DNA of 64,000 bases from Robertmurraya sp. FSL R5-0851 (GTDB taxonomy: Bacteria; Bacillota; Bacilli; Bacillales; Cytobacillaceae), in NCBI RefSeq assembly GCF_038002965.1, contig NZ_JBBOOE010000001.1:4135001-4199000 (forward strand), read 5' to 3'. The notes below the pieces were generated by a model. It was not told the DNA's origin, searched no databases, and saw only the letters and a list, made by a program, of their open reading frames with translations. Made by a program: the position numbers and the translations under genes. Of the stretch, positions 1-64,000 are shown in pieces (position 1 is the first letter of the stretch; the number at the start of each line of letters is the position of its first letter).

Positions 1-216
1 GAGAAGTTCTACTTGAACGTCGTAGTATCTTTTTACCAACGTATAAATTCTTCGTGCAATCGCAGCATTTTCCGTTTGGATATCGACCACTAGTTTTCGA
101 TTAGAGAAGGACAATGAGCCATTCATTCGAATCAAAGCGGACAGTTCCGCTTTCCCGCAGCATCCTTTTCCTTCAATATTCGTTAACTCTTTTTTCGTTT
201 CCGAAGCGAATGACAC
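1..216 (-). CDS. whiA: WhiA, N-terminal part (gene runs off the window)
   Basis: Only the first 72 codons are present; the rest lies before position 1. The start is GTG at 216, behind a strong ribosome binding site (TAGGAGGTGA, 221-230) four bases away. The peptide begins [19 protein letters not shown] and continues through [15 protein letters not shown], typical of the N-terminal LAGLIDADG-like domain of WhiA. WhiA is a DNA-binding protein of Gram-positive bacteria linked to cell division and chromosome segregation in Bacillus. It follows glmR and yvcJ in the same direction, as in B. subtilis (yvcJ-yvcK-yvcL), so it is probably cotranscribed with them. The truncation is only the window edge. 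Confidence 0.93.
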
Positions 217-253
217 ATCTTCACCTCCTACACAAACGGTTGCTTAAGTGTAT

Positions 254-1237
254 CTACGCTTTAGACCGCTTGCGGGTTTCATTTATTAATAGAGAATATA
301 AAATATTTGCTACTTCCCTCGTATCATGGCGGATGACTCCATTTTCAAGGCTCATGATTTCTCCCTCTACCACTTCAAGTCCTAAATCATATAGAGTAGT
401 TAAATCAAAGTGTACAGGTTTTGCTAGCTCTTCGCTATAGCGAGTAAGAACCTCTTCTGGGATATGTTCCCTATTTACTAAAATGATGTTCATAAAATCA
501 CTCTTCATATGGTCGTAAATCGCTTTCACATGGTCGCTCGCGGAATAATCAAGCGTCTCGCCCGCTTGAGTCATTAAGTTGCATATATACACCTTCTTCG
601 CCTTTGCACGGCACACTTCCTCGCCTAGCTTTGGTACAAGAAGATTAGGTAAGATACTAGTATATAAGCTTCCTGGTCCAATTACGATTAAATCCGCTTT
701 TCGAATGGCTTGAAGAGTCTCTGGCAGTGGAGTCGCATCACCAGGTGTTAAAAACACCCGCTTGATCCGTTTTCCGGAGTAAGGAATTTTCGATTCCCCT
801 GAAACGATCGTGCCGTCCTCCATTTCTGCATGCAACACCACACTTTGTGTGGCAGCTGGAAGCACCTTCCCACGCACGTTCAATACCTTACTCATCTCTT
901 GGATGGCATGAGTAAAATTCCCTGTGATGGATGTCATCGCTGCTAAAATCAAATTACCAAGCGAATGACCAGATAATTCATTAGCAGTTGCAAAACGGTG
1001 CTGAAACATTTCCTCAATTAACGGTTCAACATCAGATAATGCCGCTAGCACATTGCGAACATCTCCGGGAGGAGGAATGTCCATTTCATCTCGAAGGCGT
1101 CCAGAGCTACCGCCATCGTCAGCAACCGTAACGATGGCCGTAATATCAACGGGAAACTTCTTTAATCCGCGAAGCAACACCGGTAGCCCTGTTCCGCCCC
1201 CAATAATCACAATTCGAGGCTGTCGAATCTTCGTCAT
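254..1237 (-). CDS. glmR: GlmR/YvcK gluconeogenesis factor (CofD-like fold)
   Basis: A 327-residue protein of the YvcK/CofD family. The N-terminal loop GGGTGLP (residues 13-19), the [10 protein letters not shown] stretch (about 40-49), GHSLGNLIL (about 90) and GPGSLYTSI (about 188) are family signatures for binding UDP-sugars. In B. subtilis the protein is needed for growth on gluconeogenic carbon sources and stimulates GlmS, feeding UDP-GlcNAc into cell-wall synthesis. Its ATG overlaps the TGA of yvcJ (ATGA, 1234-1237), implying translational coupling. It sits between yvcJ and whiA in the conserved order. Length is normal and I see no defect. Confidence 0.95.
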
Positions 1238-2127
1238 GTAGTTTGTTCCTTTCTCCTTTCGATGTCACGATGAGTGATTCGAGTTTCATAGTCTTTTTCG
1301 AAGTGGTGTGCAATGTATTCAGTCAATGCCACCGAGCGATGCTGCCCACCAGTACATCCAATGGCCACCACAAGTTGCGCTTTCCCCTCACGCTTGTAAT
1401 GAGGAAGCATAAAGGCTAACAACTCTGTTACTTTTTCTAAGAACTTCGTCGTCTCATTCCACTTCAGTACATACTTTGAAACATCCTCATCAAGACCCGT
1501 TTTTGGTCTCATCGATTCAATATAGTGCGGGTTTGGTAAAAAGCGAACATCGAAAACTAAATCTGCGTCAATCGGAATTCCGTACTTAAACCCAAAGCTC
1601 ATCACATTGACCGTAAAGATGGTTTGCTTATTCACTGAAAACTCCGTTAAGATTTTTTCGCGTAATTCTTTTGGTTTCATTTGCGAGCTATTGTAAATGA
1701 GCTGTGCTCTTCCTTTTAGGTCCTCAAGCAACTCTCGCTCCAGCTGTATACCTTCTAATGGAAGTCCGGACGGAGCAAGAGGATGAGTACGTCGAGTTTC
1801 CTTGTAGCGACGAACAAGCGTGGAGTCATCCGCATCTAAGTATAGAATTTGCGGTGTCACCCATGATGTTTCTGCAAGATCATCGAGCGCCTTGAATAGG
1901 TGGTCGAAAAACTCTCTCCCCCTTAAATCCATTACAAGCGCTACCTTATTCATCTTATTTCCAGACTCTTTCATAAGTTCAAGAAATTTTGGCAATAAGG
2001 TTGGTGGCAGGTTATCTACACAGAAAAAACCAAGATCTTCGAAACTTTGAATGGCGACGGTTTTCCCTGCACCCGACATCCCCGTTATAATCACCATTTG
2101 TGTATCTTGTGTCGCTCCAGTACTCAT
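1234..2127 (-). CDS. yvcJ: RapZ/YvcJ-family nucleotide-binding protein
   Basis: A 297-residue P-loop protein. Walker A GMSGAGKT is at residues 16-23, and the C-terminal domain carries the conserved CTGGQHRS segment (near residue 260) typical of RapZ. The Bacillus homologue YvcJ hydrolyses GTP/ATP and affects competence; in enterobacteria RapZ is an RNA adaptor that senses GlcN6P. The adjoining glmR concerns the same amino-sugar branch point. ATG at 2127 follows AAGGAGGA at good spacing, and the stop overlaps the glmR start by four bases. RNA binding in this organism is inferred, not visible. Confidence 0.94.
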
Positions 2128-2139
2128 AAAAATTCCTCC

Positions 2140-2598
2140 TTAGCTAGGATCAAGACGATATTGAATTAACTGAAAATCGGTTGTATATGTAAAAGTGCCA
2201 TAGATGATTCCTTGACCGTGGATCATGTAGTCCAATATATGATAATCTCCTTCTGCCATCGGTAAATCTTTAATCTGATGAAAGTCATGCCAAGCAAGCT
2301 TTCCTTCCTCTGACTCATCCAGATTGATTCCATCAGCTTCTGTTCCAAAAAAGGTGAACATCATCCACTCAGAAACGACTTGGTCTCCATCTCTCATGAT
2401 AAATGTAAAAATGCCCTTAATATTGGGGTTTCTCAAGTAAATACCGGTCTCTTCACGGTACTCTCGAATACAGCAGTCTCTCACTGATTCACCAGGCTCC
2501 ATCTTTCCACCGGGAGCCACCCACCAGCCACGTCTAGGCTTTTGGAGCAGCAAGACTTTATTATCCTTTACCAATACACAATTTGTCACTCGTTGCAC
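2140..2598 (-). CDS. yvcI: NUDIX hydrolase, MutT/YvcI type
   Basis: A 152-residue NUDIX protein, probably a nucleoside diphosphate-X or 8-oxo-dGTP hydrolase. The Nudix box is complete: GGKMEPGE, then REYREETGI, matching GX5EX7REUXEEXGU. The start is GTG at 2598, seven bases after AGGTGA; a second GTG four codons in is possible. It is the first gene of the yvcI-yvcJ-glmR-whiA run, 12 bp from yvcJ. Substrate cannot be told from sequence. In B. subtilis cwlO lies just upstream between trxB and yvcI; it is absent here. Confidence 0.9.
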   Translation of the reverse strand: MQRVTNCVLVKDNKVLLLQKPRRGWWVAPGGKMEPGESVRDCCIREYREETGIYLRNPNIKGIFTFIMRDGDQVVSEWMMFTFFGTEADGINLDESEEGKLAWHDFHQIKDLPMAEGDYHILDYMIHGQGIIYGTFTYTTDFQLIQYRLDPS

Positions 2599-2692
2599 GC
2601 TTCAATCACCTCAGGGACTAGAATTAACGACTTTTATTCTTACTATTATACTATTTTTACAATGGGCTCACAATGAATAGGAAATGGACAAA

Positions 2693-2724
2693 TATAAAAA
2701 AAGAGCACAGGACATGTTCCTGTG
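2693..2724 (-). terminator. Rho-independent terminator between trxB and yvcI
   Basis: Read on the minus strand, an 8-bp stem GCACAGGA/TCCTGTGC with a 4-base loop is followed by a run of seven or more T. It is separated from trxB by trxB's own terminator (2866-2893), so it would end a transcript that starts between about 2730 and 2865. Confidence 0.8.
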
Positions 2725-2865
2725 CCAAAGATATATATCTTAAAAGGGGGTCAATTTCAATTCTTATTCTACACGAACAATGTTTCACTACTGTTACAGT
2801 ATAATTAATTGGAGATTACGTTTTGTAAAAAATAGGTGAAGCAATGCACCAAATATTTTATGAAG
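2725..2865 (-). other. Intergenic stretch, possible small RNA
   Basis: No open reading frame of note. The stretch is bounded by two minus-strand terminators: trxB's at 2866-2893 and another at 2693-2724. A TATACT-like -10 lies near 2800 on the minus strand, but I see no convincing -35. In B. subtilis cwlO occupies this interval. A short noncoding transcript or a remnant of a lost gene's 3' end are the two readings; neither is proven. Confidence 0.3.
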
Positions 2866-2895
2866 AAAAAAGCTAACCCCAAAAGGCTAGCTTTT
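2866..2895 (-). terminator. Terminator of trxB
   Basis: Inverted repeat AAAAGCTA/TAGCTTTT directly after the trxB stop, followed on the minus strand by a T run. The A/T symmetry means it could act on both strands. Confidence 0.75.
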
Positions 2896-2901
2896 CCTAT
2901 G

Positions 2902-3855
<954 letters not shown>

Positions 3856-3956
3856 TTATTCACTCCTTTTAAAAAAAGAAAACAATACTTGTATTAGTAT
3901 TTCCTTGTTACTCTTATCCTATAAAACAAAGTGAGTGGAGTCCAAATATATGCTCA

Positions 3957-5438
3957 CTAAATGAGCCCTTTTACAATTTTGACATATTTTTGGAGGGTGG
4001 AGCTGGATAAACTGTACAGCTTTGCCACCTGCTGCTGTGATGTTCGCTCCCCACGTTGCTTTCTCCACATATATTCGGTCGCAGCTGCCAAGGCCTTTGA
4101 GTTGTTTGCTTGCACATTTTCTTTCATAAGTCCTGGCAAAATGGTAAACCATAATAAAAACAAGCTCGACTGTGTCGTTCCAATCGGTTGATGCTGCTTA
4201 TAAAGCTCCATGGCTGTTTCATGTCCAGAACGCATGATAGGTTTTTCACATGCTTCCATGCTTAAAAAATCAACATATTCCTTTTCTATCAAATACTTTG
4301 GCTTCATAGAAGTTAAAAGCTGCTCTTTTTCTGCCGATAAAGAAGCAAGGAATAAACCGAATAAACGCTCTTCAATAAAGCTGCTTTCTAGCTTTTGATG
4401 AATCGCTTTTGGAATATGTTCAAAGCCGGCCGCTTCTGGCTTATTCTTTTCCCATGGCTCATGCCCTTCTTTTTCAGGGCTAAATTCAAGAACTCTTTTC
4501 CATGCTTGCTCAGCCATGGATTGACGTTTCGTATGGTAAGCAGAGTAAGATAACCAGTAATAAAACGGTCCGTCCCCTTCAAAGCCCACTCGTTGCAGCT
4601 TTCTTAGCCAACCGTAAGCTAGCTCATACTCTCCAACAAGAGCAAAGCTTGCACCAAGTTTGAATTGATGTTCGTGCAGCATCGGCTTAATCTTTTTCAA
4701 CACTTCTTTCAAGCTGTTCACTTTCTCTTTATCCTTTAGATAAAAAGCAAATACAAGCTTGTTGCACAGCGCATGCAGGTTGCCTGGATTTTTCGTGAGT
4801 ACATCCTCAAGAATGTCGTCCGCCTTGCTAGTTTCACCTAAATAAAAATAAGCAAGAGCTAGGTTGTTGTAGGCTGACCAGTATTCAGGAAATTCCTCAA
4901 TTACCTCTTCTAAAAGGTCAACCGCTCTTGGAAAATGTCCCGATTCTAATAAACGACGCGCCTCATCCTGTTTTACAATAAGATCGTCCTCTTCGTACAG
5001 ATCCTCCTCAAGCTCCTCCGCCTCAAGAGTTAGCAAGTCGAGTAATTCTTCCGTATCCTCAACAAACTCTCCGTCCTGGTCAAGCTTTAAATACAGCGAC
5101 GCGTGTGTGTATGCATCTTTAAAAAGACCGAGATGTGCGTAGTTGTTAGCCAAGAAATAATGGCACTCGAGCATATGCTCATCCAGCTCTTCTAAAATTT
5201 CGTGCAAATAGCGATTGGACTGTTGATAATCACCAAGCTCCGTACATACAATCGCCAGCTGACAATAAATCATTGGTTCGCCCGGCTCTAATTGAATCGC
5301 GCGCTCCAAATACTTTTTTGATTTATAAAAATCCCTCCGTTGATACGCCTTTAAGCCTTTCGCAAAGTAGTATTCACCAGTTGGATGAAAAGACAATAAT
5401 TTACCTTTAGGTTGATATGCTTTAGAGTCTTTGCTCAT
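3957..5438 (-). CDS. yvcD: TPR-repeat protein YvcD
   Basis: A cytoplasmic protein of 493 residues dominated by tetratricopeptide repeats: TPR-like units around residues 20-150 and 160-290, with an acidic linker rich in EE/ED (about 140-165). I chose ATG at 5438 because the upstream in-frame ATG (5450) overlaps the ribosome binding site GGAGG. The position between trxB and the his operon and the length match B. subtilis YvcD, whose function is not established. TPR domains normally mediate protein-protein contacts; partner unknown. Confidence 0.88.
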   Translation of the reverse strand: MSKDSKAYQPKGKLLSFHPTGEYYFAKGLKAYQRRDFYKSKKYLERAIQLEPGEPMIYCQLAIVCTELGDYQQSNRYLHEILEELDEHMLECHYFLANNYAHLGLFKDAYTHASLYLKLDQDGEFVEDTEELLDLLTLEAEELEEDLYEEDDLIVKQDEARRLLESGHFPRAVDLLEEVIEEFPEYWSAYNNLALAYFYLGETSKADDILEDVLTKNPGNLHALCNKLVFAFYLKDKEKVNSLKEVLKKIKPMLHEHQFKLGASFALVGEYELAYGWLRKLQRVGFEGDGPFYYWLSYSAYHTKRQSMAEQAWKRVLEFSPEKEGHEPWEKNKPEAAGFEHIPKAIHQKLESSFIEERLFGLFLASLSAEKEQLLTSMKPKYLIEKEYVDFLSMEACEKPIMRSGHETAMELYKQHQPIGTTQSSLFLLWFTILPGLMKENVQANNSKALAAATEYMWRKQRGERTSQQQVAKLYSLSSSTLQKYVKIVKGLI

Positions 5439-5588
5439 GAAATCCTCCATTTAACGTGTTTACAAGCACTTCTTAGATGTAATGAAGTAATTTATAAAAA
5501 AATAAGTTTAACCTAATTATTATATCATAAGTCCTAGTTGGCTGAAACCATGAATGTAGAAAGACTATTAGACGAAGCTTGTCTAAAA

Positions 5589-5615
5589 ACAAAAAACCAG
5601 CCCCTCGGCTGGTTA
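5589..5615 (-). terminator. Terminator of the his operon
   Basis: GC-rich stem AACCAGCC/GGCTGGTT with a short loop, starting at the hisI stop codon and followed on the minus strand by TTTTTTGTTTTT. Confidence 0.9.
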
Positions 5616-6254
5616 TTTTGCTGATGATTTTTCATGTCGCTTATTTAATACAGATAAGACATCTCGAGCTGGCAAGCCTTGCTCCACCAACAATACATAT
5701 AAGTGGTACAATAAATCGGCTGCTTCCCACTTTAGCTCCTCAGCATCGCGGTTTTTCGCAGCGATGATGACTTCAGATGCTTCTTCGCCGACCTTTTTCA
5801 AAATCTTATCAACGCCTTTTTCAAACAAGTACGTCGTGTATGCACCTTCTGGACGTTCTTTTTCACGGTTGCGAATCAACTGCTCAAGTTCAAATAAAAT
5901 TTGGTAGTCTGCTAGGCTTTCCGCTCCAGACGCTGCCTCTTCACCTGTGAACACACTCTCTGTAAAACAGCTGGTTGTTCCGTTGTGGCAAGCAGGACCA
6001 GCTGGTTCTACTAGTACAACCACTGCATCTTGGTCACAATCGAACTTCATATCAACGATTTTCTGTGTATTCCCGCTTGTTGCCCCTTTATGCCAAAGCT
6101 CCTGACGTGATCGGCTGTAAAACCATGTTTCACGCGTTTCTATCGATTTATTTAAAGACTCTTTGTTCATATACGCAAGGGTTAATACTTCCTTCGTCAC
6201 CGCATCCTGAACGATTGCCGGCAGCAAGCCGTTTTCATCAAACTTTACATTCAT
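5613..6254 (-). CDS. hisI: Bifunctional phosphoribosyl-AMP cyclohydrolase / phosphoribosyl-ATP pyrophosphatase
   Basis: A HisIE fusion of 213 residues catalysing steps 2 and 3 of histidine synthesis. The N-terminal HisI domain (about 1-105) has [18 protein letters not shown] and the metal-site segment FDCDQDA, with the zinc cysteines in [10 protein letters not shown]. The C-terminal HisE domain (about 115-205) has the helical MazG-like segments [18 protein letters not shown] and [10 protein letters not shown]. It is the last gene of the operon; its ATG overlaps the hisF stop (ATGA) and a terminator begins at its own stop. Confidence 0.97.
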
Positions 6255-7009
6255 CGTACGTTCACCCCTTTTTCTTTTAGAAATGATTTCACTTCTTCAA
6301 CTGATGTTTCCTTGTAGTGGAAAATTGATGCCGCTAGCGCTGCATCTGCCTTTGCTTCTAAAAAGGCTTCCGCAAAATGCGCAGAGTTTCCTGCTCCCCC
6401 GGAGGCGATGACTGGAACAGAAACCGTTTCGCTCACCGCACGAGTTAAGGCCACATCAAAGCCCTTCTTTTCTCCGTCACTATCCATACTTGTTAATAGG
6501 ATCTCTCCTGCCCCACGACGAACCGCTTCTTTTGCCCATTCTATGACTTCATACTCGGTAGCTTTTCGCCCACCATGTGTAAAAACACGCCAAGAACCAA
6601 GCTCTTTATCGAATTTCGCATCAATAGCAACGACGATACACTGTGTTCCGAAGAAGTTCGCTCCTTCGGTTATAAGCTCAGGATTTAGCACAGCAGCCGT
6701 ATTCAATGACACCTTATCAGCACCAGCACGTAAAATGCGCTTCATATCTTCTAGGGAATTAATCCCCCCACCTACAGTAAACGGAATTGCTAGCTCGGAA
6801 GCAACCGATTTAACCACATCCACCATCGTTCCGCGACCTTCATGCGAAGCAGAAATATCTAAAAAGACTAACTCATCTGCTCCTTGCTCATCGTAAAAAC
6901 GAGCCAGTTCCACGGGGTCTCCTGCATCGCGTAGCTGTACGAACTGAATTCCTTTTACCACACGACCGTCCTTCACATCCAGGCAGGGAATAATACGCTT
7001 TGTTAGCAT
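6251..7009 (-). CDS. hisF: Imidazole glycerol phosphate synthase cyclase subunit
   Basis: A (beta/alpha)8 barrel of 252 residues that, with HisH, converts PRFAR and glutamine-derived ammonia to IGP and AICAR. Catalytic Asp11 lies in [14 protein letters not shown] and the second catalytic Asp in VVAIDAKFD (about 130). Phosphate-binding loops GGGI and ASGGAG are visible. It overlaps hisI by four bases and is separated from hisA by one base, so is tightly coupled. Confidence 0.97.
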
Positions 7010-7010
7010 G

Positions 7011-7739
7011 TTACTTCACCTCTTTCAATGCTTCAGGAACAGAGAATCGACCTTCATAAATCGCTTTTCCCACAATCGCACCGCTCACACCTTTACCTAC
7101 AAGCTCCTTCAATGCTCGCAGATCAGCAAGTTCACTTACCCCGCCAGAGGCGATGACGCTTTTTCCTGTTTCAACCGCCAGCTTTTCTACCGCCAATAAG
7201 TTCGGACCAGAAAGCATCCCATCTGTTGCGATATCTGTAAAAATAAATGTCTCTGCACCGGCTTCAGCTAGACGCTTACCAAGCTCAACCGCTGTGACAG
7301 AAGAAGTATCGAGCCAACCATGCGTTGCCACATAGCCATCCTTCGCATCGAGCCCGATCGCGATCTTTTCTCCGTACTTTTGAATCATTTCAATAGCAAA
7401 CTCTGGGTTTGATACGGCCACACTCCCGATAATGACACGTGATACGCCATTGTTTAGGTAATGAAGAATATCTTCCTCCGTACGAATCCCACCACCAATT
7501 TGTACTTTCGCATCAAGCTTTTGGGCAGCCTCGATCACAAAACGATCGTTCACACGCTTGCCATCCTTTGCTCCGTCAAGGTCGACCATATGTATCCACT
7601 CGGCTCCTGCATCGGCAAAGCTTTTCGCCATATCAAATGGAGAATCTCCATACACGGTTTCTTGATTATAATCTCCTTGTAAAAGGCGGACGCATTTGCC
7701 CCCGCGCATATCAATTGCTGGATAAATAGTAAAGCTCAT
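7011..7739 (-). CDS. hisA: ProFAR isomerase
   Basis: A 242-residue (beta/alpha)8 barrel that opens the ribose ring of ProFAR to give PRFAR. Catalytic Asp10 is in [14 protein letters not shown]; the second is in IGLDAKDG (about 130). Phosphate loops GGGIR and ASGGVS mark the half-barrel duplication shared with HisF. The ATG overlaps the end of hisH by four bases. Confidence 0.97.
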
Positions 7740-8371
7740 CGTGCCACCCTTTCTTTCGTTAGCTCAGTAAAATTACGCAATAGCTCCATGCCTAGCTTGC
7801 TGCTTTTTTCCGGATGAAATTGCATACCGAATACATTTCCTCGACCTACTACAGCAGGTACTTCCACGTCATAATCGCAGCTAGCGATGACAACCTCATG
7901 ATCCGGTGTATTTACGTAATACGAGTGAACAAAATACACAAAGTCTTCATGAATATTTTCTAAAATCGGCGAGGTACAGAAGAAGTGAATATTGTTCCAG
8001 CCCATATGCGGAACCTTGTACGCCTCTCCTTCAGGAGTTTCTCCGGGAAAACGAATCACGTTTCCTGGTAGTAACGCTAACCCCTTTGTTAAGCCGTTCT
8101 CTTCGCTTTCTTCAAATAACAGCTGCATACCAAGGCAAATACCTAGCAATGGCTTTCCAGTTTTCACATATTCCTTGATCATCGTAGTCAGGCCTGATTC
8201 GTTCAGCTTTTCCATAGCATCTTTAAACGATCCAACCCCTGGTAAGATTAAGCTATCAGCTTGTAGCAGTTCGCTAGCATCCTCTGAAATGAAGTAAGGA
8301 GCTTCGAGCCGTTCGAGGGCCTTCGAAACGCTGAACAAATTCCCCATGCCGTAATCAATAATTCCGATCAT
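7736..8371 (-). CDS. hisH: Imidazole glycerol phosphate synthase glutaminase subunit
   Basis: A class I glutamine amidotransferase of 211 residues supplying ammonia to HisF. Nucleophile Cys79 lies in [10 protein letters not shown]; the His and Glu partners are in QFHPEKSS near the C-terminus. The oxyanion segment PGVGSF is at about 44-49. The start abuts the hisB stop (TAAATG). Confidence 0.97.
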
Positions 8372-8959
8372 TTACAACATCCCTTTCGTTGATGGAACGC
8401 CCTTTATTCTTGGGTCAATCGTGGTTGCTTCATCCAATGCTCTAGCTAACGCTTTAAAAATTGCTTCAATGATATGGTGTGTATTTTGACCATAGTGAAC
8501 AATCACATGGAGGTTCATTCGTGCTTCAAGGGCAAGCTTCCAAAGAAATTCATGAACTAACTCGGTGTCAAAGGTTCCAACCTTTTGACTTGGGAAGTGT
8601 GCGCGCATTTCTAAATGCGGACGATTGCTTAAGTCAACGACGACTTGTGCAAGTGTCTCATCCATTGGTACAAAAGCATTTCCGTAGCGCTTGATTCCTT
8701 TTTTATCGCCTAACGCTTCACGAAGGACTTGTCCTAAGCAGATACCAATATCCTCTGTTGTGTGGTGATCGTCCACCTCTGTGTCACCCTTGGCGTTGAT
8801 GGTTAAGTCAAATTGACCGTGCTTGGTGAAGAGATCAAGCATATGTGTCATAAAAGGAACGCCCGTCTCTAGTTCTGATTTACCTTCCCCATCAATCGTT
8901 AAAGCAAGTTCTATATTTGTTTCACCTGTTTTTCTTGTTATACTTGCTGACCTTGTCAT
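8372..8959 (-). CDS. hisB: Imidazoleglycerol-phosphate dehydratase
   Basis: A monofunctional HisB of 195 residues, lacking the phosphatase domain of the enterobacterial fusion. Metal-binding repeats DDHHTTEDIG (about 62-71) and NTHHIIEAIFKALARAL (about 160) bind the di-manganese centre. It dehydrates IGP to imidazole-acetol phosphate. Unlike the rest of the operon it is separated from hisD by 111 bp that contain a palindromic repeat. Confidence 0.96.
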   Translation of the reverse strand: MTRSASITRKTGETNIELALTIDGEGKSELETGVPFMTHMLDLFTKHGQFDLTINAKGDTEVDDHHTTEDIGICLGQVLREALGDKKGIKRYGNAFVPMDETLAQVVVDLSNRPHLEMRAHFPSQKVGTFDTELVHEFLWKLALEARMNLHVIVHYGQNTHHIIEAIFKALARALDEATTIDPRIKGVPSTKGML

Positions 8960-8992
8960 CCCGAATCCTCCTGTTCAAAAAAGTGTTGGTCA

Positions 8993-9063
8993 AGGGGTCG
9001 TTTCACCCTCCGTGCGCTGGTGTTGCTACGCAACAAAGGCTTCTTCGGGTGGAAACGCCCCCT
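8993..9063. repeat. 71-bp imperfect palindromic element, copy A
   Basis: Lies between hisD and hisB inside the his operon. Outer arms AGGGGTCGTTTCACCC and GGGTGGAAACGCCCCCT are complementary apart from small bulges. The centre holds TGTTGCTACGCAACA, itself a hairpin, followed by AAGGCT. The same core occurs in copies B (14544-14615, opposite orientation) and C (12285-12355, same orientation). It would be transcribed as a long hairpin in his mRNA. Confidence 0.85.
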
Positions 9064-9070
9064 ATTCCAT

Positions 9071-10336
9071 TTATTTAAATCGTGATTCCACCGCTCTTGC
9101 GTGAGCTTCTAGGCCTTCGAGTCTTGCGAAGGCGGCGATTTTCTCGACGTTTTGTTGTAAGGCTTTTTCACTGTAAGAGATAATGCTTGATTTCTTTTGG
9201 AAATCGTCTACGTTTAATGGGCTTGAGAAACGGGCGGTTCCGTTAGTTGGCAGCACATGGTTGGGGCCTGCGAAATAGTCTCCGACTGGTTCGGAACTGT
9301 ATCGACCGATAAAAATGGCACCCGCATGTTTGATTTGCCCTAAAAGCTCCATTGGATTAGCCGTCATTACTTCTAAATGCTCTGGCGCCAATGTGTTAAT
9401 CGTCGCAATCGCTTCTTCTAATGTGTCCGCCACATAAATCGCTCCATATTCAGCGATCGATTGTTCGGCAATGGCTTTACGAGGAAGTGTTTCGAGCTGA
9501 CGAACAACCTCTTTAGAAACCTGTTCCGCTAACTCTTGCGATGTGGTAACAAGCACACAACATGCTCTTTCATCATGCTCAGCCTGAGAAAGTAGATCTG
9601 CAGCCACTTCGCTTGCTCGAGCTGTGTTATCTGCTAAAACAGCAATTTCACTAGGACCTGCAATCATATCAATGGCCACGTCACCGAAAACTTCACGCTT
9701 GGCTAGGGCCACATAGATGTTACCTGGTCCGACGATTTTATCAACAGGCTGAATCGCTTCTGTTCCATAAGCAAGAGCGGCAACTGCTTGTGCTCCCCCT
9801 ACCTTAAAAATCTCCTTCACACCAGCTTCTTGAGCCGCAACAACGACGGCTGCCGGTAACTTTCCATTAGCACCTGGAGGAGACACCATGACGATGCGTT
9901 CAACCCCAGCCACTTTTGCTGGCATCACATTCATAAGAACAGACGATGGGTACGCCGCAGTTCCACCTGGCACATACACCCCAACAGAATCAAGTGGAGT
10001 GACCTTTTGACCAAGAATCGTTCCGTTCGCTTCAGTCGTGAGCCATGAATTGCGAACCTGCTTTTCGTGAAACGAGCGAATATTTTCAGCTGCTTCCTTA
10101 ATAATCGCCACATACTCCGCACCTGTTTCCTCGTATGCTTCACGAATTTCTTCTTCAGAAACCTGCATCGATGTTAACGTGGCACGATCAAATTTTTCTG
10201 TATAGGAAAATAGAGCCGTATCTCCATTTTTTCGTACATCTTCAATAATTGCCTTTACCGTTTGGCGTTGCTCCTCGGTTCCTGCATCCACCGAACGCTT
10301 AATGCTAACTGCCTCACTCACCTTTAGAATTCTCAT
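9071..10336 (-). CDS. hisD: Histidinol dehydrogenase
   Basis: A zinc-dependent, NAD-linked enzyme of 421 residues performing the last two oxidations from histidinol to histidine. Visible signatures are [30 protein letters not shown] and [11 protein letters not shown] (zinc/base region), with the C-terminal [23 protein letters not shown] at 10336 follows AAGGAG and the gene begins 6 bp after hisG. Confidence 0.97.
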
Positions 10337-10342
10337 CCTATT

Positions 10343-10981
10343 TTAGCTCCTTACTCCGTGAATCACGTCTGTTAACTTATCAACGATCTCACTAATTCGC
10401 TCATCCTTTGTTCGGTAGCTGACCGGATTTACGATCAGACGAGAGGTAATATCGGCAATGCGCTCATATTCTACTAGTCCATTTTCAACTAGTGTTTTTC
10501 CTGTAGACACGATATCTACGATGCGATCAGATAATCCGATGATCGGTGCCAGTTCGATCGAACCATTCAGCTTGATGATCTCCACCTGTTCTCCTTGTTC
10601 ACGGAAGTAGGCAGCAGCCACATTCGGATACTTGCTAGCCACCTTTGGAGCCACATCGTTCATTTTTGTATTTGGCAAACCTGCAACCGCCAAGTAGCAG
10701 GCACTAATTTTCAAATCTAATAGTTCATACACATCACGCTCTTCTTCAAGCATAACATCTTTCCCTGCAATTCCTAAATCAGCCACGCCGTGTTCTACAT
10801 AAGTAGGGACGTCCATCGGCTTCGCTAAAATAAAGCGAAATTGCTCTTGTTCCACATCGATAATGAGCTTGCGAGAGTCTTCAAACTCTGGTGGAAGATT
10901 GAAGCCCGCTTGACGGAGAAGCTCGACTGCTTCGTCAAAAATTCGCCCCTTCGGCATTGCAATTGTTAGCATTTCCTTCAC
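10343..10981 (-). CDS. hisG: ATP phosphoribosyltransferase, short form
   Basis: Catalyses the first committed step, ATP + PRPP to phosphoribosyl-ATP. I take GTG at 10981 as start (nine bases after AGGGGG), giving 212 residues; a longer frame runs back into hisZ and is not conserved. The sequence [28 protein letters not shown] and the PRPP loop DIVSTGKTL are typical. The short form lacks the regulatory ACT domain, so it needs HisZ, encoded directly upstream. Confidence 0.95.
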
Positions 10982-10983
10982 TG

Positions 10984-12162
10984 TTAAGACCCCCTGCCTG
11001 CTTTTCCGATTAAAAAGACGATATCTGTATATTGATTCGTACATGCATCAATATTTTTCACACCATTGATATCTTGTAACACGACTTTTTCTCCGATGGC
11101 GCGTCTTTCTTTTGCCACCGTGTACGCTTCTTGTCGTCGTTCATCACTGAATAAAATACATGTCATCGGTGTTTCTTCTGATACTCCACCAAGCGCTTCA
11201 ATTAAGCGGTCTAAGTATAGTGCAAACCCGGTCGCTCCCGTTGCCTTCCCGAACTTTTCTAAAAGAAGATCATATCTGCCGCCATTTCCAATTGGTGTAC
11301 CTACCGCGTGAGAATACACTTCAAACACGATTCCTGTGTAGTAGCTCATATGACTAATAAGTGTTAGGTCAAACTTCAGCTTATCTTCCTCACCAAAGGC
11401 TACGACAATCTCCCACAATTGCTGAAGCTGAGAAAGGGCTTCACGACCACTTTCGTTTTCAATAATATCATTCGCAAAGCTTAGAACCTCCTCGCCTCCG
11501 CGAAGCTTTAGGAAATCCAATAATCTTTGCTTATCAATGGAAGATAACGCAAGGTTTTTTACATGCTCACGGTATCCTACATAATTTTTTTCATATAAAT
11601 ATTTCGTTAATGCTTGGGCCCGCTCTTCCGTTCCTAGAATTTGCTGGAACAATGTCTGAACAAAGCCGATATGACCAACGGAAATTTGGAACTTAGGTAG
11701 TCCAACCTCACGTAATGACGAGATTAATAGAGCGATGACCTCTCCGTCTGCGCTAATCGTATGGTCGCCAATACACTCCACACCGATTTGCTCAAACTCT
11801 GCTGGTCTGCCCCCTTCTCTTTGCTGTGCTCTGTAAACATTCGCCGAGTAGGCCAAACGCAGTGGCAAGTCTTCCTTTAACAGCTTAGATGCTGCCACAC
11901 GCGCGATTGGGGCAGTCATATCCGGTCTCAGCACAAGTGTATGACCTTGTGAATCTAATAATTTAAACAGCTGCTGGTCAAGAATAGCCGAAGCTGTTCC
12001 GACCGTTTCATAATATTCAAGTGCGGGCGTTTCAATAAACTGGAAGCCCCAACGTTTCATTTCAGATTTGATCGCATCTCTAGCAATGCTTTTCGTTTCG
12101 TATAATCCTGGAAGAGTATCCCTCATTCCAAGTGGTTTTTCGAACATAAACAAACGACTCAA
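10984..12162 (-). CDS. hisZ: ATP phosphoribosyltransferase regulatory subunit
   Basis: A catalytically inactive histidyl-tRNA synthetase paralogue of 392 residues that assembles with short HisG and confers histidine feedback. Class II motifs remain: [14 protein letters not shown] (motif 2 region) and [15 protein letters not shown]; there is no anticodon-binding domain. TTG at 12162 follows AGAGGTGA with 5-6 bases spacing; the GTG further upstream is part of that ribosome binding site, and an ATG eight codons into the frame could also serve. It is the first gene of the his operon. Confidence 0.93.
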
Positions 12163-12204
12163 GACAATCACCTCTATATCAAAATGTTCCGAATCCTTTA
12201 GTTC

Positions 12205-12218
12205 GCTAATATGTTAGC
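12205..12218. promoter_or_regulatory. Palindrome in the his operon leader, candidate operator
   Basis: GCTAA-TATG-TTAGC is a perfect 14-bp palindrome 43 bp upstream of hisZ, in the only sizeable leader of the operon. A TATAAC-like -10 lies just upstream in minus-strand sense. No T-box is seen. Binding by a histidine regulator is an inference from position. Confidence 0.4.
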
Positions 12219-12284
12219 AAATTGAAGTTATATGTAGTTTACTCCTTTCTCAAGGAAGTCGTCAACTGAAAAATTGGTAACAAA

Positions 12285-12355
12285 GTCGATTGGCGTCCAT
12301 TCTCTTCGCTGTTATTGCTAGCGCAATAAAGGCTCGATTATGTACACCAATCGAC
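12285..12355. repeat. 71-bp imperfect palindromic element, copy C
   Basis: Located between yvoF and the his promoter region. The outer arms GTCGATTGGCGT and ACACCAATCGAC pair at 11 of 12 positions but share no sequence with the arms of copies A and B. The centre TTATTGCTAGCGCAATAA plus AGGCT aligns with the core of A and B, with compensating changes (GTTGC/GCAAC becomes ATTGC/GCAAT). Confidence 0.8.
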
Positions 12356-12361
12356 AATGAT

Positions 12362-12399
12362 ATAAAAAAAGCCTCACTAACTACTGTTAATGAAGCTTT
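12362..12399 (-). terminator. Terminator after yvoF
   Basis: Minus-strand stem AAGCTTCATTAAC/GTTAGTGAGGCTT, overlapping the yvoF stop and followed by TTTTTTT. It ends the hprK-lgt-yvoD-ppaX-yvoF operon before the his promoter. Confidence 0.85.
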
Positions 12400-12926
12400 T
12401 CTTTTCCGTAAATCGGATCCTCTTCCCATCTTGCTGTGAGCTCTTCTTTTGTGTAAATCACTCGCATGGGGTTGCCACCAACGAACGCTCCTGCTGGAAC
12501 ATCCTTATGGACGAGCGTTCCCGCTGATACAATGGCTCCGTCTCCAATCGTGATGCCAGGTAAAATCGTGGTATTTGCTCCGATCATTACTTCGCTCCCG
12601 ATTTGCACTTCTCCTAACCGATACTCTTTGATTAAGTATTCGTGTGCAAGGATCGTGGTGTTATAACCGATGACCGTATTTTTGCCCACGCTGATTTTTT
12701 CTGGAAACATAATGTCAAGCATAACCATAAGAGCAAACGAGGTTTGGTCACCAATATTCATTTTTAGAAATGTTCGATACAACCAGTTTTTCATTCCTAA
12801 AAATGGTGTATATCGTGCGAGTTGGATTACAATGAAGTTTTTGACGACTTTTACAAAAGGGACGGTTTTGTATACATGCCAGAGAGAGTTCGCTCCTTCA
12901 ACTGGGTAGCGAGTTGTCCTTCTCAT
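12387..12926 (-). CDS. yvoF: Left-handed beta-helix acyltransferase YvoF
   Basis: A 179-residue hexapeptide-repeat O-acetyltransferase-like protein. Imperfect hexads run from about 70 to 160 (for example IGANTTILPGITIGDGAIVS, then GTLVHKDVPAGAFVGGNP), the trimeric beta-helix typical of maltose/galactoside acetyltransferases. The acceptor is unknown; the Bacillus homologue is uncharacterised. Its ATG shares a base with the ppaX stop (TAATG), so translation is coupled. Terminator overlaps the stop. Confidence 0.9.
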   Translation of the reverse strand: MRRTTRYPVEGANSLWHVYKTVPFVKVVKNFIVIQLARYTPFLGMKNWLYRTFLKMNIGDQTSFALMVMLDIMFPEKISVGKNTVIGYNTTILAHEYLIKEYRLGEVQIGSEVMIGANTTILPGITIGDGAIVSAGTLVHKDVPAGAFVGGNPMRVIYTKEELTARWEEDPIYGKEKLH

Positions 12927-13576
12927 TATCCTTCTGCCTCTAAAATCGCCAGTAAATCAGTCATGTTTTCAAGCATATAATCTGGATTATATTTGGCTAA
13001 ATAGTCACGACCTTTAATCGACCAGGCCACTGCAGCCGTTCTTACTCCCGCATTTCTCCCTCCTAAAATATCATGATGGTTATCTCCAACCATGATCGCT
13101 TCCTCTGGAGTAGAATGCAGTTTTTCTAATGCCATACGTACCGGACCTGGGTCTGGCTTTGCTTTTTCCACATGATCAAGTGCCACGACAATTTCAAAAT
13201 AAGGATCTAGCTCGGTTAGCTTCAACCCTTTCATCACAACGTCAGACATTTTCGACGTCACGATTCCAATCTTATAACCTTTGTCCTTCAAGGCAATAAC
13301 CGTTTCTTTTACACCCTCGAACTCTTTTACAAGCGAATCGTGATTACTAATGTTAAAGGATCGATAAGTCTTTATCATTTCCTCGACATTATCCGGATTC
13401 ATTCCACCAAATGTTTCTACGAGCGTTGGTCCCATAAACGGGATCACATCCTCACGCTTGTATTGGTCAGGATAATAGTGCTGTAAGGTGTGTAGAAAGG
13501 ATTGAATAATCAGTTCGTTTGTATCAATTAATGTTCCGTCTAAATCAAATAAGATGGTTGTTGTTTTAGTGGTCAT
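12926..13576 (-). CDS. ppaX: Pyrophosphatase PpaX (HAD family)
   Basis: A 216-residue HAD hydrolase that in B. subtilis hydrolyses pyrophosphate released when HprK/P dephosphorylates HPr-Ser-P; hprK lies in the same operon here. Motif I is [11 protein letters not shown] (about 10-20), motif [10 protein letters not shown], motif III with KPDPGPV, motif [14 protein letters not shown]. It overlaps the 3' end of yvoD by 11 bp. Confidence 0.93.
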
Positions 13577-14510
13577 AGACTGTTTCCTTTCGTTTTGAGA
13601 ACTCCACTCGCTTCCATACCTTCACCACGATGGCGGTCAATACGATCGCCAATACTAAACGGATGAGTAGTAAAGGAAGGACAGGTATTCCTAATGGTAA
13701 AAAGATGAGGGTATCTTCCACAACGGCGTGGCAGGCTGCGAGGAAAATGAATGCAATCGTTACGTCCTTTTTGCTCACTCCATCCTCTTTTACAGCCTGA
13801 ATCATGACGCCCGCTCCATACGCAAGGCCAAAGATCAATCCTGCCGCAAGAGTGGTTGATGTATTTTCCTTCATTCCTAATGCTCTTGTCACTGGTGCCA
13901 TCCATCGAGAAAACACCTGAAGCCATTTTAAGTCCTTTAAAATTTGAATCACAATCATTAACGGCATGACAATCATAGCTAACTGAACAATTCCAAGTGC
14001 GGCTGTTTGCAAAGCATCGAGAAGAACAGGAATGACTCCACTCACACTTTCTTCTTTCGCTGCCACCAGCCCGTATTGCGCACGTTCACTTCCACCTTGC
14101 CACACAAGGTTTATCACAATTCCTGAAAAAATGGCCAATCCAATTCTAACGGTAAGAGCAATCCAAAGCTTCACGCCTACCTTTATGGCGACGCTCGATT
14201 CCACGAGCATATTATGTGAAAAAGAAAGCATAACTGCGATAATAAACACTTCTTTTACCGATAAATCAATCGTAAGCATGGCGCCGATGGCCGCGTACAG
14301 GTTGAGAAAGTTTCCTAGTACGAGAGGAATTGCTGCGTCACCAGAAAGTCCAAAAATCCCCATCAAAGGAGTAATTAACTGTATCACCCATGGCAGAACA
14401 GGGGTGTGCTGCAGCAAAGCAACGATAAGGGCAACCGGAAATATTATTTTCCCCAATGCCCAAACGGTCTTCAAACCGACGAAAAACCCTGCTTTCGTAG
14501 ATTGTAGCAT
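13566..14510 (-). CDS. yvoD: YvoD, nucleoside-recognition (Gate) domain membrane protein
   Basis: A 314-residue integral membrane protein with two copies of a Gate/nucleoside-recognition fold, each several hydrophobic helices (about 15-145 and 165-300), and charged [19 protein letters not shown] between them. Related proteins include spore maturation proteins SpmA/B. The function of YvoD is not established. It is in the hprK-lgt-yvoD-ppaX-yvoF order seen in B. subtilis, but the lgt-yvoD gap is widened to 170 bp by a palindromic repeat. Confidence 0.88.
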
Positions 14511-14543
14511 CTTCTCTCCGTGCTCCCTTATTTGTATTAGGAT

Positions 14544-14615
14544 GAGGGCAGTTTCCCCTGAAGCCAGCCTTTGTTGCGTAGCAACACCAGGTGGCGAAAG
14601 GCGAAACTGTCCCTC
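14544..14615. repeat. 72-bp imperfect palindromic element, copy B
   Basis: Reverse orientation relative to copies A and C, in the lgt-yvoD gap. Outer arms GAGGGCAGTTTC and GAAACTGTCCCTC are complementary except for one base. Its inner 21 bases match copy A exactly on the opposite strand, including TGTTGCTACGCAACAAAGG. It would be transcribed inside the hprK-lgt-yvoD mRNA. Confidence 0.85.
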
Positions 14616-14680
14616 TCACTTATTTCATATTGGGTAAAGTTTCTCCTTAAGGAGAAATGGCACCCTTTTCTCTCTTTGTT

Positions 14681-15499
14681 TTACACACTCTGGTCCAAAT
14701 ACCGGACCTTCGCGTATCCTTTTACTCTTCGATAAACGAATAATGCAACGGCTATAACAATTAAGGCAATCGAAATCGTTTGGGCAATACGTAAAGATTC
14801 TGTTAACATCAAGCTGTCCGTACGCATTCCTTCCACGAAGAAACGACCGATGGAATACCAAATCACATAGGAAAGGAAAATCTCACCTTGTCGTAAATTC
14901 ACTCTTCTTAGTGACATTAATAAAATAAAACCTAAAAGATTCCAGATTGATTCATATAAGAAGGTTGGATGATAATAGGTGCCATCAATATACATTTGGT
15001 TAATGATAAACTCTGGTAAGAATAAGCCATCTAAAAAGCTTCTCGTTACCTCGCCCCCATGTGCCTCTTGGTTGATAAAATTCCCCCAACGACCAATGGC
15101 TTGCCCAATGATAATACTTGGGGCAGCAATATCCGCAAGCTTCCAAAACGAAATATTTCTCTTCCTTGAAAACACAATCGCAGTAATAACCGAACCGATG
15201 AGTGCGCCATGAATCGCAATACCACCGTTCCAAATCTTGATAATATCACCTGGATTTTGCGAGTAATAATCCCATTCAAATGCCACATAATAAATACGAG
15301 CTGAAATGATGGCAATAGGGATCGCCCAAAGCATCAAATCTGGGAAAATATCTTTATGTAGCCCCCTTCTTTCACCTTCTCGCATCGCTAAAAACAATGC
15401 AAGTGCAATTCCCACCCCAATGATCACACCGTACCAATGGATCTGGATTGGACCGAGTGACAACGCAACTGGGTCAATCGGTTGAATAGTTGATTCCAT
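14681..15499 (-). CDS. lgt: Prolipoprotein diacylglyceryl transferase
   Basis: A 272-residue membrane enzyme that transfers diacylglycerol from phosphatidylglycerol to the lipobox cysteine of prolipoproteins. About seven hydrophobic helices. Signature residues are in [10 protein letters not shown] (essential His) and [16 protein letters not shown] (the Lgt motif). The operon position between hprK and yvoD is conserved. ATG at 15499 follows AAGGAGG. Confidence 0.96.
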
Positions 15500-15520
15500 T
15501 ACAGCTCATCCTCCTTAGGA

Positions 15521-16459
15521 TTAATGTTCTTCGTCATGCTCGCCTTCTTCAATCACATCAGCCAGACGATTCGTAAACTGCTCCGCTGCGTTCACTCCCA
15601 TTCGCTTTAGACGGAAGTTCATCGCTGCTACTTCAATAATAACGGCTAAGTTCCGACCAGGTCGAACAGGAACCGTTAATTTTGTTAAATCTGTGTCAAT
15701 GATTCGCATTTTTTCTTCGTCCAACCCTAGGCGGTCGTACTGCTTATTTTGATCCCATAATTCTAAGTTAATAACTAATGTAATACGTTTATGACTACGA
15801 ACCGCTCCTGCTCCAAACAGTGTCATCACGTTAATGATTCCTAATCCGCGAATTTCAAGTAAATGCTCAATCAATTCTGGAGAGTTACCAATAAGCGTAT
15901 CTTCATCTTCCTGACGAATTTCTACGCAATCATCTGCAACCAATCGATGTCCACGTTTGACGAGTTCAAGAGCCGTTTCACTTTTCCCGACGCCACTTTT
16001 CCCCGTGATTAGAACTCCTACTCCATAAATATCAATGAGAACCCCATGAACAGCCGTTGTAGGTGCAAGCTTACTTTCTAAAAAATTCGTCAATCGTCCA
16101 GAAAAACGTGTCGTCTTCTGTCTAGAACGCATAAGCGGCACAGCCTCACGTTCACAGGCTTCGATCAGTTCTTCAGGTACCTCAAGCTCCCTAGTTACAA
16201 TGATTCCGGGAGTTACATCCGTACAAAGCTTTTCCATACGAATGGCACGCTCCGTTGGCGACAATTTTTCCGCAAAGGTTAGCTCTGTTTTCCCAAGAAG
16301 TTGGATCCGCTCAGCTGGATAATAATCGAAAAACCCTGCTATCTCAATACCCGGTCTAGAGATATCGCTCATCGTGATCGGGCGATTTATTCCTTCTTCT
16401 CCACTAATTAACTCAAGGTCAAATTTTTCAATAATATCTTTCGTGCGAACTTTCGCCAT
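15521..16459 (-). CDS. hprK: HPr kinase/phosphorylase
   Basis: A bifunctional enzyme of 312 residues that phosphorylates HPr on Ser46, driving CcpA-dependent catabolite repression. Walker A GKSGVGKS is near residue 155, the family signature [20 protein letters not shown] follows, and the N-terminal domain begins [16 protein letters not shown] at 16459 lies nine bases after GAGGAGG; a longer in-frame start (16492) lacks a site. Its output is directly relevant to the cre sites at the bgl locus in this window. Confidence 0.96.
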
Positions 16460-16550
16460 GGTCGTGTTCCTCCTCTGTATGTAAAGAGACAATTCCTATC
16501 TATTTTACCATCTTTTTATAAAGAACCAAATTTGATCCGCGTATTTTGTC

Positions 16551-16581
16551 AAAAAAATGACCCTCCTCAAATTGAGAAGGG
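16551..16581 (-). terminator. Terminator after the alkaline phosphatase gene
   Basis: Stem CCCTTCTCAA/TTGAGGAGGG with one mismatch, then TCATTTTTTT on the minus strand. Confidence 0.8.
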
Positions 16582-16588
16582 CTAGAAA

Positions 16589-18193
16589 TTAAGGGGTAAA
16601 CTCTTTTACTTGTTCACTCACAAAGAAATCCCTTCCATTGAATATCGAGATCCCCCTTAGAGGATACTGCTTTCCATTTACCGTAATGATATTTTTATTC
16701 GCAGGGATTTCAATGGAGATGTCTCTTTTAGTAGCTACAAATACAGGATTATATTTTTTCGAGTGATCAATTTTTGTGATGTAGCCTTGCTTCTCAAATG
16801 CATCCTTTGCATTTATGAACAACGATTGACTCAACTTTTCTAAGTTAAACCCCATGAACTCTGCCATTTTTTCAGGTAACTCCGTATTCTCTAGGAAGCC
16901 TGTCGGATGAGACGGACCGTACGCGTACAGAAATACATCTTCTCCCGTATGACCATATGTTGTAAAACCAAGTTGGGCTTTTTCTGCTAACATAGCAGAT
17001 AGATCGGCTCCAACATGATTGGAGTTGATCAGCATTCTTACTTCATTGTTTGATAAATGATCCAGCCCATACTGCTTTGCCACTTGTTTGATATTGGATC
17101 GATCAGGCTTAAGGTCCTGTAGTGCACCCTCGATCGTCCGCTGGGCTTTTTTCAATGGCTGAATAATGCTTTCAACAGGAGTATGCGCATACGATCTAGA
17201 TGTTTGCCGGTTCCCTATCGAGATTCCACTATTTCCATGATCAGTCACGGCAATCACCAGCGTGTTTCCATCTCTTTCAGCAAACCTAACTGCTTCCTTT
17301 ACCGCCTCGTCGAAGGCTAATACATCGCTAATCATACCTACAATATCATTATTGTGTGCAGCCCAGTCAATCTTGCTTCCTTCCACAAACAGGAAAAATC
17401 CATCTTCGTCTTTTAAAAGAGTTTGAATCGCTTTGTTTGTCATCTCAGCAAGAGTTGGCTCGGAAGGCTTTGTTGCTGGACGGTCTATATCGTATGCAAG
17501 CGACTGCTCGGCAAAGCTTCCCCAGATTTTTGGCCCGTTCGCCTTTTGCAATTCACTTCTCGTGTTGACCCATTGATAGCCTTTTTCTTTAATGATCTTT
17601 TGTAGATCTTCCTGGTCTTTACGATTTGTTAAATGAACGGCTCCCCCACCAAGTACAACATCAATTTCTTGATACACCTGTTGCTCAGCAATATCTTCTT
17701 TTTGCTTCCGGCTCGGAACATGTGTGGAAAATCCGGCAGGTGTGGCGTGTTGAATTTCAGAGGTAGCAATTATACCAGTCGCTTTCCCTACTTGCTTCGC
17801 TCCTTCTAGAACATTGGCTACCGGCATGAGTGCATGCTTTGGATTTTGTTCCTGCTTACCTGGTGTTGTAATTTTCGATGGAAGAAGCCCAATATAATGC
17901 TCATCCGTTTTGTTTCCAGTTGCCAGAGCAGTGGCCGCAGCCGCTGAGTCTGTGATCGCAGATTCTGCCGAATACGTTCGCACGCCCCCCGTCAAGATTT
18001 GATCTAGCGCAAGATCTCTTCCTTTATACCAACGGGCTAATGCGATCGCTCCCGAACTTGTTCCGTCCATCACCATCATAATGACATTTCTCGGGGACTC
18101 GGTTTGCGGCTGCTGTGCTTTCATCTCTGTACACCCTACACTTCCAAGTAAAATGATACACGCTAAGGTTGTAATCAGTAATTTCTTGCTCAT
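16589..18193 (-). CDS. Secreted alkaline phosphatase, probable lipoprotein
   Basis: A 534-residue alkaline-phosphatase-superfamily enzyme. ATG at 18193 follows AAGGAGG; an earlier ATG overlaps that site. A hydrophobic N-terminus ends GSVGC (Cys21), a somewhat weak lipobox. Metal/active-site motifs: VMDGTSSG (Asp43), nucleophile Ser83 in ITDSAAAATALATG, FVEGSKIDWAAHNND, AVTDHGNSG and GHTGEDV. It hydrolyses phosphomonoesters outside the membrane, normally under phosphate limitation; I see no clear PhoP boxes. In B. subtilis other genes occupy this spot between hprK and the yvl cluster. Confidence 0.92.
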   Translation of the reverse strand: MSKKLLITTLACIILLGSVGCTEMKAQQPQTESPRNVIMMVMDGTSSGAIALARWYKGRDLALDQILTGGVRTYSAESAITDSAAAATALATGNKTDEHYIGLLPSKITTPGKQEQNPKHALMPVANVLEGAKQVGKATGIIATSEIQHATPAGFSTHVPSRKQKEDIAEQQVYQEIDVVLGGGAVHLTNRKDQEDLQKIIKEKGYQWVNTRSELQKANGPKIWGSFAEQSLAYDIDRPATKPSEPTLAEMTNKAIQTLLKDEDGFFLFVEGSKIDWAAHNNDIVGMISDVLAFDEAVKEAVRFAERDGNTLVIAVTDHGNSGISIGNRQTSRSYAHTPVESIIQPLKKAQRTIEGALQDLKPDRSNIKQVAKQYGLDHLSNNEVRMLINSNHVGADLSAMLAEKAQLGFTTYGHTGEDVFLYAYGPSHPTGFLENTELPEKMAEFMGFNLEKLSQSLFINAKDAFEKQGYITKIDHSKKYNPVFVATKRDISIEIPANKNIITVNGKQYPLRGISIFNGRDFFVSEQVKEFTP

Positions 18194-18282
18194 AAAAGCC
18201 TCCTTTCCCAATCGTTGTTTATTTTACTCATGTTGTTGGAAAGTAACCGGGGAAATGGAAATTAATGTGGGAAAATGCAAAT

Positions 18283-18312
18283 AAAAAACCTCCTTTTCTT
18301 TCAAAAGGAGGG
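18283..18312 (-). terminator. Terminator after yvlD
   Basis: Stem CCTCCTTTT/AAAAGGAGG, followed on the minus strand by TTTTTT. Confidence 0.88.
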
Positions 18313-18319
18313 TGGAAAC

Positions 18320-18691
18320 TTAGTTATTTTCCTTTTTTCTAGAAAAAACGGTCTTTTGAAGGATGACATTTACGATCGACATGATGAGTGCGATGAAGAA
18401 GGCCATCCAGAATCCGTCAATTTCAAAGGAAGAACCGACCAATTCATCGGTGAGCAGAAGTGTCAATGCATTGATAACTAACAAGAATGCACCAAGCGTC
18501 ACAAACGTGATCGGCAGAGTTAATATGATTAAAATCGGCCTTACCAGCATATTTAGGATTGCTAATATGAAACTCGCGGCCAATGCCGCCCCAAAGCCTT
18601 CTATATAAAAGGAGTTTTCAAAATAGCCTGCCAGTGCGATAAATAAAATCGCATTAATTCCAATTCCTATAAGCCATCTCATCGCAATCAT
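18320..18691 (-). CDS. yvlD: YvlD-like phage-holin-family membrane protein
   Basis: A 123-residue protein with four hydrophobic helices (roughly 5-22, 28-50, 55-80, 90-115), member of the Phage_holin_4_2/YvlD family. In B. subtilis yvlABCD is an envelope-stress operon under SigW control; I could not assign a SigW promoter here. It starts 6 bp after yvlB. The pspC-like gene yvlC, present in B. subtilis between yvlB and yvlD, is absent. Confidence 0.85.
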   Translation of the reverse strand: MIAMRWLIGIGINAILFIALAGYFENSFYIEGFGAALAASFILAILNMLVRPILIILTLPITFVTLGAFLLVINALTLLLTDELVGSSFEIDGFWMAFFIALIMSIVNVILQKTVFSRKKENN

Positions 18692-18697
18692 CCATTC

Positions 18698-19804
18698 TTA
18701 TTTAACTTTTTTCAACGAAACCGAACCGGTCTTTGTATCTGCAAAAATCGTTGTAAAGGTATCCAGCGGTCTTGTAGATTTAAAACTAAACATTTTTTGA
18801 ACCACTTCACTTTTATTTTCTACAACGGAAATATCGTCAACGTCTACTTGGAATCCACCAAGATTGGACTTTAGTTCGCCACTTAATGCCCATGCAGATG
18901 GTACCTTCACCTTGATGGAGCCTGTTGTAGCTTTGGCTACAACCACATCACTTTGGTCACCAGCCAGCTCACATTCAATATTTCCGTTAAAGGATTGGAG
19001 GTCGAGCTTTTTATACGAACCATCCACTCTGATAGCTCCATTAATCGTTTCTGCTTCAAAGTCTTCTATTTGACTTTGCGTAACCGTAATTTGTCCATTT
19101 GCTGTTTCTAGTTCTGTCTTTGAAGCCTTAATGTTCGACACATCCACTTTTCCGTTTGCTGTTTTTGCTTTAAATGAAGCCACCACTAGGTTTTCGCTTG
19201 TGATCGGCCCGTTAAACATGCGAATACGAATATGCTCAAATTCCGTAGAAGGTACGTATACCTTTGCCTGCACCTTCATCCACTTTTGTTGTGCTCCGAA
19301 ACGTAGTTTATCCCCTTCGACCGAAAATAACACATCTTTAATAAAGAGGCTTTTCGCTTCTTCTGGTGATTCCACACGGTACACCTTTGCTTCACATTCG
19401 ACTCGAACATCTGATTGATCCCAAGGGATAAGGGTCACCGAACCATTGGCCACGTCAATATCTATATCCTTAACTCTTGCATGTGTTTGTTGATAGATAT
19501 GAGAAACATCTACCGATTGACCAAAATTCCAATCAAGATCAAAATCCTTGATCTTTTTAAACGCCACATCAACAAACTCTAGTATCTTATCTTTGGCAGA
19601 TTGAGCCTTTTGATAAGAAAAACCTGACGACTTTTTCCCTTCCTCAATATTCACAACCGTTGAAAGCTCATGGTATAACTTTTGTTGCTTTTCTTCCATC
19701 GAGGTATTGGATTTCTCCAATTCTTCTAATAGCAGTAACGCTTCATCTACTTTAAGCTTTCCTTCCTCAACCATCTGCAAGATTCGTTTTCTCTCTTCTT
19801 TCAT
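18698..19804 (-). CDS. yvlB: YvlB-like DUF4097 adhesin-domain protein
   Basis: A 368-residue soluble protein. The N-terminal SHOCT-like helical segment (KEERKRILQMVEEGKLKVDE) is followed by a charged linker and, from about 110 to the end, a repetitive beta-solenoid-like DUF4097 region with recurring NG-rich turns (ANGSV, FNGPI, ANGKV, ANGQI, INGAI, FNGNI). ATG at 19804 lies seven bases after GGGGAGGG. Function unknown beyond association with envelope stress genes. No transmembrane segment. Confidence 0.87.
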   Translation of the reverse strand: MKEERKRILQMVEEGKLKVDEALLLLEELEKSNTSMEEKQQKLYHELSTVVNIEEGKKSSGFSYQKAQSAKDKILEFVDVAFKKIKDFDLDWNFGQSVDVSHIYQQTHARVKDIDIDVANGSVTLIPWDQSDVRVECEAKVYRVESPEEAKSLFIKDVLFSVEGDKLRFGAQQKWMKVQAKVYVPSTEFEHIRIRMFNGPITSENLVVASFKAKTANGKVDVSNIKASKTELETANGQITVTQSQIEDFEAETINGAIRVDGSYKKLDLQSFNGNIECELAGDQSDVVVAKATTGSIKVKVPSAWALSGELKSNLGGFQVDVDDISVVENKSEVVQKMFSFKSTRPLDTFTTIFADTKTGSVSLKKVK

Positions 19805-19824
19805 GTTTATACCCTCCCCAATGC

Positions 19825-20151
19825 TCAATAATCTTCAATCGCAAAGACTTTTATGGCTTTGACCAGATTCCAAATCGTAACGATGATAGCGATTAATCCT
19901 GTTAAAAGCGCACCTATCATGATAGCAATCGGTGCTGTGTCTGTTATCTGGTTGGTCATATCTAGATATACCGCTGAACCGACTAAAAACGGAACGGGAA
20001 CTATTGGAATCAAATGCGACAAAAAGGCTTTCTTCGCATGCTGCTTAACATAAGAACTAGAAGAAACTAAAAATACAACCAATGGAAAAATAAAACCAGC
20101 AAAAAAGATACTCAAGTCACTCAGTCCAGCCAACACTTTCTCTGTATTCAT
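19825..20151 (-). CDS. yvlA: YvlA-like DUF4870 membrane protein
   Basis: A 108-residue protein with three hydrophobic helices (about 8-30, 45-65, 70-100), with KQHAKKAFLSHL between helices 1 and 2 as in DUF4870/Tic20-like small proteins. It is the first gene of the yvlA-yvlB-yvlD run. Molecular role unknown. ATG at 20151 follows GGAG at moderate spacing. Confidence 0.85.
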   Translation of the reverse strand: MNTEKVLAGLSDLSIFFAGFIFPLVVFLVSSSSYVKQHAKKAFLSHLIPIVPVPFLVGSAVYLDMTNQITDTAPIAIMIGALLTGLIAIIVTIWNLVKAIKVFAIEDY

Positions 20152-20230
20152 TTTCCTTCATCTCCTCTGCTCATATGTACGTTCTTAATAAATAAAAGTT
20201 TCATGAATTTTGAGGAGAGTGATACAAATA

Positions 20231-20258
20231 GGAGCAATTCCTTATACGGAACTGCTCC
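20231..20258 (-). terminator. Hairpin after uvrA
   Basis: Stem GGAGCAGTTCC/GGAATTGCTCC with one G-T pair, just past the uvrA stop. Only a weak T tract (TATTTGT) follows, so termination efficiency is uncertain. Confidence 0.6.
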
Positions 20259-20263
20259 CCTCT

Positions 20264-23143
20264 TTACGCATTAGTGACTTGTTCTTCTTTTTGCTGAATT
20301 TGCTTCTTCATTCGCTCACGGTCACGGTCGAGAATCGGCTTTAAGTATTTCCCTGTATACGATATGGGCACTTCTGATACCTGTTCCGGGGTTCCCATCG
20401 CAATAATGGTACCACCCTTATCGCCACCCTCCGGCCCGAGGTCAATAATATAGTCGGCTGCTTTAATGACATCGAGATTGTGTTCAATGACTAACACGGT
20501 ATCTCCGTTTTCCACGAGGCGCTGAAGTACGACAAGCAATCGTGAAATATCATCTACATGTAACCCTGTGGTCGGCTCATCGAGAATATAGAACGATCGA
20601 CCAGTGGAACGGCGATGAAGCTCAGACGCAAGTTTTACCCTTTGGGCTTCTCCACCAGATAAAGTGGTCGCAGGTTGACCAAGCGTAACATAACCAAGAC
20701 CCACATCGTGGATGGTCTGAAGCTTTCTTTTTATTTTCGGGATATTCTCGAAATAAACGAGTGCATCTTCTACCGTCATATCTAGCACATCGGAAATATT
20801 CTTGCCTTTATATTTTACTTCTAGCGTTTCACGGTTGTAGCGTTTGCCGTGACATACTTCACAAGGGACGTATACATCTGGCAAAAAGTGCATTTCAATT
20901 TTGATAATTCCATCTCCACGGCATGCCTCACATCGGCCACCTTTGACGTTAAAGCTAAAGCGACCTTTTTTGTAACCTCGAACTTTTGCCTCATTAGTCG
21001 CTGCAAACACATCACGAACATCGTCAAACACCCCAGTATAAGTCGCTGGGTTCGATCTTGGAGTTCGGCCGATTGGTGATTGATCGATATCAATGACCTT
21101 ATCCAGATGCTCAATTCCTTTGATTTCTTTATGCTGACCAGGCTTGGTTTTTGCACGGTTTAACCTTTGAGCTAATGATTTATGAAGAATTTCATTGATC
21201 AATGTACTTTTTCCTGAACCAGAAACACCGGTTACCGCGACGAACATGCCAAGCGGAAACTTGACGTTCACATTGTTCAAATTGTTTTCCTTTGCGCCCT
21301 TAATCTCTACGTAGCGACCATCACTTTTTCTTCGCTCAATTGGTAATGGAATAAATTTCTTACCAGCTAAATACTGACCGGTAATAGAGTTTGGATCGTC
21401 CATAACCTCCTGAGGTGTCCCAGCAGAAACAATTTGTCCTCCGTGAACTCCTGCCCCTGGGCCAACATCAATTAAGTAGTCCGCAGCAAGCATCGTATCT
21501 TCATCATGCTCAACAACGATCAGTGTGTTCCCAATATCACGCATATTTTTCAGCGTATCAATTAAACGATCATTGTCTCGCTGGTGAAGGCCAATTGATG
21601 GCTCATCGAGGATGTAAAGCACACCGGTTAATCTCGATCCAATTTGTGTGGCTAAACGAATCCGTTGTGCTTCTCCACCGGATAAAGTTCCTGCCGCACG
21701 GTTCAATGTTAAATAATCGAGGCCCACATTGATTAAGAAACCAAGACGTTCTTTGATTTCACGCAGAATTAGGTTAGCTATTTTTGTTTCTTTTTCCGTT
21801 AAGTCGAGATGGTCAAAGAAATGATGAGCTTCTTGAATCGAGAAGGACGTCACTTTACCGATATGATGGTTGTTAATTAACACCGCTAATGTTTCCTTCT
21901 TTAAGCGGTTACCTTTACAAGTAGGACAGTGATGTTGAGCCATGTACTTTTCCATTTGCTCACGAATAAAATCAGAGCTTGTCTCCTTGTAACGACGCTC
22001 CACATTTCGAATGACACCTTCGAATTGGATATAGCCTTCACGGATTTGACCAAAGTCATTTTCGTAACGGAAGTATATATCATCTTCTTTTGATCCAAAT
22101 AGTACATTTTCAAATAAATGCTTTGGAATATCCTTCACAGGAATATCCATATCAATTCCAAAGTGGTTACAAACGGCTTCTAAAAGCTGCGGGTAGTACT
22201 GAGAGCTTGTCGGCTCCCATGGTGCGATGGCATGCTGTTTTAATGATAACTCCTTATTCGGAACAACAAGGTCCACATCCACTTCGAGCTTTGATCCTAA
22301 TCCATCACAGTCAGGACAGGCTCCGAACGGACTGTTAAACGAGAACATCCGAGGTTCAAGCTCCGTGATTGAGAAGCCACATAGTGGACAGGCATGGTGT
22401 TCGCTAAATAATAGCTCCTCTTCGCCGATCACATCAATAATTACTTTTCCTTCCCCAAGACCAAGAGCGGTTTCAAGCGAATCAGCGAGACGGGCAGTGA
22501 CTCCCTCCTTGACGACGATTCGGTCAACTACCACTTCTATCGTATGCTTCTTGTTTTTCTCCAGCTCAATTTCGTCTGAAAGATCGAGCATTTCTCCGTC
22601 CACACGAACGCGAACAAAGCCCTGCTTTTTAATATCCTCAAAAACCTTTACATGTGTCCCTTTGCGACCTGCAACAATCGGGGCCAGTACTTGGAGCTTT
22701 GTTCGTTCAGGATATTCCATAATTCGGTCGACCATTTGCTCGATCGTTTGTGAGCTAATTTCAATCCCGTGATTCGGGCAGGTTGGTCGGCCTACTCTCG
22801 CATATAATAATCGTAAATAATCATAAATCTCCGTGACCGTTCCTACCGTCGAACGAGGATTACGACTCGTTGTCTTCTGATCAATTGAAATAGCAGGGGA
22901 AAGTCCTTCAATGGTATCCACATCCGGCTTATCCATCTGTCCTAAAAACTGTCTTGCGTACGCAGATAATGATTCTACATAGCGCCTTTGCCCCTCAGCA
23001 TAAATCGTATCGAATGCTAGAGAGGATTTCCCCGACCCTGAAAGTCCTGTCAGTACGACGAGCTTATCTCGCGGAATGGTCACGTCGATATTTTTTAAAT
23101 TATGAGCTCTAGCCCCTTTAACTATGAGCTTTTCCATTGCCAT
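20264..23143 (-). CDS. uvrA: Excinuclease ABC subunit A
   Basis: A 959-residue damage-recognition ATPase of nucleotide excision repair. Two ABC modules: Walker A GLSGSGKS (about 33-40) and GVSGSGKS (about 640), each with signature LSGGEAQR. Zinc-finger cysteines appear in CPLCGF, CPTCKG and CEACRGDG. It binds UvrB. It starts 7 bp downstream of uvrB and shares its SOS promoter. Length and motifs are complete. Confidence 0.98.
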
Positions 23144-23150
23144 TGGTTCG

Positions 23151-25130
23151 TCATCCTTCCGCTTTCAACTCTAATATTAAATCGCGAAGCTCTGCCGCTC
23201 TCTCGAAGTTTAGCGCCTTAGCAGCTTCTTTCATTTCCTTCTCCATATTCTCAATCAGCTTATCACGCTCTTTTTTCGTAAGCTTTGTAAGCTTTTCTGT
23301 TGTCTTATACTCTGCTTCGTCCTCAGCCGCATGTGTGGCACGAATCGCATCTCTTATATCTTTTTGGATCGTCATCGGTGTGATTCCATGCTTTTCATTG
23401 TACTCTTCTTGAATGGCGCGACGACGTTTCGTTTCTGAAATTGCAAGCTCCATCGAGTTTGTCATTCGATCTGCATACATAACGACATGACCGCGGGAAT
23501 TACGCGCTGCGCGACCAATGGTTTGGATCAACGAACGTTCTGAACGTAGGAAGCCTTCCTTGTCAGCATCCAAAATAGCTACTAACGAAACCTCTGGGAT
23601 ATCCAGTCCTTCTCTTAACAAGTTAATCCCTATGAGAACATCATATTTCCCTAGTCGAAGCTCACGAATGATCTCTATTCTTTCAAGTGTTTTTACCTCA
23701 GAGTGTAGATATTGTACCTTGATACCGATTTCTTTCAAGTAATCTGTTAAATCCTCGGACATCTTTTTTGTTAACGTTGTGACAAGAACCCGTTCATTCC
23801 TCTTAATCCGCTCATGAATTTCGCCGATGAGGTCATCAATTTGTCCTTCAATCGGACGAACATCGATCGTTGGATCCAGCAATCCTGTGGGACGAATGAT
23901 TTGTTGAACCATTTCTGGCGTGTGTTCAAGCTCATATGGTCCCGGTGTTGCGGAAACAAACACAATTTGATTGATCTTCTCCTCAAATTCTGTAAATGTT
24001 AACGGTCGGTTATCCATCGCTGATGGCAGACGGAACCCATGATCCACTAGAACCTGCTTACGCGCTTGGTCGCCGTTAAACATTCCACGAACTTGCGGAA
24101 GCGTAACATGCGACTCGTCGATGACAATTAAGAAGTCTTCTGGAAAATAATCGATTAAGGTATACGGTGTTGACCCAGGAGGTCTTAGAGTTAGATGGCG
24201 GGAGTAGTTCTCAATTCCCGAACAGAACCCCATCTCCCGCATCATTTCTAAATCATAACGTGTTCGTTGCTCTAATCGCTGTGCCTCCAGAAGCTTTCCG
24301 TTTTCACGCATGTACGCTAAACGTTCTTCAAGCTCTTTTTCGATATTTTCAATGGCAACAAGGAGCTTTTCTTCACGTGTAACGAAGTGGGATGCCGGGA
24401 AAATAGCCACATGTTCTCTTTCTCCAAGAATCTCCCCTGTTAATGCATCCACCTCTCGAATCCGATCAATTTCATCCCCAAATAGCTCCACACGCAAGCA
24501 ATGCTCATCACGTGAAGCCGGGAAAATCTCGACCACATCGCCACGAACACGGAATGTTCCGCGCTGAAAGTTAATATCATTTCTTTCATATTGAATATCT
24601 ACTAAGCGATGCAAGAGCTGATTTCGCTCAATTTCCATCCCCGTTCTTAGTGACAGCACAAGCTCTCGATATTCCTCAGGAGAACCGAGACCGTAGATGC
24701 AAGAAACACTCGCAATGATGATGACATCTTTTCTCTCAAACAATGAGGATGTAGCCGAGTGACGAAGTTTATCAATTTCGTCATTGATGCTAGCATCTTT
24801 TTCGATAAACGTATCCGTTGAAGGAACATATGCTTCTGGCTGATAATAATCGTAATAGCTAACAAAATACTCGACGGCATTATCCGGAAAAAACTCCTTA
24901 AACTCACTATAGAGTTGGCCAGCAAGCGTTTTATTATGAGCGATCACCAGTGTCGGCTTATTCACTTCTTTAATCACATTGGAGATCGTGAATGTTTTTC
25001 CAGTTCCTGTTGCTCCGAGCAACGTTTGACGTTTTTCACCGTTATGTATTCCATCAGCAATCCTTTGAATGGCTGCAGGCTGATCTCCTTGTGGTGAGTA
25101 TTTTGAGACTAATTCAAATTGGTCCTTCAC
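23151..25130 (-). CDS. uvrB: Excinuclease ABC subunit B
   Basis: A 659-residue helicase-like repair protein. Walker A GATGTGKT (about 37-44), damage-verifying beta-hairpin [12 protein letters not shown], motif II DESH, motif [11 protein letters not shown] and a C-terminal UVR domain ([10 protein letters not shown]) for UvrC binding. GTG at 25130 follows GGAGGAG by five bases; longer starts lack a site. A LexA box lies 138 bp upstream. Gene order csbA-uvrB-uvrA matches B. subtilis. Confidence 0.98.
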
Positions 25131-25267
25131 AAGTACTCCTCCTATTAAAAGCATCAATTAGAATTTCATCTATAGTAACTAGCTGCGACGGACCTTGCTG
25201 AGCAAATATCCTATATTTTCATATTAATCATTCTACCACAAACCAGGGAAAACAAACCAATAATATA

Positions 25268-25281
25268 CGAACAAATATTCG
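25268..25281. promoter_or_regulatory. LexA (SOS) box upstream of uvrBA
   Basis: CGAACAAATATTCG matches the Bacillus LexA consensus CGAACNNNNGTTCG at all but one palindromic position (ATTCG for GTTCG on this strand). It lies in the uvrB leader and implies damage induction of uvrBA. Confidence 0.8.
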
Positions 25282-25324
25282 ATGTTTTTTCTTTTTTTTC
25301 CATGAAGTCTGTCAGTCTCAGTCG

Positions 25325-25359
25325 AAAAAAGGTCAATCAAACGTTTGATTGAATTGACC
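25325..25359 (-). terminator. Second terminator downstream of csbA
   Basis: Stem GGTCAAT..ATTGACC around CAAACGTTTG, with TTTTTT on the minus strand. With the terminator at 25389-25421 it forms a tandem pair isolating csbA from uvrBA. Confidence 0.75.
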
Positions 25360-25388
25360 CAAACACCCTCTATAAGTAAAAAGCGCAT

Positions 25389-25421
25389 AAAAAAACTTGT
25401 CGAAAATTTCATCGACAAGCT
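25389..25421 (-). terminator. Terminator of csbA
   Basis: Stem AGCTTGTCG/CGACAAGTT followed by TTTTTT on the minus strand, directly after the csbA stop. Confidence 0.85.
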
Positions 25422-25426
25422 TCTAC

Positions 25427-25654
25427 CTACGATCGTTTTTTTGCCCTCTCTCGAACCGTTTTCGAGTACGCAAACCCAACCGTTAATGATAATGCATCTA
25501 CAATAATGAGCGCTAAGGAATCGGTATAACCCTTATAAACCGATGCAGCTATTAGTGCAACTGTAAGCAATAAACCAATCACATGGCTGTATGTAACTCT
25601 TGTAAAAAAAATAACGAGAGCACCAGGGATAAAAAGACCCAATACATATTTCAT
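25427..25654 (-). CDS. csbA: CsbA, general-stress small membrane protein
   Basis: A 75-residue protein with two or three hydrophobic helices; the segments FTRVTYSHVIGLLLT and VYKGYTDS resemble B. subtilis CsbA, and it sits upstream of uvrB as there. ATG at 25654 is nine bases from AGAGGGG; the TTG three codons earlier touches that site. B. subtilis csbA is sigma-B controlled; a weak candidate (GTGAAA-N14-GGGTTG) lies upstream here. Function unknown. Confidence 0.8.
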   Translation of the reverse strand: MKYVLGLFIPGALVIFFTRVTYSHVIGLLLTVALIAASVYKGYTDSLALIIVDALSLTVGFAYSKTVRERAKKRS

Positions 25655-25733
25655 CTCGTTCAACCCCTCTTTGTTATATTTCTAGAATATATGGTCAACC
25701 CCGGTTGCACAAGTATTTCACATAAGGAAAGTA

Positions 25734-25740
25734 CATACTA
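25734..25740 (+). promoter_or_regulatory. Sigma-G-like -10 (CATACTA) for the spore protein gene
   Basis: Exact CATACTA, the forespore sigma-G -10 consensus, lies 28 bp before the SASP start. The matching -35 (AGTATT near 25712) is poor, so the assignment rests on the -10 and the nature of the gene. Confidence 0.5.
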
Positions 25741-25767
25741 AGAAAAAATGAAAGGGGTATGACGAAT

Positions 25768-26049
25768 ATGGCTAGAAAAAGACGCCCATTAATTCCAGAG
25801 GCTAGAGAGGCATTAGATTCGTTAAAAGCAGATGTCATGAAACAAAAGGGATACGAAGTGTCTAAGGATAACCCGGACCAGGTTAAATACGAAGTGGCAG
25901 CGGATATGCAGATTCCTCTAAGTAGAGGTAATAACGGAAATTTAACCTCCCATAAAGCAGGCAAGATCGGTGGTCAAATCGGTGGAAATATGGTCAAAGA
26001 AATGGTCCGACTTGCACAAGAAAGAATGAGAAATCAATCGGCTGACTAA
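25768..26049 (+). CDS. Alpha/beta-type small acid-soluble spore protein
   Basis: A 93-residue basic DNA-binding protein made in the forespore to protect DNA. The core KYEVAADMQIPL, the Gly-rich KIGGQIGGNMVKEMVRLAQ and the N-terminal PEAREALDSLKADV are the conserved alpha/beta SASP elements; the KYEVA region corresponds to the GPR protease cleavage site. The N-terminus (MARKRRPLIP) is unusually basic and there is an extra insertion (KGYEVSKDNPDQ) compared with SspA/C. I chose ATG 25768, ten bases after AAAGGGG; ATG 25759 is too close to it. Direct evidence that the organism sporulates. Confidence 0.88.
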   Translation: MARKRRPLIPEAREALDSLKADVMKQKGYEVSKDNPDQVKYEVAADMQIPLSRGNNGNLTSHKAGKIGGQIGGNMVKEMVRLAQERMRNQSAD

Positions 26050-26050
26050 T

Positions 26051-26079
26051 AAAAAATGCCTCTAAATGAGGCATTTTTA
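26051..26079. terminator. Bidirectional terminator between SASP and GGDEF/EAL genes
   Basis: Perfect stem AAAAATGCCTC/GAGGCATTTTT between convergent genes; works on both strands. Confidence 0.88.
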
Positions 26080-28440
26080 GCTAGCAGCACCGTATTTCGT
26101 TAAAATATCTTCATAATTCGAACGCTCGACTGGAGGGGAGTAGAAATAACCTTGCACCTCGAAGCAATTCATGTTTTGTAGAAAACCGATTTGATTCGAC
26201 GTTTCCACACCTTCAGCAATCACCTTTAAATTTAGGTTATGTGACATAGAAATGATAGCAGAAATGATTTCTTTATTGCTTTCATAATCAGCGATGAAGG
26301 ATTGATCAATTTTCAAACGATCAACAGATAGCTTTTGTAAATAACTTAAGGAGCTATACCCTGTTCCAAAATCATCCACACTGATCTCAACCCCGACTTC
26401 TCTTAGCGCAAGCAGGTTTCGATTAACTCGTTCCTCTCCGCGCATAATAACACTTTCGGTAATTTCAATCTCGATATCACTGCCATCGATCTCATAAGCG
26501 GCTAAATTTTTAATGATAAAATCAACAAAGTCTTCTTGGTAAAAATGAATAACGGATATATTAATAGAAGTTCTTGGAACCGGCATCCCTTTCCTCTTCC
26601 ATTCACCAATCGTATCAAATACTTCCGTAATCACAAATCTCTCAAGATCAATGATTAAATTGCTTTCTTCAGCGATAGGAATAAACTTACTTGGTGGAAT
26701 AAATCCGCTCTCTTCATGTTCCCAACGAATGAGTGCTTCTGACCCAACCAATTGGTTTGAACCGGTATCAAATTTCGGTTGATAATACACCGTTAGCTTG
26801 CGATTCGCTATATCTCTGCGAAGTTCACTTTCTATCTTGATTTTATTAAGTGATTGCTCCTTCATCGTCGCCTCATACACAACATATCGATTGGAGCCTT
26901 GATTTTTCGCTCGATACATCGCTAGGTCGGCTGCCTTTAATAAATCCAGAATCGACTCTCCGTCTTTTGGAAAATGAGCTACACCGATGCTCGCTGTAAG
27001 CAGGAAATCAAAGCCATCAAGGACTATCGGGGTACGAAAGCCTTCTATTATTTTCTGTGCAATCTCATCATAGTTTGCTGGATAAGGAAGAAGTACCGCA
27101 AACTCATCTCCACCAAGCCTTGCAATCGTACAATTTTTAGGCATGAGCTCCTCAAGCTTTTTCCCCGTTTCTTGAAGAATTTTATCACCGAAAAAATGAC
27201 CAAACGTATCATTAATACGTTTAAATCGATCAAAATCAATATAAAAAAGATAAAAAGGTTTATTTTCCCCAATCGCCTCTGTTGCCACTTTTTCAAGCTT
27301 CCGTTTATTCGGTAAACTAGTTAAATCATCGTGATAGGCCAGGTAGTGAATCGTTTCCTCCGCCTGCGTTTTTTCCGTGATATCTCGAACAACTCCGTAT
27401 ACGCCAATCAGTTCCTCTTTCACGATGATTCGAACAGGCGTAATTCTTACATCAATAAAAAAGCCATCTCGATGTCGAAGTTTTACTTCAACCGATTGAA
27501 TTTTCCCTTGTCGAAAGCTTTGTATATAGCCATTAATTTCCTCTTCGTCATAAATTAAAAGCTCTTTGAAATGCAACCCCTTAATGGCTTTTTGATCATA
27601 CCCTGTTAGCTCAAAGGCCTCCTTATTCGCATGCAAGATGTTCCCTGACAAGCTCACCGCAAATACAGCATCAGGATTATGATTAAATAAGGATAAATAC
27701 GACTGAATGTTTCGCATTAATAATCGTTCACCAAACAAGTCAGGTACAAGCATTAAGGCGAGATTTGTAATGACACTATATGTAAAAGGTAATAGCATGA
27801 TCAATGGATTTGTATTACCCACACTAATTTCTTCAAGATTCAGCATGGATACAACAACCATAAAAGGTATTCCTGCAAAAGCAGCTCCACCAAGAATACT
27901 ACCAACAAGCTTCCATCGAGACAGAAATTGATAAACATCTGAATTCGTTATTTGAATAAGAAAGCGAAGCAAGGAAAACATCGTTGCTAATGTTAGAGAC
28001 ACAGTCATAGTTGCAAGAACAGGCTTTATATCTAGATGGTCCGAGTATAGAAGATAAAAACCAAGGCTAAGTGTACTTAAAATACAAAGCGTCGTGAATA
28101 TTCCTGCAAATAGGTATTGAATGGAGCTATTTAATCGCTGTCTTGTTACACCTAGAGCGATTATAGATCCGATGAAGCAAAAGTAAAAACTTAATTGAAA
28201 GTATAGATTGATATTCCCTGTAGAGTAGGGTAAATCTATTGAGAAACAAACCAATAATAACGCTAACCATAAAGTAAACCCTAACATTAAGGCGTATAAT
28301 AATCTTCTTGTAAACGTATAATTTTCTAGCTTCATCCGTCGACAAAATTCTGCCCCTAATGTACAGCATATTATCGAAATGAAGATAGCAATCAACACAT
28401 CGCTTAAATTGAACACATAAAATGTGGCAGACCCAAGCAA
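26077..28440 (-). CDS. Membrane PAS-GGDEF-EAL cyclic-di-GMP protein
   Basis: A 787-residue signalling protein. Residues 1-230 hold about seven hydrophobic helices, followed by a PAS domain (about 245-355, with HANKEAFELTGYD and GVVRDITE), a GGDEF domain with intact GGDEF (IARLGGDEFAVLL) and an EAL domain with EALIRW, SINISVIHF, EIEITES and DDFGTGYSSLSYL, all consistent with an active phosphodiesterase. No RxxD inhibitory site precedes GGDEF. TTG at 28440 follows GAGGGG. It could make or break c-di-GMP; the complete EAL residues favour breakdown with GGDEF as a GTP sensor or active cyclase. Monocistronic. Confidence 0.9.
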   Translation of the reverse strand: MLGSATFYVFNLSDVLIAIFISIICCTLGAEFCRRMKLENYTFTRRLLYALMLGFTLWLALLLVCFSIDLPYSTGNINLYFQLSFYFCFIGSIIALGVTRQRLNSSIQYLFAGIFTTLCILSTLSLGFYLLYSDHLDIKPVLATMTVSLTLATMFSLLRFLIQITNSDVYQFLSRWKLVGSILGGAAFAGIPFMVVVSMLNLEEISVGNTNPLIMLLPFTYSVITNLALMLVPDLFGERLLMRNIQSYLSLFNHNPDAVFAVSLSGNILHANKEAFELTGYDQKAIKGLHFKELLIYDEEEINGYIQSFRQGKIQSVEVKLRHRDGFFIDVRITPVRIIVKEELIGVYGVVRDITEKTQAEETIHYLAYHDDLTSLPNKRKLEKVATEAIGENKPFYLFYIDFDRFKRINDTFGHFFGDKILQETGKKLEELMPKNCTIARLGGDEFAVLLPYPANYDEIAQKIIEGFRTPIVLDGFDFLLTASIGVAHFPKDGESILDLLKAADLAMYRAKNQGSNRYVVYEATMKEQSLNKIKIESELRRDIANRKLTVYYQPKFDTGSNQLVGSEALIRWEHEESGFIPPSKFIPIAEESNLIIDLERFVITEVFDTIGEWKRKGMPVPRTSINISVIHFYQEDFVDFIIKNLAAYEIDGSDIEIEITESVIMRGEERVNRNLLALREVGVEISVDDFGTGYSSLSYLQKLSVDRLKIDQSFIADYESNKEIISAIISMSHNLNLKVIAEGVETSNQIGFLQNMNCFEVQGYFYSPPVERSNYEDILTKYGAAS

Positions 28441-28576
28441 AGTAACCCCTCATCCCAGAGCAAAATTCAGTAGACTGCTCAATTCCGTCCTACTATGGAC
28501 TCCATTTTACCATGATTCGACACTAATATCCTACTATTTTCGCAGGTTAAAAGGATTATTTATCCGGTCAATGAAT

Positions 28577-28608
28577 AAAAGACCCACCTATTGCGAGGAG
28601 GGTCTTTA
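28577..28608 (-). terminator. Terminator of the DoxX gene
   Basis: Stem AAAGACCC/GGGTCTTT with CC/GG partial extension, then TTATTC on the minus strand. Confidence 0.7.
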
Positions 28609-28641
28609 TCTTGTATTTATGATTCTCAAAATCGAGATAAT

Positions 28642-29040
28642 TTAGAAAATAAATGCGTCGATTGCATATGCTCCTGGACCTGTTAATGCAACACCAATGG
28701 CTACCACTAATAATGTTACGTTGTATTCATATCCGTTTGCTGTTGACCATAATCCATTAGCAGCATGAACTTTTACAATTGCCATGACCATAGTTGCAGC
28801 AATAAGTAGGCCTGCAAGTGGAGTTAAGAATCCAGCAGCAAAGAATAATCCTCCTACCAACTCAGCTAACCCAGCAAGAAGAGCCATTGTTACACCTGGC
28901 TTTAATCCAAGTGACTCCATCCAGCCTCCTGTCCCTTTCAGTCCGTAACCACCGAACCAACCAAATAATTTTTGTGCACCATGACCAATGAATAATAAAC
29001 CGATAACGACACGAATCAATAATAATCCTAAATCTAACAT
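28642..29040 (-). CDS. DoxX-family membrane protein (MhqP-like)
   Basis: A 132-residue protein with four transmembrane helices; the N-terminal LLIRVVIGLLFIGHGAQKLFGWFGG is a strong DoxX signature. In B. subtilis DoxX proteins CatD and MhqP are induced by quinones and catechol under MarR/DUF24 repressors. Here a MarR gene lies directly upstream, supporting such control. A MITE now occupies the space between the two genes, ending 27 bp before this ATG. Ribosome binding site CTAGGAGG is intact between MITE and start. Confidence 0.88.
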   Translation of the reverse strand: MLDLGLLLIRVVIGLLFIGHGAQKLFGWFGGYGLKGTGGWMESLGLKPGVTMALLAGLAELVGGLFFAAGFLTPLAGLLIAATMVMAIVKVHAANGLWSTANGYEYNVTLLVVAIGVALTGPGAYAIDAFIF

Positions 29041-29067
29041 GTTGTAATTCCTCCTAGTTGTTTGTTA

Positions 29068-29265
29068 AGGCTCTTTTCTAAAACATTGTTGCTATAAATA
29101 CACTTTTTAGGAAATTAACTATATGTTTCAACAGCCAATCAGAATTTTTTCATCCTTAGAAAAGAGCTACTCTCCAAATAGATTAATAAACACACCGTTA
29201 CACGTGGAAAAATCCGGCATTTGGGAGGGTTTTTCCAACAAAGACAATCTTTACGTAAACAGCCT
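29068..29265. mobile_element. MITE copy 1 (198 bp)
   Basis: A noncoding element with AGGCT...AGCCT ends, flanked by the exact 6-bp direct repeat TTGTTA (29062-29067 and 29266-29271). Terminal inverted repeats extend imperfectly over about 24 bases (AGGCTCTTTTCTAAAACATT versus AGGCTGTTTACGTAAAGATT). Internally, GCTCTTTTCTAA (29070-29081) repeats inverted at 29156-29167, and TGGAAAAA-CC pairs across 29205-29237. Copy 2 (58976-59161) shares ends and architecture. The right target repeat includes the marR stop codon. Confidence 0.85.
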
Positions 29266-29268
29266 TTG

Positions 29269-29706
29269 TTAATTTGAATGTTCTTCTACTTTCATCTTCG
29301 TTTTTCTTAGTACATCTATTAAACTGTTTACCTCATGACGATCTAATGAAGCAAACATGGAATCAATCAGTACTTGATGCTCCGGAATAAGGACATCCAT
29401 TAATTTTCTCCCTTTATCCGATAAAGAAATATGAATAGCTCGTCGATCTCCTGGACAAATATTTCGCTCTAAAAAACCCTTTTGTACTAGCTTATCAACT
29501 ACATACGTCATTGACCCGCTAGCCACAAGAATACTGCTACCAACTTGATGAATCGTCTGAGTCCCCTGATGGTATAAAACTTCAAGAACAGAAAACTCAG
29601 TCACGCTTAAATCATGCTTTGCCACATTTGCCTTTATACATTCTTGAATCGCTTTTGTTGTTTGCATGAGTAGCAGATACGGTTCGTTAGAACAAATCTT
29701 ATCCAT
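29269..29706 (-). CDS. MarR-family regulator (MhqR-like)
   Basis: A 145-residue winged-helix repressor. The recognition region VTEFSVLEVLYHQGTQTIHQVG, SGSMTYVVDKLVQKGFLER and wing ICPGDRRAIHISLSDKGR are typical MarR. ATG at 29706 follows AAGGAGGTGATC. It precedes the DoxX gene in the same direction, and its promoter region carries TATCT/AGATA half-sites like the B. subtilis MhqR operator, so autoregulation and quinone sensing are likely. Its stop codon lies inside the MITE target duplication; the reading frame is not damaged. Confidence 0.88.
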   Translation of the reverse strand: MDKICSNEPYLLLMQTTKAIQECIKANVAKHDLSVTEFSVLEVLYHQGTQTIHQVGSSILVASGSMTYVVDKLVQKGFLERNICPGDRRAIHISLSDKGRKLMDVLIPEHQVLIDSMFASLDRHEVNSLIDVLRKTKMKVEEHSN

Positions 29707-29740
29707 ATGATCACCTCCTTGCTTTTATCTCTGATTCAAA

Positions 29741-29781
29741 TATCTTGAATATGAGATAATAATATTATGAATTCGAGATAT
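29741..29781. promoter_or_regulatory. Candidate MarR/MhqR operator pair
   Basis: TATCTTGAATATGAGATA (29741-29758) and TATGAATTCGAGATA (29766-29780) are two imperfect palindromes of the TATCTCGAA/TTCGAGATA type, 35-60 bp upstream of the MarR gene. The match to the published MhqR site is from memory; binding is inferred. Confidence 0.55.
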
Positions 29782-29909
29782 TGTCAATGGTTAAGTATCA
29801 GTTTTTTTGTAGTGGTAATTTACCTTGATGAAATGTTGATGAATGGGTTTTGTTAAATATGAGACTAAAGCATCTTAGCATTTGTATACCCGCTCAAGGT
29901 TTACAGAGT

Positions 29910-30310
29910 GCTCACGGGCACCTATGTATCTGTTTGGTTACCATTCCCTTGCTTTTCTAGGGCTCACGGGCACCTAAGCACCTGTTTGGTTACCATTCCC
30001 TTGCTTTTCTAGGGCTCACGGGCACCTAAGTACTTGTTTGGTTACCGTTCCCTTGTTTTTCTAGGGCTCACGGGCACCTAAGTACTGTTTGGTTACCGTT
30101 CCCTTGTTTTTCTAGGGCTTACGGGCACCTAAGTACTTGTTTGGTTACCGTTCCCTTGTTTTTCTAGGGCTCACGGGCACCTAAGCACCTGTTTGGTTAC
30201 CGTTCCCTTGCTTTTTCTAGGGCTCACGGGCACCTAAGTACCTGTTTGGTTACCGTTCCCTTGCTTTTTCTAGGGCCCGCGGGCACCTAAGTACCTGTTT
30301 GATTACTGTC
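29910..30310. repeat. 52-bp tandem repeat array 1 (8 units)
   Basis: Eight units of the pattern GGCTCACGGGCACCTAAGTA followed by CCTGTTTGGTTACCGTTCCC and TTGCTTTTCTAG. Successive spacings, measured at CTCACGGG, are 52, 52, 52, 51, 52, 53 and 53 bp. Each unit can form TAGGGC-loop-GCACCTA, with loop variants TCACGG, TTACGG and CCGCGG. It fills most of the 643-bp gap between the usp and MarR genes; the rest of that gap holds the MarR operator region and nothing else I recognise. Not coding: 52 is not a multiple of three. Confidence 0.95.
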
Positions 30311-30349
30311 TAATAATTTTTCGAAGGCAGCATACGGAATGCTTGATGT

Positions 30350-30769
30350 TCATTTCACGATTAACACCGGACAGTTTGCTCGTTTGGCTACTTTATGACT
30401 CACACTACCTAGTACAAATTCCTGCAAGCCACTTAACCCTCTGCTACCTATCACAATAATATCCGCATGGTGACTGTTTGCATATTCAACAATCGCCGGC
30501 CCTGGATCACCTTGGAGAATCGTGACCTTGTAGGAAACCTCATAGGTTCTGGCCATTTTCTCGACTTCTCTTATTCGTTCCTTGCGTTTACCATCTAAAT
30601 CGGCTGAGTTCCAGTGACTCAGCACGTCAGATTTCACTTTATCAGCATCAACGACAAATACAATCTCTACTAAAGACCCTGGACTGCAACTAGCAATATG
30701 CATCGCGTTTTCAGCTGCTCTTTTTGCATGATCCGATCCGTCGGTGGCTAGGATGATATTTTTATACAA
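30350..30769 (-). CDS. Universal stress protein UspA family
   Basis: A 139-residue cytoplasmic protein. The N-terminal NIILATDGSDHAKRA and C-terminal ATP-loop GSRGLSGLQEFVLGSVS (G-2x-G-9x-G[ST]) place it with ATP-binding UspA proteins. TTG at 30769 follows AGGAGGTC at good spacing. It has no obvious partner: divergent from the zinc-related permease and followed by repeat array 1. No clear terminator is seen after it apart from the hairpin-bearing array. Confidence 0.88.
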   Translation of the reverse strand: MYKNIILATDGSDHAKRAAENAMHIASCSPGSLVEIVFVVDADKVKSDVLSHWNSADLDGKRKERIREVEKMARTYEVSYKVTILQGDPGPAIVEYANSHHADIIVIGSRGLSGLQEFVLGSVSHKVAKRANCPVLIVK

Positions 30770-30942
30770 TCGATGACCTCCTACTTTTGAAAAAATAGTC
30801 TAATATGTTAATTATGCGTGAACTGCCCCATTCACGCAGTGATGTTCCTCACCGCACCCTCTCATTCATTCACATTTGAGTCTTCCTGAAAAAGAGAGAC
30901 ATATTCCCATGTACAAGCCCATATAGTTTAAGGTAGAATATA

Positions 30943-30962
30943 AAACGTAATTGTTACGGTTT
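30943..30962. promoter_or_regulatory. Zur box upstream of the permease pair
   Basis: AAACGTAATTGTTACGGTTT contains CGTAA-TTG-TTACG, close to the Bacillus Zur consensus TCGTAATNATTACGA. It lies 22 bp upstream of the permease start, over or just after a TAGAAT-like -10, as expected for zinc repression. Confidence 0.75.
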
Positions 30963-30984
30963 AACCAATACATAGGAGGGACAT

Positions 30985-31980
30985 ATGAATCGAATTGTTC
31001 GAACGAACTTGGTTGATATTACCGGATTGATTTTATTAGCAGCCGCTTTTCTTTTACTAACTTTAAAATTAGACGTTGGGGACGTTCTTCCCTCCTCATT
31101 TTTAAATCTTAATACCATTTTTATAAGTATATTAATTGAAGCATTTCCTTTTGTGCTTATCGGCGTTTTGATTGCTGGTGTGATTCAAATCTTTGTAACC
31201 GAAGAACATATTCAGCGGTGGATTCCCCAAAGCAGGACGAAGGCGATTATCATGAGTTGTGTGGTCGGTGCCTTGTTTCCTGCATGCGAATGTGGAATTG
31301 TACCGATTGTTAGACGACTGGTTGCAAAAGGGGTTCCTCTATATGCAGCCATTGGTTTCATGCTAACGGGACCACTTATTAACCCGATCGTAATTGCCTC
31401 CACGTATATGGCGTTTGGAAATAACGCGTCCATAGCTGGTTGGAGAATGGGACTTGGATTTGCCGTTGCTCTTATTGTTGCGTTTTCAGTGAGCTTTTTC
31501 TTCCGAGGACATCAATTTAAGCAGGCACTTGTAAGTACACAAACCATCTCTGCAAGTAGAAAAAAAGAACCTTTGACCCAGCGTTTTTTCTCGATGCTTA
31601 CCCACTCCATTGATGAATTTTTCGATATGGCGAAGTTTTTAATTTTTGGAGCATTTCTTGCTGCAGCTGTACAAACGTATATGCCAGCAAAATCCTTATT
31701 AGAAGCAGGAGATGGACCTTTTTCCTCCATCGCTGTCATGATGGGTCTTGCCTATGTATTATCTCTTTGTTCGGAAGCAGATGCTTTTATCGGTTCATCC
31801 TTTAATAGTATTTTTCCAACACCATCTGTCCTAGCGTTTCTTATTTTCGGACCGATGATTGATTTAAAAAACACACTTATGATGTTAAGTGTTTTCCGTG
31901 CAAAATTTGTATTTAGTGTATTGTTCTTTGTAGCAACAACTGTATTTCTATCCACTGTGCTCGTGCAGAGCTTTTTATAA
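30985..31980 (+). CDS. COG0701/DUF318 permease
   Basis: A 331-residue membrane protein with about eight to nine helices. FPACECGIVPIVRRL is the family cysteine motif, and the second half repeats the fold (LSLCSEADAFIGSSF). Relatives include B. subtilis YcgR and the ArsP group. ATG at 30985 follows AGGAGGG. It is followed 12 bp later by a TIGR03943 partner, and a Zur box lies upstream, pointing to zinc-deficiency-induced transport. The substrate (zinc or a zinc chelate) is inference. Confidence 0.88.
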   Translation: MNRIVRTNLVDITGLILLAAAFLLLTLKLDVGDVLPSSFLNLNTIFISILIEAFPFVLIGVLIAGVIQIFVTEEHIQRWIPQSRTKAIIMSCVVGALFPACECGIVPIVRRLVAKGVPLYAAIGFMLTGPLINPIVIASTYMAFGNNASIAGWRMGLGFAVALIVAFSVSFFFRGHQFKQALVSTQTISASRKKEPLTQRFFSMLTHSIDEFFDMAKFLIFGAFLAAAVQTYMPAKSLLEAGDGPFSSIAVMMGLAYVLSLCSEADAFIGSSFNSIFPTPSVLAFLIFGPMIDLKNTLMMLSVFRAKFVFSVLFFVATTVFLSTVLVQSFL

Positions 31981-31992
31981 GGAGGGATTTAG

Positions 31993-32907
31993 GTGGTCTT
32001 CCAAACCCAACAAGCCGTACGTGCAGCGATTTTGCTTCTATTCACGGTGTTAATTTTTAAATTTCACTATACTGGTGAGATTACTATGTTTATTAATCCG
32101 AAATACATCGGACTCAGTCAGATCGCGTCTGTTCTGTTCCTAATCTTGTTCTTCATCCAAATTACACGTATTTGGGAGAAAAAGACTCATCACCATCATC
32201 ATGACCATGAGTGTAGCCATCATCATGACTGTGATCATAACCATGACCATGGAAATACACCGATGACACTTAAAAAAGTGGTATCGTACGTCATTATCGC
32301 CTTTCCTCTTGTGACTGGTTTTACCATACCAGCTAAAGTACTCGATTCTTCTATCGCAGAGAAAAAAGGTGGAATGGCGGTGATTACCGGAAAAAGTGAA
32401 ACATCTTCAACTGATGAATCAGCACAGGAAGAAGTGGTTCAACCCTCCGACACGGAGGAGGTAGTTCCGAATCCATATGGCGAAATCACTCAAGAAGAGA
32501 TGAATTCTCTTGTTCAAAAATTAAAGCAAAGTGATCCCATTGACATGGATGATTATGTGTATTATTTAAACTATGAAGAAATTAGTAAGGACGTAGCCTC
32601 ATATAAAGGAAGAGAAATCACGTTAAGAGGCTTCGTTTATAAAGAGGAAGGCTTTCAATCAGATCAGCTTGTCATCTCCCGTTTCTTGATTACTCACTGT
32701 GTGGCAGATGCAAGCATTATCGGTTTTTTAACACAATTTGATGAAGCAGCTACACTGGATAAAGATACATGGGTAGAAGCCACTGGTGTACTAGATGTAA
32801 CAACCTATAACGGAACGGAGATGCCCTTTATCAAAATTACCAACTGGAAAACGATCGAACAACCATCTGAACCGTACCTATTTCCTTTAAACGTAAAAAT
32901 CTTATAA
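31993..32907 (+). CDS. TIGR03943/DUF1980 permease partner with His-rich loop
   Basis: A 304-residue protein. Two N-terminal helices (about 8-28 and 35-55) are followed by a histidine-rich stretch at about 59-83 (HHHHHDHE, HHHDCDHNHDH), another helix, an acidic linker and a C-terminal beta-rich domain (about 190-304) with KGREITLRGFVY and THCVADAS. GTG at 31993 follows GGAGGG. The pair with a COG0701 permease is conserved (YcgR-YcgQ in B. subtilis). The His-rich loop and the Zur box together argue for zinc handling; mechanism unknown. Confidence 0.88.
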   Translation: MVFQTQQAVRAAILLLFTVLIFKFHYTGEITMFINPKYIGLSQIASVLFLILFFIQITRIWEKKTHHHHHDHECSHHHDCDHNHDHGNTPMTLKKVVSYVIIAFPLVTGFTIPAKVLDSSIAEKKGGMAVITGKSETSSTDESAQEEVVQPSDTEEVVPNPYGEITQEEMNSLVQKLKQSDPIDMDDYVYYLNYEEISKDVASYKGREITLRGFVYKEEGFQSDQLVISRFLITHCVADASIIGFLTQFDEAATLDKDTWVEATGVLDVTTYNGTEMPFIKITNWKTIEQPSEPYLFPLNVKIL

Positions 32908-32913
32908 TAAATA

Positions 32914-32955
32914 GAGGGGAGAATGCCATCAGTTAGTCATTCTCCCCTCCTTTTA
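32914..32955 (+). terminator. Terminator after the permease operon
   Basis: Perfect 12-bp stem GAGGGGAGAATG/CATTCTCCCCTC followed by CTTTTATG. Confidence 0.88.
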
Positions 32956-33026
32956 TGTTATTCATCTTTTTCATCATAGGCGATTAACACGATATTTTCG
33001 TTTGTTTCCTGATCTCAATTATGCAA

Positions 33027-33857
33027 TTAACGGTTCACGACTCGTTGTATATGAATAATCAAGTATAATTTTTCGTTATTCGTAAGGCTGTAGTCAAATT
33101 GATTTTCAATATATTCATTAATTTTCTCCGTACATTCAAATGCTGCTTTATGCTTCTCACGCACCGTTTCAAATAAGAACGGGTCGTCATCTTCAATATA
33201 CGTCTTAGTATATAAACGCTGAGCAAAAAACTTTAAATGTGTAATAAACCGAAAATAATTTAATGATTCCTCGTCGAAGTCTATTTTAAAATGATATTTC
33301 ACAATATTTAAAATGTCCTGCATGACTTTCGTGATGTTAGCAACATTCGGCATTTCCTGGTTGAGCTCTGCATTCACGATATGCATCGCGATAAAGCTCG
33401 CTTCATCTTCTGGTAAAAGAACTCCAAGCTTCTCCTGAATAATCTTTAAGGCTTCCATCCCAATCACAAATTCTTGCTTATAAAATCGCTTAATTTCCCA
33501 TAAAAGCGCATTTTTAATGTCGTATCCTTTTTCATTTCGCTCTACCGCAAAATGAATATGATCGGTTAAGGAAATATAGATACTATCGTTTAGATTTCTT
33601 CCAAGTCTACTTTTGGCAATCTTAATAATATCTTCTGTTACTTCCATGTATTCGATCGGAACTTCATATAAAAGCGTTTTAAATTTTTCTGACATATCGT
33701 TATTTTTGAGAGCAAAAATCTTCTCAATCTTGTCTTCTTCTATAAAATCTCCTGGCTTTTTTTGAAAGGCCAGACCTCTCCCCATTACCACTAACTCTTC
33801 GTTTTTTTCGTTAAACGCACTGATTACGTTGTTATTGTATACTTTGGCTATTTTCAT
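33027..33857 (-). CDS. licT: LicT/BglG-family transcriptional antiterminator
   Basis: A 276-residue RNA-binding regulator. The co-antiterminator domain is residues 1-55 (MKIAKVYNNNVISAFN), followed by two PRDs with phosphorylatable histidines in SLTDHIHFA, FIAMHIVNAE, ITHLKFFAQ and YLIIHIQRV. It binds the RAT hairpin when beta-glucosides are transported and is inhibited by EII-dependent phosphorylation. Two RAT/terminator leaders are found in this locus (before bglP and before the second bgl gene). It follows bglH in the same direction; a hairpin lies between them. Confidence 0.95.
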   Translation of the reverse strand: MKIAKVYNNNVISAFNEKNEELVVMGRGLAFQKKPGDFIEEDKIEKIFALKNNDMSEKFKTLLYEVPIEYMEVTEDIIKIAKSRLGRNLNDSIYISLTDHIHFAVERNEKGYDIKNALLWEIKRFYKQEFVIGMEALKIIQEKLGVLLPEDEASFIAMHIVNAELNQEMPNVANITKVMQDILNIVKYHFKIDFDEESLNYFRFITHLKFFAQRLYTKTYIEDDDPFLFETVREKHKAAFECTEKINEYIENQFDYSLTNNEKLYLIIHIQRVVNR

Positions 33858-33940
33858 TTGACCACCTATAAATTTATTATGGTTCTCTTACTGTTATTAT
33901 AATGGAAATAGTGCGCGTTATAAAATCTTTTAGACATTCA

Positions 33941-33970
33941 AAAGAAGGAAAGCTAACACCGAGCTTTCCC
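33941..33970 (-). terminator. Terminator after bglH
   Basis: Stem GGAAAGCT/AGCTTTCC with loop CGGTGTT, then TTCTTTTG on the minus strand. It may only partly separate bglH from licT. Confidence 0.7.
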
Positions 33971-33986
33971 ACTTTTACCCAACTAC

Positions 33987-37406
<3,420 letters not shown>

Positions 37407-37435
37407 TTATATGATATTTATTTATTTTTCCAAAT

Positions 37436-37522
37436 AAAAAACCTGAGCCAATTAGGAACACACACTGCTAGCGATAGCGTGTTCTAATCAGTTCAGGTTA
37501 TGCCCACTTAAGGTAACATTCC
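37436..37522 (-). promoter_or_regulatory. LicT RAT and overlapping terminator, bglP leader
   Basis: On the minus strand the RAT hairpin GGAATGTTACCTTAAG then TGGGCATAACCTGAAC (37491-37522) overlaps the left arm of a terminator whose ends are AACCTGA and TCAGGTT, followed by TTTTTTATTT (37436-37499). LicT binding to the RAT would prevent terminator folding and allow bglP-bglH expression. Confidence 0.85.
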
Positions 37523-37581
37523 TTCAAGGAATTTATTAAGTTTTATTTGATACGTGTAATTTATCACGGGAATTTGGTAGG

Positions 37582-37595
37582 TGTCAACGCTTTCT
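37582..37595. promoter_or_regulatory. CcpA cre site, bglP promoter
   Basis: Minus-strand AGAAAGCGTTGACA matches the cre consensus TGWNANCGNTNWCA at 13 of 14 positions. It sits upstream of the bglP leader, consistent with catabolite repression. Confidence 0.65.
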
Positions 37596-37701
37596 TTTAA
37601 AAAAATTGATAATTTTATAGATTGCTGGTTTGTTTCTTATATATATATAAATGCAAAAATAATTCTAGATCTACTCTACCTAGAATGGAAATGTCATTTT
37701 A

Positions 37702-37715
37702 AAAAAACGTTTACA
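37702..37715 (+). promoter_or_regulatory. CcpA cre site, second bgl gene
   Basis: AAAAAACGTTTACA matches the cre core (12 of 14) six bases upstream of the -35 hexamer of the second bgl promoter. Confidence 0.6.
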
Positions 37716-37721
37716 AAATTC

Positions 37722-37750
37722 TTGCTTCGACAAAATATTCATGTTATAGT
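37722..37750 (+). promoter_or_regulatory. Sigma-A promoter of the second bgl gene
   Basis: TTGCTT, 17-bp spacer, TATAGT. Transcription would start about 20 bp before the RAT. Confidence 0.65.
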
Positions 37751-37778
37751 TAACGCAATTAAACAAACAACCTTTTTA

Positions 37779-37866
37779 GGATTGTTACTGGTTATGCAGG
37801 CAAAACCTAAATCACGTAAACTATGAGACTAGTATGTTTTCTCTACGTGATTTAGGTTTTTTTATT
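37779..37866 (+). promoter_or_regulatory. LicT RAT and overlapping terminator, second bgl leader
   Basis: GGATTGTTACTGGTTATGCA then GGCAAAACCTAAAT (37779-37812) is nearly identical to the B. subtilis bglP/licS RAT. Its 3' arm overlaps a terminator with 17-bp arms AAAACCTAAATCACGTA (37802-37818) and TACGTGATTTAGGTTTT (37844-37860), then a T run. A textbook LicT switch. Confidence 0.93.
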
Positions 37867-37910
37867 TTTATCTGCTTGAAAGCGTAACCTAAAAACATAA
37901 ATGGAGGTAA

Positions 37911-39356
<1,446 letters not shown>

Positions 39357-39364
39357 TAAATAGG

Positions 39365-39400
39365 AAGCATTGGTCCATTTGGTGGGCCAATGCTTTTTTT
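39365..39400 (+). terminator. Terminator after the second bgl gene
   Basis: Stem AAGCATTGG..CCAATGCTT followed by TTTTTT. Confidence 0.88.
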
Positions 39401-39436
39401 GTTGGGGTCGAAAGGTTTTTATGGCTGGCTACTTTG

Positions 39437-39930
39437 CCAATTGTTGTGGGGAATGAAGGACGGTTCTTCTGAAATCTCCACAGTATGTCCTTCATAAGCT
39501 CGATGAAAGACGTTTCCTCGGGCTTCTCCCCTGGTTTTATCCTTCATAGGCCCAATGAAAGACGTTTCCTCGTAAATCTCCCCTGGTTTCATCCTTCATA
39601 AGCCCAATGAAAGACGTTTCCTCGTAAATCTCCCCTGGTTTTATCCTTCATAAGCCCAATGAAAGACGTTTCCTCGTAAATCTCCCCTGGTTTCATCCTT
39701 CATTAACCCTATGAAAGACGTTTCCTCGGGCTTCTCCCCTGGTTTTATCCTTCATTAACCCTATGAAAGACGTTTCCTCGGGCTTCTCCCCTGGTTTTAT
39801 CCTTCATAAGCCCAATGAAAGACGTTTCCTCGTAAATCTCCCTTGGTTTTATCCTTCATTAACCCTATGAAAGACGTTTCCACCGAATTCATCTCTAATT
39901 TTGCTCTTCATAAGCTTTATGTAAACTGCG
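39437..39930. repeat. 52-bp tandem repeat array 2
   Basis: Eight consecutive units start at 39489, 39541, 39593, 39645, 39697, 39749, 39801 and 39853, each exactly 52 bp with no indel. A degenerate unit precedes (from 39437) and another follows. Unit pattern: CCTTCATAAGCCCAATGAAA, GACGTTTCCTCGTAAATCTC, CCCTGGTTTTAT. CCTTCAT and ATGAAAG form a stem; loop variants are AAGCCCA and TAACCCT, and the downstream patch is TAAA or GGCT, shuffled between units. It fills the convergent gap between the second bgl gene and uppP. Confidence 0.96.
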
Positions 39931-40732
39931 CTAGCACCAACACCAACGGTCCAACAATAAAGCAATAATAAGCGAAGTACTTCAAATTCCCTCGCTCCAT
40001 AATTCCCATAAACCACTTAAGCGAGAAGTAAGATAATAATAGAGACATCACAAACGCCACGATATAAGGTATAAGCATGTCTCCCAATTGCATGTCTCCT
40101 ACTTTTAACACAATCGCCCCTAAGCTAACGGGAATATATAGCAGGAATGAGAATCGTAAGGCGGTTTCTCTTTTCATTCCTATTCCCATCGCAGCCACGA
40201 TTGTTGCACCTGAGCGGCTTATTCCAGGAATTAATGCAACTGCTTGAGCACAACCAACAATAAGGGCATCCTTAACCGTTAACCCTCTGTCTCCTTTTGT
40301 TCCCTTAAGATTTCTAATAAGCCATAGTGCTATCCCTGTTACGAGTAAAGCTCCACCAATTGGAGCTATTCCTCTGAAATAACTAGAGATCGTATCTTCT
40401 AATAGAATCCCAATCACTCCAGCAGGTATCGTACCAATTATTAAATAAACGATAAAGAGAAAATCATTCTTATCATTTGGATCCTTTTTCACTATATATT
40501 GGCTACCATTTATAAGTAATCTGATGAGGTCCTCTCGATAAATGAGTAATACAGCCAAAAGGGATGCGAAATTCATTAATACTTCAAAGCTAAAATCTCC
40601 TTCAGCCACATCAATTCCTAAAAATTCCTGAACGAGCACCAAATGTCCGCTAGAGGAAATAGGAATAGGTTCTGTAAAACCTTGTAGTGCTCCTAAAAAC
40701 GCATATTTTAATATGATTAATATTTCTTCCAC
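39917..40732 (-). CDS. uppP: Undecaprenyl-diphosphatase (BacA/UppP)
   Basis: A 271-residue membrane enzyme with about eight helices that recycles undecaprenyl diphosphate for cell-wall synthesis. Motif 1 is [14 protein letters not shown], the second [13 protein letters not shown] at 40732 lies seven bases after AAGGAG; the longer frame start has no site. The last repeat remnant of array 2 overlaps its 3' end by a few bases. Confidence 0.93.
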
Positions 40733-40754
40733 CGACTCACTCCTTAACAAAAAT

Positions 40755-40783
40755 TAAAAGAGGCTTGGAAAGGATCCAAGCCC
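40755..40783 (-). terminator. Terminator after the CNNM/CBS gene
   Basis: Stem GGCTTGGA/TCCAAGCC, then TCTTTTAATTTTTG on the minus strand. Confidence 0.75.
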
Positions 40784-40797
40784 ACATTATTATACTA

Positions 40798-42093
40798 TTA
40801 AGCTCTTTTAATTTCCAAATATTGAATATGGTGTCCATCCTTCTTCTGGACTTTAAACACATATCCTTCTGCTTCTAGCTCCGTACCCACCTGTGCTTCC
40901 ATATCCTGAGTCATGAACCATCCACCAATGGTATCCACATCGGCATTTGATAAAGTGGTTTCCAACAGATGATTAACGTCCTCGACTAACAACTTAGAAT
41001 CTACAATATAGTGGTTTTCGTTCACCTTACGAATATCAGGTAATTCATCCTCATCAAACTCATCACGAATTTCCCCAACAATTTCTTCTAGAATATCTTC
41101 AACAGTGACTAATCCAGAAGTTCCACCATACTCATCTATTAATATCGCAATATGTGTACGCTCCTTTTGCATTTTAACCAGTAAGTCATGAATTGGAACG
41201 GTCTCAATCACACGGATAATCGGGTTAATATGGGACTCAATCGTGAAACCAGTCTTTTTCTGTTCATCTGAAATATCAGCTGTCAACAACTCTTTTACAT
41301 TAATGAAACCAACAATATTATCTTTGTCACCATTCACAACTGGGTATCTAGTATAATTTTCAGATTTAACAGTTGCAAGAATATCGGCATATGATTCATC
41401 TATAGAAATGGATACCATCTCTGTTCGAGGAACCATAATCTCTTTCGCTATTCTTTCGTCAAATTCAAATATATTGTTCATGTATTTTAGTTCGTTTTTG
41501 TTAATTTCTCCACTCTTATAACTTTCAGATAATAAAATCCTAAGTTCCTCTTCAGAGTGAGCTGCTTCGTGTTCGGAAGCAGGTTTCAGACCAAACGCTC
41601 CAACCAATAAACGAGCAGAACCGTTTAAGAACCAAATAAAGGGATACATGATACGGTAGAACCAAATGATGGGTACCGCGAACATCAATGTAACTGCTTC
41701 AGCTTTTTGAATAGCCACCGTCTTAGGTGCAAGCTCACCAACAACCACATGCAAGAATGTTACTAAAGCAAAGGCAATCCCGAATGACAAAATTCCAATC
41801 ACTGATTCATTTAAATGAAAATGTTCAAATACTGGATGTAATATTTTTTCAACAGTCGGCTCACCTAACCACCCTAATCCTAACGCGGTAATTGTAATCC
41901 CTAATTGACAGGCTGATAAATATTCATCTAAATGGGTCACCACTCGTTTAGCCGATACAGCACCCTTTTTTCCTTCCGCAATCAATTGGTCAATTCTCGA
42001 TACACGAACCTTTACAATAGCAAACTCTGTAGCTACGAAAAAAGCAGTTAAAGCAATTAATAAAGCAATTAAAAGTAAATTTATAGTTGTCAA
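40798..42093 (-). CDS. CNNM/CBS/CorC_HlyC-domain membrane protein
   Basis: A 431-residue hemolysin C-type protein: CNNM membrane domain (about 1-190, opening with [20 protein letters not shown]), a CBS pair (about 215-335, PRTEMVSI and [20 protein letters not shown]) and a C-terminal CorC_HlyC domain. Relatives handle magnesium export or tolerance. The start is TTG at 42093: an in-frame stop lies four codons upstream. The Shine-Dalgarno AGGAGGT is 28 bases away, but an 8-bp hairpin lies between them (see separate entry). Confidence 0.88.
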
Positions 42094-42098
42094 CGATC

Positions 42099-42127
42099 GG
42101 TCTTACAAAGTAAGACCTACACCTCCT
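42099..42127 (-). promoter_or_regulatory. Hairpin between Shine-Dalgarno and TTG start
   Basis: On the minus strand AGGAGGTGTA is followed by GGTCTTAC-TTT-GTAAGACC, then GATCG and the TTG start. Linear spacing is too long for initiation; folding the perfect 8-bp hairpin would bring it to about seven bases. Confidence 0.6.
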
Positions 42128-42146
42128 AGTATAGTAAAACAAAAGT

Positions 42147-42524
42147 TTAATTAATCAATAACAATAGGGTCTGTATTAATGAAAGACTCTCATTGGATAC
42201 ATTCTTTTTTACATTCTTTAAATTCTTTTGATCCAAGTGAGCCAATACATCTGTGACCTCTTTTTCCAAACCTTGAATCTTCAGTCTCAGTTCAAGAACA
42301 TCGATTTCTTCTGCATCTTTTTCTACGACTATTTCTTTTATTTCTTCTAGTGACATTCCGTTCTTTTTGCATTGTTCAATATAATGCAATCGTTCTATCG
42401 CCGACTTATCATAGTAGCGGTAGTTCGAAGTGGAACGCTCTACTTTTAATAGTCCTAGATTCGTATAATAATCGATGGTTCTCTTTGTAACATTTGCCAT
42501 TTCCGCTAACTCACCAATTTTCAA
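42147..42524 (-). CDS. MerR-family transcriptional regulator
   Basis: The recognisable protein begins LKIGELAEMANVTKRTIDYY, the MerR winged-helix, followed by NYRYYDKSAIERLHYIEQCK and a coiled-coil dimer helix (about 75-115). No metal-binding cysteine cluster is evident, so the effector is unknown. The start is uncertain: the frame is open to 42638, a GGAGGGG site lies 19 bases before the TTG at 42524, and a GTG at 42560 lies before that site. Residues upstream of LKIGE are not typical of the family. The composite IS inserted about 140 bp upstream. Confidence 0.78.
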   Translation of the reverse strand: MKIGELAEMANVTKRTIDYYTNLGLLKVERSTSNYRYYDKSAIERLHYIEQCKKNGMSLEEIKEIVVEKDAEEIDVLELRLKIQGLEKEVTDVLAHLDQKNLKNVKKNVSNESLSLIQTLLLLIN

Positions 42525-42652
42525 CTTCTCAGTCCCAAACGAACCCCTCCAAACCGTCACGTGATAGTTATGAAATGAATTATACAATGAGATGAAATTT
42601 ATAACAACTAATACGGACGATATGGAATAAAGTTTCATAGAAAAACCCCCTA

Positions 42653-42662
42653 CTTAGGGGGC
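42653..42662. repeat. Left target duplication of the composite IS
   Basis: CTTAGGGGGC is repeated exactly at 46043-46052. The restored site contains the palindrome CCCCCTA-CT-TAGGGGG. Confidence 0.85.
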
Positions 42663-42802
42663 GTATTGTCAAAACTTTTATATTAAAAAAGTTAATAATC
42701 CTTGATATAAAGGGGTTTAAATGCAAAAAACTTGCCACCCCCATAGTTTTAGGATAAAAGTGAGGTTACGACACCGAACACTTAATCCCTAAAAGCTAGG
42801 AA

Positions 42803-43232
42803 GTGACAAGTTTGTACCCTCAATTATTAACTTATTTAATGGAATTTATCAAGTATCAAGATCAGGTAATTCGAACATTACTTACCCTGCTTATTGGGAA
42901 GGGCATGTTTGAAAAGCCTGAAGAAACTCCTGTAAATAAACCTTACCGTAAACTTCAGGTGGATGATCTTCCGATCATCGAAGCGCTCCAGAAACATGAT
43001 TATCGTATTCTTCTTACAGAATATCTGGAGAAGAACGGTAAGCATTTAAAACCTGTTCAAAGGCGTTCTAATGTAAAGACAGCGGTGTCTACATCAATGA
43101 GTTGCCCAAAGTGCGGTGCTCCATCGGATTATCTCTATGCCAATAATGGAGGCAAAGGACAGTATCAATGTAAGGTGTGTACTTGTGTTTTTAACGAAAA
43201 GAGCCGCTATTTGAAACTCATAAGCCCCAAAA
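42803..43232 (+). pseudogene. Transposase, N-terminal part (interrupted)
   Basis: The N-terminal 143 codons of a zinc-ribbon DDE transposase, opening with SLYPQLLTYLMEFIKYQDQ and carrying the zinc ribbon CPKCGAPSDYLY...CKVC. The start is GTG 42803 or TTG 42812, with GGAAG just before. The frame continues into IS3 sequence and stops at 43273. Removing the IS3 element and one copy of its AAA target repeat joins it in frame to 44736-45787, giving about 493 residues. Confidence 0.85.
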
Positions 43233-43294
43233 TGAACTTGGACAATAAGAGTAATATTTATTATACTGCTTAATGTACCAAGGAGGCTGACATC

Positions 43295-43606
43295 ATGAAA
43301 CGAATAAAACATTCTAAAGAATTTAAATTACAAGTCATCAAGGAAGCCCAAGACACAGGGAAGAATACCCTTGTAGCTCGCCGGTATGATCTGAATCCCA
43401 ATATGGTTAGTCGCTGGGTTCGTGAATACAAAGATGGTAAATTTGGTGAAGTAGATGTGGCTGTGCTGCCAGATATAGACTCCAAAGAATTATCCAAAGA
43501 AAATGAAAAACTTAAAATGTTATTAGGTGAAAAAGACCTTGAAATAGCGATCCTGAGGGATCTTATAAAAAAGAAAAACCCTCACTTGCTGAAAAGCATG
43601 AAGTAG
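43295..43606 (+). CDS. IS3 transposase OrfA
   Basis: A 103-residue protein: helix-turn-helix (KEFKLQVIKEAQDTGKNT, ARRYDLNPNMVSRWVREYK) and a leucine-zipper-like helix (SKENEKLKMLLGEKDLEIAILRDLI) for multimerisation and end recognition. ATG follows AAGGAGG. The 3' end contains the slippery A-AAA-AAG heptamer leading into orfB. Confidence 0.93.
   Translation: MKRIKHSKEFKLQVIKEAQDTGKNTLVARRYDLNPNMVSRWVREYKDGKFGEVDVAVLPDIDSKELSKENEKLKMLLGEKDLEIAILRDLIKKKNPHLLKSMK
43567..43573 (+). other. Programmed -1 frameshift heptamer A AAA AAG
   Basis: In orfA frame the codons are ATA AAA AAG. Slipping back one base enters the orfB frame, which is open from here and reads through HEVANKWIQKGYSISKV into orfB. 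This would make the OrfAB transposase. Confidence 0.8.
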
Positions 43607-43644
43607 CTAACAAATGGATTCAAAAAGGCTACTCGATTTCAAAG

Positions 43645-44517
43645 GTGCTTAAAATCATAGGTATTCCTCGATCCACATACTATTATCAAAAGAATTATCG
43701 TGTTGAGGAGAAAAAAGTAAGTGAGGGACGTCCAGCACCAGGTTATTCGATCCAAGAGGACGGTCAAAAGATATCAGACGAACAGATTAAAGAATTTCTA
43801 CTAGAAGAGATTGCCGGTGATTGCTATAACTATGGTTATCGCAAACTCACTAAGGTCTTAAGGCGAAAATACAAACTTAAAATTAACAAGAAAAAAGTAT
43901 ACCGGATTTGTAAAGAATTGGGCATCTTACGCCCACAGCGCCAAAAGAAAGTCTCATACCCTAGGAAACTAGCAAGAAATCGCATTATTACAAGATCTAA
44001 TCAGCTATGGGAAGCTGACATTAAATATGGCTTTATCGAAGGTGAGGATCGCTTTTTCTTTGTCATGTCCATCATCGATGTTTATGACAGGGGCATCATT
44101 ACCTATCATATGGGATTAAGCTGCACTGGAGATGATGTCAAACAGACACTGAAAAGGGCATTATTAAAACGCCAACAATATGATGAATTGGAAAAACCTG
44201 TAATCCGAACAGACAATGGACCGCAGTTTATTTCCCATACTTTTGAAAAGTTTTGTGAAGATTCCAAAATTGAGCACGAAAGAATTCCACCAAGAACACC
44301 AAATATGAATGCTCATATTGAGTCTTTCCATCGCATTTTTGAGGACGATTGCCTATCCAGATGGCAGTTTGAAACCTACACAGAAGCATATCAAGAAGTC
44401 ATGAATTTTATGGAGTTCTACAACGAGAGACGTATGCATTCTAGTATACTAGATTTGTCACCAAAGGAATTCTATCAAAAACAAGATTCATTGGTGATCA
44501 AGGAGGTTCGGGTGTAA
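43645..44517 (+). CDS. IS3 transposase OrfB (integrase catalytic domain)
   Basis: A 290-residue HTH_21 plus rve integrase protein. DDE residues: Asp in LWEADIKYG, Asp in VIRTDNGPQF, and Glu in MNAHIESFHRIFEDDC. It opens at GTG 43645 but is normally made as a fusion with OrfA through the frameshift. The C-terminus FYNERRMHSSILDLSPKEF is typical of the IS150/IS3 groups. Confidence 0.93.
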   Translation: MLKIIGIPRSTYYYQKNYRVEEKKVSEGRPAPGYSIQEDGQKISDEQIKEFLLEEIAGDCYNYGYRKLTKVLRRKYKLKINKKKVYRICKELGILRPQRQKKVSYPRKLARNRIITRSNQLWEADIKYGFIEGEDRFFFVMSIIDVYDRGIITYHMGLSCTGDDVKQTLKRALLKRQQYDELEKPVIRTDNGPQFISHTFEKFCEDSKIEHERIPPRTPNMNAHIESFHRIFEDDCLSRWQFETYTEAYQEVMNFMEFYNERRMHSSILDLSPKEFYQKQDSLVIKEVRV

Positions 44518-44735
44518 TGGATGTATTCATTCAAAGCATCAGCTTGATTTGGAGTGGCGGGCATGATAGCCTCGTTCGGCGATGCCAATGTTGTAAAACA
44601 GCTGGCTTCTTGGCAGGAGAATCATGCCCGCAGAGGCTCCATGTCAAGCAACATGGCCTTTTTGAAGAATAATGAAAGAAATCTATAAAATAAAAAACTG
44701 AGGAAATGAAAGAATAAGAGAGTTATTGTCCAAAA

Positions 44736-45787
44736 TTCGGGGGTTAATCCGGAAAGAGGCTATTTTGAAGTGTCCTCATTGTTCTAAAACACTTGAGAAA
44801 GTCAAGGCGCGAAAAGACTTTGACGTGTATAAGTGCAAGAATAATGACTGTTCCTATTACCAAAGAAAACTGAATGGTATGTCTTCAAAAGAGAAGAAAC
44901 AGTTTAAAAAGGACCCTCAAGCCTTTAAGATTAGATACATTTACCGACAGTTTCGAATTGATTTTCAGCCATTGTCTAAGTCTACTCCACAGAAGCCAAA
45001 GGTAGATTTATCAAGGTTATATGTTTCGCCACATACATTAGGGCTCATTTTAACCTACCATGTTAACTATGGCCTTTCGGCCCGTAAAACAGCAGCACTG
45101 ATGAAAGATGTTCACGGGGTATCTATATCGCATCAAAGCATTTTAAATTACGAGAATGCAGTAGCCCTTACACTTAAGCCTTACGTAGATTACTACCCGT
45201 ATGAACTTTCTGACCAGTTCTGCGGGGACGAAACCTATATCAGGGTGAACGGCCGTTGGCATTACTTGTTTTTCTTCTTTGATGCGGTGAAAAAGATTAT
45301 TCTCTCTTACCCAGTGTCACCAAATCGGGATACAGCTACGGCGATCCGTGCGATTGATGATGTCTTAGTGAAGATGAAGGATATTCCTAAAGACCTTACG
45401 TTTGTGGTGGACGGCAATCCGATTTATCTTTTAGCTCAACACTTTTTTGCCCAACACGATATTCAGTTCGATATTAAGCAGGTTATCGGGCTTACCAATG
45501 AAGATCCTGTATCAACGGAGTATCGACCACTAAAGCAAGTAATTGAAAGACTCAATCGCACATTTAAGGGTAATTATCGCTCAACACACGGGTTCGGATC
45601 TGAACACGGCTCTGTTTCTTTCGTCACATTGTTTGTGGCTTACTTTAACTTTTTAAGGCCTCACTCTGCATTAGAAGGTAAGGTGCCCGTGCTTAATCCG
45701 GAGTTATCACAGCTCCCGAATATGCCAGCACGATGGTCTAAACTTATTGGTTTAGCACAAGAATGGATCATTGAGCAATCAGCCTAA
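44736..45787 (+). pseudogene. Transposase, C-terminal part (interrupted)
   Basis: Continues the outer transposase: second zinc ribbon CPHCSKTLEK...CKNNDC, then a DDE integrase-like core with Asp in CGDETYIRVNGRWHYL, Asp in FVVDGNPIY and Glu in QVIERLNRTFKGNYRSTHGF, and C-terminal FNFLRPHSALEG. A TTG inside the IS3 right end (44726) could start a truncated product, lacking the N-terminal domain, so the element is probably immobile by itself. Confidence 0.85.
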
Positions 45788-45821
45788 CTTTTTTGTTTAG
45801 CAGAGCCCTTGAGTAAATCAG

Positions 45822-45969
45822 CAATCGGCGAAGCGAACTCTTGACAAACCGAACTTGCCAATGGTTTAAAATGGAAAAAACCAAGGGCTATTTGGCATGC
45901 CTTCTTTTTGTCCCCTTCGCCCTTGATAAGGGAATCTCAAACCATTGGCGTGTTTGTCAAGAGCGATTG
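45822..45969 (+). other. Large multi-arm hairpin at the transposon 3' end
   Basis: Paired arms from outside in: CAATCG/CGATTG, CTCTTGACAAAC/GTTTGTCAAGAG (12 bp), GCCAATGGTTT/AAACCATTGGC (11 bp) and AAGGGC/GCCCTT. Together about 35 bp of pairing in 148 nt between the transposase stop and the right inverted repeat. No open reading frame of merit covers it. Confidence 0.8.
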
Positions 45970-46042
45970 CGGGTACTTCCAATACAAAAAAGAGAGAAAA
46001 ACAAACCCTCAGGTTACTTTTTCATAGAAGTTTTGACACTAC

Positions 46043-46052
46043 CTTAGGGGGC
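46043..46052. repeat. Right target duplication of the composite IS
   Basis: CTTAGGGGGC, identical to 42653-42662. Confidence 0.85.
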
Positions 46053-46201
46053 AAATACTTATGATTGTGCAACCGAAACCTTTCGTGCACTTGCTATCGC
46101 CTTTTTCTTTTTCATCTTTCATTCTCCTTTTCTTCGTTCTTACTATACTGTACTTGGAAACAGTGAAAATTTAATGACGAAAACAAAGTGCGTAACTTAA
46201 G

Positions 46202-46235
46202 AAAAAAGCGTAACCACCAAAATAGTGATTACGCC
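46202..46235 (-). terminator. Terminator of pncA
   Basis: Stem GCGTAATCACT/GGTGGTTACGC (G-T pairs) followed by TTTTTTC on the minus strand. Confidence 0.8.
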
Positions 46236-46244
46236 TAAAGAAAA

Positions 46245-46790
46245 TTATAAGATTTGTGCATTCATGCTTCCTTTAAAATGTCCTAACGCCCAATCATGTC
46301 CGGCTTGATTAAAGCTAGCTACTGCCTTTTCATGTATGACAATTTTAAACCCTTTGTTATAGGCATCCACAGCTGTATGTAGCACGCAAATATCGGTGCA
46401 AACACCGACTAAGTGGACCTCAGTAATGCCTCTCTCTCTTAGCTTGATCTCTAAATCCGTCCCAGCGAACGCACTGTAGCGAGTTTTATCCATCCAATAC
46501 ACCTGTTCCTTCTCAAGGTTTTGAAGATACAGCGTGTTTAACTTCCCATACAAATGCCTGCCCTCTGTCCCTTCCATATTATGAGGAGGATACAGCTCCG
46601 ATTCCGGATGATAATGATCTCCCTCTTTATGCAGGTCAATCGCGAACACCACATACTCACCATTGCTTATAAATTCTTCTGTAATCTTGATGATTTCTCC
46701 TTCGATAGCTATTCCAGGCTCCCCACATGGCAAAGCACCCACAACAAAATCATTCGTATAATCGATATTGATCAAAGCTCTCTTTGTCAT
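46245..46790 (-). CDS. pncA: Nicotinamidase / isochorismatase-family hydrolase
   Basis: A 181-residue cysteine hydrolase closely resembling B. subtilis PncA. Catalytic Asp10 in ALINIDYTNDF, Lys in WMDKTRYSAF, Cys in GVCTDICVLHTA; metal ligands in DLHKEGDHYHP. It deamidates nicotinamide to nicotinate for NAD recycling. ATG at 46790 follows GAGGAGT; the longer frame lacks a site. Confidence 0.93.
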   Translation of the reverse strand: MTKRALINIDYTNDFVVGALPCGEPGIAIEGEIIKITEEFISNGEYVVFAIDLHKEGDHYHPESELYPPHNMEGTEGRHLYGKLNTLYLQNLEKEQVYWMDKTRYSAFAGTDLEIKLRERGITEVHLVGVCTDICVLHTAVDAYNKGFKIVIHEKAVASFNQAGHDWALGHFKGSMNAQIL

Positions 46791-46831
46791 CGTTACACTC
46801 CTCAAGAATATTTCATACCTTCATTGTAATG

Positions 46832-48214
46832 TTATTCCTCTAGCTTTGAAAGTTTAAACCCGGTGATTCCAAATATCATGGTAATAATCGGACTCAACAA
46901 ACAGAAAAATGTAAAAGGAAGATAAGATAAGGTCTCTACTCCTAATACTCCCGTTAAAAAGACTCCACATACACTCCATGGAACCAGTGGATTGACTACC
47001 GTCCCTGCATCTTCTAAAATTCTGGAAAGATTTTTCCCATGTAAGCCCATCTTTTTGTACCTTTCTTTAAAGGAACTTCCTGTTAAAAGGATAGAAAGGT
47101 ATTGTTCTCCAACTAAGAAATTAATGGTAATGGCTGTTCCTGCCGTCCACACCACAAGACTCCAAACTTTATTCAACATTCCACTAATTCCTTCAAGCAG
47201 AGCTGGAAGAATTCCAAGCTTAAAAAATAATCCACCCATGGCTAACGCTAAAAGAATAAGTGAAACAGAAAACATCATGCTTTCCATTCCGCCTCTTGAA
47301 AGCATCGAATCAATTTCCTTCACTCCTGTATCGGAAGAATAACCAGTAAATAGGGTGTTCATTAGCCCCTGAAGATGGACTTCCTTTTGTACAAATATCG
47401 TAACGAAAAGAGAAGTCGCAATTCCTGAAGCCAAGGTAATAATCGCTGGGACTTTTTTAATCGCTAACAATGCTAACACAATAAATGGGAATAAGGAGTA
47501 CCAATGAACTAGATCATGGTCTTTCAAGCTTGCTTTTAAAAGTTCTAAATACGCAAAGTTCGCAGCAGATTCAGCTGGTGATAATAAAACAAATAATAGA
47601 AAGGATAAGACAAACGCCGGGACCGTTGTCCAAGCCATATTTCTGATGTGATCAAACAAATCTACGTGAACAGTTGAAGAAGCCAATATCGTTGTATCTG
47701 ATAGAGGTGACATTTTATCTCCAAAAAAGGCACCAGAAATCACAGCCCCTGCTGTTATCGCATCTGATAACCCAAGCGCAGTGGAAACACTCATAAAGGC
47801 AACACCGATGGTCGCTGCAGTCGTTAACGAACTACCAATACTCATGCCAATAATAGCGGTCACGGCAAACGCAATCGCATAGAACCATTTCTCACTAACG
47901 ACTTCAAGCGCCAAGTAGATAAATGTAGGAATCGTTCCACTTTCCATCCAACTACTAATCAACATCCCGATAAAAAGAAAAATAAATACGGCTCCAGCTC
48001 CAGATTTAGCTCCATTAATGATGGCCTCTTCCAATTCAATAACGGAAACTTTCTTGTATATACCGTAAAGAAACAGTCCCATAATGGCTAAAACAATGGG
48101 AATATGAGGAACGGCACCAGCAAATATAAGAGAATAACTAATTCCCCCAATAACTATCATCGAGATAATAAAAGCTTCCATTGGTTTAATTGTTAGTACG
48201 CTGTCTTGATTCAT
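46832..48214 (-). CDS. NhaC-family antiporter/transporter
   Basis: A 460-residue membrane protein with about 11-12 helices. NhaC signatures: GMSIGSSLTTAATIGVAF, GAFFGDKMSPLSDTTILAS and the C-terminal AGTVVNPLVPWSVCGVF. Family members are Na+/H+ antiporters, malate/lactate antiporters or amino-acid (Tyr, Met, Lys) carriers. ATG at 48214 follows TTGGAGG; the frame upstream runs through the leader terminator and is not coding. A T-box-like leader suggests an amino-acid role here. Confidence 0.85.
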   Translation of the reverse strand: MNQDSVLTIKPMEAFIISMIVIGGISYSLIFAGAVPHIPIVLAIMGLFLYGIYKKVSVIELEEAIINGAKSGAGAVFIFLFIGMLISSWMESGTIPTFIYLALEVVSEKWFYAIAFAVTAIIGMSIGSSLTTAATIGVAFMSVSTALGLSDAITAGAVISGAFFGDKMSPLSDTTILASSTVHVDLFDHIRNMAWTTVPAFVLSFLLFVLLSPAESAANFAYLELLKASLKDHDLVHWYSLFPFIVLALLAIKKVPAIITLASGIATSLFVTIFVQKEVHLQGLMNTLFTGYSSDTGVKEIDSMLSRGGMESMMFSVSLILLALAMGGLFFKLGILPALLEGISGMLNKVWSLVVWTAGTAITINFLVGEQYLSILLTGSSFKERYKKMGLHGKNLSRILEDAGTVVNPLVPWSVCGVFLTGVLGVETLSYLPFTFFCLLSPIITMIFGITGFKLSKLEE

Positions 48215-48248
48215 GATGTTTTCCTCCAATAAGGGTTTTGTGCAAAAG

Positions 48249-48376
48249 AAAAAAGCCCTCAACGTCAATAGGGACAAAGGAGCTCCGCGTTACTACCCTA
48301 ATTCATATAAGAATAGCGGACTTTCTAGATTATGAAGTTCACTATTTTACTTAAACGCTTTTTAGCATTAAAGTAT
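48249..48376 (-). promoter_or_regulatory. Short T-box-like leader of the nhaC-family gene
   Basis: Minus strand: TAGGGTAGTAACGCGGAGCT (48281-48300) resembles the T-box AGGGTGGNACCGCG with two changes, followed by CCTTTGTCCCT and a terminator (CCCT/AGGG stem, then TTTTTTCTTTT, 48247-48273). From the predicted start the leader is only about 128 nt, too short for a full Stem I. The tRNA-pairing TGGN reads TAGT. It may be a degenerate or unconventional T-box. Confidence 0.55.
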
Positions 48377-48382
48377 GTTACT

Positions 48383-48411
48383 AATATAATAATTTACTAG
48401 GTTTCTGTCAA
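48383..48411 (-). promoter_or_regulatory. Sigma-A promoter of the nhaC-family gene
   Basis: Minus strand TTGACA (48406-48411), 17-bp spacer, TATATT (48383-48388). A strong promoter that makes leader attenuation plausible. Confidence 0.8.
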
Positions 48412-48420
48412 GAGAAAAAC

Positions 48421-48458
48421 AAAAAGCAGTGAGTCCTAAGAAGATCTCACTGCTTTTT
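48421..48458. terminator. Terminator after catE
   Basis: Stem AAAAAGCAGTGAG/CTCACTGCTTTTT directly after the catE stop; A/T flanks allow both directions. Confidence 0.88.
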
Positions 48459-48462
48459 CCCA

Positions 48463-49314
48463 TTAAACCTCTAATCGAATTCGATTTCCTGAAGGATCTG
48501 CTGTAATAAATGCACCCTTCTCCTCTGTAACTGTTACGCCTATTCCTTGTAACTGAGAGATGATTTGCTCTCTCTTTTCTTCACTAGGAAACACCATCGT
48601 ATAAGATTCCATGCCAACACTGTTTTCAGCAGCTGGTGGGGCACCGACACCATTCCAGGTGTTCAATCCAATATGGTGATGGTATTTGCCAGTAGAAATA
48701 AATAAGGCCTGACCTCCGTATCGAGTTACAACTTCAAATCCAAGTCCTTTTGTATAAAACTCCTCTGTTTTCTGTAACTCTGATACATGAAGATGAATAT
48801 GCCCCATAATCGTACCAGCTGGCATCCCCGTCCACGCTTCCCCGCCTCCCTCAGCAAGAAGACTTTCCGCATCTAACGCAACCGTGGCCATTTCCACTTC
48901 TCCATTATTCCAACTCCAATCAGAAGCTGGTCTGTCCGCATACACTTCAATTCCATTCCCATCTGGGTCTGCTAAATAGATGGCTTCACTGACCAAATGG
49001 TCGGATGCGCCTTGTAATGGATAACGCACCTGGAGAAAATGTTTTAATAATCTTCCTAGATCTGCACGAGTTGGTAAAAGTAAAGCGAAGTGATAAAGTC
49101 CAGTTGTTCTACCCTGCTTCGACACGACCTCATCCGGCTGTTGAATAGCAACAAGAACGGTTTTCCCATCAGCTGTTAGATCGGCCGTAGTGCTTGTTTG
49201 GTGTAACACCTGTAGTCGGAGGACTTCTTGGTAAAAAGTAAGCGAACGTTCTAAGTTTGCTACTTTTAGGTTTACTTGGCTAACAAATGTATTTGGTTCA
49301 CGATGAAATCCCAT
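48463..49314 (-). CDS. catE: Catechol-2,3-dioxygenase-like VOC protein (CatE)
   Basis: A 283-residue glyoxalase-fold protein with two VOC modules (about 10-125 and 165-280). Metal ligands appear in GHIHLHVSEL, KYHHHIGLNTW and the Glu-bearing C-terminal strand. It resembles B. subtilis CatE along its length; CatE opens catechol rings extradiolically. The divergent HxlR regulator and the TTAC-N5-GTAA operator match the YodB/CatR control of B. subtilis catDE. The catD (DoxX) partner is not adjacent here. Confidence 0.88.
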   Translation of the reverse strand: MGFHREPNTFVSQVNLKVANLERSLTFYQEVLRLQVLHQTSTTADLTADGKTVLVAIQQPDEVVSKQGRTTGLYHFALLLPTRADLGRLLKHFLQVRYPLQGASDHLVSEAIYLADPDGNGIEVYADRPASDWSWNNGEVEMATVALDAESLLAEGGGEAWTGMPAGTIMGHIHLHVSELQKTEEFYTKGLGFEVVTRYGGQALFISTGKYHHHIGLNTWNGVGAPPAAENSVGMESYTMVFPSEEKREQIISQLQGIGVTVTEEKGAFITADPSGNRIRLEV

Positions 49315-49391
49315 TTGTGATCTCTCCTTTAGTATATTGCTTCATTTATACTTATCATTTACTATTTATCTTTTTAAAACCATAGTTAGTA

Positions 49392-49438
49392 ACTTACTTT
49401 ATGTAAGTAATTATATTTTCATAACAAACAAACGTCAA
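49392..49438 (-). promoter_or_regulatory. catE promoter with TTAC-N5-GTAA operator
   Basis: Minus strand TTGACG (49433-49438), 17-bp spacer, TATAAT (49410-49415); immediately downstream, ACTTAC-N5-GTAAGT (49392-49408) is a perfect palindrome over the start site and matches the YodB/CatR box TTAC-N5-GTAA. Confidence 0.8.
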
Positions 49439-49508
49439 GTAAGTATTTTATAAAAAATAATTTAATTATGAAAAAAAGGGGTTATAATAGAAGGAAGGAG
49501 TGATTGTC

Positions 49509-49817
49509 ATGGATAAATCTATTTGTCCTAGATTTGAAAAAGCGATGAGTATTTTAAGCCAAAGATGGACCGGCTTAATTATTTACCAGTTACTAGGTGG
49601 CCCACAGCGTTTTTGCAGCCTAGAATCATCCATTGGTGTCAGTGGTCGTGTGCTTTCAGAGAGGTTAAAGGATTTGGAGAATGAAGGCATTGTGAAGCGC
49701 GAAGTATTCCCAGAAACTCCTGTTCGAATTGAATATTCACTAACTGATAAGGGAGTAGCCTTGGAGCCTCTTATGAGAGATATAGAAAAATGGTCACAAG
49801 CTTGGCTAGAAGTATAA
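49509..49817 (+). CDS. HxlR/DUF24 redox-sensing repressor (YodB/CatR-like)
   Basis: A 102-residue winged-helix protein. Cys6 in MDKSICPRFEKAMSILSQRW aligns with the quinone-sensing Cys6 of YodB/CatR; the helix SSIGVSGRVLSERLKDLE and wing PETPVRIEYSLTDKG are typical. ATG at 49509 lies eight bases after GGAAGGAG; the GTG at 49500 overlaps that site. Divergent from catE across one palindromic operator, so it most likely represses catE and itself until quinones oxidise or alkylate Cys6. A TATAAT -10 is at 49483-49488. Confidence 0.88.
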   Translation: MDKSICPRFEKAMSILSQRWTGLIIYQLLGGPQRFCSLESSIGVSGRVLSERLKDLENEGIVKREVFPETPVRIEYSLTDKGVALEPLMRDIEKWSQAWLEV

Positions 49818-49818
49818 T

Positions 49819-49852
49819 AAAAGGTTGCAATCCTAAGATTGCAACCTTTTTT
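49819..49852 (+). terminator. Terminator of the HxlR gene
   Basis: Stem AAGGTTGCAATC/GATTGCAACCTT, followed by TTTTC. Confidence 0.9.
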
Positions 49853-49854
49853 CA

Positions 49855-50366
49855 TTAGTTCAGTACGGTTTTACTGTCTTTGCCTTTGTTTGTTAACTTA
49901 CGTAAATATGGTAATGCATAACGATCTAGACCGAATAAACCAGCATTCGCACCGGCAGTAATGATTAAGAGCCCATTAAAATATCTGTAGGATTATGAGA
50001 AACTGTCCCTGCCAATAAGAATGAAAAGTTCATTACTATTCCGAAGAAAGAAGCAGCTGTTGTTAGGCAGCCTAAAATTAAACCTAAGCCTACTAGAAAT
50101 TCGCCCCAAGGAACCATAAAGTTAAACAGCTCCACATTCGGTAAAGCGACACTTTCTAGGAATGACGTATACGCACCATACACAGCACTTCCATCTGGAC
50201 CTGCGACCGGATTTTTAATGGCATTCCCAATAAAACCACTTGCATCAAATGCCCCTCCGCTAATTTTCCCCCAACCTGCTGTTAAAAAGCCGTATCCTAA
50301 ATACAGTCGAATAACTGTAACAATCCCTGCTGCAATGTTGTTATTTCTCCACCATTTGTTTATCAT
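49855..50366 (-). pseudogene. DoxX-family membrane protein, frameshifted near the 3' end
   Basis: The open frame gives 133 residues (MINKWWRNNNIAAGIVTVIR to NPTDILMGS) with four helices and DoxX features GFLTAGWGKISGG and VPWGEFLVGLGLILG. It stops at 49965, but the +1 frame continues without break as LLIITAGANAGLFGLDRYAL, then LRKLTNKGKDSKTVLN to a stop at 49855. One G appears lost from the run at about 49968-49972 (ATGGGCTC for ATGGGGCTC). Loss of the last helix would follow. A sequencing error is the alternative. Confidence 0.8.
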
Positions 50367-50513
50367 ATGAATCTTCCTTTCAGTAATAAAAAGTATTATT
50401 TCTATGCCCTAAGATTAACATTCTCAATTTCAAATATCATTACTTCAAGGGATTGTTCAATTTTTCGCTACAAAGTTATGACTTATTTGTGAACTAATTC
50501 ACATAGATTATAA

Positions 50514-50540
50514 TAAAAATACACCAAGATTGGTGTATTT
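50514..50540 (-). terminator. Terminator of the ars operon
   Basis: Stem AAATACACC/GGTGTATTT with a T tail on the minus strand, six bases after the arsC stop. Confidence 0.85.
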
Positions 50541-50545
50541 AAACT

Positions 50546-50965
50546 TTATTTCCCTGTTTCAGCAAATGTTTTAATTCGATCGCCAATTTCATCACGAACA
50601 CGTTGGAAGAATGCCCATTTTTCCTCGTCTGTTCCTTCTGCTTTCGCCGGATCATCAAAGCCCCAATGCTCACGCTTCACATGTGGAGGAGTCACAGGGC
50701 AATGGTCTGCTGCGTGTCCACATAGAGTGACTACTAAGTCGGCATTGTTTAAGATTTCAGGGTCAATCGTGTCAGATGTTTGATTGGAAATATCGATACC
50801 TGCTTCCTTCATTGCTTTCACTGCATTCGGGTTCAAACCGTGTGCTTCCAGTCCAGCACTTTTTACATCCCACTCTTCTCCTAAGTGCTTTTTCGCCCAA
50901 CCTTCCGCCATCTGGCTTCTGCAAGAATTTCCTGTACATAAAAAGTAAATTGTTTTTTTCGTCAT
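50546..50965 (-). CDS. arsC: Arsenate reductase, thioredoxin-coupled
   Basis: A 139-residue low-molecular-weight phosphatase-type ArsC. The P-loop CTGNSCRS carries nucleophile Cys10; Cys82 and Cys89 ([11 protein letters not shown]) complete the disulfide relay that needs thioredoxin, whose reductase is also in this window. Reduces arsenate to arsenite for export by ArsB. Last gene of arsRBC; ATG follows AAGGAG. Confidence 0.96.
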
Positions 50966-50980
50966 GTTTTTCTTCTCCTT

Positions 50981-52279
50981 TTAATGAAGTAATAGTAACC
51001 AAATATAAAGCCCAACCAACGTAATGAATAGTGTTGGGATGGTTAGAATAATACCTGTTTTAAAATAAGTCCCCCATGAAATTTTGACTCCCTTTTGTGA
51101 TAAAACATGGAGCCATAATAGAGTCGCAAGGGACCCAATCGGAGTAATCTTGGGTCCAAGATCCGAACCAATGACATTTGCATAGATGAGCGCTTCTCGA
51201 ATGACTCCCGATGTATTGGTATCAGCAATCGCTAACGCATCAATCATAACGGTCGGCATATTGTTCATGACAGAGGATAAAATCGCCGCAATAAAGCCCA
51301 TCCCAATAGTGGCTGCGAACAATCCTTGATCAGCTGTTACCTGAATCAGGTCTGCTAATACATTAGTTAAGCCTACATTTCGCAAACCGTAAACAACCAC
51401 ATACATTCCAATTGAGAAAAAGACAATCGCCCATGGTGCCCCTTTTACAACGGTGCGCGTATTGACAGCCGGACTTCTTCTTGCCAAAAGGAGGAAGAAG
51501 ATCGCGACCATTCCAGCAATAATTGAAACAGGAATTCCTGTAAACTCACTCGCAAAATATCCAATAAGAAGAATTGCTAACACGAGCCAAGAGAGACGAA
51601 ACATTTTCTGATCTCGTATCGCATCTACCGGTTTTTTCAGCTGTGTAAGATCATAGGATTTAGGAATACTTTTTCGAAAATAAAGATAAAGAACCAGAAT
51701 GCTCGCTGCTAACGAAAAGAAATTTGGCACAATCATCCTTGAGGCGAATTCAGCAAAGCCGATGCCAAAAAAGTCAGCAGAAACAATATTCACCAGGTTA
51801 CTAACGACAAGTGGTAACGAGGTGGTGTCCGCGATAAATCCACTTGCGATAATAAAGGGAAACACCATACCCTCGTTGAATTGTAAGTTTCGAACCATCG
51901 CCAGGACGATTGGTGTGAGAATTAATGCAGCTCCATCATTAGCAAAGAATGCTGCAACGATTGCTCCTAAAATGGAAACATACACAAACATGCGAACACC
52001 GTTTCCTTTTGCAGCCCGAGCCATATGAAGGGCCGACCACTCAAAGAAACCAATTTCATCTAGAATTAAAGAAATAATAATAATGGCGATAAATGCTAAG
52101 GTCGCATTCCAAACGATGCCCGTTACATCAAGAACATCCTGAAAATCGACTACTCCAACAAGCAGTGCCACGATTGCCCCACCACAAGCGGACCACCCAA
52201 TCGACAACCCCTTCGGCTGCCAAATAACTAAAACCAGTGTCAGCAAAAAAATCACTGATGCTAAAACAATTGATGTCAC
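50981..52279 (-). CDS. arsB: Arsenite efflux transporter ArsB
   Basis: A 432-residue ArsB/NhaD-type transporter with about 12 helices. [18 protein letters not shown] and [19 protein letters not shown] are family signatures. Exports arsenite or antimonite with proton antiport, no ArsA needed. GTG at 52279 follows AGGAGG; it begins 12 bp after arsR and ends 15 bp before arsC. Confidence 0.95.
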
Positions 52280-52291
52280 AAATGAACCTCC

Positions 52292-52642
52292 TTATTCACA
52301 ACAAGAAATACGTAACCCTTGTTTTTCTAACTCATCCAACCGGTAGCCTTGATCAGGTAATGATTTAAGAACATCCTGCAAGAATAGGTAGTACTCACTT
52401 TCCTTATTTAAGGAATAAATAATCCACTGTCCCCTTCTTGATTCCTTAACAATGCCCTTATCCTTAAGCTTTCTTACATGCTGGCTGATCGCTGGCTGAC
52501 TGGTTTTAAAAATCTCAACAAACTCACACACACAGCAGTCATGTGAATCTAATATTTTCACGATCGTTAATCGTGTTTTGTCTCCTAGAAGCTTTAAGAT
52601 ATGAGCGAACTCTTCAATCTCAATGACAGATTCTTGTTGCAT
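52292..52642 (-). CDS. arsR: Arsenic-responsive repressor ArsR
   Basis: A 116-residue SmtB/ArsR winged-helix repressor. HDCCVCEFVEIFKTSQPAIS contains the thiol cluster and recognition helix; a further CC pair ends the protein (RISCCE). Binds arsenite and derepresses arsRBC. ATG follows AGGAGGTG. The divergent promoter region is shared with a second ArsR-type gene. Confidence 0.94.
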   Translation of the reverse strand: MQQESVIEIEEFAHILKLLGDKTRLTIVKILDSHDCCVCEFVEIFKTSQPAISQHVRKLKDKGIVKESRRGQWIIYSLNKESEYYLFLQDVLKSLPDQGYRLDELEKQGLRISCCE

Positions 52643-52794
52643 GAAAACACCTCCTAATTGGCCATTAGAATACGTTTATCTTTCCCAAATGTTTGATGCA
52701 AATAAGCATATAATCGATTACTTATATAATAATACACTTATATACATAGCTCAATCCGTTTTTTGTAAAGCTTTTGTAAAATCGATAAAACAAA

Positions 52795-52868
52795 ATCAAT
52801 TTTTTTGATTTAACAGTTGCCAAAACTTACCACTGGAAGTATAATACAGTATATCAAGTATTTTTGAT
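52795..52868 (+). promoter_or_regulatory. Promoter and two operators of the second ArsR gene
   Basis: TTGCCA (52817-52822), 17-bp spacer, TATAAT (52840-52845). ATCAA-N5-TTGAT (52795-52809) lies just upstream of the -35; ATCAA-N6-TTGAT (52853-52868) covers the expected start site. Confidence 0.8.
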
Positions 52869-52884
52869 TAAAGGAGAACGAAAA

Positions 52885-53235
52885 GTGAAACAGTTCATTC
52901 CCTTAACGGACGTAACTCGTACAACTAATGAAGAGATCAATCTGCAAAAAAAGCTTGAAACATACGAAGCCAAATTCAAAGCCCTTGCAGATCAAAAACG
53001 CCTATACATCTTACACCTTTTGGTTCAACAAAACTCGAGCTGTGTTTGTGATTTGAGTGAGTTGATTGACATGCCTCAATCCAAGCTTTCGTATCACTTA
53101 AAAATTTTGCTTGATGCGGGTTTAATCACAAAAGAAACAAAAGGTACGTGGAGCTATTACCAAGTAAACACCGAAGAAATCAATCACCTACTGTCCCCTG
53201 AGCTTTGCTGCCTATTTAGACCTAGCTGCAGTTAG
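52885..53235 (+). CDS. Second ArsR-family regulator with CVCDL motif
   Basis: A 116-residue winged-helix protein. FKALADQKRLYILHLL, the metal(loid)-binding CVCDLSELIDMPQSKLSYHL and wing KETKGTWSYYQV are visible; the C-terminus adds LCCLFRPSCS, three more cysteines. GTG at 52885 lies eight bases after AAAGGAG; the TTG at 52864 is inside the operator. It is divergent from arsRBC, and ATCAA/TTGAT operators flank its promoter and precede the next two small genes. Arsenic is the likely signal by position; another thiophilic metal is possible. Confidence 0.9.
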   Translation: MKQFIPLTDVTRTTNEEINLQKKLETYEAKFKALADQKRLYILHLLVQQNSSCVCDLSELIDMPQSKLSYHLKILLDAGLITKETKGTWSYYQVNTEEINHLLSPELCCLFRPSCS

Positions 53236-53255
53236 GTTTTCTTTTAAAGGATTAG

Positions 53256-53293
53256 ATCAATTTTTTTTGATTAATACATCAATATATTTTGAT
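53256..53293 (+). promoter_or_regulatory. Two further ATCAA-N6-TTGAT operators
   Basis: Perfect palindromic half-sites at 53256-53271 and 53278-53293, centres 22 bp apart, just upstream of the ribosome binding site of the next small gene. No strong promoter is seen between the regulator's stop and these sites. Confidence 0.75.
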
Positions 53294-53309
53294 TAAAGGA
53301 GACGATCAC

Positions 53310-53474
53310 ATGTTTTATCAAGACTATCATGCCATCGCAAAGCTAAAGCAACAGGAAGTCGAAAGAAATGCTAGACACGCTTGGAAGTTTTTTGAGAGAG
53401 AAGAATCGAAAAAAATCTCGATCCCCGCTCCACGTAAAGATCCAAATTGCTGTGTTACACCGGCTAACGCTTAA
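53310..53474 (+). CDS. Small protein with C-terminal CC motif
   Basis: A 54-residue protein: N-terminal charged helix MFYQDYHAIAKLKQQEVER, then ARHAWKFFEREESKK, ending PNCCVTPANA. ATG lies eight bases after AAAGGAG. I do not recognise a characterised family. Position behind two ArsR-type operators and the paired cysteines suggest metal(loid) binding or a role in the stress response governed by the upstream regulator. Cotranscription with the next gene is likely (22 bp gap). Confidence 0.75.
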   Translation: MFYQDYHAIAKLKQQEVERNARHAWKFFEREESKKISIPAPRKDPNCCVTPANA

Positions 53475-53496
53475 TTTGAAAGGAGGTGAATTCAAA

Positions 53497-53628
53497 ATGA
53501 GCTTTTTGAAGAAACTAGTAAAAACAAATAATTCAGATTGCTGTGGTGTGGAAATCAAAGAAGTTAGTGAAAAAGATGAGAAGACTAGCGCTTGTTGTGG
53601 TGGAGCCGATCAGACTAAGTGTTGTTAA
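53497..53628 (+). CDS. Small cysteine-rich putative metal-binding protein
   Basis: A 43-residue protein MSFLKKLVKTNNSDCCGVEI, then an acidic linker and ACCGGADQTKCC: three CC pairs in 43 residues. It resembles the small family named for an LDCC/DCCG motif (putative metal-binding), whose function is not established. ATG lies seven bases after AGGAGGTGA, a strong site. A longer in-frame start at 53368 overlaps the previous gene and is unsupported. Likely expressed under the CVCDL ArsR regulator. Confidence 0.8.
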   Translation: MSFLKKLVKTNNSDCCGVEIKEVSEKDEKTSACCGGADQTKCC

Positions 53629-53683
53629 TAGATTATAGTAGGAATGGCTCGAATGGGTATGTTCGTGCCATTCTTTTTTCGTT

Positions 53684-54265
53684 GTTTGTATTCGGACTTG
53701 CTCCTTCTTTTTTCTCATGCATCTGTCCGAATCACCACTGCATTTGGACTCTGTCCTCCTTTTTTCGGTGATTCCTGTCCAAATCACCACTGCATTTGGA
53801 CTCGATCCTTCTTTTTTCGGTGATTCCTGTCCGAATCACCATTGCATTTGGACTCTGTCCTTCTTTTTTCGGCCACTACTGTCCGAATCATCACTGCATT
53901 CGGACTCTGTCCTTCTTTTTCGGCCACTACTGTCCGAATCATCACTGCATTCGGACTCGAGCCTCCTTTTTTGGCGACTACTGTCCGAATCATCACTGCA
54001 TTCGGACTCTGTCCTTCTTTTTTCGGCCACTACTGTCCGAATCATCACTGCATTTGGACTCGAGCCTCCTTTTTGCGGTGACTCCTGTCCGAATCATCAC
54101 TGCATTCGGACTCGAGCCTCCTTTTTGCGGTGATTGCTGTCCGAATCAACACGCATTCGGACTCTGTCCTTCTTTTTTCCAGCGACCCCTGCCCGAATCA
54201 CCCTGCCATTCAGACTCGATCCTCCTTTTTCCAGCAACCCCTGTCCAAATCCCCCTCCCCCACCA
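53684..54265. repeat. 52-bp tandem repeat array 3
   Basis: Units start at 53725, 53777, 53829, 53881, 53932, 53983, 54035, 54087, 54139, 54191 and 54243: steps of 52 except two of 51. A partial unit precedes and the right end decays. Pattern: GTCCGAATCATCACTGCATT, CGGACTCTGTCCTTCTTTTT, TCGGCCACTACT. GTCCGAAT and ATTCGGAC form an 8-bp stem with a 9-base loop; one unit has GTCCAAAT with ATTTGGAC, a compensated pair. It fills most of the 750-bp gap before lmrA. Frames over it are not genes. Confidence 0.96.
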
Positions 54266-54304
54266 ACCCTTAACACCAAGTTAACACCGCCCTCAACTTA
54301 TTAA

Positions 54305-54352
54305 TTGACATTCGCTCAAATTCTAACTATATTTATATAGACCGATCTCTAT
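54305..54352 (+). promoter_or_regulatory. lmrAB promoter and LmrA operator
   Basis: TTGACA (54305-54310), 17-bp spacer, TATATT (54328-54333), then ATAGACCGATCTCTAT (54337-54352), nearly the ATAGACCRKTCWMTAT box reported for LmrA/YxaF in B. subtilis. It covers the start site. Confidence 0.8.
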
Positions 54353-54378
54353 AATTTCTAAAAGGATGACTTCATACG

Positions 54379-54957
54379 ATGAAAATCAAAAAAGAACATA
54401 CAAAAGAGATTATTTTACAAACTGCTTCTCGTTTGTTTCAACGTCAAGGATATAGTGCGACCGGGGTTAATCAAATTATCGAGGAGAGTGGTACGCCTAA
54501 AGGCTCTTTGTATTACCATTTTCCAAAAGGGAAAGAAGAAATTGCTTTAGAAGCGATTAACCTGATGAAGCAGCATGTTCTAAAGCAAACGGCAAAGGAT
54601 CTCACTTCCACAGATAATCTGATTCAAGCCTTTCAACAACATGTGAACAATATTGCTGTATTTTTCGATTCACCTTGCAGCTTAGAGGGATTAAAAATTG
54701 GTCTACTTGCTGCGGAAACGGCGAATACGCATGAACCGCTTCGAGTTGCTTGTGAACAAACCTTCAAAGAATGGCAGGGTCTTTACGCAGAAAAGCTTGA
54801 GCAAAATGGCTACGAGACCACAAAGGCTCGAGAGCTTGCTGTTACCATCAATGCCTTGCTTGAGGGGGCAACAACCCTTTCATTAACTAGTAAAAACGGG
54901 GATACTTTGCGTTTAATCGCTAACCAAATTCCTACATTACTCAGCCATAAGAACTAG
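54379..54957 (+). CDS. lmrA: TetR-family repressor LmrA
   Basis: A 192-residue TetR protein. HTH: ILQTASRLFQRQGYSATGVN and GTPKGSLYYHFPKGKEEIA; the C-terminal TetR_C domain has CSLEGLKIGLLAAETA, as in LmrA/YxaF. It precedes the MFS pump gene by 12 bp and a matching operator lies in its promoter, so it represses lmrAB until a ligand (lincomycin, flavonoids in B. subtilis) binds. Confidence 0.92.
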   Translation: MKIKKEHTKEIILQTASRLFQRQGYSATGVNQIIEESGTPKGSLYYHFPKGKEEIALEAINLMKQHVLKQTAKDLTSTDNLIQAFQQHVNNIAVFFDSPCSLEGLKIGLLAAETANTHEPLRVACEQTFKEWQGLYAEKLEQNGYETTKARELAVTINALLEGATTLSLTSKNGDTLRLIANQIPTLLSHKN

Positions 54958-54969
54958 GAGGAAAAATGA

Positions 54970-56430
54970 ATGAATATCGACGCTCAAATGAGTAAAACAC
55001 AGGGGGAAGAAACGGGTGAATACAAAGTACTCCCTATTCTTGTCTCTTTCTTAATTGCTGGATTCATAGGCTTATTTAGTGAAACAGCCTTGAACATGGC
55101 ACTTGGTAGTTTAATAGAAGACTTTTCCATTAAAGAAACAACGGTTCAATGGCTAACGACCGGTTACCTACTTACACTTGGAATTCTCGTTCCTGTATCT
55201 GGCCTTATATTACAGTGGTTTTCAACCCGACAATTGTTCATTGTTTCACTTGCCTTCTCGATTATCGGAACATTTATCGCAGCGATTGCCCCTTCCTTCG
55301 CCGTCTTAATGTTAGCACGTGTGGTGCAAGCAATGGGGACAGCGGTCATGTTGCCACTGATGTTCAATACGATTTTATTAATCGTTCCACCGTATAAACG
55401 TGGAAAAATCATGGGACTCATGGGACTTGTCATCATGTTTGCGCCTGCTGTTGGACCAACATTATCTGGTCTTATCTTAAAAAATCTTACCTGGCACTGG
55501 ATCTTCTGGATTTGCCTTCCATTATTAATCCTTGCTTTAGTTTTTGGATACTTCTATATGCAAAATGTATCCACACCAACGAAGCCAAAGATTGATGTGT
55601 TATCGATTGTCTTATCAACGATTGGATTTGGCGGAGTGGTGTACGGATTTAGTTCTGCAGGTGAAGGCGGCGGCTGGGGAGATCCAACCGTGATTACGGC
55701 TATTTCGGTTGGTTTGATCGGACTTGTTTTATTCTGTATCCGCCAAACAAAAATGAAACAGCCGATGCTTAATCTTCGTGCGTTTAAATACCCCATGTTT
55801 GTGGTTGGATTATTATTAGTTCTCATTTGTATGATGGTGATTTTATCGTCCATGATTCTATTGCCACTGTATTTACAAACATCTCTTGCGTTAAGCACAT
55901 TTGCAGCCGGACTTCTTCTTTTACCTGGTGGAATTGTGAACGGATTATTATCGCCAGTTATGGGTAGTTTATTTGATAAATTTGGACCAAAGTGGTTAGT
56001 GATCCCTGGTCTTGTGATTGTCACTGGCTCTTTATTCGGTTTCTCAACGATCGATTTAGAAACGTCTTCAGCATTCCTTATTGCGATGCATATCTTGATG
56101 ATGGTTGGCGTTTCCATGATTATGATGCCTGCTCAAACCAATGGATTAAACCAGTTGCCACGTGAACTGTATCCAGATGGAACGGCCATTATGAACACCT
56201 TACAGCAGGTAGCTGGTGCGATTGGTACAGCCATTGCGATTTCGATTTTATCCTCTGGCGTGGAAGATTATATGAAGAACGTGACAGATGCAACGAATCC
56301 ACTCAATCCCTTACTAGCCTTCACTTCAGGGGTACAGGATGCCTTTATTTTTGCCATTGTCATTGCTGTAGTTGGGGTATTCGTTAGTATCTTTATTAAA
56401 AGAGTTCATGTAGAGCATCAAGCTTCATAA
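54970..56430 (+). CDS. lmrB: Multidrug MFS transporter LmrB (DHA2, 14 TMS)
   Basis: A 486-residue drug:H+ antiporter of the EmrB/QacA group with about 14 helices. Motif C-like GLVIMFAPAVGPTLSGLIL and the N-terminal TTVQWLTTGYLLTLGILVPV are visible. In B. subtilis LmrB confers lincomycin and puromycin resistance. Operon with lmrA; ATG follows AGGAGG; terminator follows. Confidence 0.93.
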   Translation: MNIDAQMSKTQGEETGEYKVLPILVSFLIAGFIGLFSETALNMALGSLIEDFSIKETTVQWLTTGYLLTLGILVPVSGLILQWFSTRQLFIVSLAFSIIGTFIAAIAPSFAVLMLARVVQAMGTAVMLPLMFNTILLIVPPYKRGKIMGLMGLVIMFAPAVGPTLSGLILKNLTWHWIFWICLPLLILALVFGYFYMQNVSTPTKPKIDVLSIVLSTIGFGGVVYGFSSAGEGGGWGDPTVITAISVGLIGLVLFCIRQTKMKQPMLNLRAFKYPMFVVGLLLVLICMMVILSSMILLPLYLQTSLALSTFAAGLLLLPGGIVNGLLSPVMGSLFDKFGPKWLVIPGLVIVTGSLFGFSTIDLETSSAFLIAMHILMMVGVSMIMMPAQTNGLNQLPRELYPDGTAIMNTLQQVAGAIGTAIAISILSSGVEDYMKNVTDATNPLNPLLAFTSGVQDAFIFAIVIAVVGVFVSIFIKRVHVEHQAS

Positions 56431-56434
56431 ACAG

Positions 56435-56470
56435 AAACAGAGCTAATTTTCCCATTAGCTCTGTTTTTTC
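56435..56470. terminator. Bidirectional terminator between lmrB and the AAHS gene
   Basis: Perfect stem ACAGAGCTAAT/ATTAGCTCTGT followed by TTTTTC; serves convergent genes. Confidence 0.9.
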
Positions 56471-56471
56471 T

Positions 56472-57815
56472 TTACGCACTTTTATTCGTTGTCTTTAGGA
56501 CCATGTCAAAACTGCCGTATTTCTCTTGAACGGCTAAAAGGGCCATTCCACCGATAATACTTGGAACAGCAAAGGCCATAAATGCCTGCTGTGGTTCTAA
56601 ATTGGTCGTTAGCAACAAACCAATGATCAGAGGAGCTAAAATCGCTCCGATTCTTCCAATCCCTACGGTTACACTTAGACCTGTCGTTCGAATTTCTTGA
56701 GGGTAAAATTCAGAAATATAAGGATTTACTAGATTCTGTGTTCCTCCTGTGCAAGCACCACCTAGGGCTATTAATACATATAACAGATACGTATTTGATG
56801 TGACACTGAGAGAAGCAAAACAGATCGCCCCTATTAAAAACATAAATAACAGAACTTTTCGGTGCCCGACTCGATCCACTAAATATCCACCTAGTAAAGA
56901 ACCACCAATTTGCCCGACTCCTAACACAAGGCTGAAGGATAAGCTGGACGTAATTCCGTATCCAGATCCTTGCATGATTTTTGGAAGCCAGGTGTTTAAT
57001 CCATAAATCATAAGGAGACAGCTAAATACCATCGTCCAAAAAGCCAATGTACTAACCACACGATTGTCGGTGAATAATTTTTTCGCTGGTAAGCCTTTTG
57101 CCCGTTCTTTTACAGCCACATATTCAAAATCGTCTGTTGCTTCATATTTCCCTTTTGGATCTACTTTGTTTAAAATGTCTGCGATTTCTTTCCCTCGGTT
57201 ACGGACGATCAAATAGGAAAGCGATTCAGGGAATTGCTTTAGAAAGATTGGAAGAGTGAATAATGGGATAATCCCCAGCCAATATAAGAATCTCCAACCA
57301 AGACTTTCCATCACATACATTCCTATCAATGAGGCCAATATCGCACCGATTGAATAACCGCAATACATCGTCGCTACAATCATCGCTCTCTTTTTCTTAG
57401 GTGAATATTCGGTCATTACAGAAATGACTGCTGGCATTAATCCCCCCATCCCCAGTGCCGCGATAAACCGCATAATCGTGAAGGTAAGAGAATTGGGTGC
57501 TAAGCCCGCCAGCAAGGAGAAAACACTGAATAATAGCATACAAAGTGCTAGTATCTTTTTCCGACCGATAATATCGGAAAGCGATCCAAGGATAAATGAT
57601 CCAAGCATCATTCCGACTAACGTGTAGCTGCCAATCGCTCCCGCCTCTACAAGGGTTAAATCGTAATCATTCATCATCGAAGGCAAACCGATCCCATATA
57701 AAGCAATATCAAATCCATCAAAGGCAATGGCATAAAAACACCATAGAAACACTAGTAAATGAAATCGATTGAACTTACTTTCAGCAACGACTTGAGAAGC
57801 CTGAACTATGCGCAT
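56472..57815 (-). CDS. MFS transporter, aromatic acid:H+ symporter-like
   Basis: A 447-residue, 12-helix MFS protein. FDGFDIALYGIGLP in helix 1 and GSLSDIIGRKKIL (motif A) are characteristic of the AAHS/SP-like group that imports benzoate or related acids; RDE-type motifs in the second half (GGYLVDRVGHRKVL). It begins 21 bp after the MetE-like gene, so they form an operon, which suggests transport of a compound used or produced by that enzyme. Substrate unknown. Confidence 0.83.
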   Translation of the reverse strand: MRIVQASQVVAESKFNRFHLLVFLWCFYAIAFDGFDIALYGIGLPSMMNDYDLTLVEAGAIGSYTLVGMMLGSFILGSLSDIIGRKKILALCMLLFSVFSLLAGLAPNSLTFTIMRFIAALGMGGLMPAVISVMTEYSPKKKRAMIVATMYCGYSIGAILASLIGMYVMESLGWRFLYWLGIIPLFTLPIFLKQFPESLSYLIVRNRGKEIADILNKVDPKGKYEATDDFEYVAVKERAKGLPAKKLFTDNRVVSTLAFWTMVFSCLLMIYGLNTWLPKIMQGSGYGITSSLSFSLVLGVGQIGGSLLGGYLVDRVGHRKVLLFMFLIGAICFASLSVTSNTYLLYVLIALGGACTGGTQNLVNPYISEFYPQEIRTTGLSVTVGIGRIGAILAPLIIGLLLTTNLEPQQAFMAFAVPSIIGGMALLAVQEKYGSFDMVLKTTNKSA

Positions 57816-57836
57816 GTTATCCCCCTCATCTCGTGT

Positions 57837-58949
57837 TTATTTCCAAACTTCCTTAGAGATGTCAACAACATGCTGAAGCTTTGCCCATTGTTGCTCCTCA
57901 GTCAAAAGATTTCCTTCTTCCGTTGACGCAAACCCGCATTGAGGACTTAAACATAATTGGTCCAACGGTACAAACTGGGATGCCTCTTCAATTCGTTTTT
58001 TAATAACATCCTTGTTTTCTAGTTCTCCAAACTTGGAAGTAACCAAACCTAAAACGATTTGCAGATCTGGTCTAGTAACAAAACGAAGGGGTTCAAACCC
58101 GCCTGAACGATCGTTATCATATTCTAAAAAGAAACCGTCGATATTTAAGTGACCAAATAATTGTTCAGCAACCGGCTCATATCCACCAGAAGAAATCCAT
58201 GTGGAGCGGAAATTTCCGCGACAAATATGCATTGTAATTTTTAAGTCTGCCGGACGATCAGCTACAGCTTGGTTTAGCGTTTGTAAATACATTTTAATTA
58301 AGTAATCAGGGTTTAATCCTTTGGCTTTAAGCTGTTCCTTTTGTTCCTCCGAACATAAATAAGCCCATGAGGTATCATCTAGTTGTAAATAACGACAGCC
58401 GGCATCATAGAAAGCTAAAATCGCCTTTTTATAAGTGGCAGCTAAATCAGCAAAAAACTCCTCTTCGTCTGGATAAACTGATCCATCCACTTCTCCACGG
58501 AAATGAAGCATACTTGGACTTGGAATCGTATACTTGGCTGTATGATCACCAGCTACTCCATGAAGATATTGATAGTCTTGTAGCATTGGATGATTTCCAA
58601 AGTCTAGTTTACTAGTCACTTTAATGGCACGAGATTTTGTTTGTTTTTGGTGAAATTGAATTCCGTTTCCTGACCAAAAGCCTTCCACGCCAACCAAATT
58701 TTCTAAGAAGTCAAAATGCCACCAAGCTCTGCGAAATTCTCCATCCGTCACAGCCTGTAGACCGATCTCCTTTTGTTTTTCAACGATCCTAGCAATTTCC
58801 TTATCCTCGATTTTTCTTAATTGATCGAATGTAATTTCACCAGCCGCACTCTGTAATCGAGCTGTTTTAATCACATCTGAACGTAATAAACTTCCCACTT
58901 GATCGGCTCGAAATGTCGTTTGATTTTTCCCCTTCGTTTCTACTGTCAT
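57837..58949 (-). CDS. MetE-like (YxjG/YxjH family) cobalamin-independent methyltransferase domain protein
   Basis: A 370-residue single-domain relative of the MetE C-terminal half. FRADQVGSLLRS opens the domain; YLQLDDTSW, the zinc ligands in MHICRGNF, the EYD segment and LSPQCGFAST are visible. B. subtilis YxjG/YxjH are S-box-controlled methionine synthases; no S-box is seen here. ATG at 58949 follows GAGGGAATAGG; a longer frame reads into the adjacent MITE and is not real. Methyl donor and acceptor are uncertain. Confidence 0.88.
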   Translation of the reverse strand: MTVETKGKNQTTFRADQVGSLLRSDVIKTARLQSAAGEITFDQLRKIEDKEIARIVEKQKEIGLQAVTDGEFRRAWWHFDFLENLVGVEGFWSGNGIQFHQKQTKSRAIKVTSKLDFGNHPMLQDYQYLHGVAGDHTAKYTIPSPSMLHFRGEVDGSVYPDEEEFFADLAATYKKAILAFYDAGCRYLQLDDTSWAYLCSEEQKEQLKAKGLNPDYLIKMYLQTLNQAVADRPADLKITMHICRGNFRSTWISSGGYEPVAEQLFGHLNIDGFFLEYDNDRSGGFEPLRFVTRPDLQIVLGLVTSKFGELENKDVIKKRIEEASQFVPLDQLCLSPQCGFASTEEGNLLTEEQQWAKLQHVVDISKEVWK

Positions 58950-58975
58950 CCTATTCCCTCTTTTCTGTTTTTCTA

Positions 58976-59161
58976 AGGCTCTTTTCTTAAACTTGGTTGC
59001 TTTTTTGTACCTAATTTTAATAATCGTGCTAAATTTCAGCAGCAAATAACAGTAATTTAATAAGAAAAGAGCATGCAAACTTAATTATTAAGTGCAAAAT
59101 AGCTATTTCCACGTTAAAATCGGCTTTAAGATTTTAACAACAATCTTTGCGAAAACAGCCT
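58976..59161. mobile_element. MITE copy 2 (186 bp)
   Basis: AGGCT...AGCCT ends flanked by exact 6-bp repeats TTTCTA (58970-58975, 59162-59167). The left end AGGCTCTTTTCTTAAACTTG and right end CAATCTTTGCGAAAACAGCCT match copy 1. GCTCTTTTCTTA repeats inverted as TAAGAAAAGAGC (59061-59072), and a perfect 9-bp stem GTTAAAATC/GATTTTAAC lies at 59113-59138, where copy 1 has a stem of different sequence. It starts 26 bp upstream of the MetE-like ATG. Confidence 0.87.
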
Positions 59162-59224
59162 TTTCTATTGTTTGTATCCTATCACGTTTTTCGTGCTATA
59201 GTGTAACTGATAAAAGTAATTGGT

Positions 59225-59247
59225 TGTTATAACTAAAAGCTATAACA
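59225..59247. promoter_or_regulatory. LysR-type operator candidate
   Basis: TGTTATA-N9-TATAACA, a perfect 7-bp-arm palindrome containing T-N11-A, 35 bp upstream of the LysR start and in the divergent region facing the MetE-like/AAHS operon. Confidence 0.65.
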
Positions 59248-59281
59248 GTGTACAATTTATATACGAAAATGAGGAATCAAG

Positions 59282-60193
59282 ATGAAGTTACAGCAGCTAA
59301 AATATGTCATAGAAGTGGTGGCGTGTGGGTCGATTAATGAAGCAGCACGTAGATTATATATCTCGCAACCTAGTTTATCTAAAGCGATAAAAGAGCTTGA
59401 AAGAGAAATAGGAATCACCATTTTTACCCGTACCTCCACAGGAATTACGCTCTCTACAGATGGAGCGGAGTTTCTTGGGTATGCAAGGCAAGTAGTGGAA
59501 CAAGCAGAATTGCTAGAGCGCCGTTACTTTAATACGGCTCCTTCTGAACAACTTTTTTCCGTTTCCACCCAGCATTACGCATTTGCCGTGAACGCCTTCG
59601 TTGAAATGATTAAGAAGCATGGCGAAGATAAATACCAATTCACTTTAAGGGAAACGAGAACCTATGAAATCATTGAAGACGTCAAAAATCTACGAAGTGA
59701 AATAGGTATTTTATATGTAAGTTCTTTTAATGAAAAAGTCATGATGCCATTGCTAAAAGAGCGAGGGTTGGAATTTGAAGTTCTTTTTCAAGCAAAGCCC
59801 CATATATTTGTCAGTACTCAAAATCCGCTTGCAAAAAAATCGACGGTCACGTTAGAAGAGTTAGAAGATTTTCCTCGTCTAACGTTTGAACAAGGAGAAT
59901 ATAACTCGTTTTATTATTCAGAAGAGCTATTTAGCACCATTCCTTGTAAAAAAAGCATTCAGGTTAGTGATCGGGCTACCCTTTTTAATCTGTTAATCGG
60001 GTTGAATGGGTATACCATATCTACTGGAATTTTAAGTGAAGATTTAAATGGATCCCATATTGTGTCTGTACCGCTTGAAGAAGGGGAACTGATTACGGTC
60101 GGCTGCGTCGTTAATAAAAAAACACAACTTAGCCGGATCGCTAAATTGTATTTAGAGGAACTCAAGCAAATTATTGATTTTTATTTGAGGTAA
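59282..60193 (+). CDS. LysR-family transcriptional regulator
   Basis: A 303-residue regulator. N-terminal HTH: MKLQQLKYVIEVVACGSINE, ARRLYISQPSLSKAIKELE; C-terminal effector domain about 90-300. Divergent from the MetE-like/AAHS operon with a palindromic site between, so it probably controls that operon; MITE 2 sits between the operator and the target gene. ATG follows GAGGAA. Effector unknown. Confidence 0.9.
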   Translation: MKLQQLKYVIEVVACGSINEAARRLYISQPSLSKAIKELEREIGITIFTRTSTGITLSTDGAEFLGYARQVVEQAELLERRYFNTAPSEQLFSVSTQHYAFAVNAFVEMIKKHGEDKYQFTLRETRTYEIIEDVKNLRSEIGILYVSSFNEKVMMPLLKERGLEFEVLFQAKPHIFVSTQNPLAKKSTVTLEELEDFPRLTFEQGEYNSFYYSEELFSTIPCKKSIQVSDRATLFNLLIGLNGYTISTGILSEDLNGSHIVSVPLEEGELITVGCVVNKKTQLSRIAKLYLEELKQIIDFYLR

Positions 60194-60239
60194 ATTAGGA
60201 AAGGGGATGATAACCATCCCCTTAGGCTGCCTTCACTCA

Positions 60240-60488
60240 TTATTTAGACAGGATGTTTGTGACAACCCTCAATAATAGAACAAACAATATACTACCGATT
60301 AATGCGGGTAAGATGGCGATGCCTGCGAATGATGGACCCCATGTTCCTAGCAGCATTCCACCAATCCAAGCACCCACAATTCCGCAAACAATATTCCCTA
60401 TCACACCATAAGGTAGATTGTTTCCAGCGATTAAACTCGCTAACCACCCGATGATACCGCCTACGATCAAATAAAGAAGTAATCCCAT
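60240..60488 (-). CDS. GlsB/YeaQ/YmgE stress-response membrane protein
   Basis: An 82-residue Gly-rich protein with three hydrophobic helices (LYLIVGGIIGWLASLIAGN, IVCGIVGAWIGGMLLG, ILPALIGSILFVLLLRVV), the transglycosylase-associated family. ATG at 60488 follows AAAGGAGG; the longer frame lacks a site. A near-perfect sigma-B promoter precedes it. Molecular function not established. Confidence 0.9.
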   Translation of the reverse strand: MGLLLYLIVGGIIGWLASLIAGNNLPYGVIGNIVCGIVGAWIGGMLLGTWGPSFAGIAILPALIGSILFVLLLRVVTNILSK

Positions 60489-60521
60489 ATGTATGTCCTC
60501 CTTTGTGATGGTAGTAGACTT

Positions 60522-60547
60522 GTACCCGGATGAACAAACCATTAAAC
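60522..60547 (-). promoter_or_regulatory. Sigma-B promoter of the GlsB-family gene
   Basis: Minus strand GTTTAA (60542-60547), 14-bp spacer, GGGTAC (60522-60527); consensus is GTTTAA-N12-15-GGGTAT. It lies 34 bp upstream of the start. Confidence 0.8.
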
Positions 60548-61102
60548 CTAAATCACTTCTAAAACTCTTCCCTTAAAGCTCTCATACACATATGACCAAA
60601 GGGATTTGTCTTCAACATAGCTTTTTCTTAATGTGCCAAAAACTTCTTTTTGTTTTTCCGCAAAAGATGGGTCTTCTTTGTCTGGCAGAGTCGCACGTAG
60701 CTCGTCCACCATTTGTTGAACTTCCGGTGCACGTGGTCCCCATTTTCCCACTAACTCACCTTGCTCATTTAAAATCAAAATCATGGGAATCGCACGTCCG
60801 CCGTTCGTTAGGTGGCGGTCAATCAAATCCGTGTCAGCGTCACGTAGGGTAACCCGCATATCAATATCTGCCGCTTCCGCTAATTTGCGAATGACTGGGT
60901 TAATCATCATCGCATCTCCACACCAATCTTCTGTAATCGTTAAGAAATGAAGGGAATGTTGTTTTAGTTTGTCAACCAACCCGTCTTCAGGTAATTGGAA
61001 TTGCTCATACACCGCAAAACTTTCCTCTTTTAATGTACTCATTTCGTCCATATACGCTTGAATCGACTTTCCTTCTTCGAAATATTGCTGTTCGGATTTC
61101 AT
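60548..61102 (-). CDS. Thioredoxin-like family protein
   Basis: A 184-residue cytosolic thioredoxin-fold protein. ITEDWCGDAMMINPVIRKL replaces the usual CxxC by WCGDA, keeping a single cysteine; GGRAIPMILILNEQGELVGK supplies the cis-Pro strand. Such proteins (Thioredoxin_9 type) are found in Bacillus; a redox or peroxidase role is inferred from the fold only. The single cysteine argues against a classical disulfide reductase. Confidence 0.82.
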   Translation of the reverse strand: MKSEQQYFEEGKSIQAYMDEMSTLKEESFAVYEQFQLPEDGLVDKLKQHSLHFLTITEDWCGDAMMINPVIRKLAEAADIDMRVTLRDADTDLIDRHLTNGGRAIPMILILNEQGELVGKWGPRAPEVQQMVDELRATLPDKEDPSFAEKQKEVFGTLRKSYVEDKSLWSYVYESFKGRVLEVI

Positions 61103-61145
61103 TCCTTACACCTCTCATCTATGATATGTACTTACTATACCAAAT

Positions 61146-61183
61146 AAAAGCAGTGTGATTCTTGTTAGAAGCACACTGCTTTT
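61146..61183. terminator. Terminator after the alpha/beta hydrolase gene
   Basis: Perfect stem AAAAGCAGTGTG/CACACTGCTTTT; flanking A/T tracts on both sides. Confidence 0.88.
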
Positions 61184-61188
61184 GGATT

Positions 61189-62514
61189 TTATTTAGATTG
61201 GTTTGCTAACCATTCCATAAGAGTAATTTCTTTTCCATCAATTGTTGTTTTTACGTCATTGTTGTACACGTAAATCCATGACCAGTGGCCGTTGTACTCG
61301 TATGGTGTACCGTCATCATTTTTGTATAAACCTGAAGTATCTACCACGTTATCGAATAAAGATAAGTGTACATTTGGCGCACCTGCAGCCACTAAACGCT
61401 CATAAGTTGGAACCGTATATCTGTTCACATCTACCACTGGATCGTTCGCAGCAGTAACAAACCATGTTGGTACGTTTTTCATGCCTTCAATTTGCTCTTT
61501 TGTAATGAGCGAATCCGCTAGTGCTTCGCAAGTTGGAATAGCAGCGGCGAAATACTCTGGATAGTCACGAATCATAAGCATCGTCATGTATCCACCATTA
61601 GAATCTCCACCAATATAAATACGGTCCGTGTCGATGTCTTTATTGCTAGACACATAGTCTTCGATCAAACTCATTAATGCATCTTCATATTTTGACGTTC
61701 CATCGCCAAAGCCCGTCTCGCCATCCATCCAGAACGTTGGTGTTTGAGGTGCTAACACATATGCTCCACCAAAGTAGGATTGAATGTCATCAGAAGCCCA
61801 GTTCACAGCCTTGTTTCCTGAAATCGGAATCGTTGGATCTGTTCCACCCTCACCTGCACCATGTAGCCAGATCACTAGAGGATTTTTCTTATTATCCTTC
61901 TTCGGCTCAAAATCTGCATAAGTTAGTGTCACATCGCCATATGTAGCTTCACCTGTAGAGAACTCATCCACTAGCTCTCTTACACCGCCGGAGAATGTAT
62001 CAATCGTTAAGCCAGAAATCTTTCCTGCTGGTGTGGCAATTGCCTTTTGCTGAGTAATTGTGTATTCATTATCTGTCCAATCATTAAAGCCTGTTTTCTG
62101 CCAATCATAGTTCATCGCCGTGCTTAACGGTACATTGGGACCAAATTCCATTTCTAATACCACGTATTTTCCTGTGGCCTTAGCTGGCTTTCCATTTTTA
62201 TCAGATACATAAGCTTTTGTTACTTTACGTTCACCTTGGTTTAACAATGGTTGTGCTAAACGAGGATCACTAATTTTTACATTCACATCAAATGTGTCCG
62301 TTGTTACAGATTTGACTGGAACTGGTCTTCCTAAATCCACAATCACCTTCGTAATGGCTGGACCCCAGTCTTCGATTTCTGTAACCGTTTGATAAGAGGT
62401 TGGTTGTGTTTTCATTTCCTTTGCCATCACTCCACTACTAAAAGAAAAAGTTGTACAAGCTACTATAGATAATAGAAATGCCTTCCTTGCTTGTTTCTTC
62501 ATTTTTTTAAACAA
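61189..62514 (-). CDS. Secreted alpha/beta hydrolase (esterase/peptidase-like)
   Basis: A 441-residue exported protein. Signal peptide about 1-31 (KKMKKQARKAF, hydrophobic core, VMA). Residues about 40-200 form an Ig/beta-type domain; the catalytic alpha/beta fold follows with oxyanion HGAGEGG (218-224), nucleophile Ser305 in GGDSNGG, Asp in TAANDPVVD and His in NGHWSWIY. It resembles secreted PHB-depolymerase/ferulate-esterase-type enzymes. Substrate unknown. The AraC gene upstream in the same direction may regulate it. Confidence 0.87.
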   Translation of the reverse strand: MFKKMKKQARKAFLLSIVACTTFSFSSGVMAKEMKTQPTSYQTVTEIEDWGPAITKVIVDLGRPVPVKSVTTDTFDVNVKISDPRLAQPLLNQGERKVTKAYVSDKNGKPAKATGKYVVLEMEFGPNVPLSTAMNYDWQKTGFNDWTDNEYTITQQKAIATPAGKISGLTIDTFSGGVRELVDEFSTGEATYGDVTLTYADFEPKKDNKKNPLVIWLHGAGEGGTDPTIPISGNKAVNWASDDIQSYFGGAYVLAPQTPTFWMDGETGFGDGTSKYEDALMSLIEDYVSSNKDIDTDRIYIGGDSNGGYMTMLMIRDYPEYFAAAIPTCEALADSLITKEQIEGMKNVPTWFVTAANDPVVDVNRYTVPTYERLVAAGAPNVHLSLFDNVVDTSGLYKNDDGTPYEYNGHWSWIYVYNNDVKTTIDGKEITLMEWLANQSK

Positions 62515-62602
62515 TGAAAATTCCTCCTACGAAATCAATTATTTAAGCGTTTACATTTTTGATTTTAGTAGGAATCATAGTTATCGTCTTGTCCTTTTCT
62601 AG

Positions 62603-63487
62603 CTAAAAAAACGTCAATTCTTGATTAGGTACTTTCGACTCCCTGCGATATTGACTAGGTGCAAGCTTATACACCGACTTAAATACTCTATTAAATGACT
62701 TCTCATTTGGAAAGCCATTTTTTAAAGCAATCTCTAGGATAGAAAGGTCGGTATTCACGAGATCACGGTGCGCATATTCCAGTCGAACGGCATTAATATA
62801 ATGCAATAGGGTGACACCAATATGCTTCGTGAAAAATCGAGATAAATATTCGGTTGTGATTCCAAATTCATTGGCAATCATCGTTAACGATAGTTTCTGT
62901 TGATAGTTTTCCTTAATAAAATCAAAAATCTGCGCCAATCGGTCCAGATGCTTTTTGGAATGAATATTCGGGTGACTTTCCTTAGGAACTTGGAAATATT
63001 TTAATAACACGTACAGTAATTCATATGATAATGCGGTTATTTTCACATAAGAAAAATGGTCTTTTTCTCTGTTCAAGTAGGCGTTTGTCATACGGTTTAG
63101 AATCATCCTTAGCTCTTGAAGCTGTTGAAGTCGGTCTTCGTCCCGCTCCCCAATCGACACACAATGAAAAGCCACTTCATCTATTTTTATTCCCTTTTCC
63201 TTTAATAACTCTGGAGGGATAAAGACCGATATCGCTTTTTGCCCCGTACCTCTATCAACCGTAAAGGAATGGATCGAGTTTGAATTAATGACCACAATAT
63301 CTCCTTCACGAGAGGTATAAGTCTTCCCATCTACATAAATCTCATCAATGGTTCCAGAAAGAACATAGGAGATTTCAATACTTTCATGCCAGTGATTTGG
63401 GATATATCCTGCTTCGTCCGATTCGTGATAAATGATCTTGATTGGAAAATGCCCTTCTGTTTCTACCCACTCATACGCGTATTCCAT
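62603..63487 (-). CDS. AraC-family regulator with N-terminal cupin
   Basis: A 294-residue regulator. The N-terminal cupin (about 15-90, HWHESIEISYVLSG, SREGDIVVINSNSIHSF) senses a small ligand, probably a sugar; the C-terminal double HTH has SLTMIANEFGITTEYLSRFF and SILEIALKNGFPNEKSFNRVF. Located between the esterase gene and manA, both same strand, suggesting carbohydrate-responsive control. Confidence 0.9.
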   Translation of the reverse strand: MEYAYEWVETEGHFPIKIIYHESDEAGYIPNHWHESIEISYVLSGTIDEIYVDGKTYTSREGDIVVINSNSIHSFTVDRGTGQKAISVFIPPELLKEKGIKIDEVAFHCVSIGERDEDRLQQLQELRMILNRMTNAYLNREKDHFSYVKITALSYELLYVLLKYFQVPKESHPNIHSKKHLDRLAQIFDFIKENYQQKLSLTMIANEFGITTEYLSRFFTKHIGVTLLHYINAVRLEYAHRDLVNTDLSILEIALKNGFPNEKSFNRVFKSVYKLAPSQYRRESKVPNQELTFF

Positions 63488-63509
63488 CTAATCCCTCCTC
63501 AACAAATAC

Positions 63510-63558
63510 AAAAAACCCAAATAAGTCTATCTACTAAAAGACCGCCTTATTTAGGTTT
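63510..63558 (-). terminator. Terminator of manA
   Basis: Stem AAACC-TAAATAAG/CTTATTTGGGTTT on the minus strand followed by TTTTGT. Confidence 0.75.
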
Positions 63559-63626
63559 CGCTCGGAAGCTGGAAAAATCCTCTTTTTTAGGAGAGTAAGA
63601 TTGCACTATAATGATAGAATGAACTA

Positions 63627-64000
63627 TTACCTATGAGAAACGATCAATTGGCACTGCCCTTTAATCTCAAACTCACCCATTCTGGCAGGAATAATTAGGT
63701 GAGCCCCCTTTGTTAACGGATAAGAAACCTCCTCATGAAAAAGCTCCCCGTCACCCTTAATAACGCTTACTAGCAAATAGTGTTCGTCCGCATGAAACGT
63801 GGCACAGCCTTTCACTTCCCATTGGAAGACAGAGAAAAACTCTGATTGAATAAAAGTGGTGATCGTCGCATCCCCTTTAGTATCCACTGTTATCCTCTTC
63901 TCCTCACTTTGATGAGGAATGTTTGTGACCATGAGTGCTTTTTCCAAATGAAGCTCACGTAAATTTCCCTGATCATCTCTCCGGCCATAGTCATACACTC
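63627..64000 (-). CDS. manA: Mannose-6-phosphate isomerase, C-terminal part (gene runs off the window)
   Basis: About 124 C-terminal codons of a class I phosphomannose isomerase; the N-terminal metal-site region lies beyond 64000. YDYGRRDDQGNLRELHLEKA, the tail strands FFSVFQWEVKG and KGAHLIIPARMGEFEIKG match Bacillus ManA C-termini. It interconverts fructose-6-P and mannose-6-P. The truncation is the window edge; the assignment rests on this C-terminal third only. Confidence 0.8.
   Translation of the reverse strand, partial: VYDYGRRDDQGNLRELHLEKALMVTNIPHQSEEKRITVDTKGDATITTFIQSEFFSVFQWEVKGCATFHADEHYLLVSVIKGDGELFHEEVSYPLTKGAHLIIPARMGEFEIKGQCQLIVSHR

What the first reader, a model, noticed from the sequence alone, without database searches (positions are those of the whole stretch)
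29910..54265. Three unrelated tandem arrays share a strict 52-bp period
Arrays at 29910-30310, 39437-39930 and 53684-54265 have no obvious sequence similarity to each other, yet all use a 52-bp unit: array 2 has eight units with no indel, array 3 steps are 52 except two of 51, array 1 is 51-53. 52 bp equals five turns of B-DNA at 10.4 bp per turn, so a feature in each unit would face the same side of the helix. Each unit also carries a short inverted repeat whose stem is kept while the loop varies. The common length suggests selection on spacing, not sequence: for example an architectural protein, a condensin or nucleoid contact, or a spaced RNA hairpin ladder.
Basis: partly seen in the sequence, partly recalled or inferred. 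Interest (0 to 1): 0.82.

Follow-up and report, generated by a model that had tools for sequence, protein, structure and literature searches.

The report
Replication-oriented 52-bp palindromic repeat arrays
Three strings of 52-letter DNA repeats in a Bacillus relative belong to an already described but unexplained class; they share a hidden paired core with other such repeats and in most genomes checked point the same way as DNA copying, which suggests protein-binding arrays on the chromosome.

Summary
In detail: three tandem arrays with 51-53-bp steps and mutually unrelated units. The kind is already published as 52-nt tandem repeats of Bacillus, constant in size, variable in sequence, function unknown (PMC8161180). 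The host is close to Robertmurraya korlensis.

What appears new: (1) units are not sequence-free. Each window array belongs to a motif class that recurs in the genome; classes I and II recur across genera, and class I (ATTCGGAC-N27-GTCCGAAT) in another order. In 26 published consensus units GTC-N19-GAC is the commonest triplet/spacing pair: 7 hits, shuffle mean 0.16. (2) In the window's family, 76 of 89 arrays scored carry the purine-rich strand on the leading strand, also against flanking genes in 8 of 10 conflicts; but 0 of 5 class I arrays in the other order do. (3) Half-sites look conserved as sequence rather than pairing. (4) One locus holds 2 to about 13 units in congeners, edges and orientation kept.

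Best reading: helically phased dyad sites for an unknown dimeric DNA-binding protein. No protein was identified.

The parts
29910..30306 (-). Array 1: 7.6 units of 52 bp, class III (GGTAACC / GGTTCCC-type half-sites). Purine-rich strand is minus, the leading strand here. Lies between a Usp-family gene (its 3' end side) and a MarR-family gene, both on the minus strand.
39437..39917 (-). Array 2: class II (GTC(T/C)TTCAT...ATGAAGGA), inner steps all 52 bp. Lies between convergent genes: after the terminator of a glycosyl hydrolase family 1 gene and up to the stop codon of uppP/BacA.
53684..54265 (-). Array 3: class I (GTCCGAAT-N9-ATTCGGAC plus a 27-bp spacer with a central A-tract). Begins and ends flush with a half-site. 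Both flanking genes are on the plus strand (head-on to the fork), yet the purine-rich strand is minus.
53643..53682 (+). Terminator-like hairpin plus T-run that ends the upstream ars-type operon, directly before array 3 (read by eye)
39366..39400 (+). Terminator-like hairpin plus T-run after the glycosyl hydrolase gene, before array 2 (read by eye)
29269..29706 (-). Flanking gene: MarR-family regulator
30350..30769 (-). Flanking gene: universal stress protein family
37917..39356 (+). Flanking gene: glycosyl hydrolase family 1
39917..40750 (-). Flanking gene: BacA/UppP family; used to place the organism
54379..54957 (+). Flanking gene: TetR family, LmrA/YxaF-like C-terminal domain

Best explanation
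The three arrays are members of one genome-wide system of phased dyad-site arrays. Each 52-bp unit holds two inverted half-sites about 17 bp apart (class I: GTCCGAAT-N9-ATTCGGAC) and a purine-rich spacer, with an A-tract half a period from the dyad in classes I and III. Inferred mechanism: a dimeric DNA-binding protein, or a few related ones for the different classes, reads the half-sites. A period of five helical turns puts successive dimers on one face of the DNA, so that they bind or bend it cooperatively into a stiff or wrapped segment placed mostly behind gene ends. Units turn over by whole-unit gain and loss, probably coupled to the replication fork, which would explain why in this family most arrays carry the purine-rich strand on the leading strand. 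Shown: geometry, half-site conservation, polarity in the window's family, placement, turnover. Inferred: the protein, cooperativity, and any role in nucleoid structure or fork traffic.
For: Period. Geometry: class I linker 9 in 526 of 535 half-site pairs and spacer 27 in 477 of 532; class II linker 7 in 157 of 161 and spacer 29 in 149 of 161 (half-sites with at most one mismatch). Class I frame at up to two mismatches: 86 in the own genome and 293 in congener G002 against 2 and 1 for the reversed-pattern control. Half-sites vary less than loop and spacer (51 arrays). Core shared by otherwise different published units: GTC-N19-GAC is the top triplet/spacing pair, 7 hits in 26 units; 2000 plain shuffles gave a mean of 0.16 and a maximum of 3. 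Central A enrichment in classes I (0.66 vs 0.30) and III (0.82 vs 0.22). Polarity 76 of 89. Purine skew on the leading strand, median 0.26 in 65 arrays vs 0.035 in 362 control intergenic stretches. Convergent:divergent flanks 16:4 vs 122:132 in background.
Against: No binding protein was found, and no dedicated search for one was made. Three half-site classes in one genome do not fit a single sequence-specific protein. A dyad-binding protein does not by itself explain polarity. Polarity is not absolute: G050 shows 3 agreeing and 5 disagreeing arrays, G142 1 and 2, and the own genome has four reversed class I arrays. In the other-order genomes the five class I arrays fetched have weak purine skew whose sign is opposite to the local GC skew in all five, so polarity was not reproduced there. 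The A-tract signal is weak in class II (0.51 vs 0.45) and in 'other' arrays (0.42 vs 0.38). Steps of 51 and 53 do not compensate one another. An orthologous site without any array exists (L083), so that array at least is dispensable.
Confidence: 0.4

Rival explanations
1. Fork-driven satellite without function: units expand and contract by slippage on one replication strand, helped by the inverted repeats; one orientation is more stable, and the 52-bp step is set by replisome or hairpin geometry.
For: Copy number differs by whole units at one locus (about 11, about 13, 2 and 2 units in four congeners); array presence varies at the uppP locus; polarity relative to the fork in this family.
Against: Half-sites are more conserved than the rest of the unit within arrays, and class I recurs in 11 of 25 genera sampled in the family and in another order; slippage does not predict conserved sequence. 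About 10% of listed class I steps are 51 or 53, but only 3 of 59 non-coding arrays of 51-53 bp have such a period.
Confidence: 0.27
2. RNA hairpin ladder or small RNA: the arrays act after transcription as strings of stem-loops (RNA decay block, sponge or sRNA).
For: Arrays fold better than shuffles: array 3 z -9.7 (minus strand) and -8.3 (plus strand), array 2 minus strand -8.4, array 1 minus strand -3.7. G-T wobbles on the purine strand outnumber A-C mispairs in class I (60 vs 36 array-by-pair cells) and class II (32 vs 25), not in class III (8 vs 11). Published RNA-seq reads match such repeats in B. coagulans (PMC8161180, PMC8625621; passages seen).
Against: Almost no compensatory change in stems and conserved mispairs in class III. 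Orientation follows replication rather than flanking genes in 8 of 10 conflicts. No Rfam match in the window at gathering score. The wobble excess may be mutation bias (inconclusive).
Confidence: 0.11
3. Mobile or recombination element: units are sites for a transposase or recombinase (REP/BIME-like elements moved as single-strand DNA, or recombinase cores with conserved arms and a free central linker), which would explain spread, tandem gain and loss, and fork polarity.
For: Array edges tend to be flush with a half-site: only the lone inner arm is present at 35 of 56 upstream and 28 of 56 downstream edges in class I, and at 18 of 28 and 19 of 28 in class II. Conserved arms with a variable 7-9-bp linker. 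Same class at many loci and in another order. Polarity.
Against: Isolated single units are rare in the listed part of the own genome (two seen by eye). No target-site duplication was shown; the one empty site compared (L083) also lacks about 50 bp outside the array. No transposase or recombinase was tested. The edge bias is only about 1.7-2.0 times my own estimate of chance (0.33).
Confidence: 0.14

Closest known systems
52-nt tandem repeats / satellites of Bacillus and other Firmicutes (Subirana and Messeguer, IJMS 2021, PMC8161180: abstract and parts 1-4 of 5 of the text seen; J Bacteriol 2020: not held, recalled)
   Same: Non-coding, 51-53-nt unit, several sequence families per genome, partial conservation between strains; the authors consider a nucleoid protein or an RNA role.
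   Different: They report short signals within a species but no sequence conservation between species. Here 26 of the 27 consensus units of their Table 1 give GTC-N19-GAC as the top pair, half-site classes cross genera and one crosses orders, and arrays are polarised by replication in the window's family. The terms orientation, leading strand, palindrom and hairpin do not occur in that paper.
REP/BIME elements of enterobacteria (recalled)
   Same: Palindromic, intergenic, behind gene ends, many copies.
   Different: Here strict head-to-tail 52-bp steps; no RAYT enzyme was tested.
Polar chromosome motifs such as SpoIIIE SRS or FtsK KOPS (recalled)
   Same: Purine-rich and skewed to the leading strand.
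   Different: Those are scattered short words; these are non-coding arrays with dyads. No SRS octamer test was made.
Phased multi-site recombination or operator DNA, such as resolvase res sites about five turns apart (recalled)
   Same: Inverted half-sites in pairs, spaced by about five helical turns.
   Different: No partner enzyme known; arrays of up to about 22 units in a row.

Membership tests
52-nt tandem repeats of Bacillus (Subirana and Messeguer) | Unit of 51-53 nt, at least four regular copies | tested here: met
52-nt tandem repeats of Bacillus (Subirana and Messeguer) | Non-coding, several families of different sequence in one genome | tested here: met
   flanking genes. Two ORFs (138 and 162 aa) are open across array 3; a 52-bp period shifts frame at each unit and they were not pursued
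52-nt tandem repeats of Bacillus (Subirana and Messeguer) | Sequence species-specific, no conservation between species (the authors' description, not a criterion of their search) | tested here: not met
   class I and II array queries hit 29 and 25 of 151 family genomes; class I arrays also in another order
CRISPR array | Identical repeats with unique spacers, and cas genes nearby | tested here: not met
   spacers repeat with the unit; 20 window proteins scanned show no Cas domain
Structured RNA with conserved stems | Compensatory base changes in the stem | tested here: not met
Structured RNA with conserved stems | Match to a described RNA family | tested here: not met
   no Rfam match at gathering score in the window
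REP/BIME with RAYT transposase | REP-associated tyrosine transposase in the genome | not tested
   no search made
SRS/KOPS-type polar motif | Strong leading-strand polarity | tested here: inconclusive
   76 of 89 arrays in the window's family, but G050 and G142 do not show it and 0 of 5 class I arrays of the other order agree by purine sign
SRS/KOPS-type polar motif | Recognised SpoIIIE/FtsK octamer inside the unit | not tested
   no search made

The most novel reading that the evidence does not exclude
The 52-nt satellites of Firmicutes are one old, chromosome-organising system: helically phased dyad sites with a common GTC-N19-GAC core in part of its members, read by an unidentified dimeric protein or a set of diversified ones, whose half-sites diversify between arrays while period and dyad geometry are kept and, in the window's family, so is orientation to the replication fork.
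Probability: 0.27. Interest if true: 0.85.

Novelty: new member of a known kind. Interest (0 to 1): 0.53.

Why it matters
The 52-nt satellites have been called enigmatic in print: constant size, no sequence conservation, no function. Fork polarity and a shared dyad core give handles on them: a defined DNA probe for a pull-down, a helical-phase test, and a genome-wide orientation test that can separate a replication or nucleoid role from an RNA role.

Tried and rejected
RNA hairpin reading: tested by pair counts and class III mispairs and by orientation against flanking genes; disfavoured. Wobble test for the folded strand: the excess of G-T over A-C on the purine strand could mark folding, but C>T also exceeds G>A in arms (26 vs 16 events; per base 0.0233 vs 0.0126) while spacers are near equal (0.0572 vs 0.0527); too few events to decide.

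Background purine bias as the whole cause of polarity: control intergenic stretches have median skew 0.035 against 0.26 in arrays, and some reversed arrays keep a clear purine strand (L256), so composition seems to travel with the array. By local GC skew alone 54 of 65 arrays agree, 83%, against 64% of control stretches.

Compensation of 51 by 53 steps: not seen (one 53-51 pair among neighbours). Empty-site test: L083 lacks the array but also about 50 bp beyond it and comes from a metagenome-assembled genome, so it settles nothing. Paper search by motif letters listed papers on unrelated subjects, judged from the listing only.

Limits of the counts. The 40 stretches were placed on hits, so the histogram leans to 52. 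Samples not placed on arrays: and the 80 named UppP loci, where 11 of 43 arrays are 51-53 or 102 bp and 14 of 43 are 20-21 (these loci include the array 2 locus itself). One of the 20 G002 stretches was placed on a known array. The class II query was an array of the own genome other than array 2; class III was searched in five genomes of the genus only (3 of 5 hit). One search used 106 of 125 arrays (52-bp consensus and a stem of 7 or more); one search used 51 class I arrays; 96 rows listed by hand; 7 near the presumed terminus left out, 89 scored; terminus from GC skew in two genomes and taken as opposite dnaA in twelve; orthologous arrays of G000 and G002 both count; the strand of G002:202603 was set by its purine-rich strand. 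The lists were cut by the tool, so the table is incomplete. Eight further arrays that only TRF found in these genomes (L030:5537, L047:8117, L164, L167, L173, L179, L181:13451, L283:1513) were not in the table; by purine sign seven agree and one, L283:1513, disagrees. One search used 26 of the 27 units of the published table; I left one B. alcalophilus unit out by oversight, and by eye it holds no GTC. I first saw GTC-N19-GAC by eye in that table and in my classes, then scanned every triplet and spacing.

Full report
OBSERVATION. The three arrays are real: TRF reports period 52 at 29910-30306, 39488-39881 and 53723-54251, and anchor steps are 51-53 apart from one edge step of 50. Their units are no more similar to each other than shuffled units. 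They lie between genes: Usp and MarR; a glycosyl hydrolase family 1 gene and UppP/BacA, convergent; an ars-type operon and TetR.

HOST AND GENOME. UppP places the organism next to Robertmurraya korlensis (two records at 93% identity; a metagenome-assembled 'Bacillus sp.' has 95%). Contig 1 is 4.76 Mb. dnaA lies at its start, and GC skew changes sign between the samples at about 1.92 and 2.02 Mb, which gives origin and terminus. Congener G002 (5.03 Mb, one contig) has dnaA at its start and the skew change between about 2.62 and 2.85 Mb.

PRIOR ART. Subirana and Messeguer (PMC8161180; abstract and parts 1-4 of 5 of the text seen) catalogue tandem repeats in 176 Bacillus genomes. Units of 51-53 nt are the largest class, present in about 30% of species, with several families per genome; they describe short signals within a species, state that there is no sequence conservation, and discuss a nucleoid protein or small RNA. 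So constant 52 with variable sequence is known. In that paper the terms orientation, leading strand, palindrom and hairpin do not occur, and replication and inverted occur once each in other senses. Searches of the paper library listed no other treatment of 52-nt repeats than papers of the same group (PMC8625621 on transcription, PMC6749651 without the term 52 nt; passages seen). Subscription papers are mostly not held; their 2020 J Bacteriol paper could not be read.

PERIOD. In the evenly spaced sample of the own genome outside the window, four of seven arrays are 52, 52, 53 or 105 bp and three are 11, 18 and 30. In 80 named UppP loci, 11 of 43 arrays are 51-53 or 102 and 14 of 43 are 20-21. 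With the hit-centred stretches added, non-coding arrays are 59 at 51-53 (56 of them 52), 4 at 102-105, 16 at 20-21 and 6 at 40-42, while most in-ORF arrays are multiples of three (leaning to 52 by choice of stretches). Within class I the listed unit steps are 52 in 456 of 519, 53 in 36 and 51 in 15.

HIDDEN SEQUENCE. Consensus units of 125 distinct arrays, read on the purine-rich strand, fall largely into three classes: I GTCCGAAT-N9-ATTCGGAC (units in 62 arrays), II GTCCTTCAT-N7-ATGAAGGAC (32), III GGTAACCAAA-N7-TTAGGTTCCC (13). Array 3 is class I, array 2 class II, array 1 class III. Class sizes lean on my query choice. Geometry is tight. The class I 43-bp frame with up to two mismatches occurs 86 times in the own genome and 293 times in G002, against 2 and 1 for the reversed control pattern. 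With one mismatch it occurs in 23 of 398 Bacilli genomes, but only six have two or more (66, 6, 113, 42, 12, 2); three of these (113, 42, 12) belong to a family of another order, and single hits are at the level of the control. Of ten stretches fetched from those three genomes, five hold 52-bp class I arrays, at least one in each genome. In 26 consensus units printed by Subirana and Messeguer, GTC-N19-GAC occurs seven times, in units of five species; it is the commonest of all triplet and reverse-complement pairs at spacings 3-45, and 2000 plain shuffles average 0.16 with a maximum of 3. Among 33 mutually dissimilar (under 60%) units of my catalogue it is again first with 12, ten of which are class I-like.

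SEQUENCE, NOT PAIRING. Within class I arrays, arms differ from the array consensus at 2.2% of bases, loops at 8.0% and spacers at 7.1% (units had to match the arms with at most two mismatches each, which lowers the arm figure somewhat). Stem pairs hardly covary, and class III keeps two mispairs in nearly all units. Against this, G-T wobbles outnumber A-C mispairs on the purine strand in classes I and II, which mutation bias may or may not explain. Folding is stronger than in shuffles for both strands of array 3 and the minus strands of arrays 1 and 2, as dyads would give in any case. On balance this points to half-sites read in double-stranded DNA.

POLARITY. Array orientation (strand with the purine-rich spacer, or the CAGG...GAG side of class I) was compared with the leading strand from dnaA and terminus: 76 agree, 13 disagree, 7 of 96 rows near the terminus were left out (binomial p 5e-12 without correction for relatedness). 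By class: I 57:13, II 14:0, III 5:0. By genome: G000 18:4, G002 15:1, G062 10:0, G085 3:1, G050 3:5, G142 1:2, and eight others without disagreement (26:0). The own genome's exceptions at 608, 614, 676 and 4097 kb form a class I subfamily with a less purine-rich spacer. Array purine skew on the leading strand (median 0.26, 65 arrays) far exceeds that of 362 control intergenic stretches (0.035). Where both flanking genes run head-on to the fork, 8 of 10 arrays still follow replication, array 3 among them; where genes run with the fork, 19 of 23 do. In the other-order genomes all five class I arrays have weak purine skew of the sign opposite to the local GC skew, so polarity is a property of the window's family as far as I can tell.

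PLACEMENT. Flank contexts of 55 arrays with both neighbours: tandem 35, convergent 16, divergent 4, against 122 convergent and 132 divergent background gaps (Fisher p 0.009; genes are simple ORF calls). Median distance is 116 bp to a neighbour's 3' end and 172 bp to a 5' end.

TURNOVER. At the array 3 locus, G000, G002, G004 and G001 carry about 11, about 13, 2 and 2 units with the same edges and orientation; in G003 the contig ends there (unit numbers read by eye and from TRF). At the array 2 locus one close relative has a homologous array, one a diverged array and one none. Array edges are more often flush with a half-site than random truncation would give by my estimate.

MECHANISM. Conserved half-sites, fixed dyad geometry and a five-turn step argue for cooperative binding by a dimeric protein. 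Fork polarity in this family argues that replication shapes gain, loss or function. Which protein, and whether the purpose is nucleoid structure, fork traffic or none, is not shown. The strongest alternative is a functionless satellite shaped by fork-coupled slippage; it does not explain half-sites conserved across genera.

VERDICT. The finding is a good rediscovery of a published, unexplained class, made more interesting by polarity and the shared core.

Noticed in passing
L085:10872-11061, L084:10864-11152, L083 after 9069: At one locus behind uppP, close relatives carry a homologous array, a diverged array, or none.
   Followed up: partly
window:39917-39925: The end of uppP (TTTACAT on the minus strand, running into its stop codon) serves as the first half-site of array 2; the empty-site relative L083 has TTTTCAT there without a partner arm. 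A gene end may have seed an array.
   Followed up: no
genome G050 (stretches L254-L257): Class I arrays without replication polarity (3 agreeing, 5 disagreeing); a natural exception worth checking for rearrangement or recent spread.
   Followed up: partly
L300, L301, L304, L305, L307: Class I arrays of another order have weak purine skew with the sign opposite to the local GC skew.
   Followed up: partly
L091, L093, L094, L096: Arrays with 120-121-bp period in Pseudalkalibacillus and relatives, some of which also have 20-bp arrays; possibly multiples of the 20-bp class.
   Followed up: no
G000:C1:607673, 614421, 675943, 4097443 and G002:C1:649679: A class I subfamily with a less purine-rich spacer is consistently reversed relative to the other arrays.
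   Followed up: partly
window:43645-44517 and 44726-45787: Two transposase-like genes (rve with HTH_21, and an IS240-type DDE domain) between arrays 2 and 3.
   Followed up: no
L306:9811-10663: Array of 222-bp period that contains class I half-sites in another-order genome, a possible higher-order repeat.
   Followed up: no
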